Assembly (NCBI GenBank): GCA_037576215.1
Contig: JBANDB010000012.1
Span: 2,790,001-2,854,000, forward strand
Length of the DNA: 64,000 bases
Source: Armillaria gallica
Taxonomy: Eukaryota > Basidiomycota > Agaricomycetes > Agaricales > Physalacriaceae
Direction of reading: 5' to 3'
Shown here piece after piece: positions 1 through 64,000 of the stretch (the stretch's first letter is position 1; each line of letters begins with the position of its first letter). The notes under the pieces are model-generated. The model was not told where the DNA came from and ran no database searches. It saw nothing but the letters and a program-made list of their open reading frames with translations. The translations under genes and the position numbers were made by a program.

Positions 1-1480
1 GTGCATGATAACCAATTTCAGGGGTTTCTGGGCCTCTTCTCCAGAAGGAGTTATACTCATGCCATTGACAATCGCATAGGACCCAAGAAAGCCAGGAGCA
101 CCGTCGACTGCCTCTCTGAAACGTTATCTGAGCCCACCCCGAGGTTGGCTACTTGGTTAACAGGCCGTGTGTCGCTGCGTTGAGTGGGATGGTCACTGGC
201 TGGGGTCTAGGAATATGTACCATTAGGACTGGATAGATTTCCCATGGATACAGAGCACGGAAGTCTGACCTCCTAGGACTAGTTTTCATAAGCCGTCGGG
301 TACCCACCGGGTTACCAGGTCGCCATAGCAAAGAAATAAGCGCCGAGATAGTGGTATATGGTCAATCGTAGCCTGTCGAACGCGACACTACCGTCCATGT
401 CTTTGCGGATTCTACGTCTCGTCTTGGGTGAAGCTGGTAAACCTTGGGCGGGCCCACTTGCGGTGTAGAACTAGAATCTGAGCAACGTTTTGGTCTCGCA
501 AATCCATCGATCTCCACGAGCCTGCTCCAACATTTTCCCAACCTCCCAAAATTCAAACCATCATGACTGTTCGTTCTTTGATCTAGACTCGCTTGGGATT
601 AGCTGTGAACGTTTTGAGCATCTCAGTGTTCAGTCAAACGAACACCTCAATGCAGGCTGCACCTCTGAATAGATCGAAAACGACGTTCGAATTTGACGCC
701 CAAGTTCCTTTCAAGCTCATCGAAATTCCAGCACCAAATTCGTCGCAAAAGCTGGTCCTACTCTCTTGCCAAATTCATTCTCATCGATGATGCTTCTTGC
801 TTAGGTTGCAGTGCGTAGAATCATTCCGTGACCGAAACGGAGTCCTCCGGATGGGTCATGGTGGCCAAAAGAGTTCTGTCGGCAATTCCCGCAGGTTTTT
901 CCATCTCAACATCTCATCTTGCTCGATACCCAATTCTCATACTCTCGTCAGACCCAAGATGACATTGCAATGGCGGGATCCAGGCATATTGGGCGAAACC
1001 AGTACGTCATCGTAATCCAATCGAACGAAAAACCGTCCTATCCGTGTCTCAAAGGGTGCACTTTGCAGCATGCACGCCATGTTTTTTCGCCACTATCTGG
1101 CCATGGGATATCAATGTCTGATCATTACATGTGGTGACGGCGTGCTGAAGATCTGGAGGACCACCTCCTTGGACGCTATCACCCGCATACCGTACGAGCA
1201 CCGTCGCATTCTACGCCAAAGCCGACCGCTGTCTCTTCCAATCGTCGTCAATTACGTATAGGCGGTGCGACGACGAAATACAACCTCTATCGCTTATCGA
1301 TGACGACTCCTTGATCGACGAGATTCCGGTCATTAGAACGACTACCTGCGTGTAAGGATATGAGCAGGTGACGTCCCTCCGATATGGTCTGCATTGCAGT
1401 GTTAACTGACATGTTTCTTCTAGACTGAAATTATGGCGAGAAGAAACAGGTTAAATCTGAATGCGCACCATCTGGCTCGC
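1..1480. repeat. Triplicated block, copy 1 (cut by window edge)
   Basis: The sequence from base 1 closely matches 40,823-42,420 and 52,793-54,440, so the window opens inside a block present three times. In the other two copies the left side continues into an SPT16 3' fragment on the minus strand, so that fragment probably lies just outside the window here. All three copies keep a plus-strand frame open at about 593-790 containing FEFDAQVPFKLIEIPAPN. I do not recognise that protein. Later parts of the block (about 800-1260) are collinear but the frames are broken differently in each copy. Confidence 0.8.
593..790 (+). other. Unrecognised open frame conserved in all three block copies
   Basis: This frame holds the stretch FEFDAQVPFKLIEIPAPN followed by SSQKLVLLS. 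The same stretch is open at 41,415-41,612 and 53,277-53,573. An ATG-containing segment (MTVRSLI) lies just upstream in each copy, in a different frame, so a spliced gene is possible. I recognise no domain. Conservation of the frame may only reflect recent duplication. Confidence 0.3.
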
Positions 1481-2572
1481 ATCGCAAGCTGTTTTCTCCG
1501 CAAGCCGCACGCTCGGAACAGACCAACACTTGTTTGGAACTTCGAGTAGTGTAGACTTGTCACTTTATCTACTCCGCTGCTAAATATCACACCGTCGGAG
1601 CTCTCTTTCTTTTCATTTCGTGGATTTGATTTGATGATACACGCACACGCGTACATTCCGCAATCCCTGTCTCTGCGTAGACGCGTTAAATTTGTGTCCC
1701 TTCAGCACCGAATTCCGCTAATACTCATCATGGAGCAAAGCAGCACGAGGGACATGAAGAGCTCAGTTGTCGGCTCTTGTCAAACGTAGGGCGATGCACT
1801 CAGAGTGTCCTGAACGTGTTTGTCGTGCTGGAAGAAATGGAAAGATGTCTTGTTAATAGTCTATCCCTGTAAATTTGAAAGCATCAGTCAATAGTGATAA
1901 TATAATTACAAAGCAAGTACAAAACGACAGAGACGGACGGACACTGCAATAAGCTAAAGCGAAGAAAGGAATGGATATATCCTAGACCAATGTGTATATC
2001 CCGATAGAACTGATAGCAAATACAACAAAGAAGAGGAGAAAACGAAACACAGCGCGACCAAAAACAGCAATCAAAACAGAGATCCTGCATTGCAGTGATG
2101 ACTGGCGAAGAGCTCAGAGGATAGATAGAAAGCGGAATACATATGTGCATACAATCAATCGCCAGAAATGGATCTGGGATTGTATGTCGAGAATCAATAT
2201 TATCGAAGATAACAAGGATGGTGACAATGAATGATAGAAGAAATGATCAGGAAGACGTGAAGGAGGATTGAAGCAAGAAGACATGGATCACGATGTCTTT
2301 GCCATCACAGCAGAGACCAGCGCGTTTTAACCGTTAAAGAACGAAGCCCTAAAAGGTTTCGATTTAGCGAAGCCTTTCTCGATCCTGAAATGACTATCAG
2401 TAAAACGGCATGAAAAACTTTTCCCCCTATAGAACAATGGACTTGAGCCACCTTCTCGTTTTACAGCATGCAAAACAAGGGTGTAAAAACGGAAGTTGAA
2501 ATCGAAACCATTTAAGGTCCCGTTTTCGGCTATTGAAAATGAATCAGCCTCTGTAGTGCATGGATCAATCGA
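1481..2572. other. Gene-poor stretch with the 3' flank of copy A
   Basis: I see no convincing gene. About 1,900-2,290 resembles 32,570-32,960, the flank downstream of family copy B; both share a string around 'cctagaccaatgtgt'. This indicates that family genes were duplicated together with their 3' flanks. The rest is AT-rich and unassigned. Confidence 0.5.
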
Positions 2573-3376
2573 TCAAGCACCGTATAGGCCCGACCAGCCT
2601 TCAGCTTCAGATGGCTGAGCGTACATCGCATCCCCATAATCCTGGTATTCGAAACCTTCATTCGTCGCGCCACCCTCTAGTGGACCAGCATAAGGCGAAT
2701 TAACGAAGTAGTTTCGGAAGTAACCGTTTGAGCTGAAGCCTATGGTCGGAGTGGTATCGAGTTGAATAGCAGATGAGGTACTGGCAACAGAAGGAGAGGG
2801 AGTGGATGGAGTGAGAAACGTTCCTCCCGTCGCCGGACAAAATGACGGTTTCGTAATCGGAGGACGTGTGGTTTGGGGAGAATGGACTATTGGCGTCGTT
2901 GAAATAGCTCGTGACGGCACTGGGGGAAAGGCTATTACTGCCCGGATTGAAATAGTCCAAAACAGTCCACGGCTCCAGAATTGGATACCAATTATCGGTA
3001 GCGATATGCTCGTAAAATCGGGCTTCACAGGTGCAACGTTGCGTCAGAGTTGTCTGCAGTGAACGTAGCTGTGACTTCGAGATACGGCGTGGAGAGGAGA
3101 GCAAGCATACCCTTTGGACATACGCGGCACACTGATTCGCGGGATAATGATTGACGACGGTCGAAACATAACCAGAATGCGCGTGGATACCGTGTCCACA
3201 CACAACGCAGATGTTCTGGGAGAACGTGAGCACGGGAACATAGGTGAAGGTGAACGAGAGCCTACCTGGTCTAGCAGGGGCGACTCGGGTGGGAAGAACC
3301 ACAGACACTGACAGTGCTAGATGTCGCCGGTGATCTGGATGCACTGCCCTCTAGACGGTAAGACAATTGAAGACAT
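2573..3376 (-). pseudogene. IHAHADY family copy A (broken)
   Basis: Three exons line up with intact copy B: exon 1 3266-3376, intron 3216-3265 (50 bases), exon 2 3111-3215, intron 3054-3110 (57 bases), exon 3 2573-3053. Exon 1 starts MSSIVLPSRGQC but carries an in-frame TAG at 3317-3319, about codon 20. Exon 2 is open and carries VCGHGIHAHSGY and NQCAAYVQ. Exon 3 begins with CTCEA, then loses two bases near 2813-2820 relative to copy B. The original tail, ending WSGLYGA, continues in another frame to 2573. With a nonsense codon and a frameshift, it is very probably a pseudogene. Splice sites are all GT-AG. Confidence 0.8.
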
Positions 3377-5475
3377 CGAGGAGGCGCTGAGTGCAGCACT
3401 GGCAGGAGAGAAGGCAGTAGAGATTTGGGTTCGTCTTGGTGCATTTTATACGAGTAGCGAATCCAAATACCGCCAAAGCGGTCCGCTTATTCGATAATGG
3501 CGGCGAGGGAGTGAAGCATGTAAAACGGCGAGCTATACCCTGAGCAGATCCACCCTGAACGTTTTTTTTTAAAACAAGTACCCTGATATCCTCGACCCTG
3601 GCAGTGTGATCTAATAAAAAGGCGAAAAAGGGCGCGATTTTCTTGGCTTCTTTACTTATCTCCTTTTGGCTTGAAAGGTTTATGTAACACGGCACACCCA
3701 CCTCATCAATCCAGGTTTTCCAGTTTTCTCATCTCGTCATCATCTCATCATTACACGGCACGGTACCTTCAGGAAACTTGCTGAAGCGTTCAAACGTTCA
3801 TATTTCAAATACCTACCACCCATAGTGATGGTCAGCAGGAGGGCTACGAGGTCGTTCGCGCAAGCCCGCACCATGATACCAGTCCGCTCTTTGTCTGTTC
3901 GCTTGGTCCTCGTCTCGTCTCTGTCAAAGCTCCGTGAATCCGTCCATTCTTTCAAATTTCCAAGATTGATTTCATCTCAAAAGGTCCGACTCTTTGGTCC
4001 GCCCTCTCGGTAAGTTTGCTCAGCTGTTGCCAGCGATGGACCTCAACTTTCTGTCACTGTCAGAATCTTTTCGTCCGTTTGCCCGCCATACGCTCGTGTC
4101 GTTCCTCATCGGCACGCGGTGTAAGATCTCAAAGAAAGCGGCACTCTCTCTCCTCATCGAAGCCCGCCTCCCCCGTCATGATCATGTGCAACCTACACAA
4201 CCTTCCACGCCATCATCATCCGAATATAGCCCCCACCAAGACCTCACATATCGGAATACTGTCTTTCACTCAGACTGGAAGTTTCTCTACAATGGCTACG
4301 GAGGGTATGGGCGACATATCGGGGCTTTGGAGGGAGGACGCAGGATGCTTGATGCTCGACACTGCCAGTATCTGATGCTTCATTTTCACGAGCAAGGCAC
4401 CGTTGTCCATATATGCCATTCCGATTTTTTCTCCCCTTCAATTGTTACAGAGATTGGGAGGGATTAACTGCCCCTATCCTCGCTCGTTCGTCTTCCGTCC
4501 CAACACTCTCTATCCTTTCTCTTTCAGGATCTCATCTTGCTTCAAGTCATCCACCGACAACTGTAGTTACTTTCCAGAATAGGTTGTCAATCCATCAGCA
4601 CGACATCCAGATCTATCCTGCCATTTCTCGTGACCTCTCTTCTCTGCTTCGCTCAAGTCGCTTTGTAGAGGTACGACTGTGTCTGTTATCGATGAATTCC
4701 AATAGCCACATGAGCGACCTTACGTGCTCAACATGACCGGCAGCATACTTGTCAGCGTTGTTTTCAAATAGCCAAGTCCTCTATCTACACGATAGCCCCC
4801 CGTTTGGAGACATATCACACGAGTCCGCTGGACTTGGAATTGGATATTTACCTGGCGATGGCACAGGCCCATGTCTATCCTGCGGATCATCCTTCCTTAT
4901 TGGATCAAAGCACTTATCAAGGAACAGCTCCGCCCAGCTTCCGGTCCTCCAAGAAAAGACTCCTGATAGGACTAACAGCACTCCGAGTCTACATGTCCAT
5001 GCAGATGACAGCCCCAGCTAAGGCATCATTCGTTGAATGAACCCTGGGATTAATTTGACCCACAGCGACAGATATCATCCTCGGGGTCATGGCAGTCCAT
5101 CGAGGTGATCCAACTCGAAATGCACCATCTCACTCTCTGATGTGACAAAATATCCTACTCGTTCCGGTGCAGTATGTTCGGCGTCTGTTGCCGCGTTTCT
5201 CTCGGTGATGACCTATTTCCAGAAACAGTGGATTGTGTGGATGGCGCTGCTTTCGTGTATGTTCCTTGTCGACGCCGCTTATTCACCCCCATATACATAC
5301 GGAGTATTGCCGATTCAGTCTTGACACATCGAATACAGGAATGTACATGCACGGCGCTTCTGGCCAACCTTATCCTCGTTGGCAATGCGTATCGTTGAAC
5401 GTTCACCTATTACTCTACCTTATAGCCTGGACTTGAATATGTCGCATCGTTCTACATGTCCCGATCTGAATTGTC
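3377..5475. other. Upstream flank of copy A and unassigned sequence
   Basis: Just upstream of copy A, 3377-3460 matches the 5' leader of copies B, C and K, including a TATA-like 'gcattttatacg' near 3440. Beyond that are several plus-strand open frames; the largest is 3994-4467, 157 codons. I recognise no domain, no consistent splicing and no duplicate elsewhere in the window, so I do not call a gene. Confidence 0.4.
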
Positions 5476-5814
5476 TCAGATCTCTCTAGCGAGCCCATAA
5501 TTGCCGGGCAATGCAGCGGTCGATCCTAGGGGGACAGGACAGCCTGTCCTCATAAAGGCTTCCGTAGAGGCATCCGTGTGCCGGTCCTCTGGCACGCGGC
5601 GGGTCGATGCTGCTAACCACTGATAATCCTGGTCAGTGGAGGTGCGCGAGCTTACTTCGATGGGGATGATGTCTTGGTTGACTGACCCGTCGGTATCGAA
5701 GCGTGTCCGGAAGGATTCGGAGGGCGGCTTGTGTCTTCTCCATTTCCGGAATGCGAAAGCAGATGAGGATCTGGATGCGAGGCAGACGATCGTCTCTCCA
5801 CTGTGATCATCTTC
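5476..5814 (-). other. Open frame without a start codon
   Basis: A minus-strand frame stays open for about 110 codons but has no ATG near its start, so it could only be an internal or terminal exon. Its translation is charged and Ser/Thr-rich and contains FRKWRRHK followed by ESFRTRFDTDG. I recognise no family. It may be part of a broken gene or a chance frame. Confidence 0.2.
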
Positions 5815-6302
5815 CCCTCCTCAGTAAGTTTGGAGTACCCTGATCAAGAAAAGCGGTGCTAATATCAAGAATAGATATCGAATCACGCGAGATTGAAAAT
5901 GGTCGATCAGGAGAAGTTGAACGAGCGAAAGTGAGTGTTCCTTTTTGTTGCCGCTGAATCTGAAATCTCCAAGCGGTGAATACCTCTTTGGGATGCGATA
6001 GTGGATTTACTTCCACTTTCCGGGTGCAATTTGAGACTGGATCTAGATAGAATTTAACAAGAATGTGTAATGTGTAATACAAATATAATTCAAGAATGCA
6101 AAGGGACACTACCGAGTACGAGAGGTCATCCTGTCGAGCCGCAGCTGGAGAGAAAACTATGACTTGCCGACGTCAGTTTTTGATTTCCCTGGGAGCTGCG
6201 CACCGTTATTCCAGAGGCGACATGGACAGGATGTAGGCACGTACCACGCGCGCCCTCGACGTATTTCGGGTTGACTCTCTGTTATTTTTTCGAATGCGGC
6301 TC

Positions 6303-6804
6303 CTATACGATTAACAAGTGCTCTCTAACAGACTCGATCGGACCTGGCTGGTTCTCTTTTGCTGACCTGGGTTCGGCGTGGCCTTGCGATCGCCTCAAAC
6401 ATTTTTCCAGCTTGTCTGTATGCCACGAGTCATTCGGAAAAGCGGAGAAACGGAGAAACGCACCTGTGACTGCTTCTGCGTTGCTCGTTACCTCCTTCGC
6501 CTTCGTCAATCTCCCCGTGACCGCCTCCATCTCTTTCCTGTACACATCTTTGCGTAACGAAGTCGCCTCTCCGACAGATAAAAAGATTTCAGGACTCCGG
6601 AAGATTCGATAGCTTATCCTAACTATCAGCAAAAACGTTTTCAAAACTAAAAGACACTGACCTTTGGTTCCGAGGTGTCCTAGCATTTATCGTTGAATTA
6701 AAAGAAGCCGGTAAATGTTCTTCATGTTCATCCCACTTTGCCTGAGGAAGGTTCTCACAATTCTCTTCATGGCGCGAAGAAGTTCGATTCACAACCTGTT
6801 GCAT
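6303..6804 (-). CDS. Small three-exon gene, 136 aa, unknown function
   Basis: Exons at 6662-6804, 6464-6618 and 6303-6415 join through GT-AG introns of 43 and 48 bases into one open frame of 136 residues ending in TAG. The protein starts MQQVVNRTSS, has an acidic stretch (KWDEHEEHLP), and a Lys/Glu-rich segment around residues 75-95 (RKDVYRKEMEAVTGRL) that could form a short coiled coil. It has no signal peptide or membrane segment. The start lies immediately beside the ACGCA-rich repeat at 6811-6905. I do not recognise the family. Support comes from two independent introns of typical length that restore the same frame; there is no duplicate in the window to compare with. Confidence 0.45.
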
Positions 6805-6810
6805 TCCATG

Positions 6811-6905
6811 AATACATAAGGGCCGGGAGAATTTCGCGTTTGCGTGATGCGTTTTTGCGTTTTTTTGCGTTTGGTGCGTTAAGGTGCCAGTATGCGTTTA
6901 GTGCG
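6811..6905 (-). repeat. ACGCA-rich degenerate repeat, partial copy
   Basis: Read on the minus strand this is a run of AACGCA and ACGCAAACGC units ending in a 22-base string beginning GCATCACGCAAACGCG. The same units and string occur on the plus strand at about 31,880-32,050. The copia element begins immediately after it, so the element may have inserted into this repeat. Confidence 0.6.
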
Positions 6906-7190
6906 TGCTGACCAGCAGACCTAGTGACACAGGACACGAATCAGACTCCTCAGAACGTCAAGGATGTGAAAGACGACTATATTTTACCTAGCGACACAGG
7001 ACACGAATCAGACTACGAAGTAGTATTAGTGAGTGTACGTAGGTAGGAAAAATGAACAGGGCATACCTCCTCAGAACGTCAAGGATGTGAAAGACGACTG
7101 AGGAGCAAGAAGGGCAAAGTCCGAGCTATGGGTACGTAGAGAGGCCGTAGCCAAACATCGAGCTGACAAACAATGCAAAGGACCAGTACC
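6906..7190 (-). repeat. Copia 3' LTR
   Basis: Matches 12582-12894 apart from small changes. It contains internal repeats: the motif 'gacacaggacacgaatcag' and the motif 'cctcagaacgtcaaggatg' each occur twice. A purine-rich tract on the minus strand, TGATGGGGGTG at about 7199-7209, lies just inside it and is the probable polypurine tract. Confidence 0.9.
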
Positions 7191-7206
7191 GGTCAACACA
7201 CCCCCA

Positions 7207-10200
7207 TCAGCGAAGATGTGACCGCGAAACGAGTCCTAGCCCAGCGATATGGGACTTGTGGAGGATGACTGGGAGTGGCTTCGTCATGATGTCGGCGGTC
7301 ATGGAATGTGTGGGAATCCAATGGGTAGAAAAGGTGCCGTTTCTGATTTGTTCTCTTATGAAATGATATCTGATGTCAACGTGTTTTAAGCGGGGAGAGT
7401 TGGATTGAGAATTAGCAATCGTCAAGCAGCTGTCATTGTCGCATAGCAAGGGGAAAGGTTTGGGCATGGGGAGAGAGAGAGCTTGTAAGAAGAGTTTGAT
7501 CCATAATACTTCTTTCATAAGGTGTGTGAGGGCCATGTACTCGGATTCTGTGGATGAGAGCGAGGTTGACTTCTGCTTGCAGCTCGACCATGATACGAGG
7601 CCACCAAATATGTATATGGCGTATCCCGAGAAGCTTTTTCTGTCTGATTCATCAGTAGCCCAGTCGGCGTCGGTGAATGCAATATTCATGGGATCAACAT
7701 CAAGATGAGCGGTGGTCTCAGATGCGTTGGCACCCCCATACTGCAGAGCGAGGTCTCGTGTACCTGCTAGGTACCGGAGTACACCTTTCGCAGCGAGTGT
7801 AACGGCTCGAGTTGGGTTGGCATTGAATTGTCCAAGAGCAGCAGATGTGAACGAAATATCAGGACGTGTGCATACGGCAGGGTAGAGTAATTGGCCATTA
7901 AGTCTTTGGAAGTAGTGCTTGAGATTAGCATCGGAGACGTCGGGGAGGGTATTGGCAGATGATTGGTATGCTTGGAGCTTTTTGTATAGTGGGACAGAGG
8001 TTGGATTAACGTCTTCAAGGTCATAGGATTGCAGCAGATCTTCAATGTATTCTTGTTGTGAAATCCACAAGAGACGTTTGCTTCGATCGTGCTCGATTTT
8101 GATTCTGAGGAATACATCCACAGGACCAAGATCATTTACTTTGAACCTCTTGTTCATCTGACCGATGATCCAGTGATAGAGGGGCGCAGAATTCGATGCA
8201 GATAGACCGTCATCTACGTGCACAGGGATGATGATGAATAAGTCATCGCCATTCTCTGGCATGGGTATGCTGCGATCTGGAGGGCTAGACCAGCGACCAT
8301 AGAACACGGCGGGATCGACGATGCAACTTTCGAGTCCGATTGATTCCAGTGTGGAACAGAGGGTTTTGAACCACTCGTTTGATGACTGTTTGAGGCCATA
8401 CAGGGCCTTCTGGAGGCGGAGGACTTTCTTTGGATCAGAGAGGGGGAATCCCGGTATCTGCTTTATGTAGACTTCTTGGTTCAGAGGCGCATTCAAGAAA
8501 GCAGCTTTGACATCGAAGGTGAATAGCTCAAGGTCATCTTTCGCAGCTAAGGCGAGGGTGATCCGGACGCTGACAATTTTTGCAACAGGAGCATACGTTT
8601 CTCCATAATCGTTGGGGCGTTGGGCGAATCCCTGAGTGACGAGTCTGGCCTTCTCGAGAACGACAGGGTGTGACTTTTTTGTGAATGTCCAGCGTGCACT
8701 GATGGCTTTCTTTCCATGGGGAAGGAAGCTCTCGACTATGACTTCTTTGTCTACAAGGTTCTTGTATTCGGCGTCAATTGCAACTTGCCACAGTGCGCAA
8801 TCAGGCCAGGCCATGGCTTCCTTGTAGGAAAGAGGGGGTTTGGTAGTATCCCAGGTGCGTGGCTTGGACAATTTCATTGCAGAGGTGGTGAGCATAGCAT
8901 AGGGTTGGGATGGAATAAATTCGTCTAGGTTAGATGATTCGTCAATCATCTCAGCTAGAAAGAATGAGGCAAAAGCAACGGAGGCATCAGCAGTCTGCAG
9001 GCGAGGTAGGATTGACCCTAGTTTCTGGCCCTGTGGCAGGAGGTTCATTTTTTCAGTGGGCCGTATGTTGCGTTTGGGTCTGGGGTCATCGGTGGAGCAT
9101 TCGTCTGCGTCTTCGGTTTGGATATTTGATTTGATTGCGATGTCAACAGCTGATTTACGTTTGTTGCTCAGTCGGCCAGGAGTGTTTTCGTTAAATTTGA
9201 CATCGCGTGAGAAGTGGTATTTTCCTTGTAGGTCTCGTATGCGCCATCCGATTCGTCCTTCCTCATAGCCCACGAAGATCACCTCGAATTTGCGGGGGCC
9301 AGCCTTAGAGCGGAGTTCAGGGGGAATAGCTGCAAAACATTGACACCCCCATCGACGTAGGTGTGATAGGTCAGGGACCTTGTGGTGGAAAGCCTCATAT
9401 GGGGTCTTGCCATCAGGGAGAGTCGAAGTAGGGATCCTATGTCTGGTATATGCAGCTGTCAATACTGCGTCACCCCAGAATGACATTGGGAGGCCGGAGT
9501 CAGCGATCAAGGTTTGAGCGTCGTCTTCAAGTGTTCTTATGAAGCGTTCGGCTTTCCCATTCTGCTGGTGTGCATAGGGGGCAGTCACCTGTAGTTCGAT
9601 ACCCGAGTCTTTGAAATGTCTTTCAAGGTCCCCTTTGGTGAGTTCCTTCGCGCCATCACATCTGACCTTTTTGACTTTATGTTCAGTCTGGTTCTCCCAC
9701 CTTGCCTGTGTGTCTTTGAATTCGCCGCAAACATGGTTTCGCTTAACAAGGAGTTTGGTATCATTGTACGTTGTGCAATCGTCCAGAATTGCTACAAAGT
9801 GCTCCTGTTTTTGTGGGGTTTTCACGGGCATGGGTCCACATGTGTCCATATGCAGTAGACCAAGGGGGTTGGCTTCGCGATGTGCATTGTGATCGTAAGG
9901 GCTCTATTGGCGTTTTCTGATGATACAGGAAGGGCAAAACTCATGAGGTGATTTTCCGTTCCATTTAATGCCCGTTACCCTGGATTTACCAGATACTAGT
10001 CGTTTTGTGGTCTCCTGGCTTGGGTGTCCAGCCCTGCAGTGCCACAAATACGCATCGTATTCAGGTCTCTGGAAGGTGGGTAGCATTGCGAATGCAGACG
10101 GAGATTCGGGGGATGGAACGATGAAGTTGCAGCTGAGAAAAGATAGTCGGCCTATGACGTTGGCTTGGAACGATAGGCCAGAGACTGTTTTGTGGTATTT

Positions 10201-12277
10201 GGGGAAGTAGCAAGTGGTTTTGTTCTTCCCAAAACCGATGAACATTCCGTTTTCGGTCAGAGCACCGACCGAAATGAGGTTGATTGGAGCTCCAGGGGCA
10301 TGTAAGCATTCATGTAGAACGACGGTGGTTGTCCTGCCATCGATGTCTACTGTGAATCTCGTTTCGCCTAGTGCTTTGGTTTCTAGTGTACCGCAATTTG
10401 CGGTTGTCACAGGGATAGCACCAGCTTCATCATACGTGTGGAATAGGGATCGATCTCTGATAATATGATGAGTCGTTCCTGAATCGAGTAGGCCCTTGAA
10501 GATGCGAATTGCAGAGAAGTAGGCTTTGGGATCAGATTCGCGGAGTTCGAGAAGTGCATTCGCTCTGGGTTCAATGCTCTCAGGAGAAGACGATGGGTAT
10601 GAGTAAAAGATGTCATCATTTATCTTGGGGGATTCACTACATTTGACGGTATTTGTATCGGTATTCTCAGCAGTGTTAGAATCGTCGTGTTCTGTAGTGA
10701 GTTCGGATGAGGCAAGGTTCGCACGAGCAGGGGTTTTGGTTTTCCTCTCATTGTATCTTTCTTTTCCTCCTGGGTCGCCGCCACCCTCGTTCCAGCAGTT
10801 TGCCGTCATGTGTCCAATGGGGTTGGGACATTTGGGGTTGCCACATTGGGGTTGAGGCTTTGGAGACGTCTTTGGGTTGCGGAAAGAGTTCGTAAGTTCT
10901 CGGTTGAGGAGCATGCCATTTGCTTGGTCTAAGATGTCTGAGAGGAGGTCATCAAACGTTACGTTCGAGAATAGCGTGGGGTTCCTGAGATCTGTGATCA
11001 CCTTGCGGCGCATCTCAGAGAATTGGGATGGCAGCATGTTGGTGATGTCGACGCTGAGGGTTGCATAAGAAAGGGGGTAGCCTTCCGTGCACTTCAAGGT
11101 CTGTACAAGATTCATCCAGTTTTGGACGAATGTAGGAATGGCGCTTATTGATATGCAAGGAGTGGTGGAGATGCGATGGTGTTCTAGGATGGCGTATTGG
11201 AGGTTTCCACCCCCATAGTGATGGCGGAGGGAGTGATAAGCTTCTCGTGCTGTACAGCGTACTCCAGTGATGGGATCATTCTGTACAGGGACCATGCCTA
11301 GAATTTGCCTTGATAGGCGAGCTGTTATTACTCCATATGCAACTGCATCCCTCTTGTTCCATGTAATCCATTCATTGTATTGTTGTGGTGTCGGATTCTG
11401 TGGTAATGCAGGGGGATATGACGGCGTGTTGAACAGATCTCGTGGGACGTTAGGTGCTGGAGGATCACAGATGTGCGTGTTAAGTAGCCTAGATGTTAGC
11501 ACATTCATAACACCGAGTTGCCATGGTCCCCAGTCAGCCCTTGTTTTTAGTTCAGGTATATGAGAAGTTTGCGGAAAAGATGTATCTAGAGACAGTTGGT
11601 TTGTATGTATATATGGGTAAAACGGTTGTTGATTTTGATTGTAGAATTGAAAATTTGGCATATGCGGCGCGGTCAGCTGTATGTAAACTGGTTGTGGTAG
11701 GTACGTGTATGTGGGAGGGGCGGTGGGGATGTTTTGGTGGAAGACGGGTGGTAGAGGTATATTAGGAGGGACAGGTGGGGGTACAGGAGGAATTTGTCGG
11801 TTGGGAATGGGAGGGGGAGGAGGACGACGTGGTAAGGGAGGTGGGGGGGGTACAGGAGGCGGAGGTGGAGGAGCGTTTGTAGGTAAAGGAGGGAGGGGAC
11901 GGTTGAGGAGATTTGTATCTAAATTGCCTTCCGCCGTTCTGCTGAGAATTGATATCAGTAGATTGAAGAGATGGAAAAGGAAGAAAATGTTGTTGATTGT
12001 TCGGTATGTAATGGGGTGGATGGTATTGCATTTGGAAGTTTGACGGGTCATTGTAAGGGTTCATGTTTGGATCAGAAATTGTAGGGTAAAAAGCATATGT
12101 AGAAGGAAAATTTGAAGGCCAATGTGTTATGTCTGGGGCAGACCGAGGAAACGTGGCAGACGTCGATGTTACCTGATGTGTATTCGTGCCGTCTTGATTC
12201 CTGTCGTGAGATGAGGATGAACCGAGAATGTTGTTCAGACCCTGGACGAGGTTACGGAAGTTGCCTTGATCTGACAT
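7207..12277 (-). pseudogene. Copia gag-pol polyprotein with one frameshift and one TAG
   Basis: Translation starts at 12277 (MSDQGNFRNL). A frame change near 11940 leads into a proline-rich segment and the gag core. Next come a zinc knuckle (CGNPKC...GHMTANC, about 10,800), the protease motif LLDSGTTH (about 10,480), and the integrase zinc-binding end (CPSC) near 9920. An in-frame TAG at 9904-9906 follows KRQ. The same frame then resumes with integrase core residues (MDTCGP, RCDGAKE, NGKAERF), reverse transcriptase with VHVDDG at about 8205-8220 in place of the usual YVDD, and RNase H (TDADWA, SSTESEYMA), ending at 7207. The frames are otherwise open for about 1,690 codons. TAG could be read through, but a simple nonsense mutation is more likely. 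Confidence 0.9.
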
Positions 12278-12572
12278 AGTTCTGTGGAAGTATTATGATA
12301 TTGATCCGAAATAATTGATCAGTGTCGCGTCTGGGTGCAGAGGGGAAACCAAAACACGCAAGACAGTGGGACGTGTTGTTCAGGATATGGATGTGAGGAA
12401 CAGGCTGGACAACCTGTGGACAAGTGGAAAAATGAAGTTGGTGACGTGGCGATTGGACAGTCGTGAGATAGGTGGGTATATGCGTCGAAATTGGACAATT
12501 TTTGGACAAAAGTGAGTCGTCGATAAGGGTCTTGACGGGTCCGAGTGTGCGTATAGGCCAGGTCAAGAGAAA

Positions 12573-12581
12573 CCCATAACC
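12573..12581 (-). other. Probable copia primer-binding site (half-tRNA type)
   Basis: Immediately inside the 5' LTR the minus strand reads GGTTATGGG. From memory of the family, Drosophila copia uses a primer site of this kind, complementary to the anticodon-loop region of cleaved initiator tRNA-Met rather than to the tRNA 3' end. Only nine bases are distinctive, so this is tentative. Confidence 0.45.
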
Positions 12582-12894
12582 TGCTGACCAGCAGACCTAG
12601 TGACACAGGACACGAATCAGACTCCTCAGAACGTCAAGGATGTGAAAGACGACTATATTTTACCTAGCGACACAGGACATGAATCAGACTACAAAGTAGT
12701 ATTAGTGAGTGTACGTAGGTAGGAAAAATGAACAGGGCATACCTCCTCAGAACGTCAAGGATGTGAAAGACGACTGAGGAGCAAGAAGGGCAAAGTCCGA
12801 GCTATGGGGTAGAGACGTAGCCAAACATCGAGCTGACAAACAAGAGGCCGTAGCCAAACATCGAGCTGACAAACAATGCAAAAGGACCAGTACA
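12582..12894 (-). repeat. Copia 5' LTR
   Basis: This direct repeat of the left LTR is longer because a segment containing 'gtagccaaacatcgagctga' is duplicated in tandem between about 12815 and 12870. It begins TG and ends CA on the plus strand. Confidence 0.88.
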
Positions 12895-13574
12895 ATGCTT
12901 GTAGCATGTCAATGCTCACTGAAGTGGGCCGTTGCAAGCACGGCAGGTACGAGTCCGAAGTCTGGGTCACTCTGTCCACATTATTGGCAGAAATGAGAGA
13001 GATACCGGTCATAATGTGGTTGCTACTGACAAGGGAGAGTGAAATGATGAAGTGGACAGAACTCATTTTTCATTCAGCAACTGCGTGCTGAATATTTTCC
13101 AGTTGCTCCTACGCTACTGGCCAGTGCAAGTGCTCCGAATGTAAGCACTAAATCGATGCTGTAATGAAGCCTTGCCATCAGCCTTGTGATAGTTGAGAGC
13201 CATAACAATAGATGGTACAGGGAGTTAGTTATAATAAATCGAATTGAAAATACTATTTGTTGAATCTTAGGAAAAGAGAAGCATCTGTCGGAGATGATAG
13301 TGTGAGAAGCAAGTCTCTTGTTCACAAACTTTTCAAACGGCTCAGAAGTTTCAAAACCATTCGTCTATAAAGGTTGAATGTGTCTATAGTACTTCGAATC
13401 ATGCCACAAGCTAGACATGTGAACTAAAAGACCGGATATGATTTGAATGAGAGGTAACGCGTACAGTGTATAAAATCAGACTGTCTCTAATAGCCAACCT
13501 TCATATCAAGGGAGACCCGAGGCATTGCAATGCTGTCACGGCATCTGAAACGCTTCAAGTAGGATTCCTGCGTG
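12895..13574. other. Spacer between copia and gypsy elements
   Basis: I find no recognisable gene or repeat here. Short open frames at 12,876-13,091 and 13,074-13,325 have no supporting features. Confidence 0.5.
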
Positions 13575-14101
13575 TGTTATGCGCATGCCGCGGACCTCCG
13601 CTTCACACTGACTTCACACAGAAACTTCACCTCAACAAATCACACCATCGGACCTCCACGGCCCCCGGCCGCTTACCATTTACTTACTCCATTTAATATT
13701 TCATTTCCATTTCATTTTACTATTTCACATATTAATTCTAGAACCCGAATTCAGTAGCGAACAGACCTCCTCCAGAGTCCATCGGACTCGGACTCGGACT
13801 ACCTAGTCATATATATACTGTAGAATCACTTGTAGATACTCAGTTCGAATATCAACTTGGTTTAGCCAAATCTCTCTCTGACTCCAAGTCTAATCCATCG
13901 CTCTCCAAGTCTGCGGCCTCCGCTCTGTTGGACTATCCTTACTCTCTATCCAAACCTTTGCTCTCCGTGGACTCCGTTCCGCAATCCAATCTTAGGGCTT
14001 CGGCTCAAGGGTGACGTTGCTAATAGCTTCGCCAAAGCCCACGCACTCCGCGGACCTCCGCTCGTGCGAGTTATCTTTGTCTATTTGACATGTCCCTAAC
14101 A
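13575..14101 (+). repeat. Gypsy 5' LTR
   Basis: This direct repeat of 21700-22226 begins TGTTA and ends TAACA. It holds a TATA box and the presumed start of the transcript (see the separate entries). Confidence 0.93.
13810..13817 (+). promoter_or_regulatory. Gypsy LTR TATA box
   Basis: TATATATA lies 32 bases upstream of AGTTCGAATAT (13842-13852), the sequence copied in reverse complement at the primer site. The spacing fits transcription starting at or next to 13842. The same arrangement occurs in the 3' LTR. Confidence 0.6.
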
Positions 14102-14103
14102 GT

Positions 14104-14114
14104 ATATTCGAACT
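14104..14114 (+). other. Self-priming primer-binding site
   Basis: Just inside the 5' LTR, ATATTCGAACT is the exact reverse complement of AGTTCGAATAT at 13842-13852 within the LTR. There is no TGG-type tRNA complement at the junction. Tf1/sushi elements prime reverse transcription by folding the first 11 bases of their own RNA back to a site near the LTR; this matches in length and position. Confidence 0.7.
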
Positions 14115-14144
14115 CAACCCCTTGAGTCGAATTTTTTCTAAATC

Positions 14145-15701
14145 ATGACAACCACATACACTTACCCTCCAGAGACAGGCAAAGGCCCGAAACGAAAAAC
14201 ACCAATCTTTTCCATGGAAGACATACCAGCATCTGCATCCAAGGAAAATCCGGAACTTTTCGGATCGGCCTCCGTCGGAGGACAACCATCCCATAGGGAA
14301 ACCTACAGCCACTCCAATTTTACCGCTCGTCAATCCGACAACTACGGTTCTCCTAACCCTTTCAGTACTCTGCCACCCGACGACCTTCTACGTCACCGAA
14401 GGACAGGCATATTCAACAGATACCGGGAGAATCCGGATCCACACACCCCAGCACCTCAACCCACCTCCAATGGGGAACAAACAGACGCCGCGGGATCCGA
14501 TGATTCTGGAGGCGAAACCGATACCCCCACTCATCCTTCGAACCGACACAACCAGGGTGACGATGGATCCGACTCCCAACCAGGTAGCCTGAACGAACCC
14601 GGAGGCCCCGGCAGCCCCAATGGACCAGGAGGACCAGGTGGTCCTGGTGGTCCCAGAGGTCCCGGAGGTCCCAATGGACCAGGAGGACTGGGCGGGCCTG
14701 ACAACAATACTCCCAACGAGCAAGAATTCTTACGAGAATTCATGAACCTGTTGCGCGGGGTTTCCACTTCGCTAAACAATCCTCGACCCAACAACATCCG
14801 TACCAAGGTCAAAGAACCTGATACATTTGACGGCTCTGACCCGCGGAAGCTTAAGGCTTTCATTGTCTCCCTTCAGTTGAACTTTAATGACAGACCCACT
14901 GCTTTTGTGGCAGATGCCAGTAAAGTCAACTATGCCATCTCCTTTCTTTCCGGCACCGCTCTTGACTGGTTTGAACCAGACATCCTCCGTCCCAATCTGC
15001 GGAATCCGCCAGCATGGCAATACTCTTACGCCACCTTCCTTGACGAACTCCAAACAAATTTTGGCCCTTTCGATGCCATCGGAGATGCCGAGGACGCCCT
15101 GGAACATCTCCAGATGCGCGACGGAGACCGAATCATGAAGTATATGGTTCAGTTCAACCAATACGCATCCCAAGTTGGTTACGGCGACAATTCCCTCCGC
15201 CATGCTTTCTACCGCGGACTTTGCACCCGCATCAAGGATGATATGGCTCACCATGGGAAGCCTAACAATCTCCGTGACATGCGCTTCCTAGCCCAAGAAC
15301 TCGACGCTCGCTACTGGACTCGGAGGACTGAGATATCCTGTGAAAACCGGGAAAACAAGTCCTCCGGTTCATATTCCAACAACCCTAAATCTAAGGGTTC
15401 CAATTCCAACGCCAGCTCTTCAGCTTCCGGATCGACTCCGAAGTCCTCCAATTCCAACTCCTCGGGATATGCTTCCAACCCAAAGCCCTATGCTGATAAG
15501 CTAGGTAAAGACGGCCATCTTACTCAAGAAGAAAAGGACCGCCACCGAAAGAACAATCTCTGTATGTTCTGTGGAAGCAAGCACAAGACCGAGGACTGCA
15601 ACAAACACAAAGCCGTGGCCTCTGCTAAGGGCCGTGCTGCGGAAGTTGAAGAACCCGCTCCTGCCTCTGAGGATCCGGCTCCGACGGAGTTGGAAAACTA
15701 G
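14145..15701 (+). CDS. gag: Gypsy Gag, 518 aa
   Basis: This is the structural capsid protein of the chromovirus. The N-terminal third is low complexity and includes a collagen-like run of Gly-Pro-Gly/Asn triplets at about residues 148-188. A retrotransposon gag core follows ([12 protein letters not shown], then [12 protein letters not shown] and [12 protein letters not shown]). Next are a Ser/Asn-rich linker and a C-terminal zinc knuckle, [13 protein letters not shown]. The ORF is intact from ATG to TAG. The first ATG after the primer site is used. Pol follows 20 bases downstream in another frame. Confidence 0.93.
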
Positions 15702-15721
15702 AGGGCAGCCCTGTATCCTCC

Positions 15722-18700
15722 ATGCGAGATCAGGGTTGCGTTGACTGTAATCGCACATCGGAGGTTGTCACCCTCAACACCGCCGCTCTTTCCAACCATT
15801 CACTAACCGTATCACTCTCTTCTGAAGTCGGCTCCGGTACAGAGTCCAATGACTCTCCAATCATTACTATCCTTCGTTTCCTTGCCTTGGTTGACTCTGG
15901 TTCTAGCCACTGTTTCGTCGACTCCAAATATGTTGAGGATCACAACCTTCCTACCAAACCTATCCCTCCTGTCCAACTTCGGCTCCTTGACGGCTCCGCC
16001 GGATCTCACATTTCTCAATCCATTACCCTTCCAGTCCGTTTCCCTTCCGGAGACATCATCTCTATCGACTTCTATGTCACTCGTCTAGATTCATCCTGTA
16101 ACATTGTTCTGGGATACAACTGGCTTTCCCGCTGCAATCCATTGATTGACTGGGTAAAGCACAGTATCACTTTCCGTTCACCATTACCAGGTGTTTCTTC
16201 CCCTGCAAGCGCTTCCGCGGCATCCGATGCAACTGCATCTAACCGTGCGGACATTCCTTGTCCAACTCCTATTTCTAATTCCAACCCGGCTCCCAAGCCA
16301 ATTCTGAGATCCCGACAGACTCCACCGCCGTATGAACCCATCTACTCCTACCCTACCATCCCTTCCTTTTCTGCATTGGTTACCCCCAAGATATCTATCA
16401 TCTCCGCGGCCGCTTTTGTTTGAGCATGTGCTGAAGATGGAGCTCAACAATACACCCTCCAACCTTCTGCACCTAGCATCAGCGGAATGGCCAGTTCCGC
16501 GGCCCCGCCGGATATGACAGACGTACCAGCAGAATATCACGACTTTGCTGATGTATTCAGTGACTCGCTTTCCGAGAAACTCCCCGAGCATAGACCATAC
16601 GACCTCAAGATCAATATTGAGGAAGGAACATCTCCTCCGCTTGGGCCAATTTACTCCCTCTCGGAGTCTGAGCTCAAAGCACTACATGAGTTTATTGACG
16701 ATAATCTCCGTAGTGGATTCATCACACCCTCACGTTCTCCCCACAGAGCTCCTGTGCTTTTTGTCAAGAAAAAGACCAGAGAACTCCGTCTTTGTGTCGA
16801 TTTCTGTGGCTTAAACAAGATATCCAAGAAAGACCGTTACCCCCTTCCGCTCATTTCCGACCTCCTCGACTCCGCACGCTCCGCTCGCATCTATACCAAA
16901 CTTGATCTCCGACATGCTTATCATCTCGTACGCATAGCTGAAGGTGATGAATGGAAAACAGCCTTCCGAACCCGTTACGGATCCTTTGAATGGCATGTCA
17001 TGCCTTTTGGACTCACCAATGCTCCCGTGGCGTTCCAACGCTTCGTGAACGATATTTTCGCTGACATGCTTGACGTTTCTGTAGTTGTATACCTTGACGA
17101 CATCCTCATATATTCCAATGACCCCGCAGAGCACCGGGAACACGTACGCAAAGTTCTGCGCAGACTAAGAGCCAACGGGCTCTACTGCAAAGGATCTAAA
17201 TGCGAGTTTCACCGGGACTCCATGGAATATCTAGGCTACATTCTATCACCCGAGGGCCTCCGCATGTCCGAAGACAAAGTCAAAGCCATTTTAGATTGGC
17301 CGGTTCCACGGAAAGTTAAGGATATTCAATCCTTCCTTGGCTTCACCAATTTCTACCGTCGCTTCATCCACAAGTACAGTGACATCGTTATTCCACTAAC
17401 CCGCCTCACACGCAAAGGAACTCCGTGGAAATTCGACGACAAGTGCATGGCTGCTTTCAATGAACTAAAGCAAGCCTTCACTCACGCTCCTATCCTCACT
17501 CATTGGGTCCCCGACCGGCAGTTAGTTGTGGAGACCGACGCCTCCAACTACGCCATTGCTGCTATCCTCTCTATTTACCTTGACGACAGCGAAATCCATC
17601 CTATCACTTTCCTATCCCGGAGCCTCCACAATGCCGAACTTAACTACGACACCCATGATAAAGAGCTTCTAGCTATCTTCGAAGCCTTTAAATACTGGTG
17701 TCACTACCTTGAAGGCTCTGCAGACCCGATCAATGTCGTAACTGACCACAAGAATCTTGAATATTTTTCAACCACTAAGATTCTCACCCGACGGCAAGTC
17801 CGGTGGTCTGAATACCTATCCCAATTCAATCTAGTAATCCGCTTCTGACTGGGGAAACTCGGAGGAAAACCGGACGCACTCACTAGACGATGGGACGTCT
17901 ATCCAAAAGAGGGGGATAGTCAATACGCAGCAGTCAATCCTCATAATTTCCGTCCTGTATTCACTCAAGAACAACTTTCCGCGTCTCTCCACGCCACCTT
18001 CCTTGAAGGCCCTACCCTCCGTGCTAGTGCTATAATGGATATTGACAAGCTCCATTCAGATATCAAGCAAGCACAATCATCCGACTCCGCGGCCTCCGAC
18101 GGTTTCCGTCAGGCCAAATCCTCCACTTCCACTTCCCCCTCTTGGTGGTCTATAGATGAATCAGACATTCTCCGTCTTGATAATCGCATCTATGTCCCCG
18201 ACTCCGAGGACCTCCATCTCCGTGTCCTACAGAATAATCACGATCACATCTTGGCAGGTCATTTTGGCCAAAATCGGACCTTGGAATTAGTCCGATGGAG
18301 CTATACCTGGCCACAGATGTGTGAATACGTTCGCCACTACGTCAAATCTTGCACGATTTGCGGTTGCAACAAGACACCTAGACATCGTCCTTATGGATTG
18401 CTGAAACCTTTGCCGGTCCCGGAACGTCCGTGGGATTCCATTTCAATGGATTTCATTGAACAGTTACCGGACTCCAACGGATTCACTGCTATCCTTGTAG
18501 TAATCGACCGCGCAAGCAAGCAAGCCATCTTTATTCCTACACACGACACCATTAATTCCGAAGAACTCGCCCGGTTATTCGTCATTCATGTATTCTCCAA
18601 GCATGGTGTTCCTAACCACATCACCTCTGACCGCGGCTCCAAGTTTGTCTCCCAATTCACGCGCGCCCTTGCCAAAGCCCTTGACATGGAACTTCACTTC

Positions 18701-19543
18701 ACTTCTGGTTATCACCTGGAGGCCGATGGACAAACGGAACGTGCAAATCAAACCTTGGAACAGTACATCCGCATCTATTGTTCTTATCAACAGGACAACT
18801 GGGATTTACTACTACCCATCGCTGAATTTGCATACAACAATGCCCCGAATGCCTCCACTGGAATCTCGCCATTCTTTGCCAACAAGGGTTATCATCCTAA
18901 TATCACTGTTCATCCTGAACGTGATATTGCCTCCGCTCGGGCCCGTGACTTCGTAGTCAACCTAGATGAACTACACCAATTCCTATGCGACAAAATCACT
19001 CAGGCGCAGTCTCGCTACAAGATTCAAGCGGACAAGCGCCGGAATCCGGCTCCCCCCTTCAAAGTAGGAGACAGGGTCTTCCTTAGCTCCAAGCATATCA
19101 AGACTACTCGTCCTACTGCGAAATTCGCAGAGAAATTCCTTGGCCCATTCGAAATCATAGCTCAACCAGGCTCCCATTCCTTCACTCTCAAGCTCCCGTC
19201 GGACCTCCGTGCCATTCACCCTGTCTTCCACGTATTGCAACTGGAACCTGTAGAAGAAAACACTATCCCTAATCGCACTCAGCCTCCACCGCCTCCGGTG
19301 GAAGTTGACGGTGAAGAGCAGTACGAAATAGCTCAGATCCTCGACTCCAAAATAGACCGCCGGTTCCGGTGCCCTCTTCTCTACAGGATTCAATGGTTAG
19401 GTTATGAAGGCACTGATGAGGAATTTGCTTGGTTACCAGCTACCGAATTCTCCGTGGACGAATTCATTGACGATTTCCACCGTCGCTACCCAGACAAACC
19501 AGGACCTTTAGCCAAAGTCACCATCCGAAAATCCACCCTCTAA
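15722..19543 (+). pseudogene. pol: Gypsy Pol polyprotein with two TGA codons
   Basis: One frame runs from 15722 to 19543, interrupted only by TGA at 16421-16423 and 17846-17848. The order is: aspartic protease (LVDSGSSHC); RT with FRTRYGSFEWHVMPFGL and the YLDD box near 17,090; RNase H (VETDAS, THDKELLAI); integrase with a zinc-binding region ending CTICGCNK; the DDE core (MDFIEQLP, TSDRGSKF, QTERANQ); and a chromodomain (RIQWLGYEGTDEEFAWLP) near the C-terminus. The TGA codons fall where Arg is expected in this family, for example IRF-stop-LGKLGGKPDALTRRW. CGA to TGA by CpG deamination is the simplest cause. The frame differs from gag, so frameshifting or reinitiation would be needed. Confidence 0.94.
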
Positions 19544-19802
19544 ATTCTCCCTCTATTTCACCCTGTAACATCATCGGTTTCCATCGGCTCCGACCTTTTC
19601 TATTTCAAATCAAATCCACAAAAACTATTGCAAATTTGTTTCCTAATCAGGAACAGAACCCGTCGGCTCCGTTCTCACTCTCTTTCATTCCTAACTCGAA
19701 CTCCAAGAAAATCAATATAATTATGGGACCTCTGGGGCCCGGCAATGTACAATACTAGCAAGAAATTACAGGTACAAACTTATATAACAAGGCAAGCAGT
19801 GT
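19544..19802 (+). other. Gypsy region between pol and the antisense gene
   Basis: This short spacer follows the pol stop and abuts the 3' end of the antisense gene, so the two transcripts converge here. I see no further coding. Confidence 0.5.
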
Positions 19803-21538
19803 TCAGGAAGCTTCGGCGCCGGACGGACCCACCATATCTACATCTTCTACTTCCCCCTCAAGCTCCTGTACCAACATCGGCTCCAAATCCTCGTACATTT
19901 CTCCTTCACTCTCCACCTCGATCCCATTCTCACGATTATACGCCCTCATCCATGCCGTCGCCTGCTGCTGGAGCTCCTTTTCGGCCTCTTCCTCTGGGTC
20001 CACATCAGGCATGGGCATTTTAATCAAGACGTCCAATTCCGGAATGCCGATGGACTCCGCGCCCGGGACCATATCCTCCCTAACTTCCTCCTCCAAGTCC
20101 AACGGCTCGTCCGAATCCTCCACCCGGTACCCTTCCTGGTCCTTCAACAACCGTTTCGATAACTGCCATTCCTTGCGGCATCCGTGCGCATTATAGAAGT
20201 CCCGGCGGGCCCGTAGGAACTTGTTGCGAGCCAGCATCTGCTCATGCAACCCGGCGGCGCCAATTTGACCAACCCAGAAGGACTTGTTCAGAATCTCATA
20301 GGGATCCTCCATTCCCAACGGCATATCCACGGTCAATGCCTGTAAACCTTCGCCCTTGATAATAGCCATATCCCTATCAAGACGTTGCTTGGCCATTTGA
20401 CGCAATGCCTCGCTATAGATATCGCCCGTCTTGCGGAGCTCCAGTCGGGACGCCTCGAATTCGGCTCTCAAAGACTCGGAAGGGAGGTCCTTGGGGTACT
20501 TGACGTCGTAATCTGGATGGTAATCATCCATTAGGTCCTCTACCCTTTCTGCAACCTTATCCACCTTCTCCTCCAAACGCGCCAATCGGGAAGAAATATC
20601 CTGAAGGATGTCCAGCATACTACCAGAATCCGCGGGGCCACCTTCATCACCACTCTTGTTAAACGAACACCGAGCTTTCTTGACGCAACAACGCTGACAG
20701 GTTTGAAGCATGCCGTGGATGAAACAGGCGGTTTTGTCAGCACAACACTTGCCACAGCGTCCTAACCCAAGTCAGCAAACAGGCCGGAGCTCCAATGGTT
20801 CCACATACCGTTACCAGTCAAGACCTTATCACCGGCCTGAGGTGCAGGCTCCGTCTTCAAATGTTTGGGTGACGATGGCCCCGCCGAAGCAGCCCCACCT
20901 CCCTCACTATCCTCCACCACACTTGCGGACCAGAATTTACGCTTTCGAGGCTCCGCGGTATCTGCCCTCCTCTTTCCCTTCGCAATCTCCCTCTTCCTTT
21001 TCAATGCAGCCATCACGGCAGTCTTCGGGTCCGAGGGATCCACCTCGGAATCACCGTCACTCGCCGACGGGGCACCAGCAGCCTTCAAAGCCAACTCGTT
21101 CGCCTCATTCTCCCGTTCTTTCTCCCTCTCTTTTTCCGCCTGTTCCTCCAAGTCAGCCAGACGCTGACGCTCTGCAGCCTCCTGCTTCTCCCTCTCCAAG
21201 GCCAGCTCTTTTTCTTTTTCAGCCTCCAGTCGGAGCCGCTCTTCCTCCTGCCTCTGCTCCTCCGCTTTCCTCTCAGCCTCTTCCTTCTCTTTCTTCAAGG
21301 CCTCAACCTTCAGCAGACATGCCAACTTATCCTGCTTCAATTTCTCCACCCGGGCCTCCTTTGCTCATGCAGCCTTCCAGTCATCATGTCGACCTACGGC
21401 GTCCTCATAACGCTCCTCCATGGCGGTCCGCTCCTCCGTCAAGGTCTTGTAATCTTCAAAGGAAAGATCGGGAGGCGTTGGTGCCGACTCGTAGGGCTTG
21501 GGAGTTACAGAGTCGCGATACTTGACGGGCGCTGCCAT
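19803..21538 (-). pseudogene. Antisense spliced gene inside the gypsy element
   Basis: Two exons, 20809-21538 and 19803-20761, join through a 47-base intron (GTATGT...TTAG, 20762-20808) to give 562 codons opposite to gag-pol. The protein starts MAAPVKYRDSVTPKPYE, continues as a long Glu/Lys/Arg-rich coiled-coil region, then has a Ser-rich linker and a Cys cluster created by splicing (GRCGKCC...C...CQRCCVKKARC), then a second helical region with RLARLEEKVDKVAERVEDL and an acidic tail. One in-frame TGA lies at 21365-21367 (codon 58), in an AA-stop-AKEARVEK context that suggests an original Arg. The Cys cluster resembles a zinc-binding module. The role is unknown; its position suggests an accessory gene carried by the element. 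Confidence 0.72.
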
Positions 21539-21686
21539 GTTTCTCGTTGAGGAAAGAAGAAGCGAGGAAAAAAGAGGGATGATGAAGGTAGGAGGTTAAG
21601 TTGCAAAATTCCCACGGTCAAATTTCGTGCATGCATACCTACACTGATCGGCCATCGGGATCAGCGCTCTTGAGGGCAAGAACGCT

Positions 21687-21699
21687 AAGGGGGGGATAC
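21687..21699 (+). other. Gypsy polypurine tract
   Basis: The sequence aagggggggatac directly precedes the 3' LTR, as expected for the plus-strand primer. Confidence 0.8.
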
Positions 21700-22226
21700 T
21701 GTTACGCGCATGCCACAGACCTCCGCTTCACACTGACTTCATGCAGAAACTTCACCTCAACAAATCACACCATCGGACCTCCGCGGCCCCCAGCCGCTTA
21801 CCATTTACTTACTCCATTTAATATTTCATTTCCATTTCATTTTACTATTTCACATATTAATTCTAGAACCCGAATTCAGTAGCGAACAGACCTCCTCCAG
21901 AGTCCATCGGACTCCGACTCGGACTACCTAGTCATATATATACTGTAGAATCACTTGTAGATACTCAGTTCGAATATCAACTTGGTTTAGCCAAATCTCT
22001 CTCTGACTCCAAGTCTAATCCATCACTCTCCAAGTCTGCGGCCTCCGCTCCATTGGACTATCCTTACTCTCTATCCAAACCTTTGCTCTCCGTGGACTCC
22101 GTTCCGCAATCCAATCTTAGGGCTTCGGCTCAAGGGTGACGTTGCTAATAGCTTCGCCAAAGCCCACACACTCCGTGGACCTCCACTCGTGCGAGTTATC
22201 TTTGTCTATTTGGCATGTCCCTAACA
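21700..22226 (+). repeat. Gypsy 3' LTR
   Basis: Partner of 13575-14101, with the same length, ends and TATA/AGTTCGAATAT arrangement (21967-21977). Differences from the 5' LTR are mostly C/T and G/A, several in CpG context. Confidence 0.93.
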
Positions 22227-24000
22227 GCACGTCCATAAGGCCTCGCTTCTGTCGTCCTGCGCGTTCAGCCTTTTGTACTATTTCCATATTATCAAACCAG
22301 TCAACACCGGGTTTAGGAGGTTCCTTGATCTCCCCGGCGAAGTCCCTAAAGGTTTCATAGAACCAAGAGGGGTTTTCCAACTGTGCAAGAGTCTCTTTTT
22401 GCAAAGCACAGACTACACAGTGAGCATCAGATTGAGCGGTGGTCTTGGAACGCTTGCTGAGTACTTTCTTATACCGACCAGCAAAAGCTTCGCACAATTC
22501 TGCGAAACAACTTTCAAGCCCAGGCACCTTCAGGCCAATATCGCTGCTGAAGGTGCCCGCTATCAAAGTGTTGCGTTTGTGTTCGCCGCTTACATCGCGT
22601 TGAAGAGGCAAGGTGACATACTTGTCAAAGATGGACAATGTGACTTTGAGAAGTTCCGGGGGCAAACTGTGTTGAAGGTTCCGCAAGACCACCCAGACAA
22701 GAACGTAGAGAGCTGATTCTCGATCATCAACGATTGAGTGCTCGGCGTTTGGATTGTCAAGAAGATGAGCCGAAATGAATTGCCAGGTACCCTGTGCAGC
22801 AACATCTGGAAAAGCCTTTTGCTCACCATAGACCAGTCCTGGTGATATAGAGTGAGCCACGCTATACAATGATATGTAGCCCATGCTTTCTATGAAGTAA
22901 TACATTGCACAAAGAATGCTATATAGCCCCGTAGTTCCATAGCACGGTGTAGTTCCACTCGCAATCAATCACAATGACATGATCTAGAATAATGGCCCTG
23001 ATACAGCATTCACTGTATATAAGCTGCTGCTTGAATTCGCAACTTAGAGAATTTTTTTACACCCTCCTCCGACCAACTCTCAAGTCTCTGAAGTACCGAT
23101 TTCTCTCAGTCAAATACTAGTGCTGCCTGAACTATGGAATCTTGGGGTCGAGTACTTAGTAGTAATACACATTCTATTTACTTCATCCTACAGTAACTAC
23201 TGGTAACACCATGTACACGTACTTGTGTTTTTAATAACCCATTCCTCCTATATCTTCTTGCAACTTGAACCAGCAGCTGTTTAATTTCAAACCTTCTCAA
23301 CTGATCCATTCTAATGGGATGCCACCGTGCCTGAGAATAAATTTCCATGATGTGTAATAAATTGCATCACACCATCGAAGCTGTAGTGCCCATAGCGCCA
23401 TAGACCATTGCTACTATAGCGCAGGTGGTGCTATATGGTACTGGATACCAGGGGGTTAGCTATTAGCACTATAGGCACTACAGGCTCTATATATGGCTAT
23501 ATACCTAAGGTGCATTTTCCAGATGAATTGGTCACCATAGACAGTGCAGGTACAACAAATAGACATACCATTCGGGAAATATGGGAGGATTCATGAACTG
23601 GACTCACAAGGACACAGCGGTCCCAATCAATCAAAATATCCTGCCTATTGTTTCGATCTAGAGTCATCATGATGTTTCCGACGCTAATGTCCCGGTGTAG
23701 AATTCCTGTGAGCTTGTAGGCTTTTTGGTGGGCTGTGAATCATTCAGAATCAAGGGGAGAATATGATGTGTTCATAAAACTACTCACCTTCCATGGCATC
23801 GGCGACACACGAGACAAGCTGCTTTGCGGTCTCAAAGGATTCCAATGGACACCCTTTAGTAATGAGGACAATGAGGTGCCCAATGAGACATCGAATCTGG
23901 TGGTGGGTGCGTGTCCAAGCCTTTGACGTGTAGCCATGACCAGTCGTCTCGACTTGGGCTGAATTAAGTCTTTGAATGCAAGATTATAGATAATGACCAC
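22227..24000 (-). pseudogene. FunK1-type fungal protein kinase, truncated by LTR
   Basis: Minus-strand pieces match the FunK1 kinase family. The exon near 23,785-23,910 encodes CPLESFETAKQLVSCVADAME. After an intron, the catalytic loop LTGILHRDISVGNIMM follows (HRDIS at 23683-23697), then LIDWDRCVL. The C-lobe exon contains GTWQFISAHLLDN and VDDRESALYVLVWVVLR (about 22,690-22,800). The C-terminal reading frame then runs into the gypsy LTR at 22226 within RGLMDVL, so the end is lost. The long gap between the catalytic and C-lobe exons (about 770 bases) is unusual for this genome and may hide another exon or insertion. The family is confident; activity is unlikely. Confidence 0.75.
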
Positions 24001-25789
24001 CTGATATTACCATGACATTGAGTTTGTGGAGTTCGAGAGAGATGACCTTTCCATCCTTGGGAAGTGCTCTTGCCAGAGATATAGTCAAGTAGCTACAAAT
24101 AATGTTATAAAGATAGGCCAACAGTGACCCAAGTACAATCAATCTCAAGGGTTTTCTTGGCTGCAAGAGACCTACCACGAGCGCAGCGCAGATGGAAATC
24201 TCTGTCCGTAGTCCATGACTGTCACTGTTCTGGAGAGCAGCATGAAGAATGTTGTCTTATTTCTGGGTTTGGTCTTCTGGTATTTAAAATTCGAGTATAA
24301 AATATTATACTACAAATAAATATATAAAACAAATAAAATAGGCGGGATTGTGAGCGGGGGTTAGTGTGTGCGCTGGTGGGTATTCTATCACACATGGATG
24401 GCAACAATGGGTCCTCCACAACACATAGCCACTAAAATACAGCACATGAGGGCCGTGCAATGCCATGCAAAACGGAAAATTTCAGTATTGAGGCAGGATG
24501 TCATCAACAGCGGCACACATCGCTGGCGGTGTCGGGTGTGCATGCAGTGGGTAGCACTTTGCCACTCTGTGGTGTATATAGCCCAGACTCTACATTAGCG
24601 ACTGCGGCGTGGGCTAAGGATGAGGGCGAGGGCAAGGTAGGGATCGGCGGTGCTATAGAGCATCACAGGGAGCTCGTGAGGGGAAACGGTGATCACCATC
24701 AGATTCCCCGGTATTAGAAATGGGGGTGGGGTACGATGGTGGTCATACATTCAATGAAGGGTGTGGGATGCGGCGGGATGGGCGTTGTGCATTGTCGTTG
24801 TCATTGTCAGTGATGACGACGTCGGGGATAAAAATGGGCTTGATAGCCATGATCCCCCATGTCAAAAATGGAGGATGCATGGAGATGGAGGGTATTTCGG
24901 ACCTGGAGCAGGCAGTAGGGATGATGTTGGTATCTGGCAGGGGTGGCAGTGGCGGGGCTATCAGTGATCACACTGTTGTTATCTTGACGTTGTCTGTCGC
25001 ATACTGGGGAGTAGAATCGAGGCTCAAATGGATGTTGTCATTACTGCCATCGTTGGAAATCGGGGACCCAATCTTGCTCCCATGTTCCCTCCTTCACACT
25101 CCCCAGCATGTTCTCTTTCCACTGCGCCAAAGCTCTACTTTCCTCTATATCCCTCAAATGTTCTCAGACCCTTCCTGGCCCTCCTGTCATTGTCGTCATT
25201 GTCGCCCTATTTGTCTTCGTCATCGTCCCCAGTGCTGAATGCTTGTTCCCATGCTGTGCTTGCAGATGATACACGATTTCAGATCCTCTGCTTTGTCTGT
25301 GGTCATTTCTGTGTATGAAATTACCATGCGTAGGCGACTGGCACCAATGTCGATGCGGGGGATGCTGGGTAGGGGGATAGGTGGGGATGGTATCGATTTC
25401 AAGGTAAGGGCTGGTGGAACATCATTGTCCTAGTTGATGGCAGTCGTGAGTCACAATTTGGGTGCCGCACGTGGTGCTGCCTCACGTGAGGGCTTATGGG
25501 TGAGGTGGGGTGAACATTGAAATAGTCACTATCCAGGGCTCTTGGGGCCGCTGGATATGCCAAAAGTAGCTATAATGAACTAATAAGTAGTTATATCAAT
25601 GAAATGTACCTCTGGTTTTTTACCAATCTCAAGCTGATTGGTGCACAACGCTGGTGTGGTACGAGGTACAAGGTGAGGATGAAGCAAAGTCTAGCTGTTA
25701 GCGTATTTGTCTCTATTATTTGTGAAAGATAACTATAACTATAAAAGGAGCGTTGCTTGTCACTATTGAATTCTAAGGTAAAACTTAAA
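24001..25789. other. Unassigned stretch before the Ngaro element
   Basis: The kinase N-terminal part may extend to about 24,200. Beyond that, GT-rich low-complexity sequence and several unsupported open frames (the longest is 24,720-25,238 on the plus strand) show no domain, repeat partner or consistent splicing. Confidence 0.45.
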
Positions 25790-26191
25790 TCGGGTTTAAA
25801 GATTTATTTACACAAGTCTAATTGGTAAGGGCTACTTGTTTTCGAGTCCTCTGCCTTTCCTCACGCTTGTTCACAGCGTCAGCCACTCCAATGCACGTAT
25901 TTCCACATTCAGGATGTGCGGTCTCAGCCTCCCCATGGGAGCCTCCCCCTGGGAGTCTTGGCTATCTCACCAGTGAGTGCATGCCACAGCTCGAGGATTC
26001 ACAGGACTAAACGGGCATCCAGCTTTCCTCCCCGTGTCTTTCTTTTCTCTCGGACTATAAGTACCTGGCGGTCTCAGCTCGAGCACCTGTCGCTCTTGCT
26101 GAACCACCAGGTGCATATCTCTTTCAATTTATGTAGAAAATTTCATGTTAACTCACCGTGCTCCTGACAGAGCACTGATTTTGTTTCGTAC
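25790..26191 (+). repeat. Ngaro repeat A1
   Basis: Direct copy of 30684-31085, starting tcgggtttaaag and ending ttttgtttcgtac. It probably holds the promoter of the element. Confidence 0.9.
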
Positions 26192-26249
26192 TGTTAATAA
26201 ACATATTTATTCATCGTCTCAAAGACTCATCTAACTAAACAACTTGACT

Positions 26250-27593
26250 ATGTCCCCTGGCTCTAATGCATCCACCCAACCTTCAGGCAACACGCCCGTC
26301 TCTGGAAGTGCGACTCAGCAGACCAGCTCTACTGGCAACGTCAGACCATCCCATGAACCTGAGGGATCGCCAGCTCCTCCCGACATGCCCCAGGCCCAGG
26401 TCACGATTTGGTGCGAGGCTATTGTCGAGGATTACCGCACCAGCGTTAACACTTCAAAACCGGATGTCCTTGCACAAATCATCCGGGTGCTCATCGATTT
26501 CTTCAATGCCAGACCAGGGCATGACAACGACTTCAACAATGCCCTTCGCATCTATGTCGAAATGCTTGACAACCATGAGAACGAGCAATGAATTCTCCAC
26601 CAGGAAAGAGAAAATCAAGTCCATGCAAGAGTTAGGAATGAAACGGAAGCGGGGAGACCAGGACGACCTCGAGCTGCCGAATTCATTGAAGAAGAGGATG
26701 ACGGAGAGGATGGAGGAGATGGAGACTCCGAGTGAGGAGAAGTATCAGATGAAGGGGACAATGCTGACGATGGACCAGGACCAGCAAAAAGACCTCGGAT
26801 CAACGAATTGTTGTTCCCGTGGCACCCTGTTCGAGAGATTAGCAGGGCACTCCTCCATCCCGACTTGCAGCGAACCCTTGAGCTCATCGAGAATTACACC
26901 ATTGACCTCAAAGCAGCAAAACGAAGCCTCACCAACTCTCCCAAGTGCCCAGAGTTCCTAGAGAAACAATGGCTCGCCCTCTTGGCAGGGAAAGCCGTCA
27001 ATCTTGACGCCGTCTTTGCAGCAGACCATTCTACCTCCATCAATGAAGTCCACACTCACGAAATATCTGAAGGGATTTCTATCCGACTCGCGGAAAGTAT
27101 GTCGGACCCTTCCGAGCCAAAGAAAGTCATCAGTAACGCGGATGAGTGGACCACAGCATGGCACATGTACACACAAGCCGTTCTCCTTGCTTTCCCACAT
27201 CGCTTCCGAGAACTCACTCTCTATCAACAATACGTGTCCTCACTCTTCAGGACCACTGCCATCCCCCTCCATTGCCGCATGTTTGTCCTCGACTGAGCCA
27301 TTCAAAACCGAGTTGGGAGGTGCAGGAATATCCTCCTCTCGGACACCGACAAGTTCAGAGATCTTGAACGGTCACACATCTCCCCAGCTGGCATGGCCTA
27401 CCAAGAGTTTGAAGAGCATCGGGGGGAGCAAAAGTCCAAGAGGAAGAGCAGCAACCGAGCCCAAAGTCTTGACACGTGCAGACGTTGGAATGCAGGGGTC
27501 TGCCCCTCTTCAGATGGAAAGTGCAGATATCGGCATGTCTGTTCCAGCTGCAAAGGAGGACACCTTGTCTCTGCTTGCCCTGGCAGAAAATGA
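26250..27593 (+). pseudogene. Ngaro gag-like protein with three TGA codons
   Basis: One frame continues from ATG 26250 to 27593, broken only by TGA at 26589, 26733 and 27294. The protein has a Ser/Thr-rich start, an acidic stretch, a helical middle part (FPWHPVREISRALLHPDLQ) and a C-terminal Cys/His region: CRRWNAGVCP, then KCRYRHVCSSCKGGH. That last region is typical of the putative Gag of DIRS/Ngaro elements. The TGA contexts fit lost Arg codons, for example VLD-stop-AIQNRVGR. Confidence 0.8.
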
Positions 27594-27795
27594 GAAGATT
27601 GGGGTGCTAGGAGAGAGGGGAAGGTTTGAAAGGAGGGGAAAGGGGGGAGATTGAGAGGAAGGAGAGATGAGTTTCGTGCCTCGTTACAAATGTGGGTTTG
27701 TCTTTTCAGAATTGGACACAGGACAGAGTCGGGCCGCCGGATGTACAGAGACCGAATTGCTGGTGCCATGACCTCCAGCCAAGGAGTTTGCGAAT

Positions 27796-29544
27796 GTGAA
27801 GGCAGTCCGCACAATCAAAGATCATCCGCAGCTGTTCGCAATCATGACTCCAATCAATATCAATGTGTTGAAGGGATATCTCAAAACACATCCCAACCCA
27901 GAGTTTGTTCAATCTGTCATGGTTGCGCTCCGTGAAGGTTTCTGGCCATGGGCTGATACCCAACATGACGAGGAGTTCCCAGTCACTTGGGATAACGCAA
28001 GGATGAGTCCCTGGTCTGAGATGGAACAGCAGTTCATCACCAGATACAGGGATGAGGAAGTTGCAGCTGGACGTTTCTCCCAGCCATTTGGATCAGATCT
28101 TTTGCCAGGAATGTATAGTACCCCTGTGCATGCGGTTCCTAAACCCCATTCAGAGGATTTCCGCATGGTCTCCAACATGTCTGCGGGTCCTTTCGCACTG
28201 AACCGCATGATTTGTCACTCAGACATAGTGGGCTCGTGACTCGACAGTCTTCATACTCTGTTCGTGGCCATCCTGTGTTTTTGATGAGAATCTCCAGCCA
28301 ATGCACAGAAAACTCTGGTGGTCTTCAAATCTGACATGTCAAAAGCCTACAGACTGTGTCCGATGCATCCATTGTGGCAGCTGAAGCAGGTTGTCACAAC
28401 TGGATACCTCACCAGCAAGCAGAAAGCTGCTGGCAAGGAGGAAATCTTGATTAGGAGCATTGATCGCAACAACAACTTCGGAGGGCGAGGTTCTGGCCGC
28501 ATTTGGTACAGCGTCAATGGGCTCATCACATGGATTGCTATCAATATCGAGAACATCAGCGACTTCGGGTGCTATGTTAATGACAACTTCAGTTTTGACG
28601 AGTGGAACAACCTCGATTTCTATGAACCCTACGACAGTTTCTATCCTTGTAAGCAGACAAAACTCCTCAGACTGTGGGACCGTCTTGGAGTGCCGCATAG
28701 CAAACCAAAACAACTGTATGGATTGCAGCTTGTAATCATTGGGTTTGACATCAACCCAAACGCAATGACTGCCACTATGCCTAAAGACTCCAAGGCCGAT
28801 CTTGTCCTAGCGCTCCGACACTTCGCCTCTTCCAATTGACGCAACTTGCAGGAATATCAGCAAATAGCAGGGTGGTCGAATTGGTCCTTCAACGTGTTCC
28901 CCTTGTTGAAACCTGGACTCTGCAATATATATGCAAAGATGCAAGGAAAGACGAACCCTTTTGCGGGCATTGCTCTCAACAACGCCATCAAGGACGACTT
29001 GAGTTGGCTCACAAATCACATCGAGAAGTCTGATGGAATCTGTTGCTTTGACACCTTGGATTGGGATCCTATTGTCGATGCCACAGTGACTATCCTTTGT
29101 GACGCATGCCTCGACGGCATGGGTTTCTGGTTGCCAAGAATAGCCTGTGGTTTCTTCTGCCCTATGCCTGAACTACTGGACGTTGACAAAATCATTTTCT
29201 TCTTTGAGGCTCTATGTGTTTGCACTGCTATTCATTGGGTTGCAACCAACCTATCTCCTGCAATGAGGAAGCGTGTTACCATCTTTACAGACAACACCAA
29301 CACTGTCGACATCTTCAACTCTCTCAGAGCCTCGCCAACCTACAATCCCATACTAAAATCTGCTGTCAACATCTTGATCAGTCACGATATCGACTCAAGG
29401 GTGCTACACATACCGGGTTCCAAGAATGATGTCGTGGACGCTTTGTCGTGTTCCCAGTTCTCGAAAGCCTGGAGTTTGGTTCCTCATTTGTTAATCCTAC
29501 CTTTCAAGCCTCCTCGCAACATGCTAGAGGCGAAGAAATGCTAA
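27796..29544 (+). pseudogene. Ngaro reverse transcriptase / RNase H with four TGA codons
   Basis: A single frame is interrupted by TGA at 28237, 28282, 28285 and 28837. RT motifs visible are VPKPHSEDFRMV, FKSDMSKAYRL (motif A) and YVNDNFS, where the usual YVDD has Asn for one catalytic Asp. RNase H-type features follow: DACLDGMGFWLP, FTDNTNTVDIFNSL, HIPGSKNDVVDALS. The YVND change and the TGA codons mean no active enzyme from this copy. The frame ends at a TAA overlapping the recombinase ORF. Confidence 0.85.
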
Positions 29545-30535
29545 TCAATGTGACTCCAGGGTCTCAACAGCAGGTCCGTGAGCCCTGGACCCTGGAGAAA
29601 CTATATCACAAGTGGTGCCTTGCATTGGGCTCTGCAATCGACACTGCCTCCCTTGGTCCCTACAACTCAGCACTGAATTCTTACATTACATTCTGCAAAA
29701 TTCACAATTTTCCCGTTAAACCAACCGACGATACAATGAGTTACTATGTTGTCTTCATGTCTTCCCACATTAAACCTGATTCCGTATCATCCTACCTCTC
29801 AGGGATTTGCAACCGCCTTGAGAACTTCTTCCCTGACATTCGCGAAATCCGAAATTCACCTATGGTCAGTCGCACGCTGAAAGGGTGCAAACGGCTGAAA
29901 GGATCCGAGGTCAAGCGCAAGGCACCTCTGTCACATGATAACATTTGGCATGCCATCAGCAAACTCGGACACTCTTCGGAATACGACGACTGTCTTTTCC
30001 TTGCACTGCTAGTCACTGGATTCAACAGTCTTCTACGCCTCGCAGAACTGAGCATGCCCAACTCCAAGAAGTCTCGAAATTGGAGAAAGATCGTCCAAAG
30101 AACCACTGTCGAATGGATACCTGAGGGCTATGCTTTTTTCTTGCCAGCTCATAAGGCTGACACCGCGTTTGAAGGCAACAAAGTTATCATACCAAGAGAC
30201 AATGACCCCACCTTTGATCCCCTCCCCATTTTCCACCGATACTTGACTCTCAGAGACGCAAAGCATATCGTACACTCTGCCTTGTGGGTCACTTCCACTG
30301 GTTCCATTCCTACTGCACCTGGTTCATGAAAAGGCTGTGCCAGATTTTCCCTGACCGTAGGATTGCAGGACAGTCAATGCATGCTGGTGGAGCCACAGAC
30401 TTAGCAGAGCAGGGGGTGCTTCCTTATCTGATACAAGCTCGTGGTCGATGGTCCTCTGCAGCATTCAAGATTTACATTCAAAAAAACCCTGTCATCCTAC
30501 AAGCTATGATCAACACTCGAGCGCTGTCCATGTGA
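29448..30535 (+). pseudogene. Ngaro tyrosine recombinase, frameshifted
   Basis: The N-terminal part is open to 30329 (EPWTLEKLYHKW, then FNSLLRLAELSMPNSKK with the first catalytic Arg). After a frameshift near 30320 the C-terminal part continues to 30535 (FMKRLCQIFPDRRIAGQSMHAGGATDL, interrupted here only for description, then QARGRWSS and FKIYIQKNP with the Tyr). The box that is H-x-x-R in active enzymes reads Q-S-M-H, so both residues are changed; CGT to CAT could explain the Arg loss. Proteins of this kind are often annotated in fungal genomes as DNA breaking-rejoining enzymes. It would integrate circular cDNA. Confidence 0.85.
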
Positions 30536-30582
30536 CAACACTGCATACACTCCTCACGTACCTGCAGTCCTATTACCCATTA

Positions 30583-30680
30583 GCACTCATACACACGGTG
30601 CAGGGCTCACGAATTTGACTTGTGCCCAAAAGGGCTTGATTGGTAAACTCGTACGATGGGTCTGACACTTGTCGACCAAT
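30583..30680 (+). repeat. Ngaro repeat B1
   Basis: Direct copy of 31232-31329, from gcactcatacac to gtcgaccaat, placed just before A2. Confidence 0.88.
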
Positions 30681-30683
30681 TAG

Positions 30684-31085
30684 TCGGGTTTAAAGATTTA
30701 TTTACACAAGTCTAATTGGTAAGGGCTACTTGTTTTTGAGTCCTCTGCCTTTCCTCACGCTCGTTCACAGTGTCAGCCACTCCAATGCACATATTTCCAC
30801 ATTCAGGATGTGCGGTCTCAGCCTCCCCACGGGAGCCTCCCCCCGGGAGTCTTGGCCATCTCACCAGTGAGTGCACACCACAGCTCGAGGATTCACAGGA
30901 CTAAACGGGCATCCAGCTTTCCTCCCCGTGTCTTTCTTTTCTCTTGGACTATAAGTACCTGGCGGTCTCAGCTCAAGCACCTGTCACTCTCGCTGAACCA
31001 CCAGGTGCGTATCTCTTTCAATTTATGTAGAAAATTTCATGTTAACTCACCGTGCTCCCGACAGAGCACTGATTTTGTTTCGTAC
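30684..31085 (+). repeat. Ngaro repeat A2
   Basis: Second copy of A1, of the same length, with few differences. Confidence 0.9.
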
Positions 31086-31231
31086 CCACCCTTAACATTA
31101 TGGACTTAACAGTATACATTGACGACATTGTCGTCATGGACTTCACAGACATTACAGACAATTCCGCTACGGATTCAGACTTACAGACTTTCTTAGTTTA
31201 CCTCACCTTGTACCATAATGTTTCCCTCCCC

Positions 31232-31329
31232 GCACTCATACACGCGGTGCAGGGCTCACGAATTTGACTTGTGCCCAAAAGGGCTTGATCGGTAAACTCG
31301 TACAATGGGTCTGACACTTGTCGACCAAT
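31232..31329 (+). repeat. Ngaro repeat B2
   Basis: Second copy of B1; its end at 31329 is the probable right boundary of the element. Confidence 0.88.
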
Positions 31330-31859
31330 CAGATGCAGGGTCCTGGTTCAAAATGTAGCACAAAAGAACGAATCCTCATAAACTCGGACTCGTAATTTCG
31401 AGTATTCATACTACTTAATGATCAAGATACTTATCTGTCTGACTCGGACTTAGATATGGACGGTCGCCCACTAACCAGCGTTGAACTACCCAGACACTCA
31501 TATTCAACTTGAGCTTCAATCGTGTGCATAATAATAGATACTAATTATACATAACTATGTTTTAGCAGGAGTGATCTAAGTTTTCTTTTTCAGAGTGTGC
31601 TTGGCTGGTCGCTCACTTGGTTTGGCAATACCATCTGTAGTAAATTCTCCGATGCAGCGTCAGGCTCCGATGTTGCCTTACACCTTCTGGATATCATCCG
31701 TGGCTTAGGTACAGGCCCGCGTGCTTTCTTGTCCGCATTGTCTTTTCTTGCTCGGAACCAAGATATGAAGTTTGATTCGTGTAATTATCTCACGCCATCG
31801 GGGCCACGTGCAATCATCCTTCCAATAAACCTTAGCTGGCAGAATATAGGCTGTGACCA
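31330..31859. other. Unassigned stretch right of the Ngaro element
   Basis: One plus-strand open frame, 31597-31878, is Leu/Gly-rich with no recognisable domain. I see nothing else. Confidence 0.4.
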
Positions 31860-32066
31860 TGCATATAAACCGAAATGACAAGAAACGCGAAAACGCACGT
31901 CTGTCACGCACGCACACGCATCGAACACATCAACGCATCAACGCAAACGCATGCACAATAACGCATACGCAAACGCATTAACGCAAACGCACGTGGATAT
32001 AACGCAAACGCACTGAACGCACGAACGCATCACGCAAACGCGAAATTCACCGTGCCCAATACATAA
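31860..32066 (+). repeat. ACGCA-rich degenerate repeat
   Basis: More than a dozen AACGCA/ACGCAAACGC-like units end in the 22-base string starting GCATCACGCAAACGCG that is also found, inverted, at 6811-6905. Directly after the shared GCCC the flanks read AATACATAA here and TTATGTATT at the other site, which are reverse complements. Confidence 0.6.
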
Positions 32067-32970
32067 GAAGCAGAGAAGCGTGTGCTATTCACCTTAAGAC
32101 TACGAAGAGAACAATATATTTGTTCCGTCAGACGAACAAGCTGGTCATATGACGATAGCCAGCCTGAAAAACAGGACTTCACTCTCATCGCTATCAGCCA
32201 TTCGACTATTTTTCTTCTATTCCGTATTGTTGCTGTTCCCTCGGGCTGGTCCTACAGCCGTCATCTTAGCATGGCCCCATTTCCAGACAGCAATAGCGCT
32301 AGGGTTTGGAGACCGTTTGGTCGAAGCATGATCTCAATACCCAGCGTTGTCGTAGGGAGATGTTGATGATTTGGGGTTGCGGGCGATGTCATTCAGCGTA
32401 AATGGTAGGGTAGCAGGGGAGACAGGAACGTGTCGGGCGATGGTCATGATGGTAAGAGGGAGAGACGTTCGGACTTTGCCGGCCTTAATGCTGTAGGGGT
32501 TCTGATGACGCGGAATGCTGGAAGGAAATGTTGTCATTGTATATTATCTGTATATCCTTGTCGTTAACAGTCCTTCCTTAGTAGTAATTTTGAACGACCG
32601 ATGAATGATACCAACTCGATTTCAAAACGATAGAGACAGATAGACAACGACAAGCAAAAGCAACGAAGGTAATAGATATATCCTAGACCAATGTGTTTAT
32701 CTCGATAGAACTGATAGCAAACACGACAACGAAGAAAAAATGAATCCTGCATTGAAGTGATGATTGGAGAGAGAAGAGCGGAGAGTAGAAACGGAAAGTA
32801 GAATACGGAGTGCATATAACCATTGCCAGAAATTGATTTGGGATTGAATATTGAGAATGATGGTGACGAAAACATGAGGGATGATGACAATCGGAGGGAT
32901 AGAAGAAGTGATCACGACAACCTGAAGGAAGATTGAAGTAAGAAGACGCGGATTATAACGTCTTTGTGGA
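32067..32970. other. 3' flank of copy B and unassigned sequence
   Basis: 32,570-32,960 resembles 1,900-2,290, the flank downstream of copy A. I see no gene of its own. Confidence 0.5.
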
Positions 32971-33785
32971 TCAAGTGCCGTATGAGCCCGACCAGTCTTC
33001 AGAGGGCTCAGAGTACATCGCATTCCCATAATCCTGGGATTCGAAACTCTCATTCGTCGCGCCACCCTCTGATGGACCAGCATAGGGTGAGTGAACAACA
33101 TAGTTCAGATGCTGAGCGAAGTAACCATCTGGGCTGTAGCCTAGGGTATGAGTGGTATTGGGTTGGATAGCAGGTGAGGCGCTACTGCTGGCAGAAGGGG
33201 AGGAAGTGGGTGCGGGAGTGAGAGACATGTTCCTCGCGTCGTCGGACAGAACGGCAGTGTCGTAATTGGAGGACATGGTGTTCGGGGAGAACGGACTATT
33301 GGCGTCGTTGAAATAGCTGCTCGTGGTGACACTGGGAAAAGGGCCATTCGTGTCCGGATTAAAATAGCGCAGAGCAGACCACGGCTCTGGGATACGATAC
33401 GAATTATAGGTACCGATGTGCTCGCAACATTGGGCTCCACAGGTGCATAACTGCATCAGATGTGTCTACCGCGCAAGTCATCGTGAGTTTGAGATACGGC
33501 GCGGAGTGGAGAGCAGCATACCGTCTGGGCATACGCGGCGCATTGATTCACGGGATAATGATTGACGGCGATCGAAACATAGTCGGCATGGGCGTGAATA
33601 CCGTGTCCACACAGGCCGCAGACGAGCTGGGAGACTGAGCACAAGAAGATGGATAAAGGAGAATGGGAGCCTACCTGGTCTAGCAGGGGTGACTCTGGAG
33701 GGAAGAACCACAGACACTGACAAGGCTGACTATCGTCAGTGACATGGATGCACTGTCCTCTAGATGGCAAGACAATTGAAGACAT
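32971..33785 (-). CDS. IHAHADY family copy B, 231 aa, intact
   Basis: Exon 1 33675-33785, intron 48 bases, exon 2 33522-33626, intron 71 bases, exon 3 32971-33450; all introns are GT-AG and phase 0. The protein begins MSSIVLPSRGQC and has C-x-C (QPCQCLWF) in exon 1. Exon 2 has C-x2-C-G-H-G-I-H-A-H-A-D-Y and NQCAAYAQ. Exon 3 opens with LCTCGAQCCEH, followed by a Ser/Asn/Pro-rich tail ending DWSGSYGT. About nine Cys and several His suggest metal binding. There is no signal peptide or membrane segment, so it is probably intracellular. A TATA-like TTTAAAAA lies 70-77 bases upstream of the ATG inside a palindrome shared with copy C. The function is not known to me. Confidence 0.82.
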
Positions 33786-34305
33786 AGAGGGTGCGGGACT
33801 GAGTGCAACGCCAGCAGGAGAGGAGGCGATGGAGATTCGGTTCGTCTCGGTGCATTTTTAAAGGTCCCAGTGGCTGTAGGGAAAGTAAAATTGGAGTACC
33901 CGATTGGATCTAAAGCTAGAGATTGCCGCTTGCCGCCAGGTGTTGTTATTTTGTGTTCCCCAGACAGGTGTTGTTATTTTGCGTTCCCCAAGTCTATTCT
34001 GGGGAACACAAAATAACAACACCTGGCGGCAAGCGGCAAGCGGCAATCTCTAGCTTTAGATCCAATCGGGTACTCCAATTTTACTTTCCCTACAGCCACT
34101 GGGACCTTTAAAAATGCACCGAGACGAACTGAATCTCCATCGCCTCCTCTCCTGCTGGCGTTGCACTCAGTCCCGCACCCTCTATGTCTTCAATCGTCTT
34201 GCCATCTAGAGGACAGTGCATCCATGTCACTGACAACAGCCAGCCTTGTCAGTGTCGGTGGTTCTTCCCTCCCGAGTCGCCCCTGCTAGACCAGGTAGGC
34301 TCTCA
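33665..34305. repeat. Palindrome joining divergent copies B and C
   Basis: Arms of about 300 bases, nearly identical, run outward from a 39-base centre (33962-34000). They cover the shared upstream region, the leader and all of exon 1 of both genes, and stop just inside intron 1. The centre holds a third partial copy of 'gtgttgttattttg'. The right arm has one extra 7-base unit (aagcggc). The arrangement forms a bidirectional promoter. Confidence 0.9.
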
Positions 34306-35026
34306 TCCACCCGCATCTTCTCGTGCTCACGGTATCTTAGGACATCTGCGGTCTGTGTGGACACGGTGTTCACGCCCATGCCGACTATGTTTCGATCGCC
34401 GTCAATCATTATCCCGTGAATCAATGCGCCGCGTATGCCCAGAAGGTATGCTGCCCTCCTTTCCGCGCCGTATCCCAGGCTCACAATGATTTGCGCGATA
34501 GACACGTCTGACGCAACGTTGCACCTGTGAAGCCCAATTTTGCGAACATATCGCTACCGATAACTCGTATCGACTTCCGGAGCCGTGGACCGTCTTGGAC
34601 TATTTCAATGCAGACAGTGATGGTCCTCCTCCCAGTGCCACGTCGAGCAGCTATTCCAACTACGCCAATAGTCCATTCTCCCAGAACACTACGCCGTCCT
34701 CCAATTACAGTACCACCATGTTTTCCGGTGACGCGACGGACATTCTATTCACTCCCGCATACATGTCCTCTCCCTCTCCTAACGTCAACCCATCCTACCC
34801 TTACGGCGACACAGTTATCTTTACGCCCAACCCACAACCCGTTGTTCAATTTGCCATCCCTCAGATCGTGGCTCGTTCCCACTCGGAAGTGGAGAATTCC
34901 TACGGAGTTCAATACCAGGACGATAACTTCAGTGTCAACGTCCAGGACTCGCGCGCGAGATTACACCAGGATTATCCCTACAGCGCGACGCACGGCCCGG
35001 AAGCCTGGGCCGGTCAACTTGATTAG
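34184..35026 (+). CDS. IHAHADY family copy C, 246 aa, intact
   Basis: Exon 1 34184-34294, intron 46 bases, exon 2 34341-34445, intron 56 bases (34446-34501), exon 3 34502-35026. Exons 1 and 2 are nearly identical to copy B, but exon 3 is clearly different: it starts TRLTQRCTCEAQFCEH, like copy A, and continues into a Ser/Pro/Asn-rich tail ending PEAWAGQLD. The second intron acceptor (GATAG) differs in position from that of copy B. C therefore looks like a mosaic: B-like in front, A-like at the start of exon 3. Same motif set and same unknown role as copy B. Confidence 0.8.
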
Positions 35027-38000
35027 ATAGTGGCGAAAAGCCCGTTCGGTGTAAGAAGCGATGCGTCATGAAAACGTCTGTAACCACAATGTATGAACTT
35101 CTTGGATATCGTCTCGTTTTCTCATGCTTAGTGTACATATCTGTCATGTTTATCGCTCTGCTTTGCTCTGAAATATCAGTTTTATTATTTAATGCAATGA
35201 ATGAACGCGTTGGACACTTGGTATGTCCTTAACTAGTCGGAAAAACACTTCAAGCGGCCTCATTGGTCGCTGGATGTATCGGAGGAGCTAGTTATGCTAG
35301 CCTCGGGTTCCTCGTGGTCCTCGCTCCATTTTTCAGTCTCTGTTATATCCAAATGGCAAATCCTGATGGACGCATTATGAGAAGGAGGATACACAGTATA
35401 GGGGCTTCTCTAACATAGAGACCATGATAGACAGAGTTTCCGTTGTCGATAGATGTGAAATACCATGTCCACCAGACGAGCGAGTCAACAATTTCACATC
35501 TTTCACATAGCAGCTACGCCAGTCATGGCCCTACTGGTTGGCCGCTTTGCTCTCGGAGTCGCTGATCTCCTTCCCTAATAACCCTCTCAGCTAACCAGCG
35601 CTTTCCTCCCTCCCTTTTTGTCTCTGAACCGGCCGGAAGATGATCGGTGAGGTTCCACAGGTTGCTAGGCAGAGAAATGTGAATGATTACAGCCAAAACG
35701 TCGATTGGCTCGCTTCGGCTATCGCTTCTGTTGTTCCAGGTCTAACGTCCATCGAGGTGTACATGGATGCATGAGACAAACAACGGTCGGCCGGAGGCAA
35801 AACGAAAGGGGAGCGACTGTCGCCAACATCGTGAAATGTCTGCGAATAGGGAACATAGCGTAGGGTTTGGTACAGCGCGTCCAACGAGATCGAAGGCGAT
35901 CGCATAACTGAGTTTGCAGGACCAGCCAATGGATGCTCCGAGTAGAAGTCTCAAGCAGCCAGATTCCGCCATCGAAGTCATCATCCGCGCTTATCGGTTT
36001 GATTGATATAACCTCCGGGCTTGGGCGATCGATATTGATGACGAGGGCTACGCGTCCTGGATGCGGACAGGACACCGACATGAAGGTGCGATGGTGGTTG
36101 AATGGAAACGAATATGGTGGAAATCTGAGATGCCGTAGCAGTCATCAGTGCGCCAATTCGGAGCATTGCTGGTGTTGTCGAGGCGAATTATCGAGGCATA
36201 GTTCACGTAAACGAGGTCGATCCAAGGTGTATATGTGCGAGTGCATGATGTTGGCGATCTGCGTTATGAGTGATGGATGCTGTAGCGCGGTGCCACAATC
36301 AGAGAAAAGGCGACGTACGTTGTTCATGTCCTTCCGCACGGTGCATCCCTGCTATATGGTAGCGTCGACGGTGTATGTTCCCTGTTAAAATTAGCACTGA
36401 GGCCCTCCAGGTTGCGCATGGTGACGGGAAAGACGGAAGAGTGAAAGATCCTGACCATGTGTCATGTTTCACCGGTCCGGATTCCGGAACCCTTTCGTTA
36501 ACCGCCACAGCACAGCTCTGTCTCCTTCAACCTCAATATGCAACGGCTCTACGCATTGCTCACGAGTCCGACCGAAAAGCAGCATTAAAGAAGGGACGCT
36601 GAAGGATTGAGCGAGTTTGGTGTAGAGGCGATTGCGGATTACGACGAGCTTGAAAGCACTTTGGAAGAGTGTCAACTTGAACACTTTTCGACTTATTCTG
36701 AGAGGTGAGATTCACTTGACATTCAACCGTTCACAGCTGATCTCAAGCGAGTCTAGATCCAAAAACCAACAGTGATAACCTGACGATTTGGACTTCCAGT
36801 AGCCGAAGGAATACAAAGATCCAGAAACACGTCGGTACGGGCCAAGCTGCCAAAAATTGCCTGGATCCTAGTCTTTTGTCGGCAAACAGGCTTACCCGAA
36901 GTCTGCAATTTTTTTCGTCACAATGGTCGCAAAATTCGCGAGGATACGGATAACGCGGAGGAACTTGACAAATCAGAGAAAGAGGTCATTTTGGTTAGAC
37001 TTCCGTGCTCTGTCTGTACTCGCGGACAATAAATCCGAGTCTAATGCCGCTTATTCCTAGATCCCGGTTCATCATACCTCATTGAAATTTGATGTTACTA
37101 CAACGACGTCACACGGCCTGTCGACGAGGTAGTAGTTAACCTCAGACTGCCATCTCAGAGTACTAGTAAACTGATTGATGTCTGTGCTCCTCCTAGTCCT
37201 CTTCTTCGCATTGTCAATAGCATAAAGTCATCCCTCTTGAAGGGCGAAAGGGATACCTCCGCGCTAACGTGGAAGGTTTCCGGAGAACTTCTGAGTCGTG
37301 GACGAAAGACGTCCTCCACAAGATTGCGTAGGAAGACGATGCATGAAGAGTACTCGCAGGGCCGCGGGCGGGAAAGGCCGCGGACAGACTACATGCTGAG
37401 GCTACTTCACTGCGAGTCTTTGTTTGTGATGGGAAGAGAATATTCGATTTGGTTCAATTCTCCATACCGTCCTCGTCCATGTCGTTGCCGCCTACCGTTC
37501 CATCCAGGGTCTTTTCTTGGTTCGAGTCATCCATTGGCGATTTCTATTCATCAATTCTTCCTGGATCTCGCTTGAACGTTGAGCTATGAAGGATGATGCA
37601 TCAAGTGTTAATAGACGGTCGGTTTTCATTACTTTCCCTGCCAATCTTTTTCAATCTGTTTTACCAGAGACAGATTCCTTCCAATTACCTTCAGTAATGC
37701 CATTTCCGACAAATCGCTGCCCGTCCGGCTGGTTGGGATGAATGTTCGACAATGAATGCATTTGCCGAGTCGCGAAGACCATGAATACATCGCACGCTGC
37801 ATCGATAATGTATGTTGTGGCTGCGTCCGAATAAAGCGGCAAAACACACGAGTCGGTCAAAGCGATAAGGGAAGAACACACTTCATAGATCTACGAGAAC
37901 CCTGAAGATTCAATATTCGATTCATATGTATGTATTATTGCTGGATTTTTGAATTATCGTTTGTCGCTACGCTAAGCATTCGTGATCAGAAATTAGTTAC

Positions 38001-38153
38001 GGTATCTTGCCGCTGCCGGCTGCATCAGGTGTCGAGCTATACCACCAGCAAGGATTATCCCGGTGAACGGAGTTCTCGTTCACCGCGTCTGGCTGACGAG
38101 GAGTGGTGTTATCAGTCAGATGATCCGACATTCTCTGAAGTAGAGACATACCA
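35027..38153. other. Unassigned stretch with a decayed duplicated gene
   Basis: The first 200 bases are the 3' flank of copy C. On the minus strand, 35,687-36,339 holds several open frames, including 35719-36081 (120 codons). A segment near 36,060-36,150 matches 49,250-49,345 in opposite orientation, sharing a translated core FVSI[QE]P...HLHVG. This suggests an old duplicated gene of unknown family, broken in both places. From 36,700 to 38,150 I see nothing. Confidence 0.35.
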
Positions 38154-38696
38154 TTAGCATCTGGGTTTGGGTCTGAGCGTCGAAGTCACGGACCTTGATC
38201 TGTGGTTGAAAGACGGAGGAGGGGACCCGAGTGAATGAGGTGAAATAGAGCGAGGGGTGTATGGTATGCTTTTACCGTCTGTAGAATGCATGGTTTCATT
38301 AAAGCTACCCCAGTAGGATGTCGGATTGATCGTGAAAGGCTCCTGGGCATTTTTCGGCAAGTTGTCCAAAACGTCCCACAGATTATCAGAATAAGACGAG
38401 TTGTTACTTGCGACGTGGTTGCAAGTGCAAAGTTGTACCACAGGTGCCTGCAATATGGGCTCGGATGAAGGCCTCAAATATTACGAGCAGGACTAAGATG
38501 CATACTTTTTGAACGTAGTCGGTGTGCGCGTGTATACCGTGTCCCCACCCAGTGCAGATAAACTGTGACGGTTTGAACATGAAGGAAAAATTGAAGTTGA
38601 AGGGAGCTACCGTATGAACCATGGACAGCAACAAGCAACTATGTCCTCGGTTACACAAATGCATCGCGCTCTGGAGGGTAGGGTTATGGAAAACAT
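38154..38696 (-). pseudogene. IHAHADY family copy D (degenerate)
   Basis: Exon 1 starts at 38696 (MFSITLPSRARC) and keeps CCCPWF, but lacks the following proline-rich end. Exon 2 reads ICTGWGHGIHAHTDY, where Trp replaces the second Cys, and then jumps to VQK, so the H-x2-P-x3-C-A-A-Y half is deleted. Exon 3 starts QLCTCNH and has an unrelated tail ending RPKPRC. The only donor after exon 1 gives a frame mismatch with exon 2. A TATA-like run lies about 65 bases upstream of the ATG. I judge it a pseudogene, or at best a strongly diverged member. Confidence 0.6.
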
Positions 38697-39418
38697 AGTG
38701 AGCGCTCTCTTGGGGATGGAAGCTGGATGGAAGTCAATAGAGGCTCGTGTGGGCGTATTTTTATGCGTCCAATTTAAGGAATGAACACGTATGGCAATCC
38801 AATTCGGTTGTGGGTACAAGGATACTTGCAACGTGTCCTTCCCGTTGAAACAGTAGTTCCTTGAAATAGACTCGACTCGATTAATCGATTTAGGGAAATG
38901 ACATGATCGACGTTCAATCAGATTCAATCGTGATCGACAACAATTGTCAATGGCTTCGCGATCATTTCGCATATCTCTTAGATCATGATCCGGGGCGATT
39001 CAGGCACTCACAGGCACCTATCGACTTAAAATTTTTACCGTAGCAATTCCATTTTGTCTCGACTCCGTCCGCCTTGCAGATTCTCCTTCTAACCTCCAGC
39101 TGGTCGCTTAAACTCCACTGCCTCGCGAACAACCGGGACCCCTATCGCTACCGGACCATGCAGGGCATGACTCATTACGCCTGGTATCGACTTCTACTGT
39201 ACGACCATAGGTTCAAATAGTCGGGTCCCGATGAATCTGTTTGTTGTCATCCAACTTAGTTCTAGTCAGATCTGCCTCAGATGAATACCGCGTGTGGTAT
39301 GGACGTGGATTCTACCTGTAGGCTGTAATCAGTTAAATATTTGTGCACATCCTCGTATTTCCTGGAGGTACCCGATTTCCTTCCCTGGTCATCAAATTCG
39401 GCGATCACACACATAGTA
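38697..39418. other. Spacer upstream of copy D
   Basis: Contains the leader and TATA-like region of copy D and otherwise no gene I can support. Confidence 0.4.
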
Positions 39419-39609
39419 AGTATATATTTCAACTGGAAGTTGAAATATCGACACGATCGGCAAAATTTAGGTTGCGCGATCATCAATCGTGGTCGATCCT
39501 TGAAAGTCTCATCCAGGAAACAAACTCGAAGACGACACGGCATGATTATAGATACATGGATAGATAAGCCAACGACAACAAGAATGTCGAGAGGACGTTG
39601 TTAGAAGGT

Positions 39610-40870
39610 TCATCGCTTTCCTTTCCCATTCGACTTCGACTTGTCGCTTGACTTGCCGCTCGATTTGCCATTCGACTTGGATTTCTTAGGACGATCGGAT
39701 TCCGAATCATCACCCCCGTTCGCTTGTTAAGCCTCAGCTCGCTTCAGATCAGCTGTGAAACATCCAGATAAATCATCGCCGACCACGATAAAAAAAAGCA
39801 CCCACATTTCGCAGCCTTCCTCTCAAGCTCATCCCAATCGTCACCTTCATCACTATCGGACCCCTCACCAAAGTCTGGCCCGCTCTCGCTTCCGTTAGCA
39901 TAGGAGTAGGCACTCTCTTCGTCGCTGCTGCTAGACTCCAACTCAGCTTCGAAATCTGACTCTGAATCAGACATTTCGGACGCGTCGCTCTGATTATCGG
40001 ATAGTCAGTATCCATCGCTTTCTAGCAGACACAAACACAGACCTCGGCGCCGTTCGACGCTCCCAAGAAACTCCACCCTCCATTGCGGAAAAACTCGTAC
40101 GGGTTCTTGTTGATGTGCTTCATGATAGGTCCCCAGTTCAAGTTCACAGGGCCTTCTGCCATAGGGACATTAACAGGGCTGGTTGGATATTAATGAATAT
40201 AAAAGAGCAACGAAGTACAACAACTCACTCTAACTAGTTCTTGACGTTATCTATTTGTGAACTCTGTATTGAATTGATATGCAAGGGGACTTTGTTGAAG
40301 TCTTTTGAAAATCAACACCAGATCGAATTGCTTTGAGCTGTACTGAACACGTTCCAGTGATGCGATCTCGATCTCGGTTAAAGTCACGACGAGGAATGGT
40401 GAGCCTGTCAGATATACGAGACATTCTGTCGTGGGCTGACGGTATAGTCCACCTTCAAAGGATAGCTCTCGGAAGGGAGTGTCGGGCTTTGATGTATCTA
40501 TAAACTGTACGGATGTCACGTAAACCGCAGAAGTTCAGTTGGAATCTGCGAGAGACTTACCGATATTGACCCAGCTTGGGCGATTTTCTCTGCAAATGCC
40601 TTGATCTCTTCGTCGAGTACCTATCGCATGTGGCTTCATCTCGATTTCGTCTTCATCACCATACCTATCCTTCCGCTTCCGTGTCGTCGGACTGGGCATC
40701 GGTGGCTCGCGGTAGAACAATCGTCCTAAAAACAAAAATTACATTGCGATTGTATTCAGTATCTCGCCAACTTACCAACGCCTTCGTCTTCCCTATCGTG
40801 ATTGGCGCCTTGAGGTGAACGTGCATGATAACCAATTTCAGATGTTTATGGGCCTCTTCTCCGGGAGGAG
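39610..40870 (-). pseudogene. SPT16 (FACT subunit) 3' fragment, copy 2
   Basis: Minus-strand exons match the C-terminal part of SPT16, the histone chaperone subunit of FACT. In order they are: [114 protein letters not shown], the acidic tail (DEGDDWDELERKAAK) and a Lys/Ser-rich end. Lesions include frame breaks around the GDEDEIE segment and a TAA at 39727-39729 in the tail. The upstream two thirds of the gene are absent. A functional SPT16 must lie elsewhere. Confidence 0.82.
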
Positions 40871-42420
40871 TTATACTCATGCCCTTGACAATCGTATAAG
40901 ACCCAAGAGAGCCAGGAGCACCGTCGAATGCCTCTCTGAAATGTTATCTGAGCCCATCCCGAGGCTGGCTACTTGGTTAACAGGCCGTGCTCGTTGCGTT
41001 GTGTAATGGGATAGTCACTGGCCGAGGCCTAAGAATATGTACTATTAGAATTAAATAGATTTCCCATAAATACAGAGCACGGAAGTCTAACCTCCTAAGA
41101 CTAGTTTTCATAAGCCGTCAGGTACCCACCGGGTTACCAGGTCGCCATAACAAAGAAAAAAACGCCGAGATAGTGGTATATGGGTCAATCGTAGCCTGTC
41201 GAACGCGGCACTACCATCCATGTCTTTGCGGATTCTACGTCCCGTCATGAGTGAAGCTGGTAAACCTTGAGCGGGCCCGCTTGCCGATGTAGGACTAGAA
41301 TCTGAGCGATGTTTTGGTCTCTCAAATTCATCGATCCCCACGAGCCTGCTCCAACATTTTTCCAACCTCCCAAAATTCAAACCATCATGACTGTTCGTTC
41401 TTTGATCTGGACGCTTGGGGTTAGCTGTGAACGTTTTGAACATCTCAATGTTCAGTCAAACGAACACCTCAATGCAGGCTGCACCTCTGAATAAATCAAA
41501 AACGACGTTCGAATTTGACGCCCAAGTTCCTTTCAAGCTCATCGAAATTCCAGCACCAAATTCGTCACAAAAGCTGGTCCTACTCTCTTGCCAAAGTCAT
41601 CCTTATCGATGATACTTCTTGGTTAGGTTGCAGTGCGTAGAATCGTTCCGTGACCGAAATGGAGACCTCCGGATGGGTCATGATGGCTAACGAAAGAGTT
41701 CTGTCGGCAATTCCCGTGGGTTTTCCATCTCGACATCTCATCTCGCTCGATACCTGATTCTCGTAGCCTCTAGTCAGGCCCAAGATAACGTTGCAGTGAC
41801 AGTCTTCAGGCATATTCGGCATAGCCAGTATACCGTTGTATCATCCAATCGACCGGAAGACCGTCCCATCCGTGTGTCTGATACCAACAAAGGGTGCACT
41901 GCTGCCACTGCACCATGCCCGCCATGATTCCCCGCTACTATCTAGCCATAGGATATTGAGATCTGGTGATCATTGTAGTGACGACGTGCTGAAGATGTGC
42001 TGAAGACCCGGTGGACCGCCTCCTTGGACGCTACGATTACTTCCTGTGCTCCAGCAGGCCCGCATACGGTACGAGCACCGTCGCATTACACACCAACGTC
42101 GACCGCCGTCTCTTCCAATCTCGTCGATTACCCATGGGCGGCGCGATGATGAAACACAACCTTTACCGCTTATCGATGAGGTTTATTTTCGATCGACGAC
42201 ACTCGGGTCATTGGAGCGACTATCCTCTTCGTAGTGTGTATAAGGATACGAGAAGGTGTCATCTCACCAATACGGTCCGCATTGCAGTGTTAACTGACAT
42301 GCATCTTCCAGATTGAAACTATGGCGATAAGAAACAGGCCCAATCTTCGTCAATCGCTATTCATTCCCAGGATCAGTGTTAGCACTAGTGTCTCCAGTCT
42401 TTGGACCGCCCTCCATACTC
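40871..42420. repeat. Triplicated block, copy 2
   Basis: Matches 1-1480 and 52,930-54,440, including the open frame with FEFDAQVPFKLIEIPAPN at 41,415-41,612. Small indels and substitutions separate the three. Confidence 0.8.
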
Positions 42421-42639
42421 GCCATTGGCAGTGACGGTATACCACCCGTTCGTCTTATCCCTCACTTACTACAGCAAGAACGCGCGATTACCTCTTCGTA
42501 GGAGCTCAGCTATCCAACAACCTCACACGTCGGAACACCATCTGCGTCCCAGGATATTCCCATTAACCGCTACGAGGGACCAAATACTGCCATCGTTGCT
42601 TTGGACGGCGGATTCCGGAGAATTCATTTGGATTGTCCA

Positions 42640-43085
42640 CGAGTCAGCCAGGCGGCATCGTCTACGCTTCTTTCAGAATCTTTTTCGCTCCCGTACTGCA
42701 TTGTATCTCCTTATAGACCTTGCGCAATTCCAACCAACGCGTCACATTATCATCCAAAGTCTCGTCACCGTCTCTTCTGACAACCTTCACACTTTGCTTA
42801 GGCTGATCCGCTACATTCTTCTAATACCTCCGAATTGGTCTTGAAATCTACAAATTTCCAGTCGGGCGCAGATGTCAATTCCTTGAATATCGCTGGTTTG
42901 GCATTCCTGCACGCCCTCCTGACTTTGAGTCCTATGCGGTTGTCCTTGACCAGTTCTACACTTGATGCTTGATGTATGATAATGACAACCCGTGGCCGTG
43001 CCCTTGCGGACCATCCGGGAATCAACCGCCGGAACCATCTTCTTTTCTCAACCTGGAATAGGCTCGACTTTTGCAGTCTTCCCAT
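42640..43085 (-). pseudogene. Unrecognised gene remnant, copy 2
   Basis: Two frames show coding-like conservation with 54,700-55,157. One has VELVKDNRIGLKVRRACRN and VDFKTNSEV (42798-43085); the other has LDDNVTRWLELRKVYKEIQ (about 42,700-42,770). Stops and frame changes break both copies. I do not recognise the family. Confidence 0.4.
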
Positions 43086-43456
43086 CTTACTGCCAGGGAT
43101 GCTACCTGCATGCTTTATCTCACATAGATTCCGGCTATTAGTCCATGTTCGAGGTCGTACTTAGGCTTTAGCATAGGTGTCAATGATAATCAGTGATATA
43201 ACGACCACCAAATGATTGTCCAATGAAATATACATCAATGCTGAAAGGATATTCAAAGCGATATAGACAACAATAGAGACGAAGAGACGAAACTACTATT
43301 TAAAATGTACAATCGACCCAGGAGCAAGAGTGATTGGTTGAAAGTATGGATTTACGGATGGGTTCATTTTTCAGGAACGGTATAGGATAGTGATCAGCAG
43401 GAGTTTTGAAAAGGGGAAGAGACTGACAGACACTTGTAACTGGGAATCATCAATAC

Positions 43457-44179
43457 CTAGGCGTAATTACCCGCCCAGGCTTCGCCTTCAGGTGTCGCGT
43501 TATAGGCGTCAGTCGGATGGTAAACAAAAGGCCCATTTGGGGCATCACCATCTGGCGCATATCCCTGAGGGTGGTGCGCGACAAATATTTCAGCTTCCGC
43601 CTGAGTATAACCAGGTTGATTGTGTGAAAGGGTATTGGTATTGGACGAGGGGATGGGAGCGAACAGGATGAGGTTCGCGTCATTGAAAGCGAGCGTGTTC
43701 GTACTGTTAGGGGATCCGATACTATGGCCATCGCCCACGAAAGGCTCTCGAGTATTGGTGACGGCAGTAGGCAAAGAACGATAGCCGTTGACGACGGGGA
43801 CATGATCAATGAGAAGTGCTCCACACGTGCATTCCTGTGTCTGAGGCGTCTATATTGAACGTGCTGCATCAGTGTGTTGTAATATAAGGGCGGAGGGGGT
43901 ACCTTTTGAACGTAGGCCACACAATAATTAGTAGGGCAATGGTGGACGACGAGGGAGAGGTAGTCGGCATGGGCGTGAATGCCATGGTCGCAAACACAGC
44001 GGGACTGGGAGATTGTGAGCATGTGTATGAGAAATTTGGCAGAAAAGCGTATGCACCTGGTCTAGAGTATGCCATTGAGATTGATCTCGATGGGCAGTAA
44101 AGCGTGAACACAGGCAAAAAGCATTGCCAGTGTGCTCGACGCATCTTCCTCTAACCGGAGGTCGGGCTACTGAAGACAT
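43457..44179 (-). CDS. IHAHADY family copy E, 205 aa, intact
   Basis: Exon 1 44057-44179, intron 52 bases, exon 2 43903-44004, intron 53 bases, exon 3 43457-43849; GT-AG, phase 0. It belongs to the second subgroup. Exon 1 has VRGRCVEHTGNAFCLCSRF followed by HRDQSQWHTLDQ; exon 2 has SRCVCDHGIHAHADY (C-x-C rather than C-x2-C) and HHCPTNYCVAYVQK; exon 3 begins QECTCGALLIDH and ends PEGEAWAGNYA. A clean TATA box, CTATAAAAG, sits about 46 bases upstream of the ATG. No signal peptide. Predicted metal-binding protein of unknown role. Confidence 0.82.
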
Positions 44180-44225
44180 GGAGAGCGAACTGCTGAGTAA
44201 AGGACGGGACTCACTTTCCCCCACT

Positions 44226-45865
44226 TTTATAGGACGTGACGAAGGTCCGACTGCGGCCTGGGAAAGTTGTTGAGGTGTCTCTTTGCATTATTTTTGGACA
44301 GTTTGTCGTTTGAAGAGCCGCGAACAAGGACCTATACATCTATATTAGGTCAGGGCCACCTGACCGACTCTTGTACCTCGCGGCTCGACATGAACTAGTC
44401 ACCGGCCTTGACCCGGAATGGTTTAGTTTCTTATCCGGGTGGAATCCCTTAACATCAGCAGGTGAGAGATCCTGATACCACTTCCCGATATATATTCTGT
44501 CAGCTGAATACCATCTTTTCAGAACGAGCGCCACCTCGGCTGCATAAAAGGCAGGCAGTCGTGAACACCGCCAATCATCAGTCGAACTCCACCTCGTATC
44601 TAAACCAAACATCGCGTCCTCGTCTTCATTGCCGTCCAGTACAACATTATGTGCATCTCATCATCATTCCCCGTACCAGATTACTTCCACTCCGGATGCA
44701 AGTCCTCAAACCCAGCCCCAGACCCACTTTTGGGCGCACCGCTGTCGAATACGAGTCGCGGAGTCAGCGAGCACCAATGCTGCCATTGCGGTTAGAGAGG
44801 CGCTTCTCCTGTGCCATCGTTTACAAGCCCCTTCGTCATCAGGTCACTACTTTCCCACATCATATCTGCTCACCATTCTACATCGATCCATTTTCGTTAC
44901 TTGCTATAATTGCTTTCCGTCACTCTCCCCCCCACTACTTGATCTCTTTCATTCATTCTTGTCTTTTGCGAAACTCTGTTCTTCAATCGATATGGAAGGC
45001 GTGGATCGGGCGCGCGCATCAGAGGCGAAGGAGGAAAGGGAGAAACGAAAGTTGGCCCACATGAGGCCGCATGGGGACCAACCAGATGGTCCAAGGGATG
45101 CAGCGAAATGACGCCTTGCTGACTGGCTGGACTACCACTCTCATTTGTCCTTCTACTCTGGAAGGTGGCATAGGTTTATTGACGACACACTGACAGACAT
45201 ACTTAGGCCAGGCAAGGGCATACAGTTTATTTTGAGCTAGCGGTTCGCGCACGCATGGTACAAGACTTTTTTCCCTATCCCCGTTTCTCATGAGCATGTA
45301 CCGTTAGGTCCTTGGTTGAAACGAACCTTGCGGAAGGCCTCGCGCATTCGAAGACCGGAATGATAGCTCTCTTTTATTATCATATTTCCGAGTCCAAGAT
45401 TGCACAATTGCTTGTGATATAGCGAAGAAAAGCGACGGTTCGCCGTCGAGCCTAGAGTCTCGTTGACGGTACAAGCATGTCCGAGTCATCACTGCATAGA
45501 ACGTTGGATGTTTAGCGTTCGGCAGCCCAGCTATGGTTGGACTATGCTTCCTTTCCTTCTCTGCTACCATACTACGATGCACGTCATCTTCGCTCTCTGC
45601 TTATCTGCTCTCCGTCAGATGTACAGTTTCTCGTGAACCCGCTATGATAGTATGAAATCCAATACATTCTTACAGACAATATTTCAAAGCAGTAGACGTA
45701 CATATATCAAAGCACAAGGTGAAGGACTATGAACGCATTCAAGAAGCACTACACAGATCCCTCTATATATGATAGATAGCAATGCGACAGACAGAGAAAA
45801 CAAAACGGGCAGTGGTAGTACAGTTTAAGGGATAGGATTCCGAGCCTAGTTCCTAGGATGGACTA
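44226..45865. other. Unassigned stretch between copies E and F
   Basis: Open frames occur on both strands (largest 44462-45064 and 44629-45111, plus), with no domain and no conserved partner. The last 200 bases are the 3' flank of copy F and resemble 47,250-47,420 downstream of copy G. Confidence 0.4.
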
Positions 45866-46641
45866 TCAGGAGGGGGGATATGCGTACGGACCTATATATG
45901 GTGCACCGTTTATCCCGATTGAATGACCTTGGTAGTCATAATAACCTTCGGATGCGTGGTGGACGGCGAGGGCGCCAGCCAAGTCATGGACCACGGACGC
46001 ATCGTCTGATTTCTGGTGAGAGACAAAAGCGTAAGCATCGCTCTGGGATAAATGGGAGATACTGTTGAAGTGAAAGGGAACGGTAGCGGAGGCAAAGAGC
46101 ATGGTATTAGGGTCGCCGGAAGTAGTGGAAGGAATGGGTGCCGGGGAGATGGCGAGTGTAGCGTCACCGGTGGCTCTGTTGGCAGTAAAAGAAGGGAGGC
46201 TGTTGAGATTGCTCGTGAGGGGAGCCGGACCGTGAGGCAGTGCGATGGAACGGTAGGCATTTACGATAGGCTCATGGTCAAAAAGCTGTACGGAGCAAGT
46301 ACACGCGTGTGATTTATGCGCCTGCAACGTGAATAGGGTGAGTCATAAGCAGAATAACACAGAGTGACAATGAACACCTTTTGGGCATAGGCCGCACAGT
46401 GAGTAGCGGGGTTATGAAAGACAACCTTCGACTCATAGTCAACGTGGGTATGAATACCATGTCCGCATTCGACACAGTTGAGCTGAGAGAATGTGGTTAT
46501 CAAGTGTGTTGGTGGTGTAGAAAGAGGGTTTACCTCCTGTAAGGGCAGAGAAGGGGCGTTGAACCATGGGCAGTGACAAGGTGCGATCCCGTCAGTGACA
46601 TGAATGCATCTTGCTCTGGGAGGTAAAACTGTTAGAGACAT
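45866..46641 (-). CDS. IHAHADY family copy F, 222 aa, intact
   Basis: Exon 1 46534-46641, intron 51 bases, exon 2 46378-46482, intron 56 bases, exon 3 45866-46321; GT-AG, phase 0. It belongs to the third subgroup: PPRARCIHVTDG and PCHCPWF in exon 1, NCVECGHGIHTHVDYESKV and NPATHCAAYAQK in exon 2, HACTCSVQLFDHEP at the start of exon 3. The tail is Ala/Ser/Pro-rich and ends in a Tyr/Gly-rich stretch (YYDYQGHSIG, then YIGPYAYPPS). Closest relatives in the window are copies G and J. Role unknown. Confidence 0.8.
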
Positions 46642-47465
46642 GGGACAAGTATTCTTCCTGCGTGCGCTGTGAAAAGGTGCCAGGGAAGTTGGGGGTTCTG
46701 TCGAGTTTCATGGCGATAGTCCTTTTAAATGTTGACGCCCCCAAGTGCAGTATAGAGGCGAGAGAGATCTGGAGCATGAGTTCGGCGGTCCAATCACGTT
46801 TTGTTGATGTAACTAAGCGCAGGATTGGCTAATCCCCATCATGCATCGCGTTCAAAGTATCTCCTAGGTGTTAGGTAGCATACCTATGATTGGTTCAGAG
46901 AAAAGTAGTAGGTCAGGCGCAGAAACGTTGCACCGCATCTTGTCGTTGCTCCTCTCACTACCACCCATCTATGACCTGAGGAACACCTTTTTCATTCGTA
47001 TATATGGCTTATTTTGAACAGGACGCGCCGCGCCCCCATGATGAGACACTGACCTTGAAAACCGGACGGATGATGGAGACTATTAAGCGGAACAAGGGGA
47101 TTGGTGGCCATTCCTATGCGCTTATATCAGCCGGCAAGTCTTCGACACACAGCATTTCTTTAATCGTACCCTTGAGATTTTGGAATTCGCTCTGACATAG
47201 CCGCCATGACAGATGCCAAATACGAGAACCGAGTTCAGATAAGCAGAGAGCGTAGATATCAAAACAAAGTAGAAGGAAAGAGAATGCATCCAAGAAAGAA
47301 AAGATGATCCACAAATCGCGTCCAGCATTGATGACTGCCAGATAGCAATATGACAGAAAGAAGAGAAAGCAAAACGGGTAGTAGTTACGGTGTACATTTG
47401 AGTAAGGGTTGGGATTCCGAGTCTATTTTGAACGCAACTTGAAAGTAGACTTCGGTAGGGAAACG
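46642..47465. other. Spacer between copies F and G
   Basis: The part next to copy F is its promoter and leader; TCCTTTTAAATGTTG near 46,720 may be the TATA region. The part next to copy G is its 3' flank. I see no further gene. Confidence 0.4.
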
Positions 47466-48248
47466 TTAAGAAGCAATGACGATGAAATAAAGGAAAGGAA
47501 CTGGTACGAACGTGGCTGTCATCATTATTATGCGTCGTAGTCTCGATGGACTATTGGTGGGGTGGCTACACGTACGCGCCTGCAGATGGTGCACCGTCCA
47601 TCTCAAATGAATGTCCTTGGTAATCATAATAGCACTCGGGCGCGTGGTGGATGGCGGGGGTGCCGGCCAAGTCATAGACAAGGACGCGTCATCTGATTGC
47701 TGGTGAGGGACAAGAGTATAAGCATCGCTCTGGGAGAAACAGAGGACGCTGCTAGAATGAAAGGGAACAGTGGCTCCAGATGTGTTGGCGTTAGAAGGGG
47801 TGAGACTGCTCGTGAAGAGAGCCGGACTGTGAGGCAGAGCGATTGAATGAAATGCGTTCACGATAGGCTCGTGGTCGAAAAGCTGTACGGTGCAAGAACA
47901 TGGCTGTGATTGATGCGTCTGCACGAGTGGAGTGAGTCCCAGATATGACAACGAAGACTGGTAATGCGTACCCTTTGGGCATAGGCCGCACAGTAAGTGG
48001 TGGGGTTATGGAAGACGACCTTTGACTCGTAGTCGACATGAGCATGGACACCATGTCCGCATTCGACACAGCTGAGCTGAAAGAACTTTCCAGGTGTTAC
48101 ATGAGTCAAATGGTCGTAAAGACAAAGAAACTACCTGATTCAACCAGGGTAACGAAGAAGCAATGAACCATGGACAGTGACAGGCAATTGAAGTTCCGTC
48201 AGTCAGCTGGATGCACCGTCCTCTGCGAGGTAATATTGTTTGAGACAT
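47466..48248 (-). CDS. IHAHADY family copy G, 223 aa, shifted C-terminus
   Basis: Exon 1 48135-48248, intron 58 bases, exon 2 47972-48076, intron 53 bases, exon 3 47466-47918. Exons 1 and 2 carry the full motif set (RRGRCIQLTDG, CHCPWF, CVECGHGVHAHVDY, TTYCAAYAQR) and exon 3 starts QPCSCTVQLFDHEP. Relative to copy F one base is missing near 47,680, after DDAS. The tail therefore changes frame and the protein ends with about 75 unrelated residues instead of the short Tyr/Gly-rich end. The core is intact and the ORF is open, so it may still be expressed. Confidence 0.72.
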
Positions 48249-50055
48249 GAAGTAAATCTTCGTATTGCAAGATGGTGCAGGAGAGACTGGGATGGTTTGC
48301 CTTGACTCTAAGCTTCATGTTGACGGTTTTAATATCTAGGAGATGGTCGTAATAATAGCCTCGCGTTTGCGTACCGCACCAGACTTTGGCGCGAAAAACA
48401 TTTTCTCTCAATCCCAAAGTTTTTGTGCCAATCTTCTAAACTTTGGTGTCAATCTCAACAGCATCCTGAGTCCAGTCTTTTCGTTGACCTCCAGCTGACC
48501 TCGGCCGTCCGACTTTTCAATACTGTATCAAGTTACCCCACCATACGTTTGGCATCTACACGTCTCCTCGAGAGTTTCAAGGAAGACACTCTTTTCACCA
48601 GCCTCGACGTTGACCGTATGATCTGCCCCATTCCGTTAGACCTACCGGATAGCATGGGATTATGGTGACGCAATTCTCAGAGGCCCTGAGTTCGCTTCGA
48701 ACCGATGGGGATCGCGGCTGGTATGATTCAACGCTTTCCTTTTACATGAGCTCATGTACCAAACAGCTTCTTCATTGTTAGAATGTTTCACATATTGAAA
48801 GACCTGCGCAATAGCTATGACAGATCTTTATCACAAGACTGGATGCACGACCGCACATCGTCCTGAATCTCCTCTTAGTGCCTTCCCGCAAGACGCCCAT
48901 CCGCCGCACTGGAGCATGGACTCTGACGGTGGCTTCCACATACGTCAGTCGGATGGTAGAGAGGTGAGACGAAACCAAGCACAGTGAACGAAGTTGCGCG
49001 CCAAATCAAGCGGGACAGTACGCGAAAAAGTAAATTTACTCGACAAAGTCATTTTATACGCTCTCGCTGACGATGACAGGCCAGACCACAGCACCGTCTC
49101 AGCCACGCCATAGTTGCGCGACTCGGGACTTGCTCCCTGGCAAACTCTGGAATATCCGGCCCGTCATTCCACTGAAGATTTCGCTCATCAAGCAGATCAG
49201 TGCTGGATCGACTTCATCTGTGCAGGGACAATCGCCCTCAGCTCTAGGCTGACGACTGCTACTCGCCACAGATTTCCTATCGTATTCGTCTCTATTGAAC
49301 CGCGACCGCACCTCCACGTCGGCCTACCGTTTGTATCCAGGATGTCCCGCTCTTGTAATGAGGGTTGACCACCCGGAGACGGAGGTTTGAAAGATGGAGG
49401 ATGTTGGGTACGGCATACCCGTGTCTTGCTATCATCTATGACTGCCTTTCTGAACTCTGAGCAGCTGTTTACAGTCTCGCTCAGAGTTATCCATCGACAA
49501 GAGTTGCATCTACCTTGCCATCCCAATGTCGCCCTTCCCATGTTCTCATTCTTTGTAAACGGCCTCCTGCATTCAAATATTCATCCCTCGCCCCGCTACT
49601 CGTATGCAGAACAAACAACCATGAGCCAGGTTATGCAGACTTTCGTGGTTTTACTTACGCTGTTACAAGGAACTCAGAATTCCTGCCCAGTTGCTTCATA
49701 ACCAAATTCGATGCTTCTTTTTCCCATCCGCAAACCCAACACAAACTCCTCGAATAGCTCTATCTTGCTCATCCCTACTCGTTCTTTGTTCTCCCCCCTC
49801 CCGGCCGCTCCATCATGGCATCTTTCACAATCTCCCCCATCCGATTCCGCGCTGTGATTGTAACAAAGAGCCACAAATTAGTGCGCGATACTCTCACACT
49901 GGATTGACGCTTTCAGGCACTTGTCGAACTTCTAATGAGGAGAGCATGCGCTCGAGCACGACGGCATGATATAAATGGACGGTTCATTACGATACGTGAG
50001 GTTGATATAACCAGCCTCTATAGATACGGAATGGGGATGAAAGGCTAGAGTCTGA
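48249..50055. other. Unassigned stretch between copies G and H
   Basis: Holds the leader of copy G and, at about 49,190-49,400 on the plus strand, the partner of the decayed segment at 36,060-36,150. Other open frames (such as 49,387-49,701) have no support. Confidence 0.4.
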
Positions 50056-50759
50056 CTACGCCCAAGCTCCACTTTCAGGCGTCGCGTCGTAAATGGCATT
50101 CAGAGGATAATCAAAGGTGCCGTTCGGCGCGCGGTCGTCTGGCGCATAACCCTCAAGGTCATGTGCGACAGCTTCGGCGCGACCGAGTTGGATTTGATTG
50201 TTTAGCGAGGAAGAAGGGGAGGCGAATAGCATGGGGTTCGCGTCATTGGAGGAGGCGGACGCGTTCGTCGCGTAAGAGGACGTGCCAGTGCCATGATCAT
50301 CGCCCACAAAAGGCTCTGGAACATTGGCAATGGGTGAACGATAGGCATTAAAAACTGGGACGTGATCCACGAGGAGTGCCCCGCACGCGCACTCCTGCGT
50401 CTTAGGCGTCTAAATTGAACGTATTGAATTAGTGCTTCTCGTAGGGTGGGGGCGGAGGAGATACCTTTTGAGTGTAGGCTACGCAATAATTGGCGGGGCA
50501 ATGGTGGAATACGAGGGAGATGTAGTCCGCATGCGCGTGAACACCGTGTCCGCAAACGCAGCGCGGCTCGGGCTAAAAACCTATGAGCAGGTATATAAGA
50601 TGCAAGACCGTGAAGCTTATGTACCTGGTGTAGGGTGTAGCGCTGCGATTCATCTCGATGGAGAGTGAAAGCAGTGAAGCTTGGGCACAGGCAAAAGGCA
50701 TTGCCAACGTGCTGGACGCATTGTCCTCTGACCGGGGATGCAGGTGCGAAGGACATCAA
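50056..50759 (-). CDS. IHAHADY family copy H, 198 aa, intact
   Basis: Exon 1 50625-50759, intron 52 bases, exon 2 50465-50572, intron 55 bases, exon 3 50056-50409; GT-AG, phase 0. It is closest to copies E and I: SPVRGQCVQHVGNAFCLC in exon 1, PRCVCGHGVHAHADY and HHCPANYCVAYTQK in exon 2, QECACGALLVDHVP in exon 3, end PESGAWA. A TATA-like GTATATAAGC lies about 56 bases upstream. Two ATG codons stand in tandem at the start. All conserved Cys and His are present. Confidence 0.82.
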
Positions 50760-51029
50760 GGACGAGCTGTGGAGGAAAATGCAGAAGGAGATGGAGGTTG
50801 GAACTCATTCCAAAGCTTATATACTAATAGTCGAGTGGGAACGCAATTGCCTTTTCGCGCGACTTCGTCCGGGCATCGTTCACGTGTTGTTTATGTATAA
50901 ATAAAGTACATCAAAATCCAGCGGTCTGTGGATGTTACTTACCCACTTACCCAGAACTCAGGCCTATCCTAACGCAGACCCTCAATAAGCCTATCGGTCA
51001 CGGCCTACGGTGTATGATTAGCACACGCG

Positions 51030-51392
51030 TCAACTGCACCGTTTTCTCCTGGAACTCAATTGAACGCGAAAGGAAAAGTCTACACAATCGACATCGTCAT
51101 CACCGTGTGACGGGGAGACCTTGCGCTGGGTAACGCCGATTTTGTTTCCCTTATCCACGTCAATGCCCATATGATACTGCCCATTGATGAACACTGTCAC
51201 CTTTGTAGACTTCCCGTCGTCGTAGATGGCGATATTATTTTCGTGGGATCACTCCCTTGACGCACTATCATCAGAGTGCTTCAACGGTTTGCGTCGTTTT
51301 GTTTCCTTGATTGTTGATCGTGGGCGGGCTTCCTTAGAGGTTATGTGAGTGCAGTTAGGCGCCCCCACAGTGACATGACTCATCCAGCTCAT
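51030..51392 (-). pseudogene. Unknown small gene with one TGA
   Basis: A frame from ATG 51392 (MSWMSHVTVGAPNC) to TGA 51030 covers 120 codons, broken only by TGA at 51249-51251. The second half contains IAIYDDGKSTKVTVFINGQY followed by HMGIDVDKGNKIGVTQ, which looks like a beta-rich domain, but I do not recognise it. Homologous DNA lies at 63,850-64,000, after family copy M, and runs off the window. There the frame continues as SVEFQEKTVQLTRVL, which implies a one-base shift near the end of the copy described here. Upstream (51,440-51,480) is a leader-like sequence resembling those of the IHAHADY genes. Confidence 0.45.
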
Positions 51393-51751
51393 TGTTCCAA
51401 TGAACTGGTTATTGAAAGCATAGCAAGCGCAATGTGAGAGAACGGGACGGAAGTAGAGGCTCGTCTTGGCATAATTTATACGTCCAAAGAGTCAGACCCG
51501 CAGAGATGGAAGCAAGTTTGGCTGTGATACAAAGTCAATGCAGTGACGCGGAAAGAAGGTATATATTTCATTTGGAAGTTGAAATATCGACACGATCGGC
51601 AAAATTTAGGTTGCGCGATCATCAATCGTGGTCGATCCTTGAAAGTTTCATCCAGGAAACAAACTCGAAGACGACACGGCATGATTGTAGATACATGGAT
51701 AGATAAGCCAACGAAAACAAGAATGTCAAGAGGACGTTGTCACAAGGTTCG

Positions 51752-52870
51752 TCACTTTCCTTTCCCATTCGACTTCTTTCCATTCTCCTTCGACTTGCTG
51801 CTTGACTTGCCGCTCGACTTGCCGCTCGACTTGGACTTCTTAGGACGATCGGATTCCGAATCATCACCCCCGTTAGCTTGCTTGGCCTCAGCTCGCTTCA
51901 GATAGCTGTGAAACATCCAGATAAGTCACGGCCGACCACGACAAAAGAAAAGCACCCACATTTCGCAGCCTTCCTCTCAAGCTCATCCCAATCGTCACCT
52001 TCATCACTATCGGACCTCTCACCAAAGTCTGACCTGCTCTCGCTTCCGCTAGCATCGGAGTAGGCGCTCTCTTCGTCGCTGCTGCTAGACTCCATTTCTA
52101 GGCCCCCAGTTCAAGTTCACAGGACCGTCAGCCATAGGGACATTAACAGAGTTAGTTGGATATCAATGAACATAAAAGAGCAACGAAGCACAACAATTCA
52201 CTCTAGCCAGTTCTTGACGACATCCATCTGTGAACTCGGTATTAAATTAATATGCAAGGGCGCCTTGTTGAAGTCTTTGAAGATCAACACCAGATCGAAT
52301 TGCTTTAAGCTGTACTGAACACGTTCCAGTGATACGACCTCGATATCAGCCAAAGTAACGACGAGGAATGGTGAGTCTGTCAGATGCACGAGACATTCTG
52401 TCGTGGGCTGGCGGTATGGTCTACCTTCAAAGGATAGCTCTCGGAAGGGAATGTCGAGTTCTAATGTATCTACAAGCTGTGCGGATGTCACGTAAACCGC
52501 AGATGTTCAGTTGGAACCTGCGAGACTCACCGCTATTGACCCAGCTTAGGCGATGTTCTATGCAAATGCCTTAACTCTTCGTCGAGTGCCTATCGCCTGT
52601 GGCTCCATCTCGATTTCGTCTTCATCACCATGCCTGTGCTTCCGCTTACATGTCGTCGGACTGCGCATCGGTGGCTTCACGGTAGAATTGAACGTCCTAA
52701 AAGTGAAAATTACATTGCGATTGTATTCAGTATCTCGCCAACTTACCAACGCCTTTTTCTTCCCTATCGTGGAGGGTGCCTTGAGGTAAACGTGCATGAT
52801 AACTAATTTCAGGTGTTTCTGGGCCTCTTCTCCAGGAGGAGTTATACTCATGCCCTTGACAATCGTATAA
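51752..52870 (-). pseudogene. SPT16 (FACT subunit) 3' fragment, copy 3
   Basis: Matches SPT16 C-terminal exons: [133 protein letters not shown] and KRAEAKQANGGDDSESDRP. The segment with GGWSFLG present in copy 2 is missing, and a one-base shift after QSDD breaks the frame. The tail, unlike copy 2, has no premature stop. The gene's 5' part is absent. Confidence 0.82.
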
Positions 52871-54440
52871 CCCAAGAGAGCCAGGAGCACCGTCGACTGC
52901 CTATCTGAAATGTTATCTGAGCCCATCCCGAGGCTGGCTACGTGGTTAACAGGCCGTGCGTCGTTGCATTGTGTAATAGGATAGTCACTGGCCGGGGCCT
53001 AGGAATATGTACTATCAGGATTGGATAGATTTCCCATGGATACAGAACACGGAAGTCTGACCTCCTAGGACTAGTTTTCATAAGGCGTCGGGTACCCACC
53101 GGGTTACCAGGTGGCCATAACAAAGAAATAAGCGCCGAGATAGTGATATATGGGTTAATCGTAGCCTGCCGAACGCGGCACTGCCATCCATGTCTTTGCG
53201 GATTCTACGTCCCGTCATGGGTGAAGCTGGTAAACCTTGGGCGGGCCCGATGTAGGACTAGAATCCGAGCGCTGTTTTGGTCTCTCAAATTCATCGATCT
53301 CCACGAGCCTGCTCCAACATTTACCCAACCTCCCAAAATTCAAACCATCATGACTATTCGTTCTTTGATCTAGACTCGCTTGGGATTAGCTGTGAACGTT
53401 TGAGCATCTCGATGTTCAATCAAACGAACACCTCAATGCAGGCCGCACCTTTGAATAGCTCAAAAACGACGTTCGAATTTGATGCCCAAGTTCGTTTCAA
53501 GCTCATCGAAATTCCAGCACCAAATTTGTCGCAAAAGCTGGTCCTGCACTCTTGCCAAAATCATCCTCATTGATTATGCTTCTTGCTTAGGTTGCAGTGC
53601 GTAGAATCATTCCGTGACCGAACGGAGACCTTCGGATGGGTCATGGTGGCTAAACAAAAGAGTTCTGTCGGCAATTCCCGTGGGTTTTCCTTCTCAACAT
53701 CTCATCCCGCTCGATACCCCTCGATGCCCGATTCTCATATTCTCGTCAGACCCAAGATAACATTGCAATGGCAGGATCCAGGAGTATTGGGCATAGCCAG
53801 GACGTCATTGCAATCATCCAATCGAACGAAAGACCGTCCAATTTGTGTCTGATGCCAACAAATGATGTACTTTGTACCACGCACGCCATGTTTTCCCGCT
53901 ACTATCTGGCCATAGGATATCAATGTCTGTGATCATCATTGTGACGGTGTGCTGAAGATCTGGCGGACCGCCTCCTTGGATGTGCTCCAGCAGACCCGCA
54001 CTACGGTACGGGTACCGTCACATTATACGCTGTCTCTTCCAATCGTCGTCGATTACCAATGGGCGGCGTGACGATGCAACACGTATTGACTCCACCCTCG
54101 TAGTCTCGTTACCATCCTATATATGAAAGCAAGCTATCGGCTTGCCGCATAGAAGGGACTATAGACACCCCGGTCATTTGGAATGAGTATCTTCTTTGCA
54201 GTGTGTATAAGGATACGAGAAGGTGACGTCTCACCAACATGGTCCGCATTCAACATCGCGGCAATAACTGACATGTGTCTGCTAGATTAAAATTATGGCA
54301 ACAAGATAGATAGATAGATAACCGGACAAGTTCCCAAGAAGCAGGCCAAATCTTGATTGCGCGCCATCTCAAGATCTCAATCTTCGTCGATCACTATCTA
54401 TTTCCAAGATCAGTGTTAATACTAGTAACTCTAATCTTTG
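52871..54440. repeat. Triplicated block, copy 3
   Basis: Matches 1-1480 and 40,871-42,420. A short (gata)n microsatellite occurs near 54,306. Confidence 0.8.
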
Positions 54441-54699
54441 GATCCTGCCATGATTGGCAGCGACGGTATATTCCTGTATGAGACTTCCGCGCCATACGTT
54501 CGCATTGTCCTTCATGTACAGCAAGACCGTGCGATTCCCTCTCCATAGCAACTCAGGTATCCCGCTATAGTATAAGTACGGTACCGACCTCACACGCCGG
54601 AACACTATCTACGCCTCAAGATATTCTCATTATCCGCTAAGTACAGAGAGAGAGACCAATTACTGCCGTCGTTGCTGATGAACCACTGATCGCGGAGAT

Positions 54700-55157
54700 T
54701 TCATTTTGACGTTTTTTTTTTGCCCCAGGCGGCATCATCTACGCGTCTTTCAGAACCTTTCTCTCCCGTACTTGGTTGTATCTCCGTATAGATCTTGCGA
54801 AATTCCAACCAACGCGCCATATTGTCATCCAAAGCTATTCTTCGGCGCCTTCACCGCCTCTTCCAGCAACCTTCTCACTCTGCTTAGGCTGATCCGTAAC
54901 CTATCCGCTTCGACTAACCCCTCCAAATTAGTCTTGAAATCTACAGATTCCAGTGGGGCGCTCATGTCGATTCCTCCAATTTGCTGGTTCGGCATTCCTG
55001 CACGGCCCCCGGGCTTCCGGGTCCTACGCGGTTGTCCTTGACCAGTTCTACACTTGATACATGTTGTCTGATGATGACAATCCATAGCTGTACCCTTATG
55101 GACCATCCAAACTGTGAGTCCAATCCGGAGAAGGTTCGACTTTCGTAGTCCTACCAA
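54700..55157 (-). pseudogene. Unrecognised gene remnant, copy 3
   Basis: Partner of 42,640-43,085, with DDNMARWLEFRKIY and VDFKTNLEG readable in different frames. Frames are broken by indels. Confidence 0.4.
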
Positions 55158-55614
55158 TTTACCGCTGGGGGTGCTACTTACATGTTAACATTTCGCATAG
55201 GTTCCAGCTGCTTGTCCAAGTTCGAGGACGTACCTTAAGCATTAGCGTACATCAATGGTAATCAGTTATATGGCGACGAGTGCATAAGGCTTGTTCATCT
55301 TAAATCTCTGATAAATTATGTATCAATTCTCAAAGTATACTCAAAGCGACATAGACAACAAGACTCAATAAATATACAATAGACGAAGCTGTGAAACTGG
55401 AATCCAAAATGTATAAACGATCGGGCCAGAGGCAAGTATACGTACGGAGTCAACTGAATGATTGGTTGAAAGGGTGGGTTTACATAGGTGGATGAGTACA
55501 TTTTCAGGGAATGCATATGCTGACACTTGATATATGACGACAATGGCGTAGAATAGTGTTTAGCGGGAGTTTTGAAGAGGGGAAGAGACTGACAGATGCT
55601 TGTGACTGGGATCA

Positions 55615-56333
55615 TCAATAGCTAGGCGTAAGGACCTGCCCGGGCTTCGCCTTCGGCTGTCGCGTTGTATGCGTCAGTCGGATAGTAGTCAAAGGCCCCA
55701 TCACCATCTGGCGCATATCCCTGGGGGTGGTGGGCGACAAACATTTCGGCTTCCACCTGAGTGAAACTAGGCTGAATGTGTGAAAAGGTATTGGTATTGG
55801 GCGAGGAAGTGAGAGCAAACGGGATGAGGTTCGCTTCGTTGGAGGCGGATGCGTCGATACTGTAAGAGGATCCGATGCTATGGGCATCACCACGAAAGGC
55901 TCTCGAGTATTACTGACGGCAGTAGGCAATGAACGATGGACATTGGCGTCGAGAACATGATGAATAAGGAGAGCCCCACACGTGCATTCCTGTGTGTCTG
56001 AGGCGTCTAGATTGAACGTCCTCCGTCAGTGTTTGTCGTAATATAAGGGCAGATGGGGATACCTTTTGAACATATGCCACGCAATGATTAGTAGGGCAAT
56101 GATGGACGATGAGGGAGAGGTAGTCGGCATGGGCGTGAATGCCATGGCCGCGACACACCGGGACTGAGACATTGTGAGCATGTGTATGAGAAATTTGGCA
56201 GAAAAGTGTATGCACCTGGTCTCGAGTATGCCATTGAGATTGATCGGCCAGTAAAGCGTAAGCACAGGCAAAAAGCATTGCCAGTGTGCTCGACGCATCG
56301 TCCTCTAATTGGAGGTAGAGCTACTGAAGACAT
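55615..56333 (-). pseudogene. IHAHADY family copy I (several frameshifts)
   Basis: Aligned with copy E, exon 1 (from 56333, MSSVALPPIRGRC) has a 5-base deletion after FT, and exon 2 has a 1-base deletion in the Cys motif. Together they restore the frame, giving SRPVPVCRGHGIHAHADY with one of the paired Cys lost. Exon 3 then gains two bases (ACACACAGG) before CTCGA, and loses one in VGDGH, so the tail is out of frame (ends KPGQVLTPSY). A TATA box, CTATAAAG (56379-56386), is kept about 46 bases upstream. Confidence 0.75.
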
Positions 56334-56385
56334 GGAGAGCGAGCTGCTGAGTAAAGGACCGGGTTCATCTTGACGAGTCTTTATA

Positions 56386-56799
56386 GGCGAGAGAACCGAT
56401 CAAGTAATGCTCGAGTTATTTGAAGGTGTTGGTGTTGTGAAGGTGGCAAACGATGTCGCGAAGGTGAAAAAAAGCCATCAATACGCAGTGAATTGACCAA
56501 TCAAGGCATAATCTTGAATCTTTCCTTGATCTATCCTGGAACAGCCTCCTACAGCCTCCTACAGCTCCTTGGCTCTGGACTATGAGTTGCCGGGTACCTT
56601 GAGCACAAATGGATTGTCAAATTACGATCACTGCGGCCCCAGAGGTTTCAGCATGCACATCGGATCCCCCCCGAGAGATGCAGCTGTAGACACCGATAGG
56701 GAAACAGTAAGAAGCAATGTCAACGAAATAAAGGAAAAGAAATGGTACAAACTTGGCTGTCATCATTATTATGGATCATGGACTATCAGCGAAGTGGCT
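56386..56799. other. Spacer between copies I and J
   Basis: A short tandem repeat of 'cctacagcct' occurs near 56,540. I see no gene. Confidence 0.4.
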
Positions 56800-57452
56800 A
56801 GGCGCGTGGGCCTGCAGATGCGCACCATCCATCCCAATTGAATGTCCTTAGTAGTAGTCATGATAACTCTCTGGCACGTGGTCGTCAGCCAAGTCATAGA
56901 CCAAGGATGCGTCGTCTGATAGCTGGCGAGAGACAAGGGCGCAAGCTCGCACTGGGAGAAGCGGGGGACAGTGTTAGAGTGAAATGGAACGGGTACGTGG
57001 GAAAAGAGCACGGAATCCCGGTCGCTGGCAGGTAGTATTAATGGAAGGAAAGGGGGTCGAGGTTATAGCAAGGGTTCCAGTGTCGCTGGAGGGTTCGGTG
57101 ATGGTGCAAGTACACGCTTGAGATTGATACGCCTGCAATGCGAATAGCGTGAATCCCAAGTGGAATAAAGCAGACTTGCAATAGGCAGCCTTTGGGCATA
57201 AGCCGCACAATGAGTGGTGGGGTTATGAAAGACGACCTTCGATTTGAAGTCGACATGAGCATGAATACTGTGTCCACAATCAACACAGCTGAGCTGAGAG
57301 GACCGGAGTGTCATATAAATGTATTGGTCGTATACTAAACGGAGAGCCTACATGATCCAACGAGGGCAACGAAGGAATATTGAACCAAGGACAGGGACAG
57401 ACTACAGTCACGTCGGTGACATGGACGCATCGTGCCCTTGGGGCAGGTATTC
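56800..57452 (-). pseudogene. IHAHADY family copy J (broken)
   Basis: Closest to copy F. About 20 bases spanning the expected ATG are deleted, which fuses the leader to the coding frame (TVRIPAPRARCVHVTD). Exon 2 (57189-57293) keeps CVDCGHSIHAHVDF and THCAAYAQR, but its donor GT reads CT. Exon 3 starts QACTCT at 57132 and then has a deletion over the VQLFDHEP region and several stops. It could only make a truncated protein from an upstream ATG. Confidence 0.75.
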
Positions 57453-58939
57453 TTACAGTGCGCTGTGAGAGGGTGCCACTGGGGAAGCCAGGGTTTCTGC
57501 CGGGCTTCATGGCTATCGATCGTTCTTTCATGATGACGATATTTCTAAGTGCGGTTGCCGTTTCGCTCCCATTTTGGCAGTCACAGTCCAGCAGAGTGGG
57601 TATCACCGGGCGGAGTTTGTATCTTGAACCCAATCTTGCCTCCCACACAACTTTGCAGTTTCTCGATCACAAACAAACCACAATTCGCGCTTCTCAACAT
57701 CAGAATGGACGACATGCACCTCAAACAGATGCGCAAGGCAACGTCGTTCATCCCCACCAGAATAGCGACAACGAGAAACCATCAAGTCCCTGTCTAAGCA
57801 TACCAGTTGTTTCTGGTTCCGGGCACGTACGTACTACTTACTGCCACCCATTAGCTGCTAGTTACGCTAGATTATTCCATCCACCGATCCTCGGCAGTTC
57901 AAATGCGACTACGAACGGAGCGGACAAGGGCAGAAAATTGCTCATAGATCAATGTTACTCTATCGTGCATACTTCGCCAGTCCGAGTGACGTTCCCTCGG
58001 TGCCATCCGTATTCCAAATCATTCCACACGGTCAATACTGAGAGACTTCCGTCTAGTCCATTCATATCCCTTTCACTTTGTGCTCTGTCTGTACTGCGGC
58101 GATGGCCTTGTACATTGAATGCATTTTTCGGACGTTTTACCGTACATCCATCGCCATTTACATTTCAATCAATCACGCTTCTCCCACGCTTGACAGTGCG
58201 TTGCGTATATGTACCAGATACTGAATACCGCACTACATCATGTCTGTGCATCTTTTATACACTTACAGCTCACCATTCTCTCCGCGTCTTTTTGGCGTCT
58301 TTGCTATGTTTATTATTTGACTAGTTTCAGAAGATATTCCAGCTCGCCGTTGGCCGTACGGCGAGGTCTCGATCCTGTAAGCGCAATCAACAATGTCGTC
58401 TGCGTCTTATTTGTTGGAATAGCAGATAACTATTCGAGTTCTGGAAGAAAGCAGCTACACAGGTCCATAAAATGGAGTTAGTAGACCGGGGCAGGAAAAA
58501 AAACATCGCTATTACTCCGCATCTTACCGTTGTTCCTCTCACTACCCATGGGTGGCTTTATCACCACCTTTTCTACTGGCAAGATGCGCGACGCCACCGG
58601 TCCTGACGACGCGGATGATGGAGACGAGAAATGTGATTGGTGGTCATACTCGCTTCTTTAAGTCCTAGCAGTAAGCTTCCTGTCTTCCTACTCGTGCCTC
58701 GATTTTTCTGTCGTCCCTGAAATTTAATTTAAGTTCAACTAGAAACCTGACGATTGGTCGAATCCGCTATATACAAAACAATAGCAACACGACGCCCGAT
58801 GCTGCGATTATCGAATACGCGGACAGCCTTCGCTTGCTATTTTCAGAATTGCTACTCAACTACTTGGACCTCGTAAATGCGCCAAGACGAACCCAAATCT
58901 CCATCGCCTTCTCTCCTGCCAGTGCGGCGCTTAGCGCCT
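57453..58939. other. Unassigned stretch between copies J and K
   Basis: A 314-codon plus-strand frame (57380-58324) crosses this stretch but overlaps copy J in antisense and shows no domain, so I do not call it. The last 70 bases match the leader of copies A, B and C. Confidence 0.4.
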
Positions 58940-59900
58940 CACCCCCAGGAAAATATATCCAGGTCCGGCATCTGTCACTTCCGGGGTCTATGGCTCTTCC
59001 CTCCCGAGCCGCCTCTGCTAGACCATGTACTAGATTCTCACTTGCAGCCTTCATACCCAGATTCTCATACTTATTGTGCTCTCCCAGACCATCTGCACTC
59101 TGTGCGGACACAGTATTCAAGCGCATGTCGACTAAGTTTCGATATTCATTCATCAGTATCCCACAAATCAATGTGCCGCGTATGTCCAAAAGGAATGGAT
59201 CTCCCCACTCCGTCCAATATGTATTACCAAATTTGTCGGAAATGTCCAAAATAGGTTATAAGGACATATAAGGAACAAGTTTCCGGCTATAAGGTCCTTA
59301 TCAGACATTTTTGGGATAATAAGCCCCATTTCGAGTCATTTTTTGCCGAGCTTGTTCCTTATATGAGCTTATATGGTGATTATTTGGCCGGCAGATTTTC
59401 GGAACTTTCCGACAAACGTGGCCTCGTAGACGCCTCTGGTTCAGCGTTGTACGTGTGAAGCATAGCCTTGTGACCACACCACTAATGTCAATACCCTGTA
59501 CCATTCTGCAGCGCCATGGACGTTTTGGATTATTTCCTGGACAGCTATAGCTCGAACAGCTCTTCCCACTACGCCACAGTCCATTCACTCCGAAAACCTC
59601 GTCCTTTTCCTCCGATTCCACCATTCGTGCCAAATTCTCCGGCGGCTATCTTTTCCCCTGGTTCCCACCATTTGTTTAACCCTTCTGATAATGCGGGAAA
59701 CATGATCGTTCCCATCGCTCCCACACCATTTCCTTTCCTATCAGCAACACTTATCCGCTGGTCAGCTGGACATCACTCGGACCCCTCAGACGGCTATTTC
59801 CTCAACTTCTCCTGTACTTGTCAGCCGAGCTATGAATGCCAAGATTGTCCAAATGCGACGTACGGTCCGATGCCCGAGGCTTGGCCGGGCACGTACACTT
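58940..59900 (+). pseudogene. IHAHADY family copy K (broken, with MITE)
   Basis: The leader matches copies A-C, but the ATG and about 20 bases around it are deleted. Remaining exon 1 reads GLWLFPPEPPLLDH. Exon 2 has CTLCGHSIQAHVD, then TAA, then NQCAAYVQK, and its donor GT reads GA. A 185-bp inverted-repeat element lies in intron 2. Exon 3 has QRCTCEA, a TAG, and a one-base loss in the LDYF segment. The tail ends MPEAWPGTY, still showing the family end motif. Confidence 0.75.
59232..59416. mobile_element. MITE-like element in copy K
   Basis: The ends are an exact 11-base inverted pair, TTTGTCGGAAA and TTTCCGACAAA. The inverted similarity extends imperfectly inward through 'catataaggaacaag' and its complement 'cttgttccttatatg'. 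Length is 185 bases with no coding. I could not settle the target duplication. It sits between exon 2 and exon 3 of copy K, where the intron should be. Confidence 0.7.
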
Positions 59901-61247
59901 GGTCCACACCCACAACGGAACTTTTCTACAGTCACTCTTCTTATCTTCATCCTCCGAATACTCTGATGTCTTCATTTATGTTTTGCTCATTGCTATGGTC
60001 CTCGCTATTCTGTTTCTATTACTTGGGCTCTCCCTTCCCCAGTCCGGGTCGCAACGTATTTGTTGCAGGCCATAAATTGCCAATGTCCTTCGCCCACTGT
60101 TCTAGTCGTCCACAATTTATTTATTTTTCATCACCTTGTTCATTTACTACCCCCTGTTCACTTTGTAATTATATCCTGTTGCCTCTATCCACGAGATGCC
60201 ATTATGAATTCTTCTGCCTTTCACTTGTGATACCTGTCTGTAACATTGGAATCTATGCGAGCGCGATTGCTGAATTCAGAGGTACTATGTGCATCGGGCA
60301 CCTCGAGGATGGATGTACAGATGCATGTCATTCGACACAGCTCGAAGTTGTGCACAAGAGCAGCTAGTCCTGAGGAATTAACCCTAAGACACCAAGGCAT
60401 AGAGCAGCAGTTGAGGAAATGTAAATGGGCATACATAAGTTGAGTTTTATTGATCGCACTCGCAGACATATTCCTGCTCCTGCTCGGTGAGATAGAGAGT
60501 GACTACTTAGTGGTGTAATCAGATGGGCGAGTTGCATTAAGTATCAGACTCGGTACAGACTGGAGGCTCTAAGCGAAAGCGAAAGGCTTGTGAAGAGACG
60601 TGAAAATTGGAACTGAGAACGGAAGGTGATTCCAGCAATTCTTCCCCGTGACTTCTCTTCCGACCCAATTAATGTTACTAAATTATCGAAGGAGTTCGGA
60701 CCATCCACAAAGCCAACCATAAATCGATATGACATCCATGGGTCAATCGATCATCAGATGGTCGTGTATGCTACAAAGCACTCGTCGACAAACCGGTGCA
60801 GAACTACAAAAAATCTGAGATCTCACAAAAGAGAATATGAAAGCGGTATGTTCGAGGCTATGTAATGCTGTCAGCCTGACTGATAATGATGAAGCTGTAG
60901 TCATTGTAAGACTCATCTTTTAGGGAATGAACTGAGTTTGTAAGTCTCGATTCAGATTCCGATACTTCACTTCGGTGGCAACTGAGGCTGAAAATCTCTA
61001 TTCAAACTCCGTTACATTGACAATTTAAACCCAGAAGACCGCGAGGCGGAATTTGACTGCCATCAAGATCGAGGGCGCTAGGCAAATTTAGGGCCATCTC
61101 AGATCTACTCAGAGTTCTACAGGAAGTTGACCCCGAAAGCTAAGAAGTTTTATTCGCTCTAGGGACTACGCCGCAACGATGGAGATGCGATTCCCACCAA
61201 ACAGCATGACCAAGTTGTGTTTCTCTTGTTGGATGATTATACTCTCG
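59901..61247. other. Unassigned stretch between copies K and L
   Basis: Follows copy K in the same direction. Open frames at 59,516-60,367 (reading through from copy K), 60,246-60,443 and 60,626-60,865 show no domain. Confidence 0.4.
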
Positions 61248-61310
61248 TTATAAACCACTTCACAATGCTCTGGTTCTATCGATCCTGCGTCAGGCAACTT
61301 GCTCTCTACT

Positions 61311-61993
61311 ATGTCCTCAACAGCCTCACCACGGGGACAGTGCTACACATTCTGCCTATGTTCACGCTTCCTTCCTGGTCGTGATGTGAGCCACTATTAT
61401 GACAGTGTCTCCCTTGTTCTAATGATGCCAGGTGTACCTCTGCACGTGTGGGCATGGTCCTCACGCACATATCGACTACATGTCTCCGGTAGTCCACCAT
61501 TGCCCTTCGACTCACTGTGCAGCCTATGCTCAAAAGGTGTTACTATTATCCTCTTCCATATACAAAACACCACTAACATAGTTCGTCTCAGACGCTTCAG
61601 ACACAGAATTGCACATGTGGGGCCCCCCTTTCAGACCATGTTGCTACTGTGAATGCGTACCGATTACCTGCGGCTCTTCCTTACATACCGGAATCCTTAG
61701 TAGATAATATCTGGAATGCTAGCTTCCTCTCCAACGAAGGCGCGGTCAGCCCGCCGGACAACCAGAATATCATTCTAAGCTCTCCGGCCTTTTCCTCTCC
61801 CTCTCACAGCCTCTATCCGTCAGGATCCCAACTCGGCACCCAGGCCGATGTTACTCGTCGTTATCAGCATCTGAACGGTAGCCTCGACAGCAATGCAGCG
61901 AACGGACAATTCTATGGCCACCCAAACGTGATGTATAACGCCACGCCGGGCTCGTCCGTCTGGGACCCCAAAGGACCTCAGCCAAGCCAGTAG
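61311..61993 (+). CDS. IHAHADY family copy L, 193 aa, intact
   Basis: Exon 1 61311-61385, intron 46 bases (GTGAGC...CCAG), exon 2 61432-61536, intron 55 bases, exon 3 61592-61993; all phase 0. This is the shortest first exon of the family (SPRGQCYTFCLCSRF). Exon 2 has YLCTCGHGPHAHIDY and HHCPSTHCAAYAQK; exon 3 starts QNCTCGAPLSDHV and has the motif MYNATPGSSVW near its end, with an extra PKGPQPSQ. A TATA box, TTATAAA (61248-61254), is about 57-63 bases upstream. It belongs with copies E and H but is the most diverged intact member. Confidence 0.8.
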
Positions 61994-63119
61994 CCTTCAT
62001 GGCAGTCTGCTTATCTCTTTACCTTCCATCCTCTAATTACCTTCGTCCTTCTTCTGCCGTCCTCACAACACTCGACGTGTGACTACCAACGCGCTACTCA
62101 CGCCTTACGGGTTTCCAATCGATCGTATGTTCCCATCCACGTCGCTTCCATTTGTGTCGGCGCCGGGCGAGGTTCCACAATTTCTGCGTGCGCTTTGAGC
62201 AGTTGATGGCGGACGATCTATTCCAACTTACCCATTTGATTTTTTTTCTCTTATTGCTTTAATACTTGTTACCGGCTTTGTGGGGTATCATTTCGATTAT
62301 TCTTTGCCATCGGATCGCACGCATATCAAAATATTCTTCTTTCCCTATGTTTTCAATGTCTATACCGCTTTGGATTGCTTGGAATTTAACCGCGTACTTA
62401 GTCTCCACCATGAACAGAAATTCCGTTCTAAATCTACCTCAACGCGATGAACCAACTACTGTGATACGTTAAATAGTGACAAATATTGAGATATATCTCT
62501 AGACATGAGCAACAACCACCAATTTTGAGAAATATCGCATGCACATAACACAAGAAGAAATTTCATTCGCAAAAAATGATGTACCCAACAGCTTGTCCTA
62601 AGATTTTTATCCTATCAGAAAGTATCTTACCTTTGGACCAAGATGGGCCAACAAATTTGAAGCTCTTTGTCACACGACCGAGCTGGCCATCTGGATGCAG
62701 TCAAGTTAGAAAGCAGCATCCCGCTTTGTCCGTCCATCCTCTCTCTTTGGATCCACGTCGTTGCTACTTACTCCTTCACACCTGGTCTGTGGCCGCCATT
62801 CCAACATGGTCCTGTTTTCCAAAGTGGCGATACTAATATCTGGACTCAGACGCCTCTTCGATCTCGACACAATGCTCTTGATGGTTTGTGGTAGCAGGGT
62901 GATGGTCACGGTGCAGCACAGAAAGAGGCGTTGACAAATAATTCAGGAAAATGGCGTGCGAAACACCTCCGTCGTTGTATAATCGTGTGGGATGTCCGAG
63001 ATTTGGATACGGATGACGGGGGCGACATCTATCGAGGATATGGATAGCCTGAGTAGACACGAATCTAGCATCTTGTGATTTAACCCTCGCGTTTACACCT
63101 GTCGTTAGTGTCTTCAGTA
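61994..63119. other. Unassigned stretch between copies L and M
   Basis: Starts with the 3' flank of copy L. Small open frames (62,266-62,472; 62,576-62,836) lack support. Confidence 0.4.
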
Positions 63120-63644
63120 ATTGATAATTGATAATTGGTTGAATGTGTGAAATGGTATTGGCATTGTGGCGAGGAGGAAATAGGAGTGAGAACGGACAGC
63201 ATGAGGTTTGCGCCGTCGTCGTCGGCTCTTGAGTAGTAGGTGAGCGATAGGCATTGAAAACGGGGGCATGAACTACGAGGAGTGCCCTACAGCTGCATTC
63301 ACGCGTCTTAGGCGTCTAGGTTGAACGCACTGCATCAGTGTTTGTCGTAATACAAGGGCGGAGGGGATACCGTTTGAACGTAGGCCACACAATAATTAGA
63401 AGGGCAAAAGTGGACGATGAGGAAGACGTAGTCAGCATGGTCGTGAATGCCGTGGCCACAACACAACGGGACTAGGCGGTTGTGAGCATATATGAGAAAT
63501 TTCGCAGCAAAGCGCATGCACCTGGTGTCGAGTATGCCACTGAGATTGGTCTCGATGGGCAGTGAAACGTAGACACCGAACAAGGCCTGTATTGCTAGTG
63601 TGACGCATCGTCCTCTAATCGGAAGTAGGGACTACTGAAGACAT
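63120..63644 (-). pseudogene. IHAHADY family copy M (broken)
   Basis: Starts MSSVVPT at 63644, but a frame error gives TAG at codon 10 (63615-63617). Exon 2 reads LCCGHGIHDHADY and SNYCVAYVQT in a shifted frame. Exon 3 begins RECSCRALLVVH and is cut off after about 60 residues, with the usual end motif missing. Closest to copies E and H. Confidence 0.7.
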
Positions 63645-63849
63645 GGTGATCGAGCTGCTGAGTAAAGGACGGGGCTCATCTTGACGTGTCTATATGCTAA
63701 TAGTCGAGTGTGTGTGAGAGGAGACCGTTATTAGATGCAGAGGTTGAACTTTAACGCGTGACGTACCGCGGTCGGCCAAATGCAGCACTGTCTACTGAAA
63801 CGAGACGGGACAAATGAAGCACAAGAACGCATCTTATTAGTTCACTGAT

Positions 63850-64000
63850 GTTTCCCAGAACGCAGGCACTTGTTACAACTCAGGCCATAATAAGCTGAAC
63901 GGCCTACGACCTATTATTAGCACTCGAGTCAACTGTACCGTTTTCTCTTGGAACTCAACTGAACGCGAAAGAGAATGACCCACCAAATCAACATCAGCAT
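63850..64000 (-). pseudogene. Second copy of the unknown small gene (edge)
   Basis: Matches the 3' end of the frame at 51030-51392 (for example VEFQEKTVQLTRVL) and continues past the window edge. As there, it follows an IHAHADY gene on the minus strand, so the pair was duplicated as a unit. Confidence 0.45.

Follow-up and report, generated by a model that had tools for sequence, protein, structure and literature searches.

What family of proteins has multiplied at this locus, and what might its members do? The window analyzed here is a stretch of 64,000 nt from Armillaria gallica (assembly GCA_037576215.1, contig JBANDB010000012.1, positions 2,790,001-2,854,000, forward strand). An earlier note had described thirteen three-exon copies (A-M) of a Cys/His gene, six intact, one altered and six broken. 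Searches of the window with exon peptides (tblastn), combined with direct translation, recovered all thirteen at the expected positions, along with one additional exon-3 scrap. Chance is excluded as the source of this resemblance, since exon 2 of each copy, matched against tblastn queries taken from the other copies, is hit at best E ≤2e-11 for 12 of 13 copies and at 4e-5 for D. Newly found are a lysine-poor tail, mosaic copies, tandem blocks with broken SPT16 ends, head-to-head palindromes and repeat-borne copies. The copies are listed below, with intact and open genes given as spliced models and broken ones located by tblastn and translation.

2573-3376, minus strand: copy A, broken; exon 1 interrupted by an in-frame stop, altered exon 3 end.
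5327-5395, plus strand: exon-3 remnant (C-x-C ... NAYR), absent from the earlier list of thirteen; tblastn E 0.001.
32971-33785, minus strand: copy B, intact, 236 aa; exons 33785-33675, 33626-33522, 33465-32971.
34184-35026, plus strand: copy C, intact, 246 aa, head-to-head with B; exons 34184-34294, 34341-34445, 34502-35026.
38154-38696 (bounds approximate), minus strand: copy D, broken; exon 1 end missing, exon 2 truncated.
43457-44179, minus strand: copy E, intact, 205 aa; exons 44179-44057, 44004-43903, 43849-43457.
45866-46641, minus strand: copy F, intact, 222 aa; exons 46641-46534, 46482-46378, 46321-45866.
47466-48248, minus strand: copy G, open, altered C-terminus; exons 48248-48135, 48076-47972, 47918-47466.
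50056-50756, minus strand: copy H, intact; exons 50756-50625, 50572-50465, 50409-50056.
55615-56333 (bounds approximate), minus strand: copy I, broken; frame lost in exons 1 and 3, exon 2 without its first Cys.
57007-57456 (bounds approximate), minus strand: copy J, broken; no start codon or intron-2 donor, exon 3 shortened.
58988-59977 (bounds approximate), plus strand: copy K, broken; decayed exon 1, exon 2 interrupted by a stop, intron 2 enlarged by an insertion.
59227-59421, no strand assigned: insertion-like stretch in intron 2 of copy K, with inverted repeats of 25 nt at its ends (80% complementary).
61311-61993, plus strand: copy L, intact; exons 61311-61385, 61432-61536, 61592-61993.
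63187-63644 (bounds approximate), minus strand: copy M, broken; exon 1 carries a stop and loses the frame.

The reading frame is open to the stop in B, C, E, F, H and L. Copy F stops four codons downstream of the stop in its two homologues, and copy H ends early, at GAWA. Short phase-0 introns, as claimed earlier, are present in all seven open copies (B, C, E, F, G, H and L), each GT-AG, with a first intron of 46-58 nt and a second of 53-56 nt. The splice junctions of H and L recur in annotated relatives from other species (P0010, P0036).

The earlier count of at least 13 copies in 61 kb holds for the window, and the family is far larger: the genome contains at least 113 copies bearing exon 2, of which 94 lie in a matching pair of clusters (contigs C12 and C14). 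Copy E has a near-identical partner on C14 (L002). All named relatives among the matches listed belong to Armillaria or Desarmillaria, and one UniRef entry (P0137) is titled 'Extracellular membrane prot...'. Scans of Pfam, NCBIfam and PDB returned no match above any cut-off for family members. At the level of sequence, the IHAHADY Cys/His genes form, as the earlier note had proposed, an undescribed family; its proteins are small and have so far been seen only in Armillaria and Desarmillaria.

Inspection of an alignment of 107 relatives reveals where the constraint lies. The core spans ~95 N-terminal residues coded across three exons, and twelve of its Cys/His positions are near-invariant, each kept in at least 94% of the sequences that have a residue at that column. 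These comprise C13 (98/104), C22 and C24 (each 101/103) in exon 1; C44 and C46 (each 106/106), H48 (105/106), H51 (103/107), H53 (107/107) and C69 (107/107) in exon 2; and C82 and C84 (each 106/107) and H91 (105/107) in exon 3. Three divergent members, picked by hand, retain all twelve. The fixed pattern claimed earlier needs amending in two places: around the histidine midway through exon 2 most relatives read H-x-P-x3-C, and this histidine varies (82/106), whereas H91, a nearly invariant histidine six residues past the exon-3 C-x-C, was absent from that pattern. Twelve near-invariant Cys/His make metal binding likelier, and as putative ligands they would suffice for three zinc ions.

Known Cys/His systems offer partial likenesses. 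Among the 25 Pfam families listed of 37, the profile scan of 107 members gave no C2H2, MYND or KDZ/CxC match above cut-off, and the other Pfam scans likewise gave none; a C2H2-type model, ZNF451, reached E 0.012 in one member and was taken as chance. KDZ transposons of mushroom-forming fungi carry CxC cysteine clusters and are multicopy in Agaricomycete genomes, features that the present family shares, but its window copies stand in tandem blocks rather than inside transposases. The H-A-H-x-D of exon 2 recalls the metallo-beta-lactamase motif HxHxDH; however, the family has Y at the last position, its Cys-rich core is only ~95 aa long, and no such Pfam match appears in those other scans or among the same 25 families. 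The FAM221 profile (PF14753) matches residues 8-93 of copy F, spanning the Cys/His core, at E 0.0035 and 17.5 bits; in the scan of 107 members, five reach E 1 or below (best 0.0077). A highly diverged FAM221 relative, sharing that family's itself poorly known role, is nonetheless very unlikely. The score lies below the Pfam gathering cut-off of 25 bits, copy E gave no match in the same scan, and unrelated families score similarly across the members (8 hit DUF1922 and 4 hit ferredoxin-thioredoxin reductase, the best at 0.0018), which leaves shared Cys/His spacing to account for the match.

To what extent are these genes maintained? The earlier note had held that dN/dS near 1 across intact copies, together with RNA-seq showing neither splicing nor expression, would mark the copies as non-functional repeats. 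In six pairs, core dN/dS is 0-0.30, no coding indel occurs in any pair, and the introns are retained; all six homologues are open through the normal end. The core is under purifying selection. Tail constraint is weak (dN/dS 0.19-0.84 in the same number of pairs), and with no ratio above 1 and no identified opponent, the earlier suggestion of a family in conflict finds no support. Searched against other Armillaria species, the six intact copies find best matches at 78-97% identity (for L, over 152 of 199 residues), versus 30-59% when B is compared with the six remaining open copies of the window. Part of the diversity is thus older than the species, and not all of the amplification can be recent.

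Local amplification with a mixture of live and dead copies, also noted before, is confirmed and shows in the arrangement of the region:

33268-34699, no strand assigned: palindrome that takes in the 5' portions of copies B and C, with a 33-nt spacer.
39415-43735, no strand assigned: left unit of a tandem block, running into E; block spacing ~12 kb.
39744-40001, 40247-40531 and 40665-40940, minus strand: SPT16 C-terminal scraps in the left unit, the last below the Pfam cut-off.
51554-55891, no strand assigned: right unit, running into I, with an SPT16_C scrap at 51961-52098; spacing 11.96-12.16 kb.

Copy I is the tandem partner of copy E. Likeness between the arms of the B/C palindrome falls from the center outward, from 100% (42 nt) to 96% (279 nt) and 82% (379 nt). 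Six dispersed copies (two on C18, one on C20, two on C4 and one on C2) ride in one repeat, 89-96% alike over ~6 kb or more, and three of the six carry an in-frame stop or have lost ligands (L033, L035, L036). Such copies would suit a passenger or selfish repeat, amplified mainly by a recombination-prone region and by the dispersed repeat that bears it, its proteins now having little or no function; six dead copies of thirteen in the window and the weak tail constraint point the same way. We consider this explanation improbable, given the selection on the core, the indel-free coding sequence with its kept introns, the cross-species identity of the six intact copies and the retention of the twelve ligand positions across species.

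C-terminal of the core lies a tail of ~133 residues on average, acidic, aromatic and almost lysine-free. Across 101 tails, K accounts for 0.16% of residues, D+E for 9.2%, F+W+Y for 11% and S+T+P+N for 40%, with a mean net charge of -8.8; 85 of the 101 have no lysine at all. In the tails of B, C, E and F together, 1 of 539 codons encodes lysine, versus 11.1 expected from base use per codon position, while Glu, at 16 codons, compares with 13.3 expected on the same basis. Tail pLDDT is below 50 in ten-residue blocks; the tail looks disordered and has no predicted fold. It thus represents a long lysine-free, apparently disordered stretch, a lysine desert with published length thresholds left aside.

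This strong desert recalls the yeast ubiquitin ligases San1 and Slx5, in which a lysine-free, apparently disordered region accompanies a Cys/His module. By analogy, the Armillaria proteins might be ubiquitin-system adaptors or ligase-like proteins, the module binding an E2 or partner and the tail binding substrates while itself escaping ubiquitination. We regard this as possible, though unlikely. The proteins are small, their listed relatives are confined to Armillaria and Desarmillaria, and no RING domain or meaningful RING, U-box or IBR profile match was found (one of 107 members reaches IBR at E 0.07). Confidence in the predicted structures is low to middling (mean pLDDT 51.8 and 68.7, core up to 82); a Foldseek search with a model of middling confidence against solved folds gave 12 rows, none reaching E 0.001, including two Prp19 U-box chains (E 4.0, 5.6) and two unnamed spliceosome chains (7.3, 8.9).

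The explanation that we tentatively favor, with confidence well short of even, is a putative intracellular zinc protein that recruits partners via exchangeable tails, perhaps a transcription regulator. The twelve putative ligands would bind three zinc ions and form a compact module for recognition. Being near neutral (mean net charge -1.7), the core lacks the basic character of most DNA-binding domains and would have to be recruited by a partner. The tail, in which short motifs recur, would act as an exchangeable arm for recruitment, in the simplest case a transcription-activation-like arm. Besides the near-neutral core, several observations count against this regulator. Each motif occurs in under half of the tails (PWxVLxxF-like in 41/101; W[ASPL]G within the final 12 residues in 41/101), the repeat-borne copies suit a passenger gene too, and the weak structure models and lack of a matching solved fold weigh against it. 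The composition expected of an activation arm is also the one expected of a ubiquitin-shielded arm. The lysine-free tail offers a directly testable handle on activation or ubiquitin protection.

The proposed protein would reside inside the cell, where N-termini like MSSIVLPSRGQC, which by eye have no signal-like hydrophobic stretch, would place it. A secreted or surface effector toward a host plant or another microbe would fit the many copies, the single genus group and the weakly constrained tails, and Armillaria includes tree pathogens. In addition to the N-termini, however, the CxC and HxH spacing of the twelve Cys/His suits metal sites more than disulphides, and the extracellular name of P0137 has no Pfam domain to back it. 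We judge an effector highly improbable.

With roughly a hundred copies in one genome, some at least under selection, and a metal-site signature foreign to the libraries searched, the family marks a big blind spot in honey-fungus genomics. Tandem blocks, pseudogenes, signs of gene conversion and mosaics liken it to other clustered recombining multigene families; the difference is that a zinc-like core is here exchanged against a lysine-free tail without a predicted fold. In the recruiting protein favored above, recombination or gene conversion would spread core sequence while tails stay different, leaving a genome with many combinations of one kind of head and several arms. A more speculative extension, which we think quite unlikely, is a combinatorial system working inside the cells of a single fungal genus group, in which a constant putative three-zinc head and exchangeable lysine-free tails would be joined through recurrent palindromic duplication and gene conversion. 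Each individual would hold its own repertoire, with copies differing between its two haplotypes, and might conceivably use it to tell self from non-self or to rewire gene control. For the study of how gene conversion assembles new proteins out of one fixed domain plus a loose tail, the head/tail mosaics and the graded palindromes offer a natural case. By sequence comparison, copies are mosaics: L046 joins a C-like core end, at which 0 of 64 nonsynonymous sites differ from C (pS 0.10), to a B-like second tail half (pS 0.02, versus 0.86 to C).

The thirteen gene copies or remnants (A to M) that the earlier note had placed in the window, together with their coordinates, were recovered by tblastn within the window using exon peptides of three copies, and translation of the surrounding DNA upholds the three-exon design at each site. 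The proposed sorting also stands, with B, C, E, F, H and L open, G open with an altered end, and A, D, I, J, K and M broken. Splice models of B, C, E, F, G, H and L agree with the claim of short phase-0 introns, both introns being phase 0 and GT-AG, with lengths of 46-58 nt (first) and 53-56 nt (second). The H and L junctions recur in P0010 and P0036, annotated relatives in other species, which is support from outside our own modelling, though these annotations are themselves predictions. Tblastn added one piece that is absent from the thirteen-copy list:

5327-5395: extra exon-3 scrap

Intron 2 of the broken copy K holds a short stretch with inverted-repeat ends (59227-59421) that resembles a small non-autonomous transposon.

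Alignment of 107 relatives reveals twelve Cys/His positions kept in at least 94% of them, and three divergent members retain the identical twelve. The middle histidine of exon 2, which had been counted as part of the fixed pattern, does not belong there, being present in 82 of 106 relatives. Twelve putative zinc ligands would be the number needed by three four-ligand sites. Copy F matches PF14753 (FAM221) below cut-off (E 0.0035); over 107 members this profile scores no better than unrelated families, and FAM221 membership seems very unlikely. NCBIfam and PDB sequences gave no match to the family. AlphaFold2 modelled a full-length relative at a mean pLDDT of 51.8 and a core-only one at 68.7; in the latter, ten-residue blocks lie at 65-82 from residue 21 onward. 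Solved structures gave no fold match to these predicted models, which are too weak for a new-fold claim.

A profile from seven window proteins, searched against 5.8 billion sequences, matched 145 proteins at E <=0.01; among the 120 matches listed, 117 carry the name Armillaria or Desarmillaria and the other 3 are unnamed. A second search from three divergent members, meant to favour outsiders (5010 candidates), gave 34 matches at E <=1, and the 29 that are named all belong to Armillaria or Desarmillaria. Both searches depend on shared five-residue words and on length, and distant relatives may therefore escape them. The intact copies reach best identities of 78-97% to 143 relative proteins and are identical to none. 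The family has no entry in the protein-family libraries searched, and no description of it was found among the literature matches listed. Clustered, recombining, clade-restricted multigene families are familiar as a kind.

To examine selection, E, F and B were each compared with two homologues. The coding parts align without indels in all six pairs, and the ends of both introns are kept. Every one of the six homologues is open; those of F stop four codons before F, and the other four stop at the same codon as their counterparts.

dN/dS of the core (first 100 codons) and tail; values are rough, as pairs have branches in common and mosaic copies are included
E and L002: core 0 (one synonymous core difference only), tail 0.72
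E and L003: core 0.13, tail 0.77
F and L043: core 0.20, tail 0.19
F and L045: core 0.10, tail 0.43
B and L044: core 0.30, tail 0.59
B and L046: core 0.16, tail 0.84

The earlier note had taken values near 1, along with absent splicing or expression, as a sign of non-functional repeats; the core stays below such values, at 0-0.30 in the six pairs. That the family is a passenger largely without function is an improbable reading, ranked third. No core or tail value in the six pairs exceeds 1, and positive selection is therefore not supported.

The tails of 101 relatives average 133 residues, with 0.16% K, 9.2% D+E, 11% aromatics and 40% S+T+P+N, and a mean net charge of -8.8 (range -18 to 6). Lysine is wholly absent from 85 of the 101. 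In four window tails, 1 lysine was observed among 539 codons where 11.1 were expected from base use per codon position, but glutamate was not depleted (16 codons against 13.3 expected), so that base composition does not explain the lack of lysine. A PWxVLxxF-like motif lies close to the core in 41 of the 101 tails, and W[ASPL]G falls inside the final 12 residues in 41.

Activation arms are typically acidic, aromatic and lysine-poor too. Our tentative first choice is a role in transcription regulation, where an intracellular zinc-holding head would recognise a partner and an exchangeable tail would recruit. Plain DNA binding by the head is disfavoured because the core is near-neutral in charge. 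The acidic, aromatic, almost lysine-free tail is compatible with both the activation-arm and the ubiquitin-protection readings. Passages of PMC10665810 describe lysine-free disordered regions that protect the yeast ligases San1 and Slx5 against self-destruction; a role in the ubiquitin system is ranked second and seems rather unlikely.

Piecewise comparison of B, C and the B homologues L044 and L046 reveals that the pieces differ in history. Across exons 1-2 every pairing shows small differences (pS 0.12-0.33), and these exons look homogenised among the four. Over the 28 codons of the core end, C and L046 differ at 0 of 64 nonsynonymous sites with pS 0.10, while B and L044 both stand farther off, with pS 0.43 against C and 0.54 against L046. 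L046 is intermediate in the first tail half (pS 0.18 to C, 0.21 to B). The second tail half is almost alike in B, L044 and L046 (pS 0.02-0.07), with C saturated against all three (0.84-0.86). L046 therefore combines a C-type core end with a B-type tail, the switch falling within the first tail half. Judged from these sequences, recombination or gene conversion would be the natural cause of such mosaics.

The assembly comprises 86.0 Mb in 28 contigs (window at G000:C12:2790001-2854000). Protein searches of it gave at least 148, 177 and 150 exon-level matches for E, B and F, respectively. Matches spanning the exon-2 motif, picked by eye and with neighbours merged by script, mark at least 113 places: 52 on contig C12 (50 within 2.46-2.89 Mb), 45 on C14 (44 within 2.15-2.44 Mb) and 16 elsewhere. 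Twelve of the window's 13 copies fall within this count and D escapes it, so the real number is somewhat above 113. Family copies on C12 match partners on C14 in reversed order, and E differs from its C14 partner by 11 substitutions over 615 coding bases. The central domain of the histone chaperone SPT16 (PF08644) occurs at two places only, C12:2856172-2856559, just right of the window, and C14 2183604-2183991. We read C12 and C14 here as probable haplotypes of one region. Of the places with an RNA-polymerase domain, one is apparently paired and two are single, and the assembly thus seems just partly haplotype-resolved.

Within the window, a tandem duplication joins 39.4-43.7 kb and 51.6-55.9 kb at a spacing of ~12 kb. 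Broken SPT16 C-terminal ends (39744-40940 and 51961-52098) have been co-duplicated through the cluster beside family copies; the left unit matches Pfam SPT16_C (2.9e-7) and Rttp106-like (1.4e-12), and the right unit and other C12 and C14 places likewise hold SPT16_C. A complete SPT16 gene presumably lies just past the right edge (G000:C12:2854849-2856559). With the gene outside and broken 3' ends inside, it seems that the cluster expanded from the SPT16 3' side. Beside E, a 1.6-kb segment (40800-42400) recurs at five further C12/C14 cluster places, most of the segment matching at 82-98% identity, and shorter pieces lie elsewhere on C14. Adjoining D, a 2.4-kb segment (36000-38400) recurs whole or in part at several C12/C14 cluster places (69-90% identity), with one 89-base match on C1.

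Copies also stand in palindromes, arranged head to head:

Window 33268-34699: B/C head-to-head palindrome, arms 100%, 96% and 82% from the centre outward, spacer 33 nt
C12, L019/L020: arms of 1163 nt at 100%, 94% beyond, spacer 36 nt
C4, L030: arms 100% alike over at least 1078 nt, spacer 38 nt
C11, L040: five longest of nine arm pairs 87-97% alike

The three with spacers of 33, 36 and 38 nt differ in centre sequence, which suggests separate events. The graded arm identity fits conversion that may have begun at the centre and spread outward. Assembly artefacts could account for part of the 100% arms, which is less likely at the C12 palindrome because its outer arms are at 94%. Another C12 pair near 2.6425 Mb has mirror-image match values, and L003 shows a further inverted repeat.

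Six dispersed places (L031-L036; C18 twice, C20, C4 twice, C2) have in common a repeat of ~6 kb or more at 89-96%, containing two long frames besides a divergent gene of the family. At three of the six the family gene is interrupted by a stop or has lost ligands, and none of the frames scanned passed a Pfam cut-off. In the window, a remnant-like frame at 22117-22968 (-) has a weak fungal protein-kinase match below cut-off (E 1.5e-4). A 96% repeat pair (25790-26089/30684-30983) flanks frames at 28846-30329 that by eye resemble a recombinase-bearing element; two of them were scanned and gave no Pfam match at E <=0.5. Two long frames read by eye like retrotransposons, one copia-type (7207-12051, -) near direct repeats 6906-7132/12582-12808 and one gypsy-type (14145-19543, +) near the pair 13575-13874/21700-21999, and both repeat pairs are 97-99% identical.
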